In this document: positions 1-64,000 of the stretch, piece after piece
Numbering within the stretch: position 1 is the stretch's first letter
How the letters are laid out: each line of letters opens with the position of its first letter
Assembly (NCBI RefSeq): GCF_022458985.1
Contig: NC_061770.1
Location: 37,677,599 to 37,741,598, forward strand
Direction of reading: 5' to 3'
Origin: Mugil cephalus
Lineage: Eukaryota > Chordata > Actinopteri > Mugiliformes > Mugilidae
Length of the DNA: 64,000 nucleotides
The notes under the pieces: model-generated
Seen by the model: only the letters and a program-made list of their open reading frames with translations
Told to the model about the DNA's origin: nothing
Databases searched by the model: none
Made by a program: the position numbers and the translations under genes

Positions 1-45
1 ATACTAACTTGGTCTTTAAGAAAACTATAAATGTTCTTTTCACAG

Positions 46-138
46 AATCGTAGTTTTGACGACCCAAACTACGCGGTGTCTCGAAAGAGAGCAAAAAGAA
101 TAGAAATGGATCCAAACGCTGTTTATGCCAACAGATAG
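46..138 (+). CDS. R0: last exon of an upstream V-Ig receptor (partial)
   Basis: Only the 3' terminal exon lies in the window. A pyrimidine-rich tract and CAG end at 45; the exon then reads 30 residues and stops at TAG 136-138. It aligns with the last exon of the downstream receptors: an N-terminal Asn, a Tyr in the ITIM position (P-N-Y-A-V-S), a basic stretch, and a C-terminal Tyr (A-V-Y-A-N-R) just before the stop. The ITIM position does not fit the consensus because the residue at minus 2 is Pro and the one at plus 3 is Ser. An AATAAA polyadenylation signal follows at 233-238. The rest of the gene lies before base 1, so the V domain and membrane segment cannot be judged. It is the most divergent tail in the window. 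Confidence 0.72.
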   Translation, partial: NRSFDDPNYAVSRKRAKRIEMDPNAVYANR

Positions 139-1952
139 ACTCAGAAGAAACTGGACATGATGCTGCGTCATATTAATATGCTCTGTGGTTTTGGATGGTT
201 TGTTGATGTGAGAAAGAAAAATCTAATTCTGTAATAAAGACGCAATATTCATTCATTGTCATATTCTTTCTACTTTCAGCATTTCTTTTCTCTCTGTAAA
301 AAATCTGTTTAGGCAAACATATGATTAGTGTTTAATAGAGAGGGTGATGGTAGAAACACTGACAACTGTCTGGACAGGCTCAGACTGAGCTGTTAACAGG
401 AAGAGACAACATGTGGTTTGAACTCAGCCGAGGTAAAAATGATGAGACCCGTTAACTAGTATTTTTCTAGAAAGAGGATCTGAAAGGACACAGTGAATAT
501 TTGCAGACTCTTATCTGCAACACATGCGTATACAAGTTTCTGAAGAAATGTTTAGAATATATTGCTTATTTTTAGAGGAGTCGTTTGTACTTTTGTCCAC
601 TTATTCCATGTTCACCTTTTATGAAGCGTCATCCAGAGAGAGGCCAAACAACTAACACAGAAGAACAGAGGCTTGGAGAAAGAGATCGGGGGAGATAAGG
701 ACCTCAGCTCAGCAGCAATGTCAGCCAGTTTTCGTCAACGATGACAAAATTATTTTGTTGACGTCCCTTTTTAAAATGACAATAACAAGCTAAACATGGC
801 CCCTTAATGACTAAAACGTGAAGGGACGTGTGTGTGTTTTCAATGACGAGACGAAATTGTAAAGTAAATGTTCGCGGGTGGTCTGTCAGACATTCAAAAT
901 GCATGACATGTCTGCCTATTGTGTGTGTAATCTGTCAAAAGCTAAAAAGTATCAGCAGTGCTGCTGCGTTCTATCTTAATTTCGTTACGCCCACCTCCAT
1001 GATGTGCACATTCTGCACAACATGCTTGCAGCAAGGTCAGTCGGTCACTAGTTACAACTTTTTTCCTTCCATCTCCGCCTTTTTAGTGTGAACTATTTTA
1101 CATAAAATTTGTGAATACACATAATTCATGCATGAGGTCCAGTGAGTATAGTCCAGAATCACAACAACTGCAGTAATGGATGATACTGAGGAAGACTAAA
1201 ATTGACGATAAAATCCCAGGTAGCAGGTAAAGTCGCAGCAGGAGTATTGTATAAAATAGCAATAAAATTTGCATCCACTTCAGAGGTAAGGTAACATTTT
1301 CTCACCGGGGCCTTCTGCTAGATAAAACTGGTGACACTGAAAAATACACAATAGTGGTCTGACACAGCCAGGTCGCCAAAAAAAGGACACACCGGTGAAA
1401 ATGCCGCAGGTTATGACCAGGTCCGGGGTGTGACCTCTGTTGTGAATAACACAACACACACACAGTTGTAGTCTGTTGTCTGTGTGACCTGTTGCTTAAA
1501 ATCCATGCAGTTTTAAAGACTTAAAAAATCAGTAGTGTTGGGATCTGAATTGCCATCAATGTGCAGATTAAAAACACCAGTTACGTATTATAAATATGTA
1601 TTACTGATAAAAGTTCAGAAAATTCACTGATAAAAAAGGTAGGGTGCTTGGGTGATTATAAGTAGTCATACAGAGAATTGGAGGACTGCTAAAAACAAAG
1701 GCATGGTGTTCAAATGATAACTAGTTTTTATGAGAAGTTTTTTTTATTAAAATAGTGAGATAATGATAAAATAGTGAGATAATGAGATGCTGCAATTCCA
1801 ACATGTCTTTTACCACCATTGTTAGAAAATAAATTAAAATGTGGCAGGGAAGCTTCAGTGAGAACAGCTGCTGCATTAGTGCTCAGATACAATTTAATCA
1901 AAATGAGACATTAAAACTTGATGGCTAAAATCAGAATCTTAATGATAAAAGA
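139..1952. other. Intergenic DNA, no gene recognised
   Basis: After the R0 polyadenylation signal there is AT-rich DNA with short open frames only. A piece near 390-470 resembles the 3' flank that follows other receptor copies (a run like ACAGGAAGAGACAACATGTG, seen again near 4316 and 17260). I see no conserved protein, RNA gene or clear transposon ends here. Confidence 0.5.
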
Positions 1953-2420
1953 TTTATTCAACAGAGCGAACATTTCAAAGTGCCATATTGAGGGTAGCAG
2001 GCGGACTGGTGGATGGCATTTTTTCATTGGAGGACATTCTCGGCTCACTGTTCTGCCTTCCAGTGACAGTCTGTACAGCACCAGCATGAGGGGTGATACT
2101 ACCAGCAGAACGCCCTCTCCTCCGACTACCACCAGAAGGGTCCACATTGTCAGCAGCAACAGGAGCCCCAGCCACTTCACTGCAGCTCAGGCCCTGGTCG
2201 CACAGCCCGGCTCCACACCCGAAGGAGTCGCACCAACCTCGGCCATGGGGACATCAGCAGGGTCAACTGTGATTTTGGAAGGCAGCATGGAGAAGCGGTT
2301 TGAAAGGTTGAGAGGTGGAGGGAGACAGCTCGAGGTTTTGCACTCTTACCACACTTCTAGTCAGAGGTGGTGTGCGGAGCCCTCCAACAAGGAGAGGCCA
2401 TCCGATATTCTCTCAGAAGT
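1953..2420 (-). other. GC-richer island with a possible minus-strand coding relic
   Basis: This stretch is clearly less AT-rich than its surroundings and is open in more than one frame. On the minus strand one frame, entered after a stop near 2245, is Cys-rich at first and then Ser/Pro/Ala-rich, and ends in a stop at 1975-1977. A canonical AATAAA follows about 17 bases later (1953-1958 as TTTATT on the plus strand). The order open frame, stop, polyadenylation signal suggests the 3' end of a gene or of a processed pseudogene. Another minus frame (1911-2180) begins with a Leu-rich stretch that mimics a signal peptide. I do not recognise the protein and cannot choose between the frames. No function is assigned. 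Confidence 0.2.
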
Positions 2421-2639
2421 AAGTAATGTCTCTTTTTTTATTACATACGAGTGTACATGTCAAACAGAGTCCGTCAGTACGAAGTCATGAAAGCTCCATC
2501 CAGATCTTTAGAGAGCGAGGCGTTCTGGTGACCTGTTTGCTCTTTGCAGCTCAGGCAGCTCAGTCGCTATACCAGCATGATTTTGTTTGGAACAAAAAGC
2601 TTGCTTGTAGGCACTTTCATTACATGTAAAATATTCTGC

Positions 2640-3358
2640 TGTCAAAAAAAGGCTTAAAAATTATTTAAAGTTCAAATATTTGTCATCTGCCTTGTTCTCG
2701 AAGGCATTTCTGTGGTCAATTTAACCAATGGCATATACAAAACCGCCCAGCTATTTTGACTGAAAGCAGCCTTACTGGGACACAATTCATAAGTGGACAC
2801 TGCCTCACCACCTTGAAGTTGAGGAAAAACCAGAGACATAAAACTGTTAAAAAAAAAAGGAAAAAAAAAGTGTAATAAAATTTTAACTATAATAAATAAA
2901 GTTCAATTAAAATGCATACTAAAAAGTTAACAATAATAATAAAAAGTAAGCAAATGTTTTTCAGATGATAAGAGCCTTTGTTATATTCTTGACATGAGCA
3001 TTAAAATTTAGTTTTGAATCTAAAATAACACCAAGGTTTTTGACCTGCTTTACCTGCTCAGGGCTTTGAGTTTTAGGTCACAACAAGTACTTCTGTTTTG
3101 TCATTTTAATACACTGAAAATACAATTTTTTTTTGTTTTGTTTTTTGTTTCAGGTTGGATGTCTCTCTCAGTTTCTAGGTCTAAAGTGGTAGAAGTCCAG
3201 GCTGGTGAATAAGTCATACTGACGTGCTCCAAAATGTCCAACTCTAATTCTCTAACATGCTGGGTCAGAGTGATCAACAGAAGCGAGGTTAGCTGCATCT
3301 CCAATATGTGCAGTGCTGACAGCAGTGTTGCGTACTGCAAGACTATACAACAAGATTA
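2640..3358 (+). pseudogene. P1: dead receptor copy related to R1, V exon fragment
   Basis: Bases 2640-2830 align with the 5' flank of R1 (4735-4905), including the stretch about 50-100 bases before the R1 start, but the ATG and signal exon are degraded. After an unrelated AT-rich stretch, a V exon starts at 3154 behind TTTGTTTCAG. It matches R1: W-M-S-L-S-V-S, V-E-V-Q-A-G-E, the first Ig Cys in T-C-S-K-M-S, N-R-S-E-V-S-C, and S-A-D-S-S-V-A-Y-C. It has an in-frame TAA after Q-A-G-E, the core Trp sits in an altered context (C-W-V-R), and homology ends at about 3358, before the second Ig Cys. No membrane or tail exons follow. It shares with R1 the extra Cys pair, so it is a sister of R1 and not of R2-R10. 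Confidence 0.75.
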
Positions 3359-4900
3359 GTCCATGTGTGAGAGAGATCTAAAACATGTACAGAAGTTGAA
3401 ACTCAGAATACTTTATTATTTTGCACACGTCCACCTGCCTTGCTCTATGAAAACACAACCCAACCAAAAGCTTGCCAAAGACCAGGTGTACAAATGCTTG
3501 TGTCACAGAACCTCCTCAGTTAACCTTTACACTGTATGTTCCATCTTTACTGATCCAAAACAATACATTCAAAAACTGCAGAGACAGAGAAGCAACCCAA
3601 AATAGTAAAGCAGGAATGCACTACTACATCAAATTGACGTAGAAGTATAAATCACGCATTAGTGCCAAGCTGCTGACTCCAGACGCCAGGAGACTTCCGT
3701 CATAGTCATAGTTAAGTTTTAGGATTAGCTGATGAGCAAGGAATGATTTACACAACTAGAGGTATCACATGTAAACCACTGCCCTGTTCTCTAATCAGCA
3801 CCACCAGGATCACTGTATCATGATGGGATGTGATTATGAGATATACTATTCAATACTGTGTAACATGTTTAACGTGGAACCAATACAAACGTTATTTCTA
3901 AAATTAAGTGAGCAAAGTATGTCAACTAACTGCAGACGTACAGGATCCACAAGAGCAAGAAATGAGTCCATGCGTTGACATATTTACAGATTCTGGACTC
4001 TGATGAGTTGAAAGCAGCACTGAGTCTGTACTCAAACACAGTGAGACGCAGGAGGCCTGAATAAGAGAAATAAGTGGAGGCTCATGTCATTTACACTTCC
4101 TGCTAATCGACTCGAAGGGTCGCACTGGACTTATTGCTTTCATCACACTAATGTCTGTTGTGTTTGCTTGCATTCTTGAAAAAATGAATAGTTCTGTTTT
4201 CATTGCATTTTTAAATTCATACGTGCAGGTGTTTAACTGATGACTGACCAGAGCCTGACAGTTAAATCTAGATTAGCATCTGCAGCAGAGTGTGAGGTTT
4301 ACATTCCCTGTTTGACAGGAAGAGACAACACCGTGTGGTCTCAACACAACCGAAGCAAAGACTGTGAGGCTTGTTAGATCAAAGGTTTCTAAAACAGGCA
4401 ACTGAAGCCATTTCAACCAGGAAACATGAACTCAACTCACCTCAAAGATGCTCAATATCATTCATCAGTTTAATATTCTTAAACCTGTTATTGTCATTAG
4501 TATTGACTGGCCCACGACGCATAGCACCCACTATTCTGACGATCTCAAACCGTGAAAGACTATTTCCACATTATGTTTAGTTCACTGGTGACGATATAAT
4601 AAAAACATGGCGCCAACTGAACAATGTTGATACTAAAATTTCTGAAACACATACACATTCACAAACTGAAGATATGTACTAAATTATCCGCCTACTGCAT
4701 TGATCACAATATTTGACAAAACGTTTTTTTTTCAAAAACAAAGGCTTAAAGAAAACATTTAAACTTAAAATATTCATCTGCATTCATGTGGTCAGTTTAA
4801 CCAACAGTAAATGTAAAACCGCCCGCCTCTTTTAACTGAGAGCAGTCTTACTGGGAGACGGTTCATAGGTGGACACTGCTTCCTTGCAGTCATACACAAG
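3359..4900. other. Intergenic DNA upstream of R1, with one dispersed repeat copy
   Basis: Bases about 3420-3660 resemble two other stretches in the window (about 7200-7350 and 7850-8110): all carry a CCTCAGTTAACCTTT-like piece, then TGATCCAAAACA, then a CAGAGA-GAGAAGC-like piece. This looks like an old dispersed non-autonomous element of unknown class. From about 4230 to 4580 there is a receptor-type 3' flank remnant (ACAGGAAGAGACAACA). Bases 4735-4900 are the R1 5' flank, also found before P1. No RNA gene or conserved protein was seen. Confidence 0.4.
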
Positions 4901-6639
4901 ATGAAGAACCTTACCCTGATCACAGTTTTACTTCTCAGCAGCTTTAGTGAGTATAGGCTGTAAACAAATCCACCAGAATCTAAATTTTAAAAAGATGTTG
5001 TCCTTTTAATAGACTGAAAGCTACTGTTGTTTTCTGTTTGTTTCAGGTTGGATCTCTATCTTGGGTTCTGAGTCTACGATTGTAGAAGTCCAGGCTGGTG
5101 AACAAATCACACTGACATGCTCCAAAATGTCCGACTCTATAACATTCTGGTTCAGACTGATCAACAGAAGCAATGTTAGCTGCATCTCCGTTATGTACAG
5201 TGCTGACAGCAGTATTAAGTACTGCGACGGATTTGAAAAGAGTGCATTTGAAATGAGTTCCAACACTTCTACTGTGTTTCTCAAAATCAATCCAGTGGAT
5301 TTATCCGACTCTGGACTGTATTTCTGTGGATTTTACACAAATGGGCTGCCACTTTTCAACATGATACAGCTTAATGTTAAAGGTAAGTCAATTCTTCTAA
5401 AAATCAAATATTACATACTTTCATGTTTCTTGATACTTACAGAATATATTTTCTCTTTCTTAAAAGGCAACAATGAATTTGATGATCACATTGACAGCGA
5501 GTCTCAAAGTAAGATGCCTTTCTATGCACCGATCCAAAGCAGGATCTCAGAAAACCACATGAAACATTCAGTCTAATTTCATTGTCAGTTACAGATATGT
5601 GTCATGAAAACACAAAGCTGATGGTTCCAACTCTGGGTGGTCTGAGTGTTTTCCTCCTAATGATCATCATTGGTCTGGTAGTTAAAATAAAGAAACTTCA
5701 GAAAGGTACGTTTTGAAAGCTACTGTCTTTTCTGAGTCAATATTTGACGTCCATATTTTAGCATGATGGCTCAGCAGGTAGAGCAGGTTATCCACAAACT
5801 GCAGGGTTAGCGGTTCGATCGCCCAAGTGTGCCATATGCCGAAGTGTCCTTGAGCAAGACACTGAACCCCCAGTTGCTCGCAGTGCAACTGGTACTGGTG
5901 TGTGAATGTGTGTGTCCTTGTGTGAGCGAATGGGCAAATGTGTCTCTGACTGTAAAAGCGCTCTGAGTACTTTTGAGTACGTAGAAAAGCGCTATATAAA
6001 AGCAAGATCATTTACCATTTAATAAACAGTCTTATCTGCATAAAGATATGCAGACAAGACTGTCAGGATATATCAGATCATCTGCACAAAACTTCAATAC
6101 TTGAACATGCACTGCTAACTTTTTTGTCCTCTAAAAAGTGACAAACGTGATTCTTAATTCAAATCTTACAAAGGTTATTAGCAATTCTGTACCATACTTC
6201 TTAAAAGCTAATAAAGCAGAATTCATAATGTCTAAATTAGCAGAGGGTGAGATATCCCAACGTTTTTCCTTCGGTCATGTTCCAAAAACTACTAAATTGT
6301 ACTACTATAGAACTACAGGGCACTTAATGAGGGCATTTAATGATAAAATGTTAGTGTAGGGATTTAGAGTGATTGTTTAATGTCTATCTAAGCAGATATT
6401 TTCTCTCCATATTCAGCTCACAATGAAAAACATCTACAACAAAGCGAGGTACAGTTTCAATATTTACTTTTGTATAAATTATTTTACTTAGCATCATAAA
6501 CTGTGAGACGCGAGATGACTATTATTGTTCTTTACAGACTCTGGGCTCTGAAGACTTGAACTATGCCACAGTGACATTTGCTCGGGAGGCAAGAAGAAGA
6601 GAGATGGAGTTAAATGTTGTGTACGCTGCCACCAGATAG
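4901..6639 (+). CDS. R1: single V-Ig inhibitory-type receptor with extra Cys pair, six exons
   Basis: Exons: 4901-4946, 5047-5382, 5467-5508, 5595-5705, 6417-6448, 6538-6639. All junctions are GT-AG and stay in frame, giving 222 residues. Residues 1-16 are a Leu-rich signal peptide. The V domain has Cys40, Trp50, D-S-G-L-Y-F-C with Cys109, and an extra pair Cys61/Cys75 that most other copies lack. Exon 3 is a short acidic stalk (about 129-141) not seen in R2-R10. The membrane segment is about 150-171, without charged residues and followed by K-I-K-K. The tail has a consensus ITIM, L-N-Y-A-T-V (Tyr198), and a C-terminal V-V-Y-A-A-T-R (Tyr218). ITIM tails recruit SHP-type phosphatases in known receptor families, so an inhibitory role at the cell surface is inferred. 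NITR-like or CD300-like membership is possible; no J motif is present. Confidence 0.85.
5760..6020 (+). mobile_element. tRNA-derived SINE in an intron of R1
   Basis: The element lies between the membrane exon and the next exon of R1. Its head has a tRNA-like A box (ATGGCTCAGCAGGTAGAGC) and a B box (GGTTCGATC) at about 5812-5820. The body has the teleost-typical GTGTCCTTGAGCAAGACACT stretch, a TGTGTGAATGTGTGTG run, and ends in AAAGCGCTATATAAAAGC followed by CATTTACCATTT. I recognise this type from many fish genomes but do not assign a named family. It leaves both neighbouring splice sites intact. Confidence 0.75.
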
Positions 6640-9600
6640 ACTGAACAAGCAAGGACACTGCAGTTCAGAGTGAAACTGCGGTTTGCGTGACAGAGATTTA
6701 AGCTCTTTTAAGTTTGTTGAAACTTGATACATTGATCAAAAACATATAACCCCATGACAGGTGGAAGATTAGGCAAACCTACAACTTTGTCACTGTCTAT
6801 AAACAGGAGACTCACAAGAATCACCGATGATGAATGTTAGCAAGGTTTTTAGGATTAGAAGTTGTTGAGTGCAATCATAATGGCAATTTACTCAAGGCCA
6901 AAAATGTCATTTAGATATTTAAGATTTTTTTATTTTTTTTTACCATTTGACAGTTCACAGTAGGATACTTGCAGTAATGATATTCTCGTCTCATCGTCAT
7001 TCTCAAGCAAGAAATCCCAAATAAGCTCTTAAAACACAGCCAAAGTACCGGTGCGAGCCATTTATACTCATGCGCCTGGCAGTCTGAGCCGCTCTGTAAC
7101 AACACCACCCACACGCTAGTCAGTGGTGTCCTTTCTGCCCATCAGGATCATTTTTGTTTCCACTTCCAACAATGGCGACCGACACTTCTGCCAAAATTTT
7201 GGTCATAATATCAGCCCAATTTCATACAAATGTATTTCCAAATGTCCTCAGTTAACCTTTCCTCAATGTGTTCCATCCATATTGATCCAAAACAGAATTG
7301 CAGAGATGGAGAAGCTACAGTGGAAATGCGCTACTACAATTGGAGCTTTTGTGGTCTGCACCACCTTAGCATGTAATTACATTTATGGGGAGGTGCAGGT
7401 CAGGTCAAGTGTCAACTTAACGCAAGTGCCTCTGCCAGTGCAAGCCATTTATAATTGTGCGCTCATCAGTCATGCTCGCTCTGTAACAACAAGAGATGGG
7501 TAGTGTTAAGATTTTATCTGATAACGGTGCCTGAACCGGTCCTTAAATAATTAAAAGCATAGAACCTCTGTCCAAAAACTGTGTGTTTTTATTTTTAAGG
7601 CATTTTGTGACATGCAAGTTGAACAGAATATTAATTTAAATAATGTAAATACAACTAAGAAAAAAGGTAACCAATATAAAATAAAATCCACAGAAAACTG
7701 TCGCATTATCATAACAAAAACAGTGAAAAACTGACGTGATATCACACGGAGCATCTACTTCCTGCTATACTTTCAACAGGGGCAGCTGAAACTTTGGCTG
7801 AAATTTCATCTGAATTCTGTCACAATTTTGCCTGACATGAGTCCTACAAATACCTGTCTCTCCAAACCTCCTCAGTTGGCCTTAATTCTTTAATGATCTA
7901 AAACAATCAACTCAAAAATCATGTAGCTGGAGGATCGGTCTGAAATACTGAAGCAGAAACAGGCGACTACTAAGCAGACCGATGACGGCTCTCGTGCTGC
8001 GTGGGCGGTAGTTCTATTTCTGGGGAAGTGCACATTAGCTACAGTGCTAGACTCTGCGGGTCTACATTATTTGCGTAGCCTCTGCTTCAACTTAACGCAG
8101 AAGCATCAACCGTGTAAGCTGTGGGTAACAGTGAAAACACATTTCATGTTGCCATAAACTGCAGCACTTGGACTGAATTCATAAAGACACATATTTTCCA
8201 GTTTAAGGTTTCCAGAATTATCATGGGACTTTATGGGAGAATTTTTCCCTCTCAGATTAAAAATCTCTCCTCTATGCTAGATTTGATTCACTCAAATTAC
8301 TATCAACACACCAACAAGGCCCTTATTTATTACAGCTACATTAGTCCTGTTTTACACTCACTTGATAAACATTAGGTACACAACTACGGACATGTTTTAA
8401 GAACTCCGTGAGATAGATGTGTGACAACTGTGACAACTGATACTGACTGGTGTGCTGAAATAGGAAAAATAAATAAAAAAAACAGGAAGAGAGACCAGAG
8501 GAGCTGACAAACATGAGGCCAATGAGGAGGTGTCGACAGATTCAAATGTGTTGCATGACCTTAACAAAACCTCAGAATACTGATATTTATACGTATGAAT
8601 ACATTTGAAAATGAGGAGGAGAAGAATGTGACCCCGTTATGGCTGTCATGGTGTTAAAGAAGTTAACATCAGATGGTTTTTTTTGCAATGACAACTTAAG
8701 GTAAAATGCATGCTTGTGATGATCATTTCACACGAACTGTCAGAGCTTCTGAATAAAGAACATCATTCTACAATTATGTGAATGCGTTGTATATCTGAAT
8801 TAAAACTACACATAGTTGTCTTCACAAATGTATACGAATGACGGTCAGGTGCAAAAGCTGTTGCACTTTGCATTGGTGCGACAGGAAACACTCTCTGCAT
8901 CTATTTAACGACATCAATAAAACTTGTGAACCTGTGAAATGCCTAAAGCAGCATGAACGTTTAACAGCTTCATAGCAACCAACACTGTTTGCATTTACAC
9001 CATGAGACTCCATTTTCTCCATACAGCTGCCTTAATGTAAAAATCATGTTACCATAAATCAGTTAGACTACTTGGTATGCAAATGTTTTTGGCAAAGCCT
9101 AACTCCATCATAGGCGTTTCCCAACACTCACATCTATTCTGTTTAATGCACTCAAACAGAAACAACACTTTGGTTTAACAAGTAGTCAGTACACACAGAA
9201 CAATTCACAGTTAGCCTAGTGACTATACATACCATCATGTTTTGCTTAATTATGCATCTTGCTCCACCAGTTAGCGAGCAAAAACACTTCACAAGCAAGT
9301 TTGGAAAAAAAAAGGTAAATGTGACAGAGAACTTTGTTGTGTTTGCAGCCTCTCAGCTGCCAGCTTAATTTTTTATGACCAGCTGACAGCACACAAAAGT
9401 AGTATGTATGAATGAATTAAAGGACGTGGAATTCAGTATTCATGCAGGCCATGTTTCTGTCACCATGTTTAAGCCAAAGCGCTTCACAGCATTAACAGAG
9501 GAGATTGAGGAAGAAGTGGTGAATAAACCTTAGAAAATAAACAGCCTACAGAACTTTAGAGAAAGGCTACATTATTTCTATTATTAGAAAACAATACAGA

Positions 9601-9699
9601 AGATTTAACTGCCTAAAACAGCAACTATGAAGTGAAGTGGAAGTCTGTTTTAAAGATTTAACTTAATTATAAGGGATAATAAAAATGTATTTTTGATGC
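6640..9699. other. Gene-poor interval between R1 and the gypsy fossil
   Basis: AT-rich DNA with short open frames only. Two stretches, about 7140-7350 and 7790-8110, are further copies of the dispersed repeat also seen at 3420-3660 (shared CCTCAGTTAACC and TGATCCAAAACA-like pieces). Nothing in the remainder matched a protein, RNA gene or element with clear ends. No receptor promoter block is seen here. Confidence 0.4.
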
Positions 9700-12600
9700 C
9701 ATTTACTCAGGTGATCCCAACACATGTCGCCAATTCCTCACGCAGTGCTGATCAACTTTTAAGGCACAACCTGGTCCTCCGCTGAACCTTTTTAATGCCC
9801 TCTTTGAACAAGATTCCCCTCTCACTGTGTCCTTCGATGCCTTCACCGGGGAGCTTAAACGGGCGTATGATGACCCCATGCGGGGCCAGCAAGCCGGTCT
9901 GCAGCTCTCCAGGATCCACCAAGGGCGGCTTTCAGTCCAGGAGTTCCGAAGCCGTTTTCAAAATGCTGCGGTGGAATCAGGTTGGAACGAGGCAGCACTC
10001 ATCACCGCTTTCCTGAACGAACTCGACCATGACGTCGGGGGGGAGATTGCGCTCCAGAAGGAATACACCACATTAGACGAGGCCATAAAAGCAGCCATCC
10101 AAGTGACTGACCAACTATCCTTGTGGCAGGCCTAGTCCGCTGCTCCCTCCACTTGCCACTCTAATCAGCAAATATCCCCCGGTCCCGAGGTGCTGAGACC
10201 TCGCGAGGATCACCGCTGGATACCCATGAGTCTCGAGCCTGAGCCCATGCAGGTGGATGGCGTCCATCTGTCACCCGAGGAGAAAGCCCGCTGTATTAGG
10301 GCCCGGTCCTGCCTGTACTGTGGCCAAACTGGTCACTTTATTGCCACTTGCCCCGTTCATCCAGCAAAAGGTCAGGCTCGTCAGTAGCGGGAGAACTACT
10401 GTCGAGCCGTGTGGTCAGTCCTTCTCCCCCAGACCGTCCTCTGCTTGATGCTGCCCTCCTGTGGCAAGGTCAGTCCCTTCCACTCACCGCACTACTGGAC
10501 TCAGGGGCTGATGTTAGCCTTATTGATAGTGCTGTTTGCCAGCAGCTGGACATCAAGACCGAGGCCCTTGTGGTTCCACTGAAAACCAAGGCCCTCAATG
10601 GCATGCTACTGGCCACCATCAAACACAAGACAGCTCCTGTACAAGTTCAGCTATCCAGAAATCACCAAGAGGCCATCTGCTTTCACATCATCGACTCTCC
10701 TCATGTTCCCCTGATCCTGGGGTGCCCCTGGTTAAGGCTCCATAACCCCCACTTAGATTGGACCACAGGAAGGGTTCACTCTTGGAGTTCATACTGCCAC
10801 TCTCACTGTCTCCGCTCAGCTCTAACCTCCTCCTCTGACCCCTCGCCAGTAGCTGAACCGATAGATCTATCCTCCGTTCCTGAAGAGTATCATGACCTGG
10901 CTCCAGTCTTCAGTAAAAAACGGGCTCTTTCTCTTCTTCCCCACCGGCCCTATGATTGCACTATTGAACTTTTTCCTGGAGCTCCACTTCCCAGTAGCAA
11001 GCTCTATAACTTTTCCCGTCCTGAGCAGCAAGTCATGGAGAAATATTTACAGGAGTCTCTGGCAGCTGGGATCATCCGGCCGTCATCCTCCCCGGTACGT
11101 GCGGGATTTTCCTTTGTGGGGAAGAAAGACGGCACACTGAGACCGTGTATTGACTTTAGAGGACTTAACAGCATCATTGTCAAGTACAAGTATCCCCTGC
11201 CTCTCATTGAATCTGCTTTTGTCCCTCTCCAAGGCGCCTCTGCTTCACCACCCTGGACTTGCGTAACGCTTACCATCTGGTGCGCATAAGAGAGGGTGAC
11301 GTATGGAAGACTGCTTTCAACACCCCATTAGGTCATTTTGAATACTTAGTTATGCCTTTTGGTCTGACCAATGCCCCAGCAGTCTTCCAGGCTATGGTTA
11401 ATGATGTGCTTTGTGACATACTACTTTTACTTTGATGATATCCTGATTTATTCTTGCTCTCTCCAAGAACACCAGGTTCATGTCCGCACCGTTCTGCAGC
11501 GCCTTCTGAGAACAAACTGTTCTTCAAAGCCAAGAAATGTAAGTTTGATGCCACCTCTACTTCCTTTCTTGGCTTCATCATTTCAGAAGGAGAGCTCAGA
11601 ATGGATGCAGCTAAGGTCTCAGCAGTCGCTAACTGGCCGACTCCCACCACCCACAAGCAGCTCCAACGTTTCAATGGCTTTGCCAACTTCTGTCGCAGGT
11701 TTGTGAAGAACTACAGCAGCAGAGCTGCCCCCCTTACGGCACTCACTTTCCTGTCCGTTCCCTTCCGTTGGACTCCTGAGGCGGATGCAGCCTTCTCTGA
11801 GCTCAAGCACCTGTTCACTTCCTCTCCCGTTCTCATCCATCCTGACCGGTCCCTGCAGTTCGTGGTGGAGGTGGATGCGTCTGACACTGGGGTAGGTGCC
11901 GTCCTTTCCCAACGCTCTCCCAAAGACAAGCGACATCCTTGTGCCTTTTTCTCACACAAATGTGACCCCCCCGAGAGGAACTATGACGTTGGAAATCGGG
12001 AACTGCTGGCTGTGGTGTTGACATTGGAGGAGTGGCAACACTGGCTGGAGGGCGCAGAACATCCTATCATCATTTTGACCGACCATAAAAATCTCTCATA
12101 TATCCAGACGGCCAAGCGTCTGAACGCTCATCAAGCCAGGTGGGCTCCGTTTTCCTTGGTAGGTTCAATTTCACAATCACTTACCGTCCAGGTTCCAGGA
12201 CCGTGAAGCCGGATGCCCTATCCTGCCAGTTCTCATCCGAAGAAGCTTCCGCAAAACCGGAACCCATCGTGCATCCTTCCTGGATCATTGCAGCTCTCAC
12301 CTGGGGTATAGAGGCCAAGGTCTGTCAGGTGCAGTCCATACAGCCCGACCCAGGTAACGGACCTCCTAACTGTCTCTTCGTTCCAGACTCAATCCGTTCC
12401 CAGGTCCTGCAGTGGGCCCACTCCTCCCACCTTACCTGTCACCCTGGTTTCCATCGTACCATCTCCTTCCTCAAACGGCGCTTCTGGTGGCCGACCATGG
12501 ATGCCGACACCCGGTCATTTGTGGCTGCCTGATCCGTCTGCACCCGAAGCAAGACCACCACCAAGCCAAGATCTGGTCTGCTCCGTCCTCTACCCATTCC

Positions 12601-13510
12601 CAGCCGTCCATGGTCCCACATTGCCCTCGACTTTGTAACCGGTCTTCCCCCTTCTGGAGGTAATACGGTTGTCCTCACCATCATTGATCGTTTCTCTAAG
12701 GCTGCACATTTCATTGACCTGCCCAAACTTCCCTCTGCTTGTGAAACTGCTGATTTACTGGTACAGCATGTCTTTCATATCCATGGTCTTCCCTCAGACA
12801 TTGTTTCCAACAGAGGCCCACAATTTACCTCCCAGGTTTGGAGAGCCTTCTGTACGTCCATAGGAGCAATGGCCAGCCTGTCTTCAGGATACCATCCGCA
12901 GTCCAATGGCCAGACGGAGCGGGCCAATCAGGAGATGGAGGCTGCTCTTCGCTGCATTACCTCAGTGGAGCCACAATCCTGGAGCACTCAGCTGCCCAGC
13001 GTGGAGTACGCCCATAATACACTCCCCAACGCGTCCTCTGGTATGTCTCCATTCCTCTGTTCTCTCGCTTCGGGCTCGATTACAGATGGGAGACTGCTGC
13101 ACTGGATTGGATCCCTCAGCTGCTGCTAATTAACCCTTGGCATTTAAGTTCCAGAGCCACAGTCAGACAGCGCTGGATTATAGACACCGCTACCAGTTAG
13201 TCACGTCGCCAGCTCTTTGCCGATCTCCGTCTACATCATAGTAGTAATCCCAAACTTCCGAATACTAATCTGGTGTTTCTTTTGTTCCGTAGCTTCCACT
13301 ACTCCTGCATGTGATCTTTCCTGCCCGCCTGCCTGCCTTCACCTACCCGCACCAGTCTCCCAGCCATTATCGACTCCTGCCTGCCTGCCTGCCTTCACCT
13401 ACCCGCGCCAGTCTCCCAGCCATTAGCGGCCCAGTATAATAAAAGCCTTTTTTCCAAAACCTCTGATTCTGCCTCCTTCCCTGCTTTAGAGTCCACCAAC
13501 CCGGTCCCGA
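9700..13510 (+). mobile_element. Ty3/gypsy LTR retrotransposon fossil (gag-pol)
   Basis: A degenerate Ty3/gypsy element on the + strand. The parts recognised, in order, are: gag (from about 9700) ending in a CCHC zinc knuckle ([14 protein letters not shown], about 10306-10347); aspartic protease (L-L-D-S-G-A-D-V-S, about 10490); reverse transcriptase ([13 protein letters not shown] about 11120, Y-F-D-D-I-L-I-Y-S about 11430); RNase H ([12 protein letters not shown] about 11870); integrase (H-P-G-F-H zinc-binding type region about 12440, [10 protein letters not shown] about 12890). A GC-rich 3' tail with a short direct repeat and an AATAAA near 13438 looks like LTR or 3' untranslated sequence. 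No 5' LTR was found, so no LTR pair is available for dating. The element is broken in several places and cannot be active. It is much more GC-rich than its surroundings, which marks it as an insertion. Confidence 0.9.
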
Positions 13511-13917
13511 CAACCTGGCAGTGTTTAAATCAGCTCCTCCTTTGCCAATGAACACATTCATGGTTGATTTAATGATTTCAGAAAAAGAAAAAAATCTAAC
13601 TGGCAACCTGTTCAGGGACACAGCCCAGCTCACCATTAGGCATTCAACTGTATGCAGCTGTGGATAACAAAGAAATGACTACAATCAAAAAAAAGCTTTT
13701 CTTGCACTTTTGCTTGCCATAAAAACTACTTCGACAAGAAATTGAAAGGTTAGATTGTTCATTTGATAAAAATATAACAGAATTCAACGTATATGCAACT
13801 GTCGAGCCATTAAACTAATCATTTGATTATTTTTTTATTACTCTGTAAGTAAAGTGTAATAACATGAGTTTTGGTGACTTTTCTTGGAATGAGGTTGCAT
13901 TCACTAGCGAAAACTGA
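13511..13917. other. Spacer between the gypsy fossil and the hAT MITE
   Basis: AT-rich sequence without a recognisable feature. The exact 3' limit of the gypsy fossil may lie a little to either side of 13510. Confidence 0.4.
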
Positions 13918-13925
13918 CCTGCTAG

Positions 13926-14644
13926 TAGCGGTGGGCGATATGGCAAAAATATCACTTTTAAAAAAAAAAAAAAAAAAAATAAATAAATAAATCACAATTT
14001 CGATTTTATCACGATCGTATATTGAAAAATGAAAAACAGACAAATTGGTCCAAAGAACCTTTAATAGATTTTATTTTAAGTAGTCGCAGTTTTGCCTGCA
14101 TGTGCAAACAATCAAGTTTAAGGTAAAAAACAACATTCTAATAAAGTGCACTCTTGCAAAAGTAGTAACAGAAAGTTTTCTACCGTCTTGAACGGTACCA
14201 TATCTTTTGCAAGATATGGTATCAATATAAAAGGTAACTGCTTACTTAACTGCATACAGAGTGCCTTTGTTAAATGCCTGTGTTAATGTTGACTGTCGCT
14301 GTTTGGCTCTCAGCATATTGTTTGGGATGCTTCCTCTTCAAATGATTGAACAGGTTCGACGTGCAAACCTGTTCTGTGCACATAATATTTGCCTGCGCTT
14401 CAGCAGCTGAGGACAATCCATACCAGTATCAGACTTTAAGCCATGGCTCTCCATGCGGCTACCGCTACACACATAAACTAGGAGGCACGTAAGAAAGCGC
14501 GTCACTTCTGGTGCATCGGTGCATCAGCATAGAAATGCAATTTATAGAATATGCCCTAGATGATCCCACGACCTCTACAGTTTGACAGGTCGTCTTTACG
14601 TTGTAATCGTTCACGATTTAATATCGTCATATCGCCCACCCCTA
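13926..14644. mobile_element. hAT-type MITE with terminal inverted repeats and 8-bp target duplication
   Basis: The left end reads TAGCGGTGGGCGATAT and the reverse complement of the right end reads TAGGGGTGGGCGATAT, a 15 of 16 match. The flanks are CCTGCTAG (13918-13925) and CCTGGTAG (14645-14652), a 7 of 8 match, which is the target-site length of the hAT superfamily. The interior has an A-rich tract near 13961 and a hairpin near 14196-14222 (GGTACCATATC and its complement). No transposase frame is present, so it depended on another element. The mismatch in the target duplication suggests an insertion of moderate age. Confidence 0.85.
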
Positions 14645-14652
14645 CCTGGTAG

Positions 14653-15635
14653 CATGCTAAAATTAATTTTTAATGGAAGTCCGTGTCAGTGTGACAGGTT
14701 TGTCGTGTCTAGGTTTAGCTGGCCTCAACATTTTTTGACATATTCAAAAGAATGGTATCATCAACAATGCTTGAGCAGTACTTTAGCAGCATGAGAGTGA
14801 CTACCACTTTAGATGCTGTTGCAGTAATCATGTCACCACTAGAACCACTGTATTAGTTATTTTGAAGGGGGTGAATTTAGATGGAATCACTTATTTTATA
14901 TTATATTGATTTAATTAACATGAACGTCATTACATTGGTAGAAACGTCTTTGAAAAACACTTCACATCGATGTGCCAACAGAGTATTTCAAAGGGCTCAA
15001 GTTAACTGTATTCAATATTACGGAAAACTCATTAGAAAAAGCGGATTTTAGTTCAGTATTTCACACCTATTTGCAGAGAAAACTATAAAACAACTTTGAA
15101 CTGCCATTTCTCTCTCCATCAACACTAAGGCCATAAATATTTGTTAACAGCCGTGTGCTTCCATCAAATTTTAATTCAGATTAAATCATACAATGTGAGC
15201 GAACACACTGTGAGAGATTAATGCACAATGTCTTACTAACACTGCTTCCATCCTGTAGGTAACAGATGAAGGGCGCACAGACAAAATGTTACGAGTAGAA
15301 TTTGTTCTGTTCTGCTTTTTTTCTTCAAGTAGAAGTTATGTACATCAAATAAAAGATCTATATCAAACTAAATGCGCTTTACCAAATGGGTTTGGGAAAA
15401 ATCTGTGTACACCCTTCACCTCTAGAACATGAGGAACTTCATGACAGGAACTGAACATATCACCATTCAACTGTACTTCTGACGATTAGAGACGCTTCAC
15501 TGCTCACTACTGCCTCTCCTGGAGATTCAGGCTGAGCAGGCGTAGAAATGAAGGACCACCCCACCTCTTTACGTTCACTCTTAACTGGAGCACAGTTCAG
15601 TTACAATCAGCGTAGTGTTGGAGTCTGTACGCACA
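14653..15635. other. 5' flank of R2
   Basis: AT-rich sequence without a gene. Close to R2 it joins the promoter region common to the R copies: a CCACCCCACCTCTTTA box at 15556-15571, about 80 bases before the ATG, then CTCTTAACTGGAGCACAG and CAGTTACAATCA. The more distal module found before R3-R10 was not recognised here. Confidence 0.55.
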
Positions 15636-16726
15636 ATGGTGAACTTAACCTTGACACCAGTGTTACTCTGCACCTTCAGTAAGTACATATATTACATTTA
15701 TCACTATAAATGCTAGCTGATGTTCTAAACTTGAATCTACCAAAACTGATACTTAGAAACATTTCATGAATAATCTTTTGTTTTAGGTTGGATCTCTGTC
15801 TCAGTCTCTGAGTTTTACACAGTGGAGGTTCAGCCTGGTGAAGAAGTCACACTGCTGTGCTCCAACTTCAGCAGTATACCCACAAATATATTCTGGTTCA
15901 AACTGGTCAATGGACCCTACATCACCCGCATCTCAGCTATGTTGAGCTCTGATCAAAATGCTTTCTTCTACGATGGATTTGACACTGGCAAATTTAATAT
16001 GACATCCAACACCACTACTCTCTTTCTGAAGATCAAACCTGTGGATTTAACTGACTCTGGACTGTACTTCTGTGGATCTAACCAAGGGCAATACTCAGTA
16101 ACTGTCTCAGTTGCAGTTATAGCTACAAATTTAAGAGTTCAAGGTAAGACAGCTCTGAAGTACTTTTTTTATATCAATATGTACCCCATTTCAGACATGA
16201 TGTGTACAACTACTGATTTCAACCCACAACAGGTTGAATATTTTATATACTCTTCTATCGTTCATCTTTCTTGTAGAAGTGCTAAGTGATGGGTTTACAA
16301 ATGTGATGACTGTGATCCTGGCCGGTACAATGGTTTTCCCTCTAATGGTCATATGTCTGGTCGTCAAAATCCAAACATGTCATACAGGTATATATTTTTA
16401 TTTAAAATGCACATGCAAACATTTGTAGCTATTAACTGATGGCGTTTTGGTTTCTGTCATTTAGGTGAAAATGAGGAAGTGATTCCACAACATACTGAGG
16501 TAATGACATGTTTCCCTTTGATTAACATGGACTAATCAATATATTGCACGATTTAATTAATTTGACAAGAAGTTTGTGAGATTAATGATTATTTTATTTT
16601 CAGAATACGGCCAGTTCTCTGAACGATGTAGATGAGGGGCTGCATTCATCAGCTATAAGGAGGAGGAGGAGGCCAGCTTCAGAGAGACTAGTGGAATCTT
16701 ATGTTATTTATGCTACCAGAGGATAG
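15636..16726 (+). CDS. R2: V-Ig receptor with the ITIM tyrosine lost, five exons
   Basis: Exons: 15636-15678, 15787-16143, 16277-16387, 16465-16499, 16604-16726; 222 residues, all GT-AG and in frame. The start is the ATG in GCACAATGG, shared by the array. The V domain keeps Cys39, the Trp in I-F-W-F-K, and D-S-G-L-Y-F-C; its last strand is two residues longer than in other copies (V-S-V-A-V-I-A-T-N). The membrane segment (M-T-V-I-L-A-G-T-M-V-F-P-L) has no charged residue. The odd part is the tail: the ITIM L-N-Y is replaced by L-N-D (Asp190), followed by a divergent stretch with five Arg in a row. The C terminus keeps Y-V-I-Y-A-T-R-G. With no consensus ITIM it may be non-signalling, a decoy, or use another tail motif. 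Confidence 0.85.
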
Positions 16727-18439
16727 CCTCATGCAGCGGATTTGACATACATCAGTCAAACTCTTGCGTAACAAATTCCCACAATTTGAGGTAACACTTT
16801 TTCCTGTTAAGTTTGGGTTTTTAATTTTGCATTAAGAATAAGTAATATGGTTGCTGTTAATCATACCAGAGTCAGTTTGCCTCAATCATCAACGGAGAAT
16901 GACTGATCCTTCATGTAAAACATTTTGAATGTTCATCTTATTACAGCAATATCTACATCCCTGCTGCCTCTGTCTGCACATACAACCTCTTATCTTCAGA
17001 GAATTCAAATTCAATAAAAAAAAATAAAAATAAAAATAAAAAAAAATGCATTGTATCAATTGTGTTTTAACCTGAGGAATTTAAATTGTTTTTAAGACAT
17101 ATTAGCTGCTTTCAACAATAAAAAAAAATAAATATTGGTACTGAGAGTTGATCTTGCCTCTGGTATTACTGGTATCATTCTACTTTCTTGTTGACCCCTG
17201 CATCTGTACTGTCTAGAGCAGTGAAAGTGTGACTAAGTTTCCCACGACTTGTGAGACAGGAAGAGACAGCACAGCTGAATATGAAGTGAGTTCAGTTTGG
17301 CATTGATGACGTGTTTTAAGCTGTGAATGAGATTCAATGGTGTTCAACATCTCTCCCTTTGCTGTAAAGTCTTTGAAAACACAATGCATCAATTTGTGTG
17401 CAGTTTCTTATTATTGGCGTCAAAGTAAGTGGATAATATTAGGGAAAAGCTCATCCATAAAAAAAAAAAAAAGACAGTAATTTTTGTTCAGCACTTCACC
17501 CCCATCTGCCCCATTTTCTTCCCCTGTGGTTACATACAGCACTGTCTGCATCAGTGAGCTTTCACCTGTATATCTGTAGTTAATGAGGTCACAGCCAGAG
17601 GAAATTCGACTTGCAGCTCTGCACCATAACCACAAACTAGCTTCATGTTCCCACAGACTACAAATACACTGAAGATATATTTTCGATTGTATTTAAATAG
17701 ATGCGAAAGGTGGTAGGAGGTGGAAATCACTGTCCTGAATCATACTTAAATTCAAATTACTTTCATTACATGCCAGGGGTGTAACAGTGCATAAAATTCA
17801 CAGCTCGGTATAACCCTTAGATTTGGAGTCACCACATTTCAGCTCAGCGGATTACAAAAGAAATAATTAAACAATAACAATGCCCTTCTCTCTTTTCATG
17901 AACACATAGGACAACCTTAAGTTAAAACCTTTTCGCCTTCAACCAGGGTAAACTTCAGAGGGGTTGCAGGTTATGGTCATGCAGTAATTCAGATTAAATG
18001 ATGTAGTGCATGTTAACACAATGTAACGACGAGGTTAACACAATGTCTTACTAACACTGCTAACGTATAAATATGCTTTCAAAATTAATTAGATGGATCA
18101 CAGAAGGAATCAAATAATAAGTCTATGTGAAACTAATCATACCAATCAATGCGCCCTCCCATCCCCTACCTAATTTTTTGACAGCAAGTGAACATATGAA
18201 GGCGAGACGCTGCTCTGAAGATTTGTTATCCGAGTTACCGCAGACATCCTCTGTCAGCTCCAACAAGTCTGGAGGAGCCGTTTCTACATGTGCTTTAGAA
18301 ACACTTGCATCCTGCTTGTGGATATTCATTTAAAAATATGTCAGAACTGTTGTGATCACTGGTCACAAGATAGCAAAGTGACACTTTTGCACAGTCTCAT
18401 ATCAAAGCATGTTCTCTGCTGGCTGCACGTTATAAGACA
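16727..18439. other. R2 3' region and R3 distal 5' flank
   Basis: Polyadenylation signals for R2 are likely the AATAAA runs near 17013 and 17110, which sit in A-rich tracts. A receptor-type 3' flank piece (GACAGGAAGAGACAGCACAG) is near 17257. The remainder is AT-rich without a recognised gene. Frames at 18123-18333 overlap on both strands and have no support. Confidence 0.45.
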
Positions 18440-18475
18440 TGACAGAATATGTCAAAACCACAGCAGGTGAAGATC
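18440..18475 (+). promoter_or_regulatory. Distal upstream module of R3 (RUNX/E-box-like)
   Basis: The core reads TGACA-GAATA-TGTCA (a perfect inverted repeat), then AACCACA (RUNX-like) and CAGGTG (E-box). It lies about 507 bases before the R3 ATG and recurs at matching places before R4-R10. The site names rest on consensus matching only. Confidence 0.4.
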
Positions 18476-18946
18476 CCCATTCCTTTGCACTGTTGCAGAC
18501 AAGTGAACCTGCAAACTTTGTGATTAGGTACACTAACTGCTCTTAGCGATGAGATTATGTATTAGATTACACTGATGTAAACAGGTTTATTATTAACATT
18601 AGCATTAACATTAGAGAATAACAGTTGCAATAGTTTTACGTTGTGATAGTCTGTGGCTCAATATAATGCAGACAAAAAGGCTAATCCTCATTGGGAGGTT
18701 GTTGGGACACAGTCAAATAATGGTTAGCAATGAGAATATCTCAAATGTTTTTAACAAGACCACATAGTTCTGTTCTCCTTTCAGATGTTGATTTGCATCC
18801 ATTTTCATAAAAGCAGTGACAAACAGCGTCAGTCTGAGCAGACGTACAAATGAAGAACCACCCCACCTCTTTATGTCGAGATCACTCTTAACTGGAGCAC
18901 AGTTCAGTTACAATCAGTGTAGTGGTGGAGTCTTACTGTACGCACA

Positions 18947-20002
18947 ATGGTGAACCTTACCTTGATACCAGTGTTACTCTGCACCTTCAGTAAGTACATA
19001 TATTACATTTTATCACTAGAACTGCTAGCCGACGTTCTAAACTTTAATCCACTGGAATTGATACTTAGAAACATTTCATGAATAATCTTTTGTTTCAGGT
19101 TGGATTTCTGTCTCAGTCTCTGAGTTTTACACAGTGGAGGTTCAGCCTGGTGAAGAAGTCACACTGCTGTGCTCCAACTTTAGCAGTTTTCCCGCAAATA
19201 TATTCTGGTTCAAACTGGTCAATGGAAACAATATCACCCGCATCACATACATGACGAGCTCTGATGGAAGTGCTTCGGTCTGTGATGGATTTCAAGACGG
19301 CAGATTTAATATGTCATCCAACACCACTACTCTTTTTCTGAACATCAAACCTGTGAATTTATCTGACTCTGGGCTGTACCTCTGTGGATTTCACCACGGA
19401 CAAGACGCAGTAACTGTCTCAATAATGGCTACAAATTTAAGGGTCCAAGGTAAGATTACTCTGAGGTTCTTTTCTATATCAACAGTACCTTTTTTCTTGT
19501 AGTATCTAAGGACTGAGAGGTTGAATATTTTAAAATGGAGTTTTATCATTTATCTTTATTGTAGAAGTGCTAAATGTAGAGTTTACAAATGTGACCACTG
19601 TGATCCTGGCCGGTGTAACCGTTCTCCTTCTAATGGTCATCATATGTCTGGTCGTCAAAACCCGGACATTTCATACAGGTATTTATACGTTTTTATTTTA
19701 AATGCAAATGCTCTAAGTTATTAACTGATGGATTTTCCGTTTCTGTCATTTAGCTCAACACGAGGAAGTGAATCCTCAGCACACTGAGGTAATGACATTT
19801 TTTCCTTTCGATTAATATCATGGATTTAATTCTTTTAAATAGTGATGTATAAATTCAGTGACTGCAATTTTATTTTCAGAACGTGGGCTCTGATTCTCTC
19901 AACTACGCAGCTGTGAGTTTCCGTCCCAAAGCAAAGATCAGCAGCAGGCCTGCAGCAGAGAGAGAACTGGAGACACATGTAGTGTACGCTGCCACCAGAT
20001 AG
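18947..20002 (+). CDS. R3: V-Ig receptor with consensus ITIM, five exons
   Basis: Exons: 18947-18989, 19099-19449, 19565-19678, 19754-19788, 19880-20002; 221 residues. Exon phases (1,1,1,0) are those of the whole array. Residues 1-15 or so form the signal peptide (M-V-N-L-T-L-I-P-V-L-L-C-T-F-S). The V domain runs about 27-131 with Cys39, Trp51 and Cys110; it has one unpaired extra Cys76 in S-V-C-D-G-F, the position paired in R1. Sequons N-I-T, N-M-S and N-T-T suggest glycosylation. The membrane segment is about 142-162. The tail holds L-N-Y-A-A-V (Tyr190, ITIM) and V-V-Y-A-A-T-R (Tyr217). A CCACCCCACC box lies 89 bases before the ATG. AATAAA signals follow at about 20084 and 20109. Function as an inhibitory surface receptor is inferred from the tail. 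Confidence 0.9.
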
Positions 20003-20520
20003 ATAATTCAGCTCAACTCATGCTTTGTCATATTGAAGTAATGGGTGGTGGATGGGAGACATTGTGATGACATTCAAAAAACTAAATAAAAAAAAAATCA
20101 TTGTGTAATAAATATGTAATGTAAATACAATCTCTATACAACAAAACATGACTGATGTGTAATGGAGGTGGAGTTGGTCAGAACATTGTCGACACTCCAG
20201 ATTGTCTTTGAGTTTCTAAAGAGTGACACCAAGAAAGATTTGATATTGAAACCTGAACTGTATTAATAAGGTTCCTTTTTGAAGTTACATGATTCAGACA
20301 GATATTAAGTTGCACATAAATCGGGCAATATAGGTAGAACTGTGGATGTTTTATTCTCAAATACAAATACTTTGACAAGAGTGATGTGTCAGTTGAGTGA
20401 TGACTAATCAGTTCATCATTGTGAACATAAGTTTTGGATGAAAAGCAATGACCCTCTTTGATGGCAGCAGTCACCCCCTGCAGGATGCTGCCTGACACAG
20501 ACACACAAAAACAGTTTAGG
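20003..20520. other. R3 3' flank
   Basis: Contains the R3 polyadenylation signals and then AT-rich DNA without a recognised gene. A minus-strand open frame at 20178-20546 has no supporting features. Confidence 0.4.
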
Positions 20521-20815
20521 AAGAACTCAAAAAACATGAACAGCACAAGGTGTTGACTTGGCCTCCAAATTCACTAGATCCCAAAGTGATCAACTATCTG
20601 TCGGATGCACTGAAACAAGCCTGATCCAGAAAGAACTCTCTCCACAACCCATAGGAACCAAAAGTCCCCACTAACAACATTATGTTGGCAGACACCACAG
20701 GACACCTTCAGAAGGCCCGTGTCCACTCTTTAATGAGTCACAACTGTTTTGGAGGCACAAAGGAGACCTGAACAATATCAGAAAGGTGGTCATAATGTTA
20801 TGCCAGAATGGTGTA
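20521..20815 (+). mobile_element. Tc1-like transposase C-terminal relic
   Basis: On the + strand the frame resembles the end of a Tc1/mariner-type transposase: a W-P-P-N-S stretch, then a decayed form of the D-L-N-P-I-E-H-L-W-D region, then a tail resembling C-F-G-G-T-K and ending near GGTGGTCATAATGTTATGCC. These pieces are a familiar teleost repeat. In-frame stops are present and only the last third of a transposase is left, so it is an old remnant. Confidence 0.55.
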
Positions 20816-21064
20816 AACAAAAGGTCAAGAATATGGCTGGTGTTGATGGAACCGTGTCAGGTAAGAATAGTGTAAAATAAAAAATAAAAAACGATGTCAC
20901 TCAGGACAGTTTTGACTGAATAAAACTTATCACCAGTGTTTCCATACTAGACAATAACATCTGTGTTTGAGGTGAGTCCTTGTCGGAAACACAATAGATG
21001 AGGACACAACTATGATTCCCAGACACTTAAAAGAATCAACAATCAGACATAAGTCACTGTACTG

Positions 21065-21260
21065 TCCTATTACACTCACTGGCTACCTTGAGGGTCAGAA
21101 ACACTACTTAGGTAGGCTGTGGCATTTAAACGATATTCAACTAGTATGAAGGATGCCAAAGTAAGCCAAGAAAATGTCCCCTACACAATTAGCCACCAGC
21201 CAGAACCATTGCCACTGATTACCTCCAGTGTATCATTTCAGCCCTTGCTGACATAAGCAA
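21065..21260 (-). mobile_element. Second Tc1-like relic, opposite orientation
   Basis: Begins near ACACTCACTGGCTACCTTGA, close to the end sequence of a common fish Tc1-like element (CACTCACTGGCCACTTTATT from memory), and continues into AGGTAGGCTGTGGCATTTAA and GCCAAGAAAATGTCCCC, which are transposase sequence of that element read on the minus strand. The piece between end and transposase is missing, so this is an internally deleted, old copy. Confidence 0.5.
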
Positions 21261-21309
21261 ACATCTATCATTACCTGGATGTTGAACTAGGCCTCATGTA
21301 ACAGCTGGT

Positions 21310-21835
21310 TTGGGCCAACTGCATTCACACTGCTTTCAGACAGACATGGTTCTGGTTCTGGCTCCAGTTCCGTTCTGGAGTCTGAGAAGCTTGGTGCGTT
21401 CTGGCGAACAAGCCCACGTTCACACCAATTTAAGTGGAACCACAGTGGGCGTAGGTCACGTCACCCCAGTTTAGAGGGAGGAACCCAAGTGGAAGGAGAT
21501 TACTCTGTGTTACTAAGTTAACAGTAAACAAACACAGTTACAGCAAATGGCAGATTGCATGGAGTGAGTGGTATGTAAAAAGTATATGTAGGCCGATACG
21601 TCCTATATATCTTGCAGATGTAACTATATCCAAGGCAGACATGGCTACTGGAGCTACCACAACACAGCAAGACAACGGATATTTAATACAACTTTTAACA
21701 TAACAATCTGCAGACCACTGCACGCTCTTGAGAACCAAGTTTTCAGGTTCTGAACCCATTATTTTTTCGGTCTGAGTGCGCCGGCCGGTTCAAAATTTCA
21801 CAGCAGCATGGAGCCCTGCTGGTGTGAAAGCCCTA
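21310..21835. mobile_element. Possible MITE with weak terminal inverted repeats
   Basis: The left part carries TTCACACTGCTTTCAG (about 21325) and the right part, reverse-complemented, carries GGGCTTTCACACCAGCAGGG (about 21812-21831). Such TTCACAC ends are seen in PIF/Harbinger-like fish MITEs. The ends match only partly and no clean target duplication was seen, so this is tentative. A 222-bp minus frame inside has no support. Confidence 0.3.
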
Positions 21836-22602
21836 TCACATCCTTAGTGTACATCATTGTACAAGAGTAAGTCATCAGTCATCAGTCTGGACTATTCATG
21901 GATTCACACACATGGTGACCAAGTCTGATTCAGCTATAAAATTAATTCATGAGATCAACTTATTCAGCTCTCCGATTTTGGTGAACCTGTGATTTTTATA
22001 TGCTGAAGGAGAGGAAATCCATTTGTCTTCTGCTGTTATTGTGAAAGTTGTTATCTGACCAACTGAAGACCTCTGTCAACTCTAACCAGTCTGGTCATTC
22101 CTTTCAGACCTCACCCTCTCTTCAGGAGAAGAGCACTTGCAGAAAAAAAAAAAAAAAAAAAAAAAAAAACATGCCACAATAAAAGTTGCGGAAATAAATT
22201 TTAAACTATATTCTGTTTTTTTTTTTAAGGACATTTCCTTTAGTTTCTAACATACACTTCACTACAGACACTGTCTGGATAACTGCATGAAAAGGAAGGA
22301 GTACAGTCATTTCTACATTTGTCCTGATAAGACAACAAAGAGCTCCATTAGAATCAAGAACCACCACCAAGATCAATAAACTAATTAAGACTGATTTATT
22401 TTGGAAGAGATGTTGTTATATTTGCTGAACACATGTACACCAAATACATCCCAGAGTCAAGTGTGCCACTTCTCGTGTGGTCACATTTAGTAGACCTGCA
22501 CAAACTGAACTCACTCTCTCTGTTCAAAAGATGCCTGTAGCAAAGTGACACTTGCACACAGCCTCATATCAAAGCATGTCCTCTGCTGGCAGTACATTTT
22601 AA
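21836..22602. other. Spacer with a poly(A) tract
   Basis: AT-rich DNA; a 27-base A run lies at 22143-22169. From about 22230 onwards the sequence begins to match the 5' module of the later array units (GGACATTTCCTTTAGTTTCT, then TTTGCTGAACACATGTACAC), so the left edge of the R4 unit is near here. Confidence 0.5.
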
Positions 22603-22641
22603 AACATCACACACATCAAAACCACAGCAGTTGAAGGTCAC
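22603..22641 (+). promoter_or_regulatory. Distal upstream module of R4 (degraded palindrome)
   Basis: Same module as before R3, about 650 bases before the R4 ATG. The TGACA/TGTCA inverted repeat is decayed, but AACCACAG is kept and the E-box reads CAGTTG in place of CAGGTG, still a CANNTG form. Confidence 0.35.
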
Positions 22642-23255
22642 AGCTACTTCTATTGTGTACATCTGAGGCTACTAAGCCCTGCAAACATTAATTCTTGACT
22701 GAAGGAGTGGAAATCAATGTGGTCTTTGTTGCTGAATGGTAACAAACAAAAAAAGAGAAAATACTTTCTAAAACGATGAGCATGGTCATAAAAGTTATAA
22801 AATCAGCAGAGAAACCTCATGTTCAATAGCTATCAGGACAATGTGTTATGTATCATCAATGCCGCCTGTGACAGTAAGGTTAAACCACTATTTAGTGAGG
22901 AGCGTGCAGAAGTACAATACACTTTAATGTAACTGTTAGATATGTGATGGAACAGCCCAAGGGGTGGGTCCTCAGACTTCACTTCCTTATTCTCCAATGT
23001 TTTAAACAGACTGATAAATCAGTTCTCATTTAAAATTTAGTTTGAAGGTTATCACAAATATTTTTAACAAGACCACATTATCCTTTTCTCCTTTCATGTT
23101 CTGATTTTTACCCATATAAAAGCAGAGGCAAACAGTGTCAGTCTGAGCAGCCGTACAAATCAAGGACCACCCCACCTTTCTACGTTGAGATCACTCTTAA
23201 CTAGAGCACAGTTGAGTAACAATCATTGTAGTGGTGGAGTCTTACTGTACGCACA

Positions 23256-24324
23256 ATGGTGAACTTTACCTTGATACCAGTGTTACTCTGCACCTTCAGT
23301 AAGTACAGCCATTACATTTTATCACTATAACTGCTAGCTGGTGTTCTATTTTTTAATATGCCGGAGCTCATACGTTTATTTGTCATGAATAATCTTTTGT
23401 TTCAGGTTGGATCTCTGTCTCAGTCTCTGAGTTTTACACAGTGGAAGTTCAGCCTGGTGAAGAAGTCACACTGCTGTGCTCCAACTTTACCAACTTCCTC
23501 ACTCACACACACTGGTTAAAACTCGGCAATGATAACAATATCCGCAGCATCTCATCTATGTCCAGTGCTGATCAAAAAGCTTTGTTTTATGATGGATTTG
23601 ACACTGGCAGATTTAATATGACATCCAACACCACTACTCTCTTTCTGAACATCAAACCTGTGGATTCATCTGACTCTGGGCTGTACCTCTGTGGATTTAA
23701 CCATGGAAACGACTCAGTAACTGTCTCAATAATGGCTACAAATTTAAGGGTTCAAGGTAAGATTGATATGAAGTTGTTTTTTTATATTAATATGTCCCCC
23801 TTTTCATATAAGTACTAACTCCAACCCACAGTGGGTTGAATACTTTATATTCCGTTTTATTATTTATCTTTCTCGTAGAAGTGTCAAGTAATGAGTTTAC
23901 CGATGTGACGACTGTGATCCTGGCCGGTGTAACGGTTTTCCTTCTAATGATCATCATCAGTCTGGCTGTCAAAATCAGGACACTTTATACAGGTATTTAT
24001 GTGTGTTCTTTCAAATGCATGTTCTTAGTTAGTAATTGATGAATTTTCTGTTTCTGTCATTTAGGTAAAAATGAGGAAGTGAACCTGCAACCCACTGAGG
24101 TAATGATATTCTAAGCTTTAAGACTGACTGATATATATTGCATGGTTTAATTTATTTAAAAGGTGATGTGTGAGATTAGTAACTGTAATTTTTATTTTCA
24201 GAACATGGGCTCTGATTCTCTCAACTACGCAGCTCTGAGTTTCTGTCCTAAAGCAAAAAACAGCAGAAGGCCTGCAGCAGAGAGAGAACTGGAACAACAT
24301 GTAGTGTACGCTGCCTCAAGATAG
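23256..24324 (+). CDS. R4: V-Ig receptor with consensus ITIM, altered front sheet
   Basis: Exons: 23256-23298, 23406-23756, 23879-23992, 24065-24099, 24202-24324; 221 residues, intact. The V domain keeps both Ig Cys and D-S-G-L-Y-L-C, but the region around the core Trp differs from the siblings: T-H-T-H-W-L-K-L replaces N-I-F-W-F-K-L, and N-N-I-R-S-I has lost the N-I-T sequon. The tail has L-N-Y-A-A-L (ITIM) and V-V-Y-A-A-S-R; a Cys replaces Arg after S-F. Exon 4 begins G-K-N-E-E-V rather than A-Q-H-E-E-V, like R2. A CCACCCCACC box is 89 bases before the ATG. The polyadenylation signal is probably AATAAA near 24430. Confidence 0.9.
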
Positions 24325-25375
24325 ACTCAAAATAACTCAGTACAACTTATGCTTTACCATATTGAAGTAGTTGTGGACAGTTTGTGTGGCTGGTGGATGG
24401 ACATTGTGATGATCTTTTGAAACTATAATAAATTATATGTTTATGCAAATGTATGCAGTCTTGCCCATTTTAATTAAAACATCTAAGAGCAAAATAATAT
24501 CACTGATATGTGACTGGAGGGGTATGATGAAAGGACAGATTATTTTTTAGTGTGAGAGTTTCAGCTACAGAGAAATAGAGAGATCAAAAACTAAGTTTAA
24601 CAGGAAGACTGTGGTCTGACTACAACTCAAAGCCAAGAGGCAACTCTGACAAGCAAAGAAACAGGCCAGCTTTGAGTAGATTTTGATGAAGCAAAGAAAT
24701 TTAATCACCCAGTCACTGTATTTGCATGTCAAACATGCAGCAACTACAAGAACACCATCCTCTGTTAGCATTAAGTTCTTTAACATACCAACAATAGTGT
24801 TGGCAACAAAGCTGAACTCAGACGCAATATCTTTAACCACAGGAAGGCAAACCTCCCACTCTCTTCATCACAAACCCGCCAGTAAGACTCCAACTTTCAC
24901 ACATCACCACCAAGAATTGTTCCCCTCAAATAGGAAAATATTTAAGGCCAAATTAGTTTCTTCATAGGCCCATCCCTTTCTCCAGCCGAAACACAGCAAC
25001 GGATTTTCCTCATCGCCAGAGCCTAAAATGTCCGCTCTCAACAAGTGAACTACAGAACGATGATCTTTCTATGTGGCTGCAGTTTAATACTTTAACTATT
25101 AAAATGATTAGAGCCCAAGTCCGTTGGGTGTTCATACAATGCATGGTAAATATTTTTGAGCTTTTTTTGAGGTTTAAAACACTCTTTTTTGGTAAAGTTT
25201 ATCATTAGAGGTACTCGAGTTGACTTTGACCAATCCCCTTGTTGTGATGCTGTAGGCCCAGGCTGCCGACTGCAGAGACTTGGGTCTCCTTTGCTCATAT
25301 GCCAGTACTTCAAAATGTTCAAACTGTTTCTCAAAATATTTATTTGAATTTAGGAACATACTTCTGCCACACTGC
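24325..25375. other. R4 3' flank and gene-free spacer
   Basis: Bases 24500-24660 are an early form of the 3' block that follows every later copy (ACAGGAAGACTGTGGTCTGA, ACTACAACTCAAAGCC). The rest is AT-rich. Open frames on both strands at 24565-24967 and 25092-25359 have no recognisable domain. Confidence 0.5.
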
Positions 25376-25415
25376 CACCTACTTCTGCCTTGTTAGCCAC
25401 AAGCAGAAGTAGGTG
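25376..25415. repeat. 13-bp perfect inverted repeat
   Basis: CACCTACTTCTGC at 25376-25388 and GCAGAAGTAGGTG at 25403-25415 with a 14-base loop. It lies near a SINE-type 3' end at about 25505-25545 (ATAAATAAAATTGAATTGAA) and may be the remains of a short element. Confidence 0.6.
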
Positions 25416-27230
25416 CTACTTTCTGTCAAAACGTTCCCTTTGCTACTTTCACCTACAGGGGGTTTCAGGCTTAGGATCAATTAAAACATATTGAACCTGT
25501 TTTGATCGTTACTGGCACTATATAAATAAAATTGAATTGAATTATTTGCCATGAACCTTAACTGAACCCCTTGCATACCTGCAGTGCATTGCATCTCAAA
25601 CTACCTTAAACCAAAAACTTGCACACAGCCCATGACATTATCATTTAATCAACCCAGTGTGGCTACCCACATTGGGTTGAATCTAATTAACCATAACGCA
25701 AATCACTTTTAGCACCTCTGAACAAATTGAAAACACAAATAAAGCACAACATGAAACAACACCCTCAGCCCAACATTATTCAAAGCCATGAGAGTCTCTG
25801 TCCATGGTGCTGACTGTAGATTTTTCACAGCAGACTTTCTGAGTTGTCTAACTGTACTGTACAGTATACTGTACAAAAACTGTATAAAGATGGATGACAG
25901 CAGGATCAGCTCTACCTAATTCAGTGCCCTAGGTGGAATTGATGTAATGCTACTGTTTTGTAGCTGTACTTAAACAGAGTACACCCATAGTGTTGCACCA
26001 CTACATTAGGTTTGTTGTGTCATTCTACTTCACCTAGTACATTTTAGAAAGTTTGATATAAAAGTGGGCACTAAACAAACACACATTTTGAAGAATGCCT
26101 ACATTTACTTACCTACACAATAGTAACACTAACAACAACAAAAAAACATAGCAGTGTGTCAAAAACCACAAACAACTGGTTAAACTTACATGCTTCAGAG
26201 GGTGGCGTTTGTGTTGATGTTGTATCATAAGACCCCTCTCCAGCAGCTGAGTGGGCGAATCTGTAAATATTTTCTGAGTGTATCTTGACAGATAGAGTAT
26301 ATAAACATATTACTGCACAATTAAGAAAACCAATGCTGCAGCTTACAGACTACCATTTGCATCAGTTGGCTACTTAATATCAAATGTATTAACTACAGTA
26401 GGAGAACCAAGCAGCAACAACATTGTCATGATTGTCATGACTATGGTAAAATTAATTTTCAACTCTCCCAACCATAATGATGTGATGGAACGGGAATTAA
26501 ATACCATATTGGACATACAGGCGAGGATGAGAACCGGTAGCAAAATTCAAAATTCGACAGAACACCGACGGAAGCAAATACTGACAATTTGATTCCTCTC
26601 ATGATTTATTTATCCTTCTAATTAGCCATCTTTGCAATTGTTATCATTATTCCGTGTGTTAAGCTGGGACCTCAAGCTTTGTAGTTTGGAGTGAAAGACA
26701 TAGCTAGCTAATCTATCTATTCCAAGATGTAGAGTGATCTTTGCTGACTGGCTGGGTGAAAACCATGTGCTTCTCGACTGCACTACAGAAAGTGACCATA
26801 TGCGGTTATTTCAACCTAGCTAGCTATTGTCTTCATACAAAACAACATTAAAAAAAGATGACAATATTACATACCTTTATCATGGGAGTTCTTCTCCTCC
26901 TCCTCTTTTCTTCTCTTTCAGTATTGATATAGAACGGAAACACGAAACGGAAACAACAATGGACAATGCGCGTGTCAGGGCACAAATAGAAAGAGCGGGA
27001 AGACAATGAGGCAGGCACCACCAACAGCAACATCAGCAGTTTACAGAACCGAATGGGAAAAGGATGGGAAAAGGATAACAATTTTACTGGGGGCTTATGA
27101 CATAATGTTGTATGGACCTAATTTGCAAGGTTTTACCTCAGGTCAAATGCTGTTTTTTTTTTAAAGTGACACATGATTGTGATTTTGATTTGTTTGTTGT
27201 AAAAATTTTATTTGATGTAAAAGTTGAAGT
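25416..27230. other. Gene-poor interval with SINE-tail remnant
   Basis: The ACTATATAAATAAAATTGAA stretch near 25517 is the typical 3' end of a fish SINE or LINE. The CTGTACTGTACAGTATACTG run near 25854 is a small palindromic low-complexity patch. Nothing else here was recognised, on either strand. Confidence 0.4.
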
Positions 27231-28018
27231 TTTAAGCAGCTGAAGTGAATTTTTGTTTGAAGGGACACGGTTTTTATTTTTGATTTAGTGTTTTGAATGC
27301 AGTTTACCTGTTTAAAAAAAAGGCTTTCTTCTGCAGCTTTCTTCATGCTTTATCAAGCATTGTAGAAGTTAAAGTGAATTAACTGATGTTTATTCTTAAT
27401 ATAATGGATTATATAGGGATTAAATGTCGAAATACTGGCGATACAGGACCTCGATACATAATGATTAAGAACATGGTTAAATATGACCAATATTTTGGAT
27501 TGTTCAGGTGGGTACGCTGTTCTTCACCAGTGCTGTTTATTTAAAGGTAAAACTGTATTATAAGTTACACTATACACGTTCTGTGGTAATGTTTCACTGT
27601 AACAGATGGCCCTGCGCGAGGTCAGATTGGGTGTGCGTGATAATTTTCCTTAAAATACGATCATTCTAAGCTTCTGGTATGGCCTGGCAACACTGGCCCT
27701 GTAAGATCCTGAGTATCTGAAGGTTTAAGAAGCTGAAGTGAATTTTTGTTTGAAGGGACACAGTTTTTATTTTTGAATTAGTGTTTTGAAAGCAAGTGAA
27801 CTGTTAAAAAGAAATAAAAAGCTTTCTTCGGCAGCTTTCTTCATGCTTTATCAAGCATTGTAGTACTTAAAGTGAGCTAATTGATGTTTATTCTTAATAT
27901 AACAGATTATATAGGGATTAATGGATTAAGTGTCGAAATATTGATAATGCAGGACCTCGATACATAATGATTAAGAACATGGCTAAATATGGCCAATATT
28001 CTGGGCAGTTCAGGTGCA
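27231..28018. repeat. Direct duplication of a 280-295 bp segment
   Basis: Bases 27231-27510 and 27724-28018 align over nearly their full length (for example GAAGTGAATTTTTGTTTGAA, CTTTCTTCATGCTTTATCAA, GGACCTCGATACATAATGAT). The copies differ by scattered substitutions and small indels, so the duplication is not recent. A short AAGATCCTGA-TATCT piece precedes or follows the second copy. It may be a sub-repeat of an unrecognised element. Confidence 0.8.
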
Positions 28019-28273
28019 AGATCCTGAATATCTAAACTTGTAAAATGGCGTATCCCCGAGAAAATAGCGTCAGTTTAGCCAATGCACGGAAATGGGGACG
28101 CGTTGTGCATATCGATAAAGCGCTAACATAACTTAGGACTATCAAATATAAGACACTCTCTGTAATACAACAGCCAGAGTGTTGCATTGCAAACAAAGTA
28201 GATGTTTGTTTGACTTACCAGCACCTGAAGCTCTATGTTCTTCATGCGTTGTCCTACAATTTAAGGCCCTTAC

Positions 28274-28438
28274 CTTAAATCTCTTGCTATTGGAGTCGAC
28301 ATCCTCCACCACAGACGATATCTTTCGGGCAATATCGACGCCTTCTTTGTCCGCACTGTTTAAAAAAACCTTTAAAAAATCCCGTATCTGAGTTGTCATG
28401 TCGTCCAACGTCCACCATTTTTTAATAGTTTCTCGCAC
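28274..28438 (-). CDS. Possible minus-strand first exon, 55 codons, unknown
   Basis: From an ATG at 28436-28438 the minus strand reads 55 codons (starting M-R-E-T-I-K-K-W-W, later V-V-E-D-V-D-S-N-S-K-R-F-K) and meets AAG followed by GTAAGG, a good splice donor, exactly at a codon boundary. Composition is charged and protein-like, with no low-complexity run. The upstream DNA (28440-28680) is richer in CpG than the surroundings. I do not recognise a domain and cannot find the next exon; the sequence downstream is the direct duplication at 27231-28018. It could be a chance frame or part of a DNA transposon. Confidence 0.25.
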
Positions 28439-28888
28439 AAAGTTTGCTAAAGTCCGCTAGGTTAGCTTACATTATTAGCAGCAGTCGTGCAAAAAACAAC
28501 ACGCTCCCGCTTATTTCACATTGTTGGAAACTTCTAACTTAACTTACATGTTTTACTAATGTTACACCAAGATTATGAAACGTCGTCCCGCAAAACGTCC
28601 CCAGAGTCTTTCCCGTGTAGAGCGTCGCAGTAGAGTAGAGTTGCGTTTCTAATCGAAGGGTGATAATCAATTTCACCTGAATGCACTTGATGTGACTTCC
28701 TGTAATGCAGTGCAATACCGCGGGTGACCACACACGCACAATAACTACACATTGTCATGCACGAGGGCGCTGTTTCACTATTTTAAAGAAACTGCTTAAG
28801 TTTGTGATACGGAGGAGTTACAAAACTGTGACCTAACTAACAAATTAATGGTTAGGTAATGGGACATCCACAAAATTCGGTAAATTAG

Positions 28889-28936
28889 TTTATTATTATT
28901 ATTATTATTACTATTGTTGTTGTTGTTGTTGTTGTT
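28889..28936. repeat. TTA/TTG trinucleotide microsatellite
   Basis: Seven TTA-type units run into about six TTG units. Downstream units have a T-rich stretch at this place, so the microsatellite is specific to the R5 unit. Confidence 0.9.
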
Positions 28937-28989
28937 TTTCACACCACTCAGGCTGCTTTTAGAAAAAGAAATGTGCCACAAGCAAAGTG

Positions 28990-30049
28990 GATGAAAACAA
29001 TTTTAATGTTGATTGATTGATTGATTTTTAAGGACATTTCCTGAAGTTCCTTACATGCAATACGCTGCACCAACATAACTGTCTGTTGCTATGGTTATTT
29101 GTTTTGAAAGAGCTGTTTGTACTTTTGCTGAACACCTTTACACCAGTTTACACTCCAGAGTGTAAAGTGTCACTTCTGGCGTGATAACAAGTCACACCCA
29201 ACAGACACATACAAAGTGAACTCACTCTCTCTGTTGCCTGTAGCAAAGTGACACTTGCACACAGCCTCATATTAAAGCATGTTCTCTGGAGGCTGCACAT
29301 TTTAAGCCATGACAGAGTATGTCAAAACCACAGCAGGTGAAGGTCACATCGTTCTTTATTGTGCACATTTGAGGCAAGTACGCTACTACTGAAGAGGAAT
29401 TCGATCATTTTTATCGGTCAGGTAAGATTTAAACTGCTCAGACTGTATTGCGTAAACTCATGTGCACATTTTTGCCTTTGTGTTGAAGAATTAACAGACT
29501 ACAGCTTTTAAAACTGTTCAAAGATTAACAATGGATATGGATATATTCTTAGATGTAAGATCATGTAAGATGAAAGTACCCTTTAATATATTTGTTGGTG
29601 ATATTACTACATTGCGACATAATAAAATTCTGCTAAATGATAAACTTGACGAGTACCCAGATTGTTCAAGTATATTGTAGTCAGTAATGTCAAACCACAC
29701 ACAGTGATGTGTATGGAAGTTCAATCCACTTTCATAATAACACAACTGTTATATATCTGATAGAACAGACTACACTTCCTTATTCTGCAATGTTTTATAG
29801 AGACTGATACATCAGTTCTCATCATTTAAGTTTTGTTTAAATATCATCTCACGACATTTTTAACAAGACCACATTATCCTCTTCTCCTTTCAGATGTTAA
29901 TTCTCACCCATTTAAAAGAAGTTAGACAGGGTCAGTCTGACCAGACATAGAAATGAAGAACCACCCCACCTCTTTAATTTACGTACGCTCTTAACTGGAG
30001 CACAGTTCAGTTACAATCATTGTAGTGGGGGAGTCTGACTGTACGCACA
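28990..30049 (+). promoter_or_regulatory. Upstream module of R5
   Basis: About 1 kb found in similar form before R6-R10. At 29310-29347 it holds the palindrome TGACA-GAGTA-TGTCA, AACCACA, CAGGTG and AGGTCA; at about 29770 ACTTCCTTATTCTGCAATG (an ETS-like ACTTCCTT); at 29961 the CCACCCCACC box, 89 bases before the ATG. No TATA box stands out. Regulatory roles are inferred from conservation and motif likeness. Confidence 0.45.
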
Positions 30050-31125
30050 ATGGTGAACTTTACCTTGATACCAGCCTTACTCTGCACCTTCAGTAAGTAC
30101 AGCCATTACATTTTTCACTATAACTGCTAGTTGATGTTCTAAATTGTAATATACCAGATTTGGCACTTAGAAACATTTCATGAATAAACTTTTGTTTCAG
30201 GTTGGATCTCTGTCTCAGTCTCTGAGTTTTACACAGTGGAGGTTGAGCTTGGTGAAGGAGCCACACTGCTGTGCTCCAACTTTAGCAGTTCACCCGTAAA
30301 TATACTCTGGTTCAAACTGGTCAATGGAGTCGATATCACCCGCATTTCTTCTATATCCATCTCTGGAAATATTTCGTTTTATGATGGATTTGACACTGGC
30401 AGATTTAATATGACATCCAACACCACCACTCTCTTTCTGAACATCAAACCTGTGGATTCATCTGACTCTGGGCTGTACCTCTGTGGATTTTACAATGGAA
30501 TCGGCTCAATAACTGTCTCACGGATGGCTGCAAATTTAAAGGTTCAAGGTAAGATTACTATAAAGTACTTCTGTATCAATAAGGACCCTTTTTCACACAT
30601 GATGTATATAAGTACTGACTTCAGCACACAAGAGGTTGAACATTTCATCCACAGTTTTATCGTTAATCTTTCTAGTAGACGTGCCAACTGATGAGTTTAC
30701 AAATGTGACGACTGTGATCCTGGCCGGTGTAACAGTTTTCCTTCTTATTGTCGTCATATGTCTGGTCGTCAAAATCTGGACACTTTATACAGGTATTTAT
30801 GTGTTTTTATTTAAAATGTACATGCATGTTTTAAGTTATTAACCGATGGATTTTCTGTTTCTGTCATTTAGCTCAGTCCGAGGACGTGAATCCACAACAC
30901 ACTGAGGTAATGACATTTTTACCTCAGATTAAGATGTTGCATGACTTAATTCTTTTAATAAGCGATGTGTGAGATCAGTGATTGTAATTATTTTATTTTC
31001 AGAACGTGGGCTCTGATTCTCTCAACTACGCAGCTGTGAGTTTCCATCCCAAAGCAAAGAGCAGCAGAAGGCCTGCAGCAGAGAGAAAACTGGAACCACA
31101 TGTAGTGTACTCTGCCACAAGATAG
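30050..31125 (+). CDS. R5: V-Ig receptor with consensus ITIM
   Basis: Exons: 30050-30092, 30201-30548, 30679-30792, 30872-30906, 31003-31125; 220 residues, intact. The first strand is unusual for the array: V-E-V-E-L-G-E-G-A-T-L-L-C where siblings have V-E-V-Q-P-G-E-E-V-T-L-L-C. The C-prime to D region is one residue shorter (S-I-S-I-S-G-N-I-S-F-Y-D-G-F). The membrane exon has F-L-L-I-V-V-I-C. The tail has L-N-Y-A-A-V and V-V-Y-S-A-T-R. It is almost identical to R6 from the signal exon to the start of the membrane exon (see findings). The polyadenylation signal AATAAA is near 31249. Confidence 0.9.
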
Positions 31126-31669
31126 ACTCAAAATAACTCAACTCATGCTTTATCACAGTGAGCTGCTTGTGGGTCGTTTGTGTTGCTGGTGGACGAGAGA
31201 CTACTGTGATGCCATTAAAAAAAAGAAAAAAAAAACAATGTAATTTTGTAATAAAGATTTTGTGTTTGTGCCATCTCTACCATTTCAGTTAATATGAAAG
31301 ACATTAGATGGAGGTGGAGTCACTTAGGTCTGTGATGTCAGGACAGATCATCTTTTAGTGTGAGAGAGTGTCTGCTGTCTGTAGAGAATCAGAGAGATCG
31401 GAGTCTAATGTTGACAGGAAGACTGTGGTCTGACTACCACTCAAAGCCACAAGGCCACTCTGACAAACACAGAAATGCAACAGTTTTAAATAGATTTTGA
31501 GAAAAGTAAAGAAGAAAAAAAAAAACATTTAATCACCTAGTGTCCTCATTTGTATGTTAAATACGCACCAAATACTATAATGCATTCCACTGTTAGCATA
31601 AAGGAGTGCAACATACCAACAATATGAATGAATGAATATCTTCAACCACAGGAAAGCTAACCCCCCCCC

Positions 31670-31703
<34 letters not shown>

Positions 31704-31872
31704 AAGCTAACACCCCCCCTCCCCCCCCCCCCCACACACACACACACACACGCACACACACACACACGCACACACATACACATAGGACACACATCTTCAT
31801 AGCCCTTCATCGACAGCCCCGTTGTCAAGCTGCATTACAGAGAGACAGAGTCATACACACAATAAACACACA
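31126..31872. other. R5 conserved 3' flank and microsatellite
   Basis: Bases 31305-31475 are the 3' block shared by R4-R10 copies (GATGGAGGTGGAGTCA, GATCATCTTTTAGTGTGAG, AACAGGAAGACTGTGGTC-like). A C-run and CA microsatellite fills 31661-31784. The short AATGAATGAATATC at 31626 is local. No gene is seen before the companion pseudogene start. Confidence 0.55.
31661..31784. repeat. Compound C-run / CA microsatellite
   Basis: Two C-runs, each followed by a CA run, with GAAAGCTAAC repeated before each, so the compound repeat has itself been duplicated. The matching places in R6 and R8 units have much shorter C/CA runs. Confidence 0.9.
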
Positions 31873-32870
31873 ATGAGGAACTTTATCTTGGTGACACTTT
31901 TACTTTTCAGCCTCAGTAAGTCATAAACTGCTGCACAGAACCAAGTGCATTGCTGACTCCATTGATACGAAACCATTACTCGGGAGTTTGTTGTTTTATC
32001 AACAAAAGGATCATCAGGCATGTGATGTTTGTTTCAGGTTGTATCTCTGTCTCACTTTCTGAGGAGGTTCAGTTTGGTGAAGAAGTCACACTGCTGTTCT
32101 CCAACTTTAGTACTGTTCCCTCACAGGTTTACTGGTTCAGAGTCGCCAAGAGGTCCGAGCTCCGCTGTGTCGCCTTCACGTTTGACTCTGTTGACTCCGC
32201 TTCATACTATGATGGATTTAAAAATGGAAAATTTTCGACGTTAGTTCCAACGTGTCCACTGTCTTTCTCAAAATCAAATCGCTGAATTCATCTGACTCTG
32301 GACTGTATTTCTGTGGCTTTTACATACGCAACAAAAATACTGTTATTATTGAAGCAACAATCGTAGCGGTCCAACATTTATCAGTTTCTCGCATAGAAAA
32401 GTCTGGTGGAATAACAAATCTGATGAGTGTGGCTCTCAGAGCTCTGACTGTATTCGTTGTTCTTGTCATTGCTGGTTTGGCTGTTAAAATCAGGAAATTT
32501 CAAACAGGCACTTTAAAGAGTTTTTATTAAACCATTTTAGTTCATTGTGTCTGATTTGTCTTGATATGTTCTTTAAATCAATGTCAGATTGGTGGGAAAG
32601 TATCAATGTGATCTGACATACTCTCTCTGTGACAGCTGCTGATGGACAGAAATGCCAACAAAGTTAGGTGAATACACTTTTATTGTTTACTATTATCTGT
32701 TACATTTCTCACAAGCTACTAAAATCTTCTCAGTGTAACATCTGTGAATGTGTGTCTGTATTCTTGTTTGCAGAATCTGGACTCTGAGTTTGTACTTTTC
32801 AACAATAAAAAGCAGGAGGCCTGTATCAGAGAGAGAAGTGAACTCCCATGCTCTTTATAGTGTCAACTGA
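31873..32870 (+). pseudogene. P5: broken companion receptor (second subfamily)
   Basis: The most complete companion copy. Signal exon 31873-31915 (M-R-N-F-I-L-V-T-L-L-L-F-S-L) with GTAAGT donor. The V exon starts at 32038 (C-I-S-V-S-L-S-E-E-V) and reads to about 32229, where the frame shifts after N-G-K-F; V-type homology continues in another frame (S-T-V-F-L-K-I-K, D-S-G-L-Y-F-C). The first Ig Cys is Phe (L-L-F-S-N-F). No intron separates the V end from the membrane segment (A-L-T-V-F-V-V-L-V-I-A-G-L-A-V). A 32-base exon at 32636-32667 ends in a stop, and the last exon from 32774 encodes in a shifted frame R-R-P-V-S-E-R-E-V ... A-L-Y-S-V-N. It is dead by several independent lesions. It resembles R1 more than R2-R10. 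Confidence 0.8.
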
Positions 32871-33735
32871 ACTGAATTTATGGTCTGTCATATTAGAAAT
32901 GGTGCTTTTTGTGTGTAGTTGATGAGTTGCAGTTGATCTTCTTGTTGATCTTCTGGATCATTAAATTAAGTCTGTCTGTCCAGTGTTTTCTAAAGAACAT
33001 AAAGTCTGTAGTTGAAGGAAGATGAAATTCCAATGACACAAGGGGACTGTCCAGAGTCTTCTATGGAGAGACTTAGATGAGGTCTCTCTATTGGTCTCTG
33101 ACAGGTGGTGTCACACTCACAAAGCCGCATGACATTTTGGGTCACTTGCGTCATTCTGATGGGTAAACAACTGGTAAACAACAACTATTATCTGCTAGAA
33201 AAATAGACCACAAACCAGTGCCCACTAATAGTTTAAAGATATGACAGCTGAGTCAAAGTTTCAAACTTCATTCTCCACACAGAAAAAAAAGTTCACTTTT
33301 AAAACATGCAGAATAGTAGTGTTTGTGTGTGATGCATGTACGCACTTGTATACACATGCACGCATATGTGTATACACATGTGTGTGCACACAGGCGTGTG
33401 TGCGTACACGTGCGTATACATGTCACGTTACGTTTCTTTTCAAAAAAACAGATGTGACAGAAGTTTAAAATTTCAGGTAGTGACTTATAATGAAGTTGGC
33501 TGAAACTATGTTGCCTAACACAAAATGGTGTGATCATTATACACATTATGCTTTGCAACCAGTTCAAAAAAAGTCTGTATCAATTTGACCCAGGAGGACA
33601 ACAGGTGTGACTGTTCTTGCCATTTAATGATATTTGAGTTCCATTTCCAAGTCAGGGAGTGGGAAGCTTTGCAGCATCATGGGGCATAAAACTCACTCAT
33701 TCCAATCCAGTTATGCATATTCACACAGACTAGAT
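32871..33735. other. Companion 3' flank, alternating Pu/Py tract and gypsy relic edge
   Basis: Bases 32960-33235 are the shared block found after P7-P10 (AAAGTCTGTAGTTGAAGGAA, ATGGGTAAACAACTGGTAAA). Bases 33325-33425 alternate purine and pyrimidine (TGTATACACATG, GTGTGTGCACACAG) in palindromic fashion. From about 33600 the sequence belongs to a fossil gypsy integrase region. Confidence 0.5.
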
Positions 33736-35080
33736 CAGGCATGTCAAACATACGGCCCGCGGGCCAGACCCGGCCCGTTGTTTCATTTAATCCGGCCCGG
33801 CATAAATTTCTGAGTATGTCAAAAAAAGAAGCGAGTCTCTAGCTAATTTCTATTAAAAGTTGTGATTTTTTTAAAATAAATACAAACCAAATGCTCCCTC
33901 CGGCCGCTAGAGGGCAGTAAATGTGTAAAAGCGCTCACGTCAAGCATGCGGCACTGACACGAGTTAGTCACAGGAAATAAACATTCACAACGTGATGTGT
34001 CCCAGTAAAAATAAACCGGCAATCTTGCTTCACCATTCACCACTACTAAACAAGTTATCGGTCAACACACCCTTCCCAAAATGGCACTGTCAAAAAAAAG
34101 AAGAGTGGACACGGAGTGCAGAGTTTTCCAGGAGAAATGGACCGAGAAGTATTTATTCACAGAAGTGAATGCAAAACCAGTGTGCTTGGTATGTAATCAG
34201 CAAGTTGCAGTGTTCAAAGAGTTTAATATTCGGCGCCACTCATCATAAAGACAAGTATGTATATTAAAGACAATTAGTATTGTGCAGTATATTCTCAACT
34301 TCAGTAGGCCCAGCCTAGTAGTTTGATCTGATGTAGTCTAATCCTATTGCCCATGCACTGCTATAACTTTTTTATTTATTTATTTTATTTTATTTTATTT
34401 TGTATTTCTTTTTTCATTTATTTCAAAGCAGTATGACAATTAAGGCGAAAATATTTTTTTTTATAGCTCCCACTTGAGTTTGTTTAGTGTGGTGAGTTGG
34501 TTCAGGTGTAAAACTGCATTCACTCAACTGTTAAAATAAACCAGTTGTTAACACATTCACGGCCAAACATGAAAAATCATTTTTTTCCCATTGGTTTTGA
34601 AAAAATGTGTTGTGCTTAGAAAAGATCCCTTGTTATCCGTGATTATAATATGTAGGGTAGGCTACAAATGTAGGCTGAATGATAAAGCATAGTACTGAAA
34701 AACAAAGCTAAATATTTGGAGTTGACATTCTTTTGCTGATCCGGCCCACCTGAGAACAGAAAGTCTGGATCCGGCCCCAGAGCCAAACTGAGTTTGACAT
34801 GCCTGGACTAGATGAAAGAGTAATGAAGATGGTGAAAAACATGCTAAAGAAAACACAACAAACAAAGACTGACCGACATCTTGCACTTCTCACGCTGAGG
34901 AACACACCTGTGACAGGCATGGAGTACTCCCTAGCACAAACGCTTATGGGTAGAGTCATAACAAGCTCCAGTAGTGTTTACCACCCTGCTGAAGGTGTAC
35001 ACTCTACTCTCCAAAATCTGCAAACGAGGCAGCAGCAGTACTACAACAGGGGGGCAAAGCAATTTCCAGAGGTACACTGA
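33600..35080 (+). mobile_element. Ty3/gypsy integrase-region fossil, split by a hAT insertion
   Basis: The stretch after 34806 reads like the end of a Ty3/gypsy integrase: V-K-N-M-L-K-K, L-L-T-L-R-N-T-P-V-T-G, S-L-A-Q-T-L-M-G-R, and Q-Q-Y-Y-N-R-G-A-K. The flank before 33736 probably belongs to the same relic. Only this part of the element remains; no LTR, gag or other pol parts are seen. It is broken and old enough that most of the element has gone. The hAT at 33736-34805 arrived later. Confidence 0.65.
33736..34805 (+). mobile_element. hAT element remnant with BED-finger frame and perfect target duplication
   Basis: Ends CAGGCATGTCAAAC and, reverse-complemented, CAGGCATGTCAAACTCAGTT form terminal inverted repeats. 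GACTAGAT flanks both sides (33728-33735 and 34806-34813), a perfect 8-bp target duplication. An ATG at 34081 opens a 55-codon frame starting M-A-L-S-K-K-R-R-V-D with V-C-L-V-C-N-Q-Q-V-A-V and F-N-I-R-R-H, the zinc-finger start of GTF2IRD2/ZBED-type hAT transposases. The frame ends right after the His, and the rest of the transposase is absent: the element is internally deleted and non-autonomous. The perfect duplication argues for a fairly young insertion. Confidence 0.9.
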
Positions 35081-35759
35081 GTACTGACAAATCTGCCAAT
35101 GATAATGGGAGGGGCTGATGTGAAGTGTGGTTTGGTGAGGGTGGATTTGGAGCCAATGGGTTTGAGAAATTTCCTGCTCATCCAGCTTCTGTTGTCCTCC
35201 AGACAGTTGGTGAGGTGAGGTAGGGGAGGTGAGAGGAGATGTAGACCTGTGTGTCGTCAAAGCAGTGAAAGTGCTTCAACATGCTGACAAGCCAATGTGG
35301 ATATAAATCAAATGAAAAGTAAGATTTAGAGAATATAATATACACAAAACCTAACAAAACGTGCTGCAGGCGAGAAGTATTTTTTACACAAGATTTAAAA
35401 GGAATCATGAACTTGACAAAGAAACATGGGAAGACAACTATAACAAGACATGAGGACTTAAGCATGACAAAAATGACACAACAGAGAACAAAGGGAAGAC
35501 TGGTCTACATATACACACATGGGCAGAGGGATAACAAGACACAGGTGAAACTAATGGATGCAAAGCACACAAGGAGAAATCAATAGACAGTCAAGGAAAA
35601 CAGAGGAAGAAACAGAAAACAGGAAACCAAGAACCTTCTGTCCTTTCTGTCTTTTGCTGATTTTTTTCTCGTTTTTCTTCTGTTTTTCCATTTTCCATCT
35701 TCAGTTAAACCTCTGTCGTCTACTCACATTCTGCAAAAAAATATGCAACAATAAAACTT
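35081..35759. other. Spacer and array tail block before the R6 unit
   Basis: From about 35270 the tail block of the array units appears (GCTTCAACATGCTGACAAGC, CACATGGGCAGAGGGATAAC, GACACAGGTGAAACTAATG), also at 46080-46420, 52260-52620 and 63720-64000. It includes a TTTTCTTCTGTTTTTCCATT piece near 35675. No gene seen. Confidence 0.5.
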
Positions 35760-36695
35760 GATGAAATCAATTTCAATCTTCCGTGCATGAACTACACTGC
35801 ACCAATATAACTGTCTCTGTTCAGTTTGAAAGAGCTGTTTGTGCATTTGCTGAACACCTGTACACCAGTTTACACTCCAGAGTGAAATGTGTGACTTCTG
35901 GCGTGATAACAAGTCACACGCAACAGACACATACAAACTGAACTCACTATCTCTGTTGCCTGTAGCAAAGTGACACTTGCACACAGCCTCATATCAAAGC
36001 ATGTTCTCTGGTGGCTGCACATTTTAAGACATGACAGAATATGTCAAAACCACTGCAGGTGAAGGTCACATTGTTCTTTATTGTGCACATTTGAAGCTAC
36101 TAAGCCCTGCAAAGAGGAATATGATCATTTTTATTGGTCAGGTAAGATTTAAACTGCTCAGACCACATTGCGTGAACTAATGTTCAAATTTTTGCCTTGG
36201 TGAAGACGAATTAACAGACTACAGCTTTTAAAACTGTTCAAAGATTAACAATCGATATGGATATGTTCTTAGATGTAAGATCATGTAAGATGAAAGTACC
36301 CTTTAATATATTTGTTGTTGATATTACTAAATTTGCGACATAATTAAATTCTGTTGAATGGTAAACTTGACGAGTACCCAGATTGTTCAAGTATACTGTA
36401 GTCAGTAATGTCAAACCACACATAGTGATGTGTGTGGAAGTACAATCCACTTTTATAAAAACACAACTGTTTCATTTAAGTTTTGTTTAAATATCGCCTC
36501 AAGTTATTTTTAACTGGACCACGTAGTCCTGTTCTCCTTTCAGATGTTAATTCTCACCCATTTAAAAGAAGTTAGACAGTGTCAGTCTGAGCGGACGTAG
36601 AAATGTAGGACCACCCCACCTCTTTAAGTTACGTTCGCTCTTAACTGTAGCACAGTTGAGTTACAATCATTGTAGTGGGGGAGTCTGTACGCACA
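35760..36695 (+). promoter_or_regulatory. Upstream module of R6
   Basis: Matches the R5 module closely. The core at 36032-36069 has the perfect TGACA-GAATA-TGTCA palindrome, AACCACT (still RUNX-like) and CAGGTG. The CCACCCCACC box is at 36611, 85 bases before the ATG. The ETS-like ACTTCCTTATTCTGCAATG piece present before R5 is missing here. Confidence 0.4.
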
Positions 36696-37773
36696 ATGGC
36701 GAACTTTACCTTGATACCAGCCTTACTCTGCACCTTCAGTAAGTACAGCCATTACATTTTTCACTATAACTGCTAGTTGATGTTCTAAATTGTAATATAC
36801 CAGATTTGGCACTTAGAAACATTTCATGAATAAACTTTTGTTTCAGGTTGGATCTCTGTCTCAGTCTCTGAGTTTTACACAGTGGAGGTTGAGCTTGGTG
36901 AAGGAGCCACACTGCTGTGCTCCAACTTTAGCAGTTCACCCGTAAATATACTCTGGTTCAAACTGTCAATGGAGTCGATATCACCCGCATTTCTTCTATA
37001 TCCATCTCTGGAAATATTCGTTTTATGATGGATTTGACACTGGCAGATTTAATATGACATCCAACACCACCACTCTCTTTCTGAACATCAAACCTGTGGA
37101 TTCATCTGACTCTGGGCTGTACCTCTGTGGATTTTACAATGGAATCGGCTCAATAACTGTCTCACGGATGGCTGCAAATTTAAAGGTTCAAGGTAAGATT
37201 ACTATAAGTACTTCTGTATCAATAAGACCCTTTTTCACACATGATGTATATAAGTACTGACTTCAGCACACAAGAGGTTGAACATTTCATCCACAGTTTT
37301 ATCGTTAATCTTTCTAGTAGACGTGCCAACTGATGAGTTTACAAATGTGACGACTGTGATCCTGGCTGGTGTAACAGTTTTCCTTCTTATGATCATCATA
37401 TGTCTGGTCGTCAAAATCCGGACACTTCATACAGGTATTTATATGTTTTTATTTAAAATCTACATGCATGTTTTTAATTTTAGCTACTAACTGATGGATT
37501 TTCTGTTTCTGTTATTTAGCTCAATATGAGGAAGTGAATCCACAACACACTGAGGTAATGACATTTTTACCTCAGATTAAGATGTTGCATGATTTCATTC
37601 TTTTAATAAGTGATGTGTGAGATCAGTGACTGTAATTATTTTATTTTCAGAACGTGGGCTCTGATTCTCTCAACTACGCAGCTGTAAGTTTCCATCCCAA
37701 AGCAAAGAGCAGCAGAAGGCCTGCAGCAGAGAGAGAACTGGAAACACATGTAGTGTACACTGCCACAAGATAG
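36696..37773 (+). pseudogene. R6: near-identical copy of R5 with two 1-base losses in the V exon
   Basis: Exons by alignment: 36696-36738, 36847-37192, 37321-37434, 37520-37554, 37651-37773. The V exon is 346 bases against 348 in R5: one G is lost in AAACTGTCAATGG (R5 AAACTGGTCAATGG, near 36965) and one T in AAATATTCG (R5 AAATATTTCG, near 37017). Together they leave the frame open only downstream of 37054, so the gene as given is frameshifted. The following intron has two more single-base losses against R5 in a row of equal bases. All other exons are intact, with L-N-Y-A-A-V and V-V-Y-T-A-T-R in the tail. Because all four losses shorten runs of one base and the sequence is otherwise nearly identical to R5, a consensus error is as likely as a real pseudogene. 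The second residue is Ala (ATGGCG), unique in the array. Confidence 0.8.
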
Positions 37774-38486
37774 ACTCAAATAATTCAGCTCATCTCATGC
37801 TTTATCACAGTGAGCTGCTTGTGGGTCGTTTGTGTGGCTGGTGGACGAGAGACTTCTGTGAGGCCATTAAAAAAAAACAAAAAAAAAAAACAATGTAATT
37901 TTGTAATAAAGGTTTTATGTTCATGCAATTTTGTGTCGTCTCTACATTTTCAATTGTAATATTCTGAGAGCAGAATAATGTGACAGACATTAGATGGAGG
38001 TGGAGTCAATTAGGTCTGTGATGTCAGGACAGATCATCTTTTAGTGTGAGAGAGTGTCTGCTGTCTGTAGAGAATCAGAGAGATCAGAGTCTAATGTTAA
38101 CAGGAAGACTGTGGTCTGACTACAACTCAAAGCCACAAGGCCACTCTGACAAACACAAAAAAACAAGAAGATTTTGACAAAACTTACGAAGAAAACCATT
38201 ATTTAATCACCTAGTGTCTCAATTTGTCTGTTAAATATGCAGCAAATTCAACAATGCAGTTCTGTGCATAAATTTGTGTTGGTTACAAAGTTGAGGTCAG
38301 AAGGAATATCTTCAACAGCACAAAGTCTAACACCCTTCCACACACACCCCCCATACACACACACACAGTCTTCATCACAATCACATGATGACAATAGCAG
38401 TAGCAGAATATTTTAATTTAAATTAGGTTCAAGGTCGTGGGTGATTTTTCTGTGACTCCACCTCTTGAAAGCCCTTCATAGGCAGC
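37774..38486. other. R6 conserved 3' flank
   Basis: Polyadenylation signal AATAAA near 37907. Bases 37985-38165 are the shared 3' block. A CCCCCATACACACAC piece near 38348 is a short version of the R5 microsatellite. No gene. Confidence 0.55.
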
Positions 38487-39540
38487 ACTCTGTTGCCTCC
38501 CGCTGTGAGAGCTGTGTGTCTGTTTTTGGCTTCCTCACACGTCATCATGTACATTGCAGATAACGTTGCAGTTTGTTGATGACCTGAAGAATAGACCGCT
38601 CAAACCCCTGCTCTTTCAAAAGGCTGCTATTAAAATTAGAATCACTATGTCGTCAACAGAGCCCGATATTTGCCGCCAAATCTTCTCTTTTCCTCAGATG
38701 CAGAGCCATGCGGGTCGCCAGACACTTTTAACTGGGGCACGAGCCCCGGTAAACACGCGCTGTGCCCCCCTGTAAAATTCCAGTTGAAATTTCAGGAATG
38801 AGTCCATTTTTCATCACAGAATAATATCCGAACCCCTGCGCTATGACTGACACATCTAGGAGCAGCCCCTCCCCCTCACAGCAGATACTGAATGGAACAC
38901 GCGAGATGTGACGCACAAAATTTAAATAGTCTACAAACATTGCCGCGGTACATAGATACGGATGTCCTCTCAGTGGACAGTCTGGCTGGCGTCATGGACA
39001 TCAGACAGTTCTTTACAAACAGAGGGGATCCAGACAAAGAAACAGGGAGAAGGTGAAATGTGAATGAGAGGGAGAAGGTAGGTATAGCTTTTTTTGCACA
39101 AAGCCAGAAGTAAATGTGAACCATTGACCTGGGATTCAGTAGAGCGATCATTGTAGGCTACAATTTGCACAAGTCAAACTTGACATCTTACCAAAGATCA
39201 TTAGATCCATGTCGCATAGTGTGTCTGCAATAGTTTGACTGCAATAGTTTGACTGCTAAAATCGCAGTGTATAGAGGCCATTCATTTATTTAATACCACC
39301 CCTGTTTTTTACAAATAATTTAATTTGGTGGGGTCAGGGTGGGGGCCTCTGCCCCTGTAAAGCTGCAGGCCTAGCAACGCCCCTGTGCAGTGTGCTGCCA
39401 TGATCATTAAAAAAATGTTGGAGATCGCTATACAAGCTGTATATAAAGATAGTCGCGAAGTCGCCATGCACCTATGCGCTTCCATTAACAATCTAAATAA
39501 CACGTTTAATTTGTTTAATTAAAAAAAAATGAACAAAAAT
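38487..39540. mobile_element. hAT (TTF/ZMYM-like) relic replacing the companion signal exon
   Basis: This block interrupts the stretch between the 3' flank and the companion gene and is absent from the R7 and R10 units. A small frame at 38993-39055 starts M-D-I-R-Q-F-F-T-N-R-G, like the start of TTF-finger hAT transposases, and stops after 20 residues. GGCCTAGCAACGCCCCTG at about 39368-39385 looks like a hAT terminal repeat. A TTTGACTGCAATAG direct repeat lies at about 39233-39260. The same block, with about 95 percent similarity by eye, is at 50310-51362. Confidence 0.6.
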
Positions 39541-39872
39541 CTCAGCCTCAGTGAGTAATAAACTGTTGCACAGAACTAAGTGCATTGCTGATTACACTAA
39601 TACGAAAGCATTTCTCAGGATTTTGTCATTTTGTCAACCCAAGGATCATCAGGCATGTGATGTTTGTTTCAGGTTGGATCTCTGTCTCACTACTTTGAGG
39701 AGGTTCAGTCTGGTGAAGAAGTCACACTGCTGTGCTCCAACTTTAGTACTGTTCCCTCACAGGTTTACTGGTTCAGAGTTGTCAAGAGATCCAAGCGCGG
39801 CTGTGTCTGCTTCATGTTTGACTCTGTTCACTCCGCTTCATACTCTGATGGATTTAAAAATCGTCCTTTTGA
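39541..39872 (+). pseudogene. P6: truncated companion receptor
   Basis: Only CTCAGCCTCAGTGAG of the signal exon remains (39541-39555). The V exon starts at 39673; its beginning is altered against P5 (CACTACTTTGAGG versus CACTTTCTGAGG), which shifts the frame. The first Ig Cys is kept (L-L-C-S-N-F). Homology stops in the middle of the V exon after G-F-K-N at about 39863, where the sequence jumps to the GAGTTGCTTACCTCTTTGAC block found in other units well downstream of the companion. A deletion joining these two points explains the truncation. Confidence 0.75.
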
Positions 39873-40329
39873 GTTGCTTACCTCTTTGACCAATGGGTAT
39901 ATATCAGATGTCTTTACTGTCTTTCTCTACCGGATCATCTTTATATTCTGAGTGTTAGTTATTCTTGCTTGTTTAGAAGAACTTCTTTACAACTACATTT
40001 TATCTGACGATACATAAAGCACATTGTTTTGTCATAACCTTAGAATACGCCAGTGCAATACCACATATGACCACATATCTAATATAACCATGCATTGTCA
40101 TGCACGGGGGCGCTATTTCACTACATTGAAGAAACTGTTTGGGAAGTCATGGGGAGGAGTTATAAAACTCAGACCCAACTAACAAAATAATGATTAGTTA
40201 GGTACATCTGCTAAATTTCCACTTACTGGATGAGTTTTTTGTTTTGTTTTGTTTTTCACACCATTCTGTGGAAAAAAAACACTCGAGGCTTTGGGAAAAT
40301 CCCACAATAGGAGCAGTTTCAGAAACAAA
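39873..40329. other. Junction block and start block of the R7 unit
   Basis: Matches 59420-59720 of the R10 unit in order (TATATATCAGATG-like, GAGTGTTAGTT-like, GGGGGCGCTATTTCACTAC). It holds no gene. Confidence 0.5.
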
Positions 40330-41258
40330 ATATACAACAATCAAAGTTGATGAAATCAATTTTAATGTTGACTCTGATTGCTAAGGACATTTCCTGAAGT
40401 TCCTTACATGCACTACACTGCACCAACATAACTGTCTGTTATTGATTTTGAAAGAGCTGTTTGTACATTTGCTGAACACCTGTACACCAGTTAACACTTC
40501 AGAGTGAAAGGTGTCACTTCTGGCGTGATAACAAGTCACACGCAACAGACACATACAAACTGAACTCACTCTTTCTGTTGCCTGTAGCAAAGTGACACTT
40601 GCACACAGCCTCATATCAAAGCATGTTCTCTGGAGGCTGCACATTTTAAGACATGACAGAGTATGTCAAAACCACAGCAGGTGAAGGTCACATCGTTCTT
40701 TATTGTGTACATTTGAAGTTACTAAGCCCTGCAAAGAAGACGTTGCAAAGAGTATTCCAATATTATCAATTAATAAATATTAACAATGGTTACGTTGAAA
40801 ATGAATCAATTTCTGCTGAATGGTAAACGTAACTTGAAGAGCAACAAAAATATTCAAGTATACTGTAGTCCATAACGTTAAACCACACACATTGATGTGT
40901 GTGGAAGTAGTATCCACTTCTATAAAAACACAACTGTTAGATATCTGATTTGACATTTGAATGGGAAGGTCCTCACAGACTACACTTCCTTATTCTGCAA
41001 TGTTTTATAGAGACTGATACATCAGTTCTCGTCATTTAACTTTTGATTAAAAATCATCTCAAGTCATTTTAACTGGAACACATAGTCTTGTTCTCCTTTC
41101 AGATGTTAATTCTCACCCATTTAAAAGAAGTTAGACAGCGGCAGTCTGAGCGGACGTAGAAATGAAGAACCACCCCACCTCTTTAAGTTACGTACGCTCT
41201 TAACTGGAGCACAGTTCAGTTACAATCATTGTAGTGGGGGAGTCTTACTGTGGGCACA
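40330..41258 (+). promoter_or_regulatory. Upstream module of R7
   Basis: The core at 40654-40691 has TGACA-GAGTA-TGTCA, AACCACAG, CAGGTG and AGGTCA, about 605 bases before the ATG. The ETS-like ACTTCCTTATTCTGCAATG is at 40983. The CCACCCCACC box is at 41170, 89 bases before the ATG. Confidence 0.45.
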
Positions 41259-41437
41259 ATGGTGAACTTTACATTGATACTAGTGTTAATCTGCACCTTC
41301 AGTAAGTACATATCTTAAACTTATTACTATATCTGCTAGCTGATGTTCTATACTATTCTATTCTATACTATTCTATATGAACTGTTAAACATTTTTAAAC
41401 ATTTTTTATGCACTATGATATTATATTATACACATAT

Positions 41438-41471
<34 letters not shown>

Positions 41472-41510
41472 CATATATCATAATATATATGTATATATAT
41501 ATATATATAT

Positions 41511-41549
<39 letters not shown>

Positions 41550-42626
41550 CTGTAATTGTATTGCATTGTCCTGAGCCATATGCAATGAAATTTTGTTCTG
41601 TACACACCCTGTGCATACAAAATGACAATAAAGTTAGTCTAGGTCCACTTTAATATACCAGAATTGATATTTACAAACATTTCATGAATAAACTTTTGTT
41701 TCAGGTTGGATTTCTGTCTCAGTCTCTGAGTTTTACACAGTGGAGGTTCAGCCTGGTGAAGAAGTCACACTGCTGTGCTCCAACTTCACCAGTTTGCCCA
41801 TGAGGATATTCTGGTTCAAACTGGTCAATGGACCCAATATCACCCGCATTTCATCTATGACGACCTCTGATGGAAATGCTTCGGTCAGTGAAGGATTTCA
41901 AGATGGCAGATTTAATATGACATCCAACACCACCACTCTCTTTCTGAACATCAAACCTGTGGATTTATCAGACTCTGGGCTGTATCTATGTGGATTTTAC
42001 CACGTAAACGACTCAGTAAATGTCTCAATAATGGCTACAAATTTAAAGGTTCAAGGTAAGATTAGTATGAAGTACTTCTCTATCAATAAGGACCCTTTTT
42101 CACACATGATGCATATAAGTACTGACTTCAGCACACAAGAGTTTGAATACTTTATCCACAGTTTAATCGTTTCTCTTTCTAGAAGTCAAAGCTGATGAGT
42201 TGACAAATGTGACGACTGTGATCCTGGCCGGTGTAACAGTTTTCCTTCTTATAATCATCATCTGTCTGGTCGTCAAAATCTGGACACTTCACACAGGTAT
42301 TTATGTGTTTTTATTTAAAATCTACGTGCATGTTTTTAGTTATTAACCGATGGATTTTCTGTTTCTGTCATTAAGCTCAACTTGAGGAAGTGAATCCACA
42401 ACACACTGAGGTAATGACATTTTTACCTCAGATTAATATGTTGCATGATTTCATTATTTTAATAAACGATGTGTGAGATCAGTGACTGTAATTTTATTTT
42501 CAGAACGTGGGCTCTGATTCTCTCAACTACACAGCTCTGAGTTTCCGTCCCAAAGCAAAGATCAGCAGAAGGCCTGCAGCAGAGAGAGAACTGGAACCAC
42601 ATGTAGTGTACGCTGCCACAAGATAG
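41259..42626 (+). CDS. R7: V-Ig receptor with consensus ITIM
   Basis: Exons: 41259-41301, 41705-42055, 42183-42296, 42376-42410, 42504-42626; 221 residues, intact. The signal exon differs by one drift change (V-L-I-C-T-F). In the V domain S-V-S-E-G-F stands where R3 has S-V-C-D-G-F. The tail is L-N-Y-T-A-L (ITIM) and V-V-Y-A-A-T-R. The acceptor of exon 4 reads ATTAAG in place of ATTTAG, still a valid AG. Intron 1 carries a LINE 3' piece and a long AT tract (see 41350-41640). The polyadenylation signal is AATAAA near 42743. Its membrane exon starts E-V-K-A-D-E-L, closest to R10 (E-V-I-A-D-Q-F). Confidence 0.9.
41350..41640 (+). mobile_element. LINE 3'-end fragment in intron 1 of R7
   Basis: Starts in ATACTATTCTATTCTATACT and ends in AATGACAATAAAGTTAGTCT, the kind of 3' tail carried by 5'-truncated fish LINEs. 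The same insert sits at the same place in R8, R9 and R10 but not in R1-R6. In R7 its centre is replaced by an AT microsatellite. Confidence 0.65.
41424..41546. repeat. AT dinucleotide microsatellite
   Basis: About 120 bases of nearly pure AT/TA with a few breaks. It replaces the ACATGCCATCCTTACATC region that R8-R10 keep in the same LINE fragment. Confidence 0.95.
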
Positions 42627-43309
42627 ACTCAAAATAACTCAGCTCAACTCATGCTTTATCACAGTGAGCTGCTTGTGGGTCGCTTGTGTGGCTGGTGGAG
42701 GAGAGATGACTGTGATGCCATTAAAAAACAATGTAATTTTGTAATAAAGATTTTATGTTCATGCAATTTTGTGTCTTCTCTACATTTTCAATTGTAATAT
42801 TCTGAGACCAGAGTAATGTGACAGACATTAGATGGAGGTGGAGTCACTTAGGTCTGTGATGTCAAGACAGATCATCTTTTAGTGTGAGAGAGTGTCTGCT
42901 GTCTGTGGAGAATCAGAGATCAGAGTCTAATGTTAACAGGAAGACTGTGGTCTGACTACAACTCAAAGCCACGAGGCCACTCTGACAAACACAAAAAACA
43001 AGAAGACTTTGGCAAAAGTTAAGCGTCTGCATTTGTATGTTAAATACGCACCAAATACAATAATGCCGTTCTGTGCATAAATTTGTACAACATATCAACA
43101 CTAGTGTTGGTAACAAAGTAGAGGTCAGAAGGAAAATCTTCAAACACAGGAAGCCTAGCACCCCCACCCCCTCCCTCTTCATCACAAACACATGATGACA
43201 GTAGCAGTAGTAGAAAATCTGAATGTAAATTATGTTTGAGTTCGGTCGTGGGTGATTTTTCTTTGACTCCGCCTCTTCAAAGCCATTCATGGGCGGCGCT
43301 TTGTTGTCA
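42627..43309. other. R7 conserved 3' flank
   Basis: Shared 3' block at about 42808-42990 (ATGGAGGTGGAGTCACTTAG, AACAGGAAGACTGTGG). A minus-strand frame at 42913-43290 runs through it and recurs in other units, but shows no domain and is not called a gene. Confidence 0.55.
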
Positions 43310-43653
43310 ATGAGGAACTTTATCTTGGTGACACTTACTTCTCAGCCTCAGTGAGTAATAGACTGCTGCACAGAACCAAGTGCATTGCTGACTCCATTGA
43401 TACGAAAGCATTACTCAGGATTTTGTCGTTTTATCAACCAAAGGAACATCAGGAGTGTGATGTTTGTTTCAGGTTGGATCTCTGTTTCATTTTCTGAGGA
43501 GGTTCAGTCTGGTGAAGAAGTCATACTGCTGTTCTCCAACTTTAGTACTGTTCCCTAACAGGTTTACTGGTTCAGAGTAGTCAAGAGATCCGAGCTCCGC
43601 TGTGTCGCCTTCATGTTTGACTCTGTTCACTCCGCTTCCTACAGTGATGGATT

Positions 43654-43878
43654 CATCTCATCTCATCTTCTATATCGCTTAATCCTCGCTAGGGTTGTGG
43701 GGGTTGCTGGACCTCATCCCAGCTGTCATCGCTCGAAGGCAGGTTACACCCTGGACAGGTCTCTGATCTAATGCTGGGCTAACACATAGACAAACAACCA
43801 TTACCACTTACACGCACATCGAGGGTCAATTTAGAGTCACCGATTAGCCTAACGAGCACGTCTTCAGAGGTGGGACGA
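43654..43878 (+). mobile_element. LINE-tail-like insertion with 11-bp target duplication
   Basis: AGTGATGGATT stands on both sides (43643-43653 and 43879-43889). The insert begins CATCTCATCTCATCTTCTAT and contains ATCCCAGCTGTCATCG, TACACCCTGGACAGGTC and CAATTTAGAGTCACC, a well-known vertebrate LINE 3' end also found in fish. It lacks any coding part. The intact duplication shows retroposition into the V exon after it was already copied. Confidence 0.8.
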
Positions 43879-43920
43879 AGTGATGGATTTAAAAATGGAA
43901 AATTTGACGTTAGTTCCAAC

Positions 43921-45476
43921 CACTGTTCCCTCTAAGCTGCGCGCTTGCGCAATCGCGCACTGCTTGCACATTCTCAGCGCACAAGAAAATCTATGCAGCG
44001 CATAAAATAAAATTCAACATAAACGTATTAATTAATATCTAATATTAGACCTAATCTAATCTAATTAATTAGACCAATAATATTGTGTTCTGTACCATTT
44101 TGCAACGTAACAGTGAGTGACAGGTGTCCATTCAATGGTACGATACAGTTCACTTACGCTACGCAGCCAATCATAGCCTTGACCAGACCTGGGCATTTTA
44201 CGCATACGGCCCTTTGGGCATTCCCGTCCGGCCCGCGGTGCGTCAGTCATGAGCACAGATGAACTGTGCATGCAATACGACTGTGTTGCTTATATTTTGA
44301 GCCATTATGTGTTATTTACGTCATGGCACTGTTAGTTCGTCAACAACAAAAAAAAGAGAAAAACAGCTTCTTGCATCTATTAACCCTCAAAAACCTGAAC
44401 GGATCGCTGGCATCTGTCAAAGCGGCCGATTTTGAATTACCGTAAGTCACAGTGGTTTGCGCTATTAATAATATTCATTGTGAGTGAACACTGGTTAGTT
44501 GTGCTTTTGCCTGGAAGACCTTCGTGACATCTCAAGGGTATAACTAACTTTGTTTTTACCAACAAATTCCTCCAAACAAGTCTCTCTTACTGAGGCTCCG
44601 CGATCGTTGCTCTTCAACCTGCAGCCGACAGCAGCGGTGCGTCATCATTAACGTAATGGCAGCATTTTTTTCTAGAAAGCGCAACTTGAATATTATCCAT
44701 TGGGGATTACGGTAATTCAAATACAGCAAGCTTCTCTTTGTGGGCAGACGGACATTCAGGTCTTAAAGGGTTAAATATTTATTGAGATTTATTGAGATAC
44801 AGAAAATAATTCATGTAGCTACATGGTCCCTACTTGGTCCACTGACGTTTTCGAAAGAGGACAAAGTTTCCAACATTCCAGTGCGTTTTATCCAAAACTA
44901 CAGATCGATTGTGTTTCATTTTCCTCTTCAACCTACAGCAAAACTCATAAATTTAAATAAATATTTACAGAATTCTTATGTTTCTGATTACCAGTAGCAG
45001 CTTATCAACATATATAATTTACTGCTTTTTACAATGGGAGAAAATTAATATTGAGCAGAATAACGTTCAAGTTATCGTTTGGTTTGCCCCTTCAACACAG
45101 TTCAGATTTTTCATGCGGCCCCCTGTAGAAATTAATTGCCCAGCCCTGGCCTTGACAGTGCTTGCCTATGTGCCCTCTGACCTGCCCATACGCGCCGTGC
45201 AGGCTAGCTAGCCAACAACAACCCTTACCATGGCAAAATGAACGGGCAGCGACACATCCACTCACCAAGCTAAAGTAAAAAAGAAATGCAGTTCTTTTAA
45301 GATGGAATGGCTATCGGAAAATGTGCAAATAGAAGAACAAGCAGTGAAACTGGGTGAGATTTTTTCTTTTTCGAGTGAGAAAGGTCTACTCTGTAAATGT
45401 TGCTCACAGTGGTCCTCGGTGTGCTCAGGGAGCTTGTGTGTATGCTCAGACACATGAAAAATTAGAGGGAACATTG
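43921..45476. mobile_element. Outer hAT element, 8-bp target duplication, hosts a second hAT
   Basis: Left end CACTGTTCCCTCTAA and reverse-complemented right end CAATGTTCCCTCTAA differ by one base. GTTCCAAC flanks both sides (43913-43920 and 45477-45484). The interior is a GCGC-rich head, as in common fish hAT elements. No transposase frame was recognised. Without the nested element it is about 590 bases long. Confidence 0.9.
44184..45148. mobile_element. Inner hAT element nested in the outer hAT
   Basis: Left end CAGACCTGGGCA and reverse-complemented right end CAGGGCTGGGCAATTA are imperfect inverted repeats. GCCTTGAC flanks both sides (44176-44183 and 45149-45156), a perfect 8-bp duplication inside the outer element. 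The interior has a TTCCCGTCCGGCCCGCGG piece near 44220. No complete transposase is present. Confidence 0.9.
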
Positions 45477-45588
45477 GTTCCAACGTGTCCACTGTCGTTC
45501 ACGAAATCAAATCACTAAATTCATCTGACTCTGGCCTGTATTTCTGTGGCTTTTACATATTCAGCATGAATCCTGTTAATATGTAACT

Positions 45589-47369
45589 GTCCAGTGTTTT
45601 CTAAAAAACATAAAGTCTGTAGTTGAAGGAAGATGAAATTCCAATGACACAAAGGACTGTTCAGAGTCTTCTATGGAAAGACTTAGATGTGGTCAGTCTC
45701 TCCGTCTCTAACAGGTGACATCACACTTGCAACGCCAGAGTGCATTTTGGGTCATTAGCACCATTTTGATGGGTAAACAACTGGTAAACAACAACTATTA
45801 TCTGCTAAACAGCTGAAAAATTGCTCACAAACCAGTGCCCAGTGCAGAATAGTAGTGCATGCATGTAACGTGTATACGCATGTGTACACCTACAAAACAA
45901 GCAGAAACTAACAAGAGTGGACAGGAAGGACAGTGTGTTACAAGTTCATAATGGTGCACGCTATAATGTGTTTAGACCATCTGTAGTACACGGATCTGAC
46001 GTCAGATTTGCTAAGCACTTATTCCATATATGTGATAGTTTGTGATGTTTATGGAATGTCAGTGTGAAGGGTTTTGAGGTAAGAACTAAATGCAGGACAA
46101 AAGATAAGGCAGGGCTACAAACCAAAATGGAATAACTAATAAACACAAAACGTAAGGTACTGCAGATGAGATGTATTTCAAAACACGAGAATCAAAAGGA
46201 ATCATTAACGTGACAAAGGACAAAGAAATGTGGCAAGACAACTATAATAAGATGTGAGGACTTCAGCAGAAATGACACAACATGGAACAGAGGAAAGACA
46301 GGGCTCTATATACGCACATGGGCAGAGGGAGACAAAAAACAGGTGAAACTAATGAGGGTGGAGCACACGAAGAGAAACCAAGGAACAGTCAAGGAAAACA
46401 CAGGAAGAAACAGCAAACAGGAAACCAAGAACTCACCAAAATAAAATAGATAAATCAGAACATGAACATGAAAAAAACAAAACAAAAAAACAAAATCAGA
46501 ATTGTGACAGGGAAGAAGAGGCAGCAGTTCTGTATCAGAGCTCCAGCTGTTTGCCCTCAGATCCAACGGATCACTATTATTTATAGTCACCAACTTGGCC
46601 AAGTTTCTGTCCCTGGTGTCTTTGCTGATTTTTCTCATTTTCTTCAGTTTTTCCATTTTCCATCTTCAGTTAAACCTCTGTCGTCTACTCACGTTTTGTT
46701 TATCCTCTGGTAACCATCAAAAATGGTGACAGGGGGAATGTCATTCATGTGACTGACAAAGACTGATACATAGATCATGAAAAATGAAAAGCAAGTTCTG
46801 TAGGAGAACTAAATGAAGTTCCCACCCATTTCTGACAGGGACATACAGCATCTTCATGTTTCCTCAATAAATGTTCCTTCTTCTCCATTTCTCCTTTACT
46901 ATAGTGTCAGTCATACATTCTTCCTTTTGGGTTGCTTACCTCTTTTTGACCAATGTGTATATATCCTACTTTCTCTGTTAGATCAGTTTTTAAACAACAA
47001 ACAATACATTCCCGCTTGTTTTACATTGCACTTCTAACCTTTTAAAGTTTTACTAACGTGCAGAGCAACACAGTGCATCTGACTGCACTTGATGTGACTT
47101 CCTGTAATGCACTGCAATACCACGGATGACCACACACGTAGATAAACTACACTGAGTCATGAAGGGGGGCGCTGTTTCACTACTTTGAAGAAACTGGGAT
47201 GGGGAGGAGTTATAAAACTCAGACCCAACTAACAAAATAATGATTAGTTGGTTAATGGGACATCTGCTAAATTTCCACTCACTGGATGTTTTTTTTGTTT
47301 TATTTTGTTTTTTCACATGATTCTGAAAGAACGCACAAGGCTGCTTTGGGAAAATCCCACGCTAAGGAA
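45589..47369. other. Companion 3' flank, tail block and start block of the R8 unit
   Basis: Order: AAAGTCTGTAGTTGAAGGAA block (45610), ATGGGTAAACAACTGG (45769), tail block with ACATGGGCAGAGGGAG (46315), the CCATCTTCAGTTAAACCTCT piece (46659), and the start block with GGGGGGCGCTGTTTCACTAC (47163). Several open frames recur in all units because the DNA is duplicated; none shows a domain. Confidence 0.5.
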
Positions 47370-48289
47370 ATTAATTTCAACCTCTTTTCTGATTTTTAAG
47401 CACATTTCCTGACATGTACTACACCATCATAACTGTCTGTTGACGCAGTTTTTCATTTTGAAAGAGCTGTTTGTACTTTTTCTAAACACCTGTACGCCAG
47501 TTTACACTCCAGAGTAACATGTGTCACTGTGATAGGTAGGTGTGAGTATGTGTGATAACATCTAACATCAAGTCACATCTATTAGACACATACAAACTGA
47601 ACTCACTCTCTCTGTCGCCTGTAGCAAAGTGAAACTTGCACACAGCCCCATATCAAAGCATGCTCTCTGGTGGCTGCACATTTTAAGCCATGACAGAGTA
47701 TGTCAAAACCACACCAGGTGAAGGTCACATCGTTCTTTACTGTGTACATTTGAAGCTACTAAGCCTTGCAAAGAAGACGTTGCAAAGAGTATTCCAATAT
47801 TATCAATTAGTAAAGATTAACAACGGTTACGTTGAAAAGGAATTCATTTCTCCTGAATGATGAACATTTTTGTTGCTTTTCAAGTTAAGTTTAAGTATAT
47901 TGTAGTCAGTAATGTTAAACCACACACAGTGTGTGTATAAGTAGTATCCACTTCTATAAAAACACAACTGTTAGATATCTGATTTGACATTTGAATGGGC
48001 AGGTCCTCACAGACTACACTTCCTTATTCTTCAATGTTTTATAGAGACTGATACATCAGTTCTCGTCATTTAAGTTTTGTTTAAATGTCGCCTCAAGTCA
48101 TTTTTAGCAAGACCACATCATCCTCTTCTCCTTTCAGATGTTAATTCTCACCCATTTAAAAGAACTTAGACAGTGTCAGTCTGAGTGGACGTAGAAATGA
48201 AGAACCACCCCACCTCTTTAAGTTATGTACACTCTTAACTGGAGCACAGTTCAGTTACAATCATTGTAGTGGTGGAGTCTGTACGCACA
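47370..48289 (+). promoter_or_regulatory. Upstream module of R8
   Basis: The core at 47691-47728 has TGACA-GAGTA-TGTCA, AACCACAC, CAGGTG and AGGTCA, about 600 bases before the ATG. The CCACCCCACC box is at 48205, 85 bases before the ATG. Confidence 0.45.
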
Positions 48290-49595
48290 ATGGTGAACTT
48301 TATCTTGATACCAGCCTTACTCTGTACCTTCAGTAAGTACATATATTACATTTATCACTATAACTGCTAGTTGATGTTCTATACTATTCTATTCTATACT
48401 ATTCTATATGAACTGTTAAACATTTTTAAACATTTTTTATGCACTATGATACATGCCATCCTTACATCTACATCGCTGCTGCACTTCATATTGTATTTTT
48501 ATCTTATTTATCTGTAATTTTATTGCATTGTCCTGAGCCGTATGCATTGAAATTTTGTTCTGTATACACCCTGTGCATACAAAATGACAATTAAGTTAGT
48601 CTAAGTCTACTTTAATATACCAGAATTGATATTTACAAACATTTCATGAATGATCTCTTGTTTCAGGTTGGATCTCTGTCTCAGTCTCTGAGTTTTACAC
48701 AGTGGAGGTTCAGCCTGGTGATGAAGTCACACTGCTGTGCTCAAACTTAACCAGCGTTCCCTTGAGGATATTCTGGTTCAAACTGGTCAATGGACCCAAT
48801 ATCACCCGCATCTCGTCTATGCTGACATCTGATCAAAATGCTTTATTTCATGAGGGATTTGGCCCTGGCAGATTTCATATGACATCCAACACCACTACTC
48901 TCTTTCTGAACATTAAACTTGTGGATTCATCTGACTCTGGGCTGTACTTCTGTGGACTTGAAGAACAAGGCTCAGTAAAAGTCTCACTGATGGCTACAAA
49001 TTTAAAGGTTGAAGGTAAGATTACTATGAAGTACTTCTACATCAATAAGGACCCTTTTTCACACATGATGTACGTATATAAGTACTGACTAGAGCACACA
49101 AGAGGTAGCATATTTTATGCACAGTTTTATTATTTATCTTTCTTGTAGAAGTGCCAACTGATGGGTTTACAAATGTCACGACTGTGATCCTGGCAGGTGT
49201 AACAGTTTTCCTTCTTATAATTATCATATGTCTGGTCGTCAAAATACGGACACTTCATACAGGTATTTATGTGTTTTTATTTAAAATCTACATGCATGTT
49301 TATAGTTATTAACTGATGGATTTTCTGTTTCGGTCATTTAGCTCAACACGAGGAAGTGAATCCACAACAGACTGAGGTAATGACATTTTTACCTCAGATT
49401 AAGATGTTGCATGATTTCATTCTTTTAATAAGCGTTGTGTGAGATCAGTGACTGTAATTATTTTATTTTCAGAACGTGGGCTCTGATTCTCTCAACTACG
49501 CAGCTGTGAGTTTCCGTCCCAAAGCAAAGAGCAGCAGAAGGCCTGCAGCAGAGAGAGAACTAGAACCACATGTAGTGTACGCTGCCACAAGATAG
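48290..49595 (+). CDS. R8: V-Ig receptor with consensus ITIM
   Basis: Exons: 48290-48332, 48667-49014, 49149-49262, 49342-49376, 49473-49595; 220 residues, intact. The V domain differs from siblings in A-L-F-H-E-G-F-G-P-G-R-F-H-M (R9 has T-S-F-Y-D-G-F-G-T-G-R-F-N-M), which removes the N-M-T sequon; N-T-T remains. The loop before the last strand is short: C-G-L-E-E-Q-G-S. Exon 2 ends in K-V-E where most copies have K-V-Q. Tail motifs are L-N-Y-A-A-V and V-V-Y-A-A-T-R. The LINE fragment lies in intron 1 at 48380-48602. The polyadenylation signal AATAAA is near 49724. Confidence 0.9.
48380..48602 (+). mobile_element. LINE 3'-end fragment in intron 1 of R8
   Basis: Fullest copy of the insert shared by R7-R10, from ATACTATTCTATTCTATACT to AAAATGACAATTAAGTTAGT. 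It carries ATACATGCCATCCTTACATC, which R7 has lost to its AT microsatellite. Confidence 0.65.
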
Positions 49596-50309
49596 ACTCA
49601 AATAACTCAGCTCATCTCATGCTTTATCACAGTGAGCTGCTTGTGGGCCGTTTGTGTGGCTGGTGGATGAGAGACTCGTGTGAGGCCATTAAAAAAAAAA
49701 AAAAAAAACAATGTAATTTTGTAATAAAGATTTTATGTTCATGCAATTTTGTGTCTTCCCTACATTTTCAATTGTAATATTCTGAGAGCAGAATAATGTG
49801 ACAGACATTAGATGGAGGTGGAGTCACTTAGGTCTGTGATGTCAGGACAGATCATCTTTTAGTGTGAGAGAGTGTCTGCTGTCTGTAGAGAATCAGAGAG
49901 ATCACAGTCTAATGTTAACAGGAAGACTGTGGTCTGACTACAACTCAAAGCCACGAGGCCACTCTGACAAACACAAAAAAACAAGAAGATTTTGACAAAA
50001 CTTAAGAAGAAAACCATCATTTAATCACCTAGTGTCTCCATTTGTGTGTTAAATATGCAGCAAATACAACAATGCAGTTCTGTGCATAAATTTGTGTTGG
50101 TAACAAAGTTGAGGTCAGAAGGAATATCTTCAACCGCACAAAGTCTAACACCCCCCCACACACACCCCCCATACACACACACACACACTCTTCATCACAA
50201 TCACATGATGACAATAGCAGTAGCAGGATATTTGAATTTAAATTAGGTTCAAGGTCGTGGGTGATTTTTCTGTGACTCCACCTCTTCAAAGCCCTTCATA
50301 GGCAGCACT
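49596..50309. other. R8 conserved 3' flank
   Basis: Shared 3' block at about 49800-49985, then a short CCCCCCC/CA patch near 50151-50188 that matches the R6 unit. No gene. Confidence 0.55.
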
Positions 50310-51362
50310 CTGTTGCCTCCCGCTGTGAGAGCTGTGTGTCTGTTTTTGGCTTCCTCACACGTCATCATGTACATTGCAGGTAACGTTGCAGTTTGTTGAT
50401 GACCTGAAGAATGGACCGGTCAAACCCCTGATCTTTCAAAAGGTTGCTATTAAAATTAGAATCACTGTGTCGTCAACAGAGCCCGATATTTGCCGCCAAA
50501 TCTTCTCTTTTCCTCAGATGCAGAGCCATGCGGGTCGCCAGACACTTTTTACTGGGGCACGAGCCCCGGTAAACACGCGTTGTGCCTCCCTTTAAAATTC
50601 CAGTTGAAATTTCACGAATGAGTCCATTTTTCTTCACAGAGAGTTTATAATCACAGAATAATATCCGAACCCCTGCGCTATGACTGACGTGTTTAGGAGT
50701 AGCCCCTCCCCACCACAGCAGATACTGAATGGAACGGACGACATGTAACGCGCAAAATTTAAATACTCTACAAACATTGCCGCGGTTCATAGATACAGAT
50801 GTCTTGTCAGTGGACAGCCTGGCTGGCGTCATGGACATCAGACAGTTCTTTACAAACAGAGGGGATCCAGACAAAGAAACAGGGAGAAGGTGAAATGTGA
50901 ATGAGAGGGAGAAGGTGGGTATAGCTTTTTTTGCACTAAGCCAGAAGTAAATGGGAATCATTGACTTGGGATTCAGTAGAACGATCATTGTAGGCTACAA
51001 TTTGCACAAGTCAAACTTGACATCTTACCAAAGATCATTAGATCCATGTCGCATAGTGTGTCTGCAATAGTTTGACTGCAATAGTTTGACTGCTAAAATC
51101 GTAGTGTATAGAGGCCATTCATTTATTTAATACCACCCCTGTTTCTTACCAATAATTTAATTTGGTGGGGTCAGGGTGGGGGCCTGTGCCCCTGTAAAGC
51201 TGCAGGCCTAGCAACGCCCCTGTGCAGTGTGCTGCCATGATCGTTAAAAAAGTGTGGGAGATCGCTATACAAGCTGTATATAAATATAGTCGCACAGTCG
51301 CCATGCACCTTCCATTAACGATCTAAATAACACGTTTAATTTGTTTAATTCAAAAAATGAAC
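50310..51362. mobile_element. hAT (TTF/ZMYM-like) relic, second copy
   Basis: Same block as 38487-39540, in the same place of the unit, with the M-D-I-R-Q-F-F frame near 50831 and GGCCTAGCAACGCCCCTG near 51206-51223. An extra GAGTTTATAATCACAGA near 50641 sets it apart from the R6 copy. It came by segmental duplication, not by a new insertion. Confidence 0.6.
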
Positions 51363-51812
51363 AAAAATCTCAGCCTCAGTGAGTAATAAACTGTTGCACA
51401 GAACCAAGTGCATTGCTGACTACACTAATACGAAAGCATTACTCAGGATTTTGTCATTTTATCAACCCAAGGATCATCAGGCATGTGATGTTTGTTTCAG
51501 GTTGTATCTCTGTCTCACTTTCTGAGGAGGTTCAGTCTGATGAAGAAGTCACACTGCTGTGCTCCAACTTTAGTACTGTTCCCTCACAGGTTTACTGGTT
51601 CAGAGTCGCCAAGAGGTCCGAGCTCCGCTGTGTCTGCTTCATGTTTGACTCTGTTCACTCTGCTTCATACAGCGATGGATTTAAAAACGGAAAATTTGCG
51701 TTACTTCCAACGTGTCCACTGTCTTTTACAAAATCCAATCGCTGTATTCATCTGACTCTGGACTATATTTCTGTGGCTTTTACATATTCAGCATGAATCC
51801 TGTTGATATGTA
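51363..51812 (+). pseudogene. P8: broken companion receptor
   Basis: The signal exon is reduced to ATCTCAGCCTCAGTGAG. The V exon starts at 51501 (C-I-S-V-S-L-S-E-E-V-Q-S) and stays open through F-K-N-G-K-F, keeping the first Ig Cys, then shifts frame: the S-N-V-S-T-V-F stretch is damaged. The GGACTATATTTCTGTGGC motif for the second Cys is present in another frame. Membrane and tail exons are absent; the sequence passes into the AACTGTCTGTCCAGTGTTTT block. Confidence 0.75.
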
Positions 51813-53540
51813 ACTGTCTGTCCAGTGTTTTCTAAAGAACAAAAAGTCTGTAGTTGAAGGAAGATGAAATTCCAATGACACAAAGGACTGTCCAGAGTCT
51901 TCTATGGAGAGACTTAGATGTGGTCAGTCTCTCCGTCTCTAACAGGTCACAATGGCATTAGTACCATTTTGATGGGTAAACAACTGGTAAATGACAACTA
52001 TTATCTGCTAAATAGCTGAAAAATAGTTCACAAACCAGTGCAGAATAGTAGTACATGCATGTAAAATGTATCTGCACGTGTACACCTACAAAACAAGTAG
52101 AATCAAACAAGAGTGGACAGGAAGGACAGTGTGTTACATGTTCATAATGTTGCACACAATAATGCATTTAGACAATCTGTAGTGCATGGATCTGATGTCA
52201 GAGTGGCTAAGCACTTATGCCACATATCTGGTAGTTTATAACGTCTAGGGAATGTCAGGGTGAAGGGTTTTGAGCAAAGACCTAAATGCAGGACAAAAGA
52301 TAAGGCAGGGGTACAAACCAAAAAGGAATAACTAATAAACACAAAACGTAAGGTACTGCAGATGAGATGTATTTCAAATCACAAGAATCAAAAGGAATCA
52401 TTACCGTGACAAAGGACAAAGAAATGTGGCAAGACAACTATAATAAGATGTGAGGACTTAAGCAGAAATGACACAACAGGGAACAGAGGGAAGACAGGGC
52501 TCTATATACGCACATGGGCAGAGGGATAACGAGACACAGGTGAAACTAATGAGGATGGAGCACACGAGGAGAAACCAATAAACAGTCAAGGAAAACTCAG
52601 GAAGAAACAACAAACAGGAAACCAAGAAACTCACCAAAATAAAACAAAAATCAGAACATGATCATGAAAAAACAAAACAAAAAAATAAAATCAGAATTGT
52701 GACAGGGAAGAAGAGGCAGCAGTTCTGTATCAGAGCTCCAGCTGTTTGCCCTCAGATCCAACGTTGTTTTTCTCGTTTTTCTTCTGTTTTTCCATTTTCC
52801 ATCTTCAGTTAAACCTCTGTCGTCTACTCACGTTTTGTTTATCCTCTGGTAACCATCGAAAATGGTGACGAGGGGAATGTCATTCATGTGACTGACGAAG
52901 ATTGATACCTAGTTCATGAAAAATGAAAAGCAAGTTCTGTAGGAGAACTAAATGAAGTTCCCACCCATTTCTGACAGGGACATACAGCATCTTCATGTTT
53001 CCTCAATAAATGTTCCTTCTTCTCCATTTCTCCTTTACTATAATGTCAGTCACACATTCTTCCTTTTGGGTTGCTTACCTCTTTTTGACCAGTGTGTATA
53101 TATCCTTCTTTCTCTGTCAGATCAGTTTTTAAACAACAAACAATACATTCCTGCTTTTTTCACATTGCACTTCTAACCTTTTAAAGTTTTACTAACGTGC
53201 AGAGCAACACAGTGCATCTGACCGCACTTGATGTGACTTCCCGTAATGCACTGCAATAACACGGATGACAACAAACGTAGAAAATCTACACTCAGTCATG
53301 AAGGGGGGCGCTGTTTCACTACTTTGAAGAAACTGGGATGGGGAGGAGTTATAAAACTCAGACCCAACTAACAAAATAATGATTAGTTAGTTAATGGGAC
53401 ATCTGCTAAATTTCCACTCACTGGATGAGTTTTTTTGTTTTATTTTGTTTTTTCACACGATTCTGAAAGAACGCACAAGGCTGCTTTGGGAAAGTCCCAC
53501 AATAAGAGCAGTTTCAGAATTAAAAAAAAAAAAAAATGCA
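51813..53540. other. Companion 3' flank, tail block and start block of the R9 unit
   Basis: Same order of blocks as 45589-47369, including ACATGGGCAGAGGGATAACG near 52512 and GGGGGGCGCTGTTTCACTAC near 53303. No gene is recognised. Confidence 0.5.
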
Positions 53541-54478
53541 ACAAGGTTGAGGAAATCAATTTCAACCACTTTTCTGATAAGCACATTTCCTGACATGCAC
53601 TACAGCATCATAACTGTCTGTTGTTTCGGTTTTTCATTTTGAAAGAGCTGTTTGTACATTTGCTGAACACCTGTACACCAGTTAACACTCCAGAGTGAAA
53701 GGTGTCACTGTGATAGGTTGGTATGAGTCCGTGTGATAACAAGTCACACGCAACAGACACATACAAACTGAACTTGCTCTCTCTGTTGCCTGTTGCAAAG
53801 TGACACTTGCACACAGCCTCATATCAAAGCATGTTCTCTGGAGGCTGCACATTTTAAGACATGACAGAATATGTCAAAACCACACCAGGTGAAGGTCACA
53901 TTGTTCTTTATCGTGTACATTTGAAGCTACTAAGCCCTGCAAACAAGAAGTTGCAAAGGGTATTCCAATATTATCAATTAATAAAGATTAACAATGGTTA
54001 CTTTGAAAAGGAATTAATTTCTCCTGAATGGTAAACGTAACTTGACAAGCAAAAAAAATATTCAAGTATATTGTAGTCAGTAATGTTAAACCACACACAG
54101 TGATGTGTGTGGAAGTAGTATCCACTTCTATAAAAACACAACTTTTAGATATCTGATTTGACATTTGAATGAGCAGGTCCTCACAGACTACACTTCCTTA
54201 TCCTGCAATGTTTTATAGAGACTGATACATCAGTTCTCGTCATTTAAGTTTTGTTTAAATGTAGTCTCAAGTCATTTTTAACTGGACCACGTAGTCCTGT
54301 TCTCCTTTCAGATGTTAATTCTCACCCATTCAAAAGAAGTTAGACAGTGGCAGTCTGAGCAGGCGTAGAAATGAAGAACCACCCCACCTCTTTAAGTTAC
54401 GTACGCTCTTAACTGGAGCACAGTTCAGTTACAATCATTGTAGTGGTGCAGTGGTTGTAGAGTCTTACTGTACGCACG
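53541..54478 (+). promoter_or_regulatory. Upstream module of R9
   Basis: The core at 53862-53899 has the perfect TGACA-GAATA-TGTCA, AACCACAC, CAGGTG and AGGTCA. The CCACCCCACC box is at 54379, 100 bases before the ATG because of a small extra piece (TGCAGTGGTTGTAGAG). Confidence 0.45.
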
Positions 54479-55785
54479 ATGGTGAACTTTACCTTGATAC
54501 CAGTGTTACTCTGCACCTTCAGTAAGTACATATATTACATTTATCACTGTAACTGCTAGCAGATGTTTATACTATTCTATTCTATACTATTCTATATGCA
54601 CTGTTAAACATTTTTAAACATTTGTTTTCGCACTATGATACATGCCATCCTTACATCTACATCGCTGCTGCACTTCATATTGTATTTTTATCTTATTTAT
54701 CTGTAATTGTATTGCATTGTCCTGAGCCATATGCAATGAAATTTCGTTCTGTATACACCCTGTGCATACACAATGACAATACAGTTAGTCTAAGTCTACT
54801 TTAACATAACGGAATTGATATTTACAAACATTTCATGAATAATCTTTTGTTTCAGGTTGGATTTCTGTCTCAGTCTCTGAGTTTTACACATTGGAGGTTC
54901 AGCCTGGTGAAGAAGTCACACTGCTGTGCTCCAACTTTACCAGCGCTCCCTTGAGAATATTCTGGTTCAAACTGGTCAATGGAGCCAATATCACCCGCAT
55001 CTCATCTATGTTAACATCTGATCAAAATACTTCATTTTATGATGGATTTGGCACTGGCAGATTTAATATGACATCAAACTCAACTACTCTCTTTCTGAAC
55101 ATCAAGCCTGTGGATTCATTTGACTCTGGGCTGTACTTCTGTGGACTTAACCAAGAACAAGGCTCAGTAAAAGTCTCACTGATGGCTACAAATTTAAAGG
55201 TTCCAGGTAAGATTACTATGAAGTACTTCTATGTCAATAAGGACCCTTTTTCACACAATATGCATATAAGGACTGACTTCAGCACACAAGAGGTAGAAAA
55301 TTTTATCCACAGTTTTATCATTTATCTTTTTCGTAGAAGTGCCAACTGATGAGTTCATAAGTATGACGACTGTGATCCTGGCCGGTGTAACAGTTTTCCT
55401 TCTTATAATCATCATCTGTCTGGTCGTCAAAATCCGGAAACTTCATACAGGTATTTATGTGTTTTTATTTAAAATCTATATGCAAATGTTTTTAGTTATC
55501 AACTGATGGATTTTGTGTTTCTGTCATTTAGCTCAACACGAGGAAGTGAATCCACAACACACTGAGGTAATGACATTTTTACCTCAGATTAATATCTTGC
55601 ATGATTTAATTCTTTTAATAAGCGATGTGTGAGATCAGTGACTGTAATTATTTTATTTTCAGAACGTGGCCTCTGATTCTCTCAACTACGCAGCTGTGAG
55701 TTTCCGTCCCAAAGCAAAGAGCAGCAGAAGGCCTGCAGCAGAGAGAGAACTGGAACCACATGTAGCGTACGCTGCCACAAGATAG
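54479..55785 (+). CDS. R9: V-Ig receptor with consensus ITIM
   Basis: Exons: 54479-54521, 54856-55206, 55337-55450, 55532-55566, 55663-55785; 221 residues, intact. The start context is CACGATGG in place of CACAATGG. V-domain differences: T-L-E-V (shared only with R10), S-A-P-L-R-I-F-W, G-A-N-I-T-R, and D-S-F-D-S-G-L-Y-F-C with Phe in place of Ser. The exon ends K-V-P. The membrane exon has F-I-S-M-T-T-V and K-I-R-K-L. The tail has N-V-A-S-D-S-L-N-Y-A-A-V and H-V-A-Y-A-A-T-R, the only copy with Ala before the last Tyr. The polyadenylation signal AATAAA is near 55899. Confidence 0.9.
54568..54792 (+). mobile_element. LINE 3'-end fragment in intron 1 of R9
   Basis: Same insert and position as in R8, ending CACAATGACAATACAGTTAG. 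R9 and R10 share ACACAATGACAATACAG where R7 and R8 have ACAAAATGACAAT. Confidence 0.65.
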
Positions 55786-56344
55786 ACTCAAAATTACTCA
55801 ACTCATGCTTTATCACAGTGAGCTGCTTGTGGGCCGTTTGTGTGGCTGGTGGACGAGAGATTACTGTGATGCCGTTAAAAAAAAATGTAATTTTGTAATA
55901 AAGATTTTATGTTCATGCAATTTTGTGTCGTCTCTACCTTTTCAATTGTAATATTCTGAGAGCAGAATAATGTGACAGACATTAGATGGAGGTGGAGTCA
56001 CTTAGGTCTGTGATGTCAGGACAGATCATCTTTTAGTGTGAGAGAGTGTCTGCTGTCTGTGGAGAATCAGAGAGATCAGAGTCTAATGTTAACAGGAAGA
56101 CTGTGGTCTGACTACAACTCAAAGCCACAAGGCCACTCTGACAAACACAGAAATACATCAGTTTTAAATAGATTAATTGACAAATGTAAAGAACAAAACA
56201 ATCATTTATCAACAATCTTCATTTGTGTGTTAAATATGCACCAAATACAAGAATACAGTCCTCTGTTAGCATAAAGATGCGCAACATACCAATAACAGTG
56301 TTGGTAGCAAAGCTGAGGTCAGAAGTGATATCTTCAACCACAGG
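55786..56344. other. R9 conserved 3' flank
   Basis: Shared 3' block at about 55975-56150. Nothing else recognised. The flank is cut off at about 56341, where a companion tail exon piece is joined on. Confidence 0.55.
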
Positions 56345-56409
56345 TGAGGAAGCAGGAGACCCATATCAGAGAGAGAAGTGGACCCCCATGCTCTTTATAG
56401 TGTCAACTG
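56345..56409 (+). pseudogene. P9: tail-exon remnant of a companion receptor
   Basis: GAGGAAGCAGGAGACCCATA and following bases match the end of P5 (32805-32870) and read A-L-Y-S-V-N then TGA. No signal, V or membrane exon is present in this unit. A deletion between the 3' flank and the last companion exon explains this. Confidence 0.7.
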
Positions 56410-57174
56410 AACTTAACTGACAGTCTGTTGTATTGGAGATGCTGCTTTTTGTGTGTAGTTGATGAGTTGCAGTTGATCTTGTGTACAAACTGTCAATCTT
56501 CTGGATCATTAAATTAAGTCTTTATTCCTACGTCTGTCTGTCCAGTGTTTTCGAAACAATATAAAATCTGTATTTGAGAGAAGATGAATCTCCAGTGTCA
56601 CAAAGGACTGTCCAGAGTCTCCTATTATGAAGAGGTTTGGATGTGGTCTGTCTATTAGCGCCATTTTGATGTGTAAACAGCTAGTAAACAACAACTACTA
56701 TCTGCTAGAAAAATAGCTCACAAACTAGCTGATAGCTAGTGAGCTATTTTTCTAGAGCTAGTTTGCTCCACATATCTAGCCAGAGATGTGGACAAAATAG
56801 CTCACAAACCAGTGCCCAGTGCAGAATAGTGTAGTGTGCGTGTGATGTGTGTACGCATGTATACCTGTGCATGCGTATACATGTGTGCATGAATGTAGAC
56901 CTACAAAACAAGCAGAAGCAACTGCAATGTCTGAGTTTTTAATGCATTTGAACCTTATTTAACATTAAAGTGCATATATGACATTTTACATAACTCTGGT
57001 GTTATTGACTGCTGCTCTTCAACACGCTGACAAGCCAATAGCGGATATAAATCAAATGAAAGTACACTTTAGAGAACAACAAACGTGCAAAGTGAAAACT
57101 ATGCTGTGATCATCACAGCATCATTACTTAATGATGATCAGCATCAAGTTTTGTAACCCTTGCTCTCTGGTTTA
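56410..57174. other. Companion 3' flank with a local inverted repeat
   Basis: Matches the block after P5 (TGTCTGTCCAGTGTTTTC, ATTTTGATGTGTAAACA). It contains the palindrome at 56705-56755. From about 57010 the GCTGACAAGCCAATA tail block begins and is cut by the LINE. Confidence 0.5.
56705..56755. repeat. 17-bp perfect inverted repeat unique to the R9 unit
   Basis: CTAGAAAAATAGCTCAC (56705-56721) and GTGAGCTATTTTTCTAG (56739-56755) with a 17-base loop. The other units have only the left arm or a variant of it (for example CTAGAAAAATAGACCAC in the P5 flank), so the right arm was made locally. Confidence 0.85.
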
Positions 57175-58985
57175 TACGATAAATAAGATAGAATAAAATA
57201 AGATAAGATGTGCCTTCATTCATCCCACAATGGGGAAATACTCATTGTTAACAGCAGTAAGACATTCAGGGAAGGAACGACCTGCGGTGCTGCTCCTTTG
57301 CACAATGTGAGTGAAGAAGCCTGGCACTGATGGAGCTTTCCAGGGCTCTGACAGTCTCATACAGGGGATGGGAGGTGTTTTTCATGGCTGGTGACAGCTT
57401 CACCAATACCCTTCTGTCCCCCACCACCTCCACAGGCTCAAAACTGCAGCACAGTACCAAGCAGCTTTCTTCACTAGCTTGTTCAGACTTTTTCCCTTTG
57501 CTGCCATGATGCCGTGCTCCAGCAGACCACACCATAAAAGATGGCCGACGCAACCACAGAGTCATAGAAGGTCCTCAGGAGGGCGCCCTGCACTCCAAGG
57601 GACCTCAGTCTCCACAGCAGGTGGAGTCTGCTTTGGCCCTTCCTTTATAGTGCTTGAGTGTTGTCAATCTAGTCTAGATTCTTGTTTAGGTGAACACCCT
57701 AGTGCCTGTAAGAGTCCACTGTCTGTTCCCTGGATGTTCACTGGTGGCGGGGAAGTGGCTTTGCTCTGGCGGAAGTCCACAACCAGCACTTCGGTTTTTC
57801 CCGCATTAATCCGGAGGTGGTTCCACTGGCACCAAGCCACAAAGTTCTGGTTCAGTTCTCGGTACTCCCTTTCATCTCCATTGTTGTTGATGAGACCAAC
57901 GATGCCTGAGTCGTCCAAGAACTTCTGTAGGTGACAGTTGGTTGTGTGGTGGGTGAAGTCGGCAGTGTAGATGGTGAAGAGGAGATGGGCCAGGAGTGTC
58001 CCCTGTGCTGCAGATCACTGTCAAACACATAGTCCTTTGTCCTCACAAACTGTGGGTCTGTTGGGCAGGAAGTCCAGGAGCCAGACTGACAGCTGTTGGT
58101 GCACCCATGCATGGTTCAGCTTGTCCCTCAGGAGTTCTGGCTGAATGGTGTTAAAGGCACTGGAGAAATCATAGAACATGATTCTCACAGTGCTTCCAGA
58201 CTTCTCCAGGTGGGACAAGGATCTCTGCATGAGGAAGATGACAGAGTCTTCAACCCCGATGCCAGGCTGGTAGGCGAATTGCAATGGGTCAGCAGTTGTT
58301 GGATGACCAACCTCTTTAGGGCCTTTGCAAGGTGGGCTGTTAGAGCCACTGGTCGGTAGTCGTTGAAGTCGCTGGGACGAAATGACATGGGCACTGGTAC
58401 CATGCAGGATGACTTCCACAGCAGTGGTACCTTCTGCAACCTCAGGCTCATGTTGAAGAGGTGCTTCACAATCCCACACAGTTGGCTGGCGCAGGATTTG
58501 AGGAGCCTAGAGCTGATGCCATCTGGATCCGTTGCCTTCTTGACCTTTAGCCTGGCCAGTTCTCTTTCTACCTGGGCTAAGGAGAGCACCATGCTGGGTG
58601 GAGGGCGGTGGGTGTGCTGGGGTGTTGTAGAGGAGCTGTAGGGAGGGGGGCGGGGGTGGGAGGGGCAGTGGGTGCACATGGAGGTTGCGGAGGAGGGGCT
58701 GCGATGGTTGAGGACGTGGCAGCCAAGGTTCCAGTCGGGGGAACCTGCACCCGGTCTGGTTGGGTGAGGGGAGGGGTGACTGGTTGGTTGAATCTGTTGG
58801 AGAACCTGTTCAGGTCGTTCACCCACTCCTGGTCTCTGGCCAGCTCAGGTCTAGAATTATTGTGTCCTGAGATGGTTTTCAGACTCCTCCAGACATCGTT
58901 CTGCTGCAGCTGGTCTTCCATCCTCCTCCTGTAGCTGCCTTTTCTTGCCTTTATGACACAGACCCTGCACCTAGCCACTGGAAAA
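57175..58985 (-). mobile_element. Rex1/CR1-like LINE, 5'-truncated and decayed
   Basis: On the minus strand the order is: a basic region (K-A-R-K-G-S-Y-R-R-R near 58940), reverse transcriptase start (K-A-T-D-P-D-G-I-S about 58520; D-F-N-D-Y-R-P-V-A-L about 58350), D-F-S-S-A-F-N-T-I-Q-P (about 58150), a damaged catalytic region (D-D-S-G-I-V-G about 57915), W-C-Q-W-N-H-L-R-I-N (about 57830), and a C-terminal C-A-K-E-Q-H-R-R-S-F-L-P (about 57275). The 3' end is an A/T-rich TCTTATCTTATTTTATTC-type tail at 57175-57215. Several frame breaks are present and the endonuclease part is missing. The family name rests on recall of fish Rex1 proteins. Confidence 0.8.
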
Positions 58986-59839
58986 TGAGCTTCAATGGAC
59001 TTATACCATATACCAGATAATTTGTGATTTCAAGGAAAGAGGAGGCAGCGATTCTGTGTTGGAGCTTAAGCTGTCTGCCCTCAGATCGAGCGGATCAATA
59101 TCATGAGTTCTCAGTATCTGCTTGTTTTTCTTCTGTTTTTCCATTTTCTATCATCAGTTAAACCTCCCCTGTCATCTGCTACGGTTTTGATTATTCTCCA
59201 GTAACCATCGAAAATGGAGATGGTTGGCGTGCCATTCACGTACTGACAAAGACCGACACCATTGTCCTACTTTATGAAAAGCAGGTTATGTAGCAATGGA
59301 GAACTAAATGAAGCTCACATTTATTTCTGACAGGGACATACAGCATCTTCATGTTTCTTCAATAAATATTCCTTCTTTGCCAGTTCTCCTTTACTGAATT
59401 GTCCAGTCACACATTCTTCCTTTTGGGTTGCTTACCTCTTTGACCAGTGGGTATATATTAGATGTTTTTACTGTCTTTCTCTACCAGATCATCTTTATAT
59501 TCTGACCTGAGTGTTTGTTCTTGCTTGTTAAGAAGAACTTGTCATGACATGAGAATACGCCAGTACAATACAATGTATGACCACACACGAAGAATATCTA
59601 CACATTGTCATGCACGGGGGCACTGTTTCAGTACTTTGAGGAAACTGTTTGAGTTTGTGAAATCATGGGGAGGAGTTATAAAACTCAGACTCAACTAACA
59701 ATGGGTCATTCGCTAAATTTCCATTCAGTCTTTTTTTTTTTTTCACACCATTCTGAAAAAACACTCGAGGCTGCTTTCGGAAAGTCCCACGATCAGAGCA
59801 GTTTCAGAAAAGAAATATGCAACAATCAAGGTTGATGAA
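58986..59839. other. Tail and start blocks of the R10 unit
   Basis: Resumes the array blocks: TTTTTCTTCTGTTTTTCCAT (59127), AACATCAAAATGG-type AACCATCGAAAATGG (59203), GGGTTGCTTACCTCTTTGAC (59423), GGGGGCACTGTTTCAGTACT (59616). No gene seen. Confidence 0.5.
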
Positions 59840-60904
59840 TCCATTTTAATCTCTTTTCTGATTTTTAAGGACATTCCTTACGTGCACTACACTGCACCAA
59901 CATAACTGTCTGTTGTTATAATTATTCCTTTTGAAAGAATAGGTTGTACATTTGCTGAACACCTGTACACCAGTTTACACTCCAGAGTGAAATGTGTCAC
60001 TTCTGGCGTGATAACAAGTCACACGCAACAGACACATACAAATTGAACAAACTCTCTCTGTTGCCTGTACCAAGTGACACTTGCACACAGCCTCATATCA
60101 AAGCATGTTCTCTGGTGGCTGCACATTTTAAGCCATGACAGAGTATGTCAAAACCACAGCAGGGGAAGGTCACATCACTCTTTATTGTGTACGTTTGAAG
60201 CTACTAAGCCCTGCAAAGAGGAGTTCGATCATTGGTCAGGTAAGATTTAAACTGCTCAGACCACACTGCGTGAAATAATGTGCACATTTTTGACTTAGTG
60301 CAGAAGGATTAACAGACTACGGCTTTTAAAACTCTTGTCTACTCCAACGGGTATTATCAGTGAATAAAGATTAACAACGGATATGGATATGTTCTTAGAT
60401 GCAAGATGAAAGTAAGTACCCTTTGATATATCTGTTGGTGATATTACTACTTGGAGAAATAATTAATTTCTCCTGAATGGTAAACTTAACTTGACGAGCA
60501 ACAAAAATATTTAATTATGTTGTAGTTAGAAACGTTTAACCACACACAGTGATAGTATCCACTTTTATAAAAACACAACTGTTAGATATCTGATAGAACA
60601 ACTCAGGGGGCATGTACTCCCAGACTGCACTTCCTTATTCTGCAATGTTTTATAGAGACGGATACATCAGTTCTCATCATTTAAGTTTTGTTTAAATGTC
60701 ACCTCAAGTTATTTTTAACTGGACCACATAGTCCTGTTCTCCTTTCAGATGTTAAATCTCACCCATTTAAAAGAAGTTAGACAACATCTGTCTGAGCAGG
60801 CGTAGAAATAAAGAACCACCCCACCTCTTTAAGTTACGTACGCTCTTAACTGGAGCACAGCTCAGTTACAATTATTGTAGTGGTGGAGTCTTACTGTTCG
60901 CACA
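59840..60904 (+). promoter_or_regulatory. Upstream module of R10
   Basis: The core at 60136-60173 keeps TGACA-GAGTA-TGTCA and AACCACAG, but the E-box is changed to CAGGGG. The ETS-like ACTTCCTTATTCTGCAATG is at about 60630. The CCACCCCACC box is at 60816, 89 bases before the ATG. Confidence 0.4.
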
Positions 60905-62204
60905 ATGGTGAACTTTACCTTGATACCAGTGTTACTCTGCACCTTCAGTAAGTACAGCCATTACATTTATCACTATAACTGCTAGCTGATGTTCTATACT
61001 ATTCTATTCTATACTATTCTATATGAACTGTTAAACATTTTTAAATATTTTTTTCGCACTATGATACATGCCATCCTTACATCTACATCGCTGCTGCACT
61101 TAACATTGTATTTTTATCTTATTTATCTGTAATTGTATTGCATTGTTCTGAGCCGTATGCAATGAAATTTCGTTCTGTATACACCCTGTGCATACACAAT
61201 GACAATACAGTTAGTCTAAGTCTACTTTAATATACCAGAATTTATATTTACAAACATTTCATGAATAATCTTTGGTTTCAGGTTGGATCTCTGTCTCAGT
61301 CTCTGAGTTTTACACATTGGAGGTTCAGCCTGGTGAAGAAGTCACACTGCTGTGCTCCAACTTTAGCAGCGTTCCTATGAGGATATTCTGGTTAAAACTG
61401 GTCAATGGACCCAATATCACCCGCATATCGTCTATGCTCACATCTGATCAAAATACTTCATTTTATGATGGATTTGGCCCTGGCAGATTTAATATGACAT
61501 CCAACACCACCACTCTCTTTCTGAACATTAAACCTGTGGATTTATCTGACTCTGGGCTGTACCTCTGCGGATTTTACACAGAACAAGGCTTAGTAACAGT
61601 CTCACTGATGGCTGCAAATTTAAAGGTTCAAGGTAAGATTACTATGAAGTACTTCTATATCAATAAGGACCCTTTTTCACACATGATGCATATAAGTACT
61701 GACTTCAGCACACAAGAGGTTGTATATTTTATGCACAGTTTAATCGTTTCTCTTTCTAGAAGTCATAGCTGATCAGTTTATAAGTGTGATAACTGTGATC
61801 CTGGCCGGTGTAACAGTTTTCCTTCTTATAATCATCATCTGTCTGGTCGTCAAAATCCGGACACTTCATACAGGTATTTATGTGTTTTTATGTCAAATCT
61901 ACATGCAAATGTTTTAGTTATTAACTGATGGATTTTCTGTTTCTGTCATTTAGCTCAACACGGGGAAGTGAATCCACAACACACTGAGGTAATGACATTT
62001 TTACCTCAGATTAATATGTTGCATGATTTATTTATTTTAATAAACAATGTGTGAGATCAGTGACTGTAATTTTATTTTCAGAACGTGGGCTCTGATTCTC
62101 TCAACTACGCAGCTGTGAGTTTCCGTCCCAAAGCAAAGAGCAGCAGAAGGCCTGCAGCAGAGAGAGAACTGGAACCACATGTAGTGTACGCTGCCACAAG
62201 ATAG
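60905..62204 (+). CDS. R10: V-Ig receptor with consensus ITIM
   Basis: Exons: 60905-60947, 61282-61632, 61760-61873, 61954-61988, 62082-62204; 221 residues, intact. V-domain marks: T-L-E-V as in R9, S-S-V-P-M-R-I-F-W-L-K (Leu for Phe after Trp), G-P-N-I-T-R, and C-G-F-Y-T-E-Q-G-L. The membrane exon starts E-V-I-A-D-Q-F-I-S-V-I. Exon 4 reads A-Q-H-G-E-V. The tail has L-N-Y-A-A-V and V-V-Y-A-A-T-R. The acceptor of exon 2 is GGTTTCAG. The LINE fragment lies at 60997-61222. The polyadenylation signal AATAAA is near 62321. Confidence 0.9.
60997..61222 (+). mobile_element. LINE 3'-end fragment in intron 1 of R10
   Basis: Same insert as in R7-R9, with the R9-like ending ACACAATGACAATACAG. Confidence 0.65.
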
Positions 62205-62860
62205 ACTCAACATAATTCAGCTCAACTCATGCTTTATCACAGTGAGCTGCTTGTGGGCTGTTTGTGTGGCTGGTGGACGAGAGATTACTGTGATGCCATT
62301 AAAAAACAATGTAATTTTGTAATAAAGATTTTATGTTCATGCAATTTTGTGTCGTCTCTACCTTTTCAATTGTAATATTCTGAGAGCAGAATAATGTGAC
62401 AGACGTTAGATGGAGGTGGAGTCAGTTAGGTCTGTGATGTCAGGACAGATCATCTTTTAGAGTGAGAGAGTGTCTGCTGTCTGTAGAGAATCAGAGAGAT
62501 CACAGTCTAATGTTAACAGGAAGACTGTGGTCTGACTACAACTCAAAGCCACAAGGTCAGTCTGATAAACACACAAAAGAAGAAGACTTTGGCAAAAGTT
62601 AAGAAGCGTCTGCATTTGTACCAAATACAACAATGCAGTTCTGTGCATAAATTTGAACATATCAACACTCGTGTTGGTAACAAAGGTGAGGTCAGGAGGA
62701 ATATCTTCAAACAGCACCCCCACCCCTCTTCATCACAAACACATGATGACAGTAGCAGTAGTAGAATATCTGAATATAAATTATGTTCGAGTTGGGTCGT
62801 GGGTGATTTTTCTTTGACTCCGCCTCTTCAAAGTCCTTCATGGGCAACGCTCTGTTGTCA
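62205..62860. other. R10 conserved 3' flank
   Basis: Shared 3' block at about 62398-62575 (ATGGAGGTGGAGTCAGTTAG, AACAGGAAGACTGTGG). No gene. Confidence 0.55.
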
Positions 62861-63310
62861 GTGAGGAACTTTATCTTGGTGACACTTTTACTTCTCAGCC
62901 TCAGTGAGTAATAAACTGCTGCACAGAACCAAGTGCATTGCTGACTCTATTGATGCGAAAGCGTAACTCAGGATTTTGTCGTTTATCAACCAAAGGATGA
63001 TCAGGAGTGTAATGTTTGTTTCAGGTTCGATCTCTGTCTCATTTTCTGAGGAGGCTCAGTCTGGTGAAGAAGTCACACTGCTGTGCTCCAACTTCAGTAC
63101 TGTTCCCTCACAGGTTTACTGGTTCAGAGTCGCCAAGAGATCCGAGCTCTGCTGTGTCACCTTTATATTTGACTCTGTTTACTCCGCTTCATACAGCGAT
63201 GGATTTAAAAATCCAACGTGTCCACTGTCGTTCGCGAAATCTAATCACTGAATTCATCTGACTCTGGACTGTATTTCTGTGGCTCTTACATATTCAGCAT
63301 GAATCCTGTT
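62861..63310 (+). pseudogene. P10: broken companion receptor
   Basis: The signal exon (62861-62903) is present but its ATG has become GTG (CAGTGAGGAACTTTATC). The V exon starts at 63025 (S-I-S-V-S-F-S-E-E-A-Q-S-G-E-E), keeps the first Ig Cys and the core Trp, and lacks the G-K-F...S-S piece: F-K-N is followed at once by P-T-C-P, in a shifted frame. The D-S-G-L-Y-F-C stretch follows in another frame. Membrane and tail exons are missing. Confidence 0.78.
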
Positions 63311-64000
63311 AATATGTAACTGTCTGTCAGTCTTCTATAGAGAGACTTAGATGTGGTCAGTCTCTCCGTCTCTAACAGGTGACGTCGCACTCGCAACGCC
63401 AGAGTGCGTTTTTGATCATTAGCACCATTTTGATGGGTAAACAACTGGTAAACAACAACTATTATCTGCTAAATAGCTGAAAAATAGTTCACAAACCAGT
63501 GCCCAGTGCAGAATAGTAGTGCATGCATGTAACATGTATACGCACGTGTACACCCACAAAACAAGCAGAAACTAACAAGAGTGGACGGGAAGGACAGCGT
63601 GTTACATGTTCATAATGGTGCACGCTGTAATGCGCTTAGACCACGGATCTGACGTCAGAGTGGCTAAGCACTTATGCCATATATCTGATAGTTTGTGATG
63701 TCCAGGGAATGTCAGGGTGAAGGGTTTTGAGGTAAGACCTAAATACAGGACAAAAGATAAGGCAGGGGTACAAACCAAAAAAGAATAACTAATAAACACA
63801 AAACGTAAGGTACTGCAGATGAGATGTATTTCAAAACAAAAGAATCAAATGGAATCATTACCTTGACAAAGGACAAAGGACAAAGAAATGTGGCAAGACA
63901 ACTATAATAAGATGTGAGGACTTCAGCAGAAATGACACAACATGGAACAGAGGGAAGACAGGGCTCTATATGCACACATGGGCAGAGGGATAACAAGAAA
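63311..64000. other. Companion 3' flank and tail block; array runs off the window
   Basis: Matches the blocks after P7 and P8 (ATGGGTAAACAACTGGTAAA at 63434; CACATGGGCAGAGGGATAAC at 63976). The last bases are in the middle of the tail block, so another unit is expected beyond the window. Confidence 0.55.

Follow-up and report, generated by a model that had tools for sequence, protein, structure and literature searches.

A single-V inhibitory receptor array beside the NITR genes of Mugil cephalus, probably an I-less arm of the NITR supercluster

The ten genes R1-R10 found in the window, the 64,000-nucleotide stretch of Mugil cephalus DNA that was analysed (C1:37,677,599-37,741,598), are probably single-V inhibitory receptors of the novel immune-type receptor (NITR) kind, making up an I-less arm of the percomorph NITR supercluster that expanded by tandem duplication with gene birth and death. 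They are placed in a known kind of receptor rather than in a new class because they adjoin NITR genes, a sea bass relative carries the name NITR13, catfish NITR10 and NITR11 are the best matches among solved structures and the definition of an NITR admits a single V domain. What is new here is the size of the set and its contiguity with the NITRs in mullet, its linkage to NITRs in 34 of the 35 species sampled and the disagreement with its database names. The original prediction had been of a possibly undescribed, lineage-specific receptor set fitting no known group cleanly. The set is indeed little described, and it is unlike NILT or CD300/pIgR receptors, but that it fits no named group was an overstatement, as it is NITR-like. 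No description of a J-poor one-V set was recognised in the titles and abstract openings of open-licence papers, which is no proof of absence. If the array were annotated as NITR-linked, fish immunologists would have an inhibitory repertoire, varied in the germline, that they could test.

Exon searches and inspection of splice sites gave a five-exon model with GT-AG introns for each of the ten genes, all on the forward strand. As had been predicted, nine are intact (R1, R2, R3, R4, R5, R7, R8, R9 and R10); the tenth, R6, thought to be nearly intact, is a frameshifted copy. The exons of R2-R10 measure 43, 346-357, 111-114, 35 and 123 nt and those of R1 46, 336, 111, 32 and 102 nt, with phases of 1, 1, 1 and 0 after exons 1-4 in the nine intact genes. 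Each of the nine encodes a signal-like leader, one V domain and one membrane segment, in which no charged residue was seen when the nine were read by eye, and with the Pfam V-set model (cut-off 26) the four V exons that were tested reached 38.3-43.5 bits. A consensus ITIM is present in eight of the nine and absent from R2, and no I domain was found in the window genes, both in agreement with the original prediction of one V domain, an uncharged membrane segment and an ITIM-bearing tail, with no second Ig domain in R1-R10. The predicted C-terminal tyrosine motif was also found, as V(V/A)Y(A/S)A(T/S)R in eight of the intact genes and as the variant end YVIYATRG in R2.

R1 (window positions 4901-6639) has a V domain of type B and the ITIM LNYATV, while the other nine genes are of V type A. 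R2 (15636-16726) has lost the ITIM in its last exon. The ITIM is LNYAAV in R3 (18947-20002), R5 (30050-31125), R8 (48290-49595), R9 (54479-55785) and R10 (60905-62204), LNYAAL in R4 (23256-24324) and LNYTAL in R7 (41259-42626). R6 (36696-37773), which is nearest to R5, has a V exon of 346 nt in which the frame is lost. The models of R2 and R3 are identical, letter for letter, to the Mugil cephalus database proteins P0013 and P0002 respectively; no exact match was found for the other eight models in the database, which is clustered at 90% identity. The AlphaFold model of R3, made with an input alignment of 63 chosen relatives, has a mean pLDDT of 73 and shows one confident V domain, a single long helix across the membrane segment and a tail of low confidence. 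Short possible stalk exons, left out of the models, lie after the V exon and before the membrane exon in R1, at position 5467, and in a type C gene (L029).

In a whole-genome search all R3 matches at E <1e-6 were on C1, at 37,516,682-37,795,508 and on the forward strand, and a search with the tail only placed 41 of its 42 matches (E up to 10) in C1:37,519,114-37,796,315, the remaining one being a weak match (E 9.2) elsewhere. The single-V array occupies C1:37,516,682-37,796,315, about 280 kb, and extends far past both sides of the window. By hand count it contains at least about 43 V-domain loci, of which R6 and some others are broken, together with at least about nine shorter fragments, both counts being lower bounds since the genome search scored best candidates only. 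A genome search with the mullet protein P0121, among whose relatives are sea bass 'Novel immune-type receptor 19' and '21', gave NITR or NITR-like matches throughout C1:37,265,456-37,514,687, about 250 kb, and the gap between the end of this run and the start of the single-V array on the same chromosome is about 2 kb. Synteny of the flanks had been set as a check, and it places the array directly beside the NITR run; the mullet NITR supercluster thereby grows to about 530 kb, with a large one-V arm at its end. Within the run, V-set matches at 37.31 and 37.46 Mb have J-like ends, with V and I in one exon where read further, and the final part has diverged further, V and I being split between two exons where read. 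L040 and L041 (C1:37,487,926-37,501,660) are divergent two-exon V/I genes of NITR-like type that lie between the one-exon NITRs and the single-V array. Menin is also on C1, 2.4 Mb from the array; in medaka the larger NITR cluster, on chromosome 18, is described as linked to MEN1 (PMC2442602).

The two kinds of gene are linked in other fish as well. Where both kinds of gene were listed for a species, the family and NITRs were on one contig in 34 of 35 cases, two of these on scaffolds of <0.45 Mb, the calls resting on equal size of the listed contigs and the sample comprising 120 of 750 family matches, 120 of 1948 NITR matches and all 96 type C matches. The exception is Lates calcarifer, whose listed NITR is on a 29-kb scaffold. 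Elsewhere in the mullet genome, a second cluster lies at C5:5.29-5.78 Mb (L042, L043). Its NITR-I-like domains are about 35-49% identical to P0121, V and I occupy separate exons where read, and it may correspond to the second NITR cluster of medaka and zebrafish. Weak relatives (E 5e-6 to 1e-3) were also seen at C2:23.03-23.04 Mb, where the V domain of L044 starts GWISV.

An NITR is defined in PMC2442602 as a type I protein with an ectodomain of one V domain or of V and I domains. The one-V type I architecture of the window genes falls within this, the absence of an I domain being allowed. They also have the uncharged membrane segment and the tail with an ITIM or ITIM-like sequence by which inhibitory forms are recognised, R2 being without the ITIM, and they have the location, belonging to an array that starts about 2 kb after NITR-like genes in mullet. 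The J sequence is less simple. According to PMC2442602, one-V NITRs 'may' carry a J or J-like sequence and TxLx(V/L/I) counts as J-like. Because six of the nine intact window genes carry this motif, as do 145 of 203 relatives, the original statement that a J-like motif is lacking was too strong; what remains of it is the absence of FGxG, which was found in none of 203 family V domains against 10 of 120 NITR V domains. A looser form of FGxG occurs in 10 of 203 against 86 of 120, and the usual J form of NITR V domains, represented by one pattern, in 9 of 117 against 105 of 120. Annotated as NITR-linked, the array would also allow V domains that have the usual J motif to be compared, inside one genome, with V domains that lack it.

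The family V domain is closer to NITR V domains than to the other V sets sampled by Foldseek, by profile search of the PDB and by HMM, whereas with VIA-align the V fold ties with antibodies. The catfish NITR10 and NITR11 structures (2qjd, 2qte, 2qhl, 2qqq, 3b5t and 3bdb), at 27-29% identity, are the best matches in the PDB both in Foldseek, where they take ranks 1, 2, 4, 6, 7, 11, 19 and 32 among the best 50, and in single-domain profile scores, where six NITR10/11 chains reach 55.5-58.3 bits on one domain; of the PDB constructs shown that rank higher, no single domain exceeds 32.4 bits with the family profile. The membrane segments of catfish NITR10/11 are grouped with those of activating NITRs (PMC2442602), while the window genes look inhibitory. 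Median scores with the family V HMM were 48.2 bits for NITR V (n=120), 33.5 for IgH (n=10), 34.4 for TCR (n=3) and 17.9 for IgL (n=17), a comparison with few V sets other than NITR, and a lone V domain from C2 scored 41.9 bits, near the NITR values. An inner pair of Cys residues 10-18 positions apart, perhaps a second disulphide, is seen in 134 of 203 family V domains; R1 has it (C61 and C75) and the window type A genes do not.

V-domain phylogeny was tried as an arbiter and did not serve as one. In a tree of 93 rows and 115 columns, built from 22 of 120 listed family proteins, 15 of 120 listed NITR proteins and mullet rows, the family forms its own supported clade (99/97 and 96/94), which has no supported neighbour and contains the sea bass protein D2WL98. 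AU tests, carried out after the long rows C2_L044, TCR_L019a and TIM_L017 had been dropped, rejected none of three joins of the family (to NITR V, p-AU 0.61; to NITR I, 0.46; to Ig V, 0.36). Firm nesting of R1-R10 inside a named family, which the original prediction had set as its refutation, was not obtained, nor was its opposite: a clade of their own is supported, and a join to NITR V is neither shown nor rejected.

A supported clade whose join is not resolved would also be expected of a separate V-set family of spiny-rayed fish with its own V origin, merely neighbouring the NITRs, in which the likeness of the tails came from exon exchange or from convergence on the ITIM; such receptors would still be inhibitory. 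The J form unlike that of NITR V, the lack of an I domain and the conserved C-terminus of the family's own (VVYAATR in 72 of the 120 relatives listed, as against VYSSVKQ or VYSSVRQ at the end of NITRs) all speak for this reading, which we nevertheless consider unlikely given that the array is contiguous with NITRs and linked to them across species, that NITR10/11 are the best solved matches and NITR V the best-scoring V set, and that the exon phases are those of an NITR. Similarly unlikely is a reading in which a spiny-rayed-fish family of distinct V origin expanded within the NITR locus and bears, instead of the NITR end VYSSVKQ, a strongly conserved docking motif of its own at the C-terminus, E-x-x-V-V-Y-A-A-T-R-COOH. 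Were this true, fish would hold, next to the J-bearing NITRs, another V repertoire that is poor in J.

Gene structure and tail also speak for the assignment to the NITRs. The mullet NITR P0121 has the phases 1, 1, 1 and 0 and a 35-nt fourth exon, as in R2-R10. Classical percomorph NITRs (P0121 and sea bass NITR19 and NITR21) come from the same locus and have an ITIM with a basic stretch after it and a VY motif at the C-terminus, but they have V and I in one exon and a J of FxxGT type, which is missing from the one-V window genes. Cytoplasmic profiles of the family and of NITRs align in hhalign at 89% (E 2.2e-6), where the best result from 20 column shuffles was 18% (E 0.0013). The compared tails, 62 of 120 and 79 of 120, had been picked because their ITIM-like core is intact, a choice that favours a match. 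The ITIM of medaka NITR12 is given as LNYAAL (PMC2442602). Among 63 aligned relatives eight positions are invariant, all in the V exon, and in the last ten residues E, V, Y, A, T and R are at least 90% conserved; this conservation suggests that the C-terminal tyrosine is in use.

Sea bass 'Novel immune-type receptor 13' (UniProt D2WL98, Dicentrarchus labrax) is 58% identical over its full length, with one V domain, an ITIM and the end NAVYAATR, NITR13 being a database name. In the matches listed the family is mostly called uncharacterized, with a few entries named CD8-beta-like or butyrophilin-like 2. The listed matches come from fish that we take to be acanthomorphs, Centroberyx included; they are the best 120 of 750 in a search by shared exact 5-residue words, by which older relatives could be missed. 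V type C was tried as a route to more distant fish and abandoned, as all 96 matches came from records naming fish that are presumably percomorphs. One of them, P0317, also bears a ferret label.

CD300 and pIgR V domains carry an extra Cys beside the core Trp. None of the nine window proteins has this Cys, and of 203 relatives 6 were flagged for it. DICP genes are linked to the MHC. The locus here adjoins NITR genes, and it is very unlikely that R1-R10 are DICPs, the other teleost ITIM-bearing Ig family reported in NK-like cells, a possibility weighed by locus; both dicp and nitr genes have been reported from NK-like cells of zebrafish (PMC5340972). The NILTs of salmonids and cyprinids, as described in PMC3022915, resemble the window genes in having V domain(s), of which there may be one, an ITIM, a phase-0 ITIM exon and similar exon sizes, and zebrafish NILT1 also has a 35-nt Cyt1 exon, a size common to P0121 and R2-R10. 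By the same account, however, NILT V domains have an extra CX3C, CX6C or CX7C pair, a pair not seen among the cysteines of the window V domains and picked up by its pattern in 1 of 117 relatives, and NILT genes have a separate connecting-peptide exon; none is needed in R2-R10, and the candidate in R1 is unused. With the Cys hallmarks setting them apart, there is hardly any likelihood that R1-R10 are NILT, CD300 or pIgR-like receptors.

Four V types, A-D, were sorted by eye and with tblastn. Type A comprises R2-R10 and at least five downstream copies, type B R1 and upstream copies, and type C lies upstream; type D is decayed in the window and has open frames downstream. Decayed type D pieces are interleaved with the genes, following R5 (32040-32503, with a piece of membrane exon), R6 (39700-39903), R7 (43499-43920), R8 (51503-51804) and R10 (63051-63310), and there is a further type D fragment at 45470-45577 and a V-exon fragment nearest to type B at 3156-3338, all on the forward strand. 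Since five of the nine window genes of type A are followed by such pieces, duplication of an A+D pair, with D lost repeatedly, is a possible history. The newest pair is R5 and R6, whose exons are 97.7% alike. Exons of R3 and R7 are more alike (0.899) than their introns (0.745) and a similar excess is seen in several older pairs, although not in R7 and R8 (0.888 for exons, 0.899 for introns) or R2 and R5 (0.810 and 0.814). These likenesses of older pairs, together with the gene models, led us to reject a mainly dead array: that it is kept by recent duplication only, as the broken R6, the R2 without ITIM and the decayed type D pieces of the window might imply, is extremely improbable with nine of ten genes intact and the family kept in many fish.

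NITR inhibitory function is reported as confirmed in vitro (PMC2442602), and nitr genes mark NK-like cells in zebrafish (PMC5340972). As NITR-type receptors, the R1-R10 proteins would sit on lymphoid (NK-like) cells, where their germline-varied V loops would bind a cell-surface ligand. Kinases would then phosphorylate the ITIM (LNYAAV), and perhaps also the C-terminal ITIM-like VVYAAT, and SHP-type phosphatases would be recruited and the activation of the NK-like cells damped. Judging from its sequence, R2, with its ITIM lost, is probably a weakened receptor or a decoy. Variation is greatest in the V loops. In 12 type A V exons, eight from the window and four from downstream, dN/dS was 3.1 in the FG loop (bootstrap 1.4-12.5) and 0.55 in the framework, with 0.45 in the BC loop, 0.78 in C'-D and 0.93 for all loops together, values that are exploratory as the loop limits were fixed after the alignment had been viewed. 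Uniform positive selection was not seen in these 12 exons, the FG loop alone being above 1.

Mobile-element remains are also present in the window. At 9752-13126 on the forward strand are those of a Ty3-type retrotransposon, where matches to gag, protease, RNase H and integrase lie in different frames, and at 58024-58506 on the reverse strand is a weak reverse-transcriptase match, below the Pfam cut-off, that is likely a LINE fragment.
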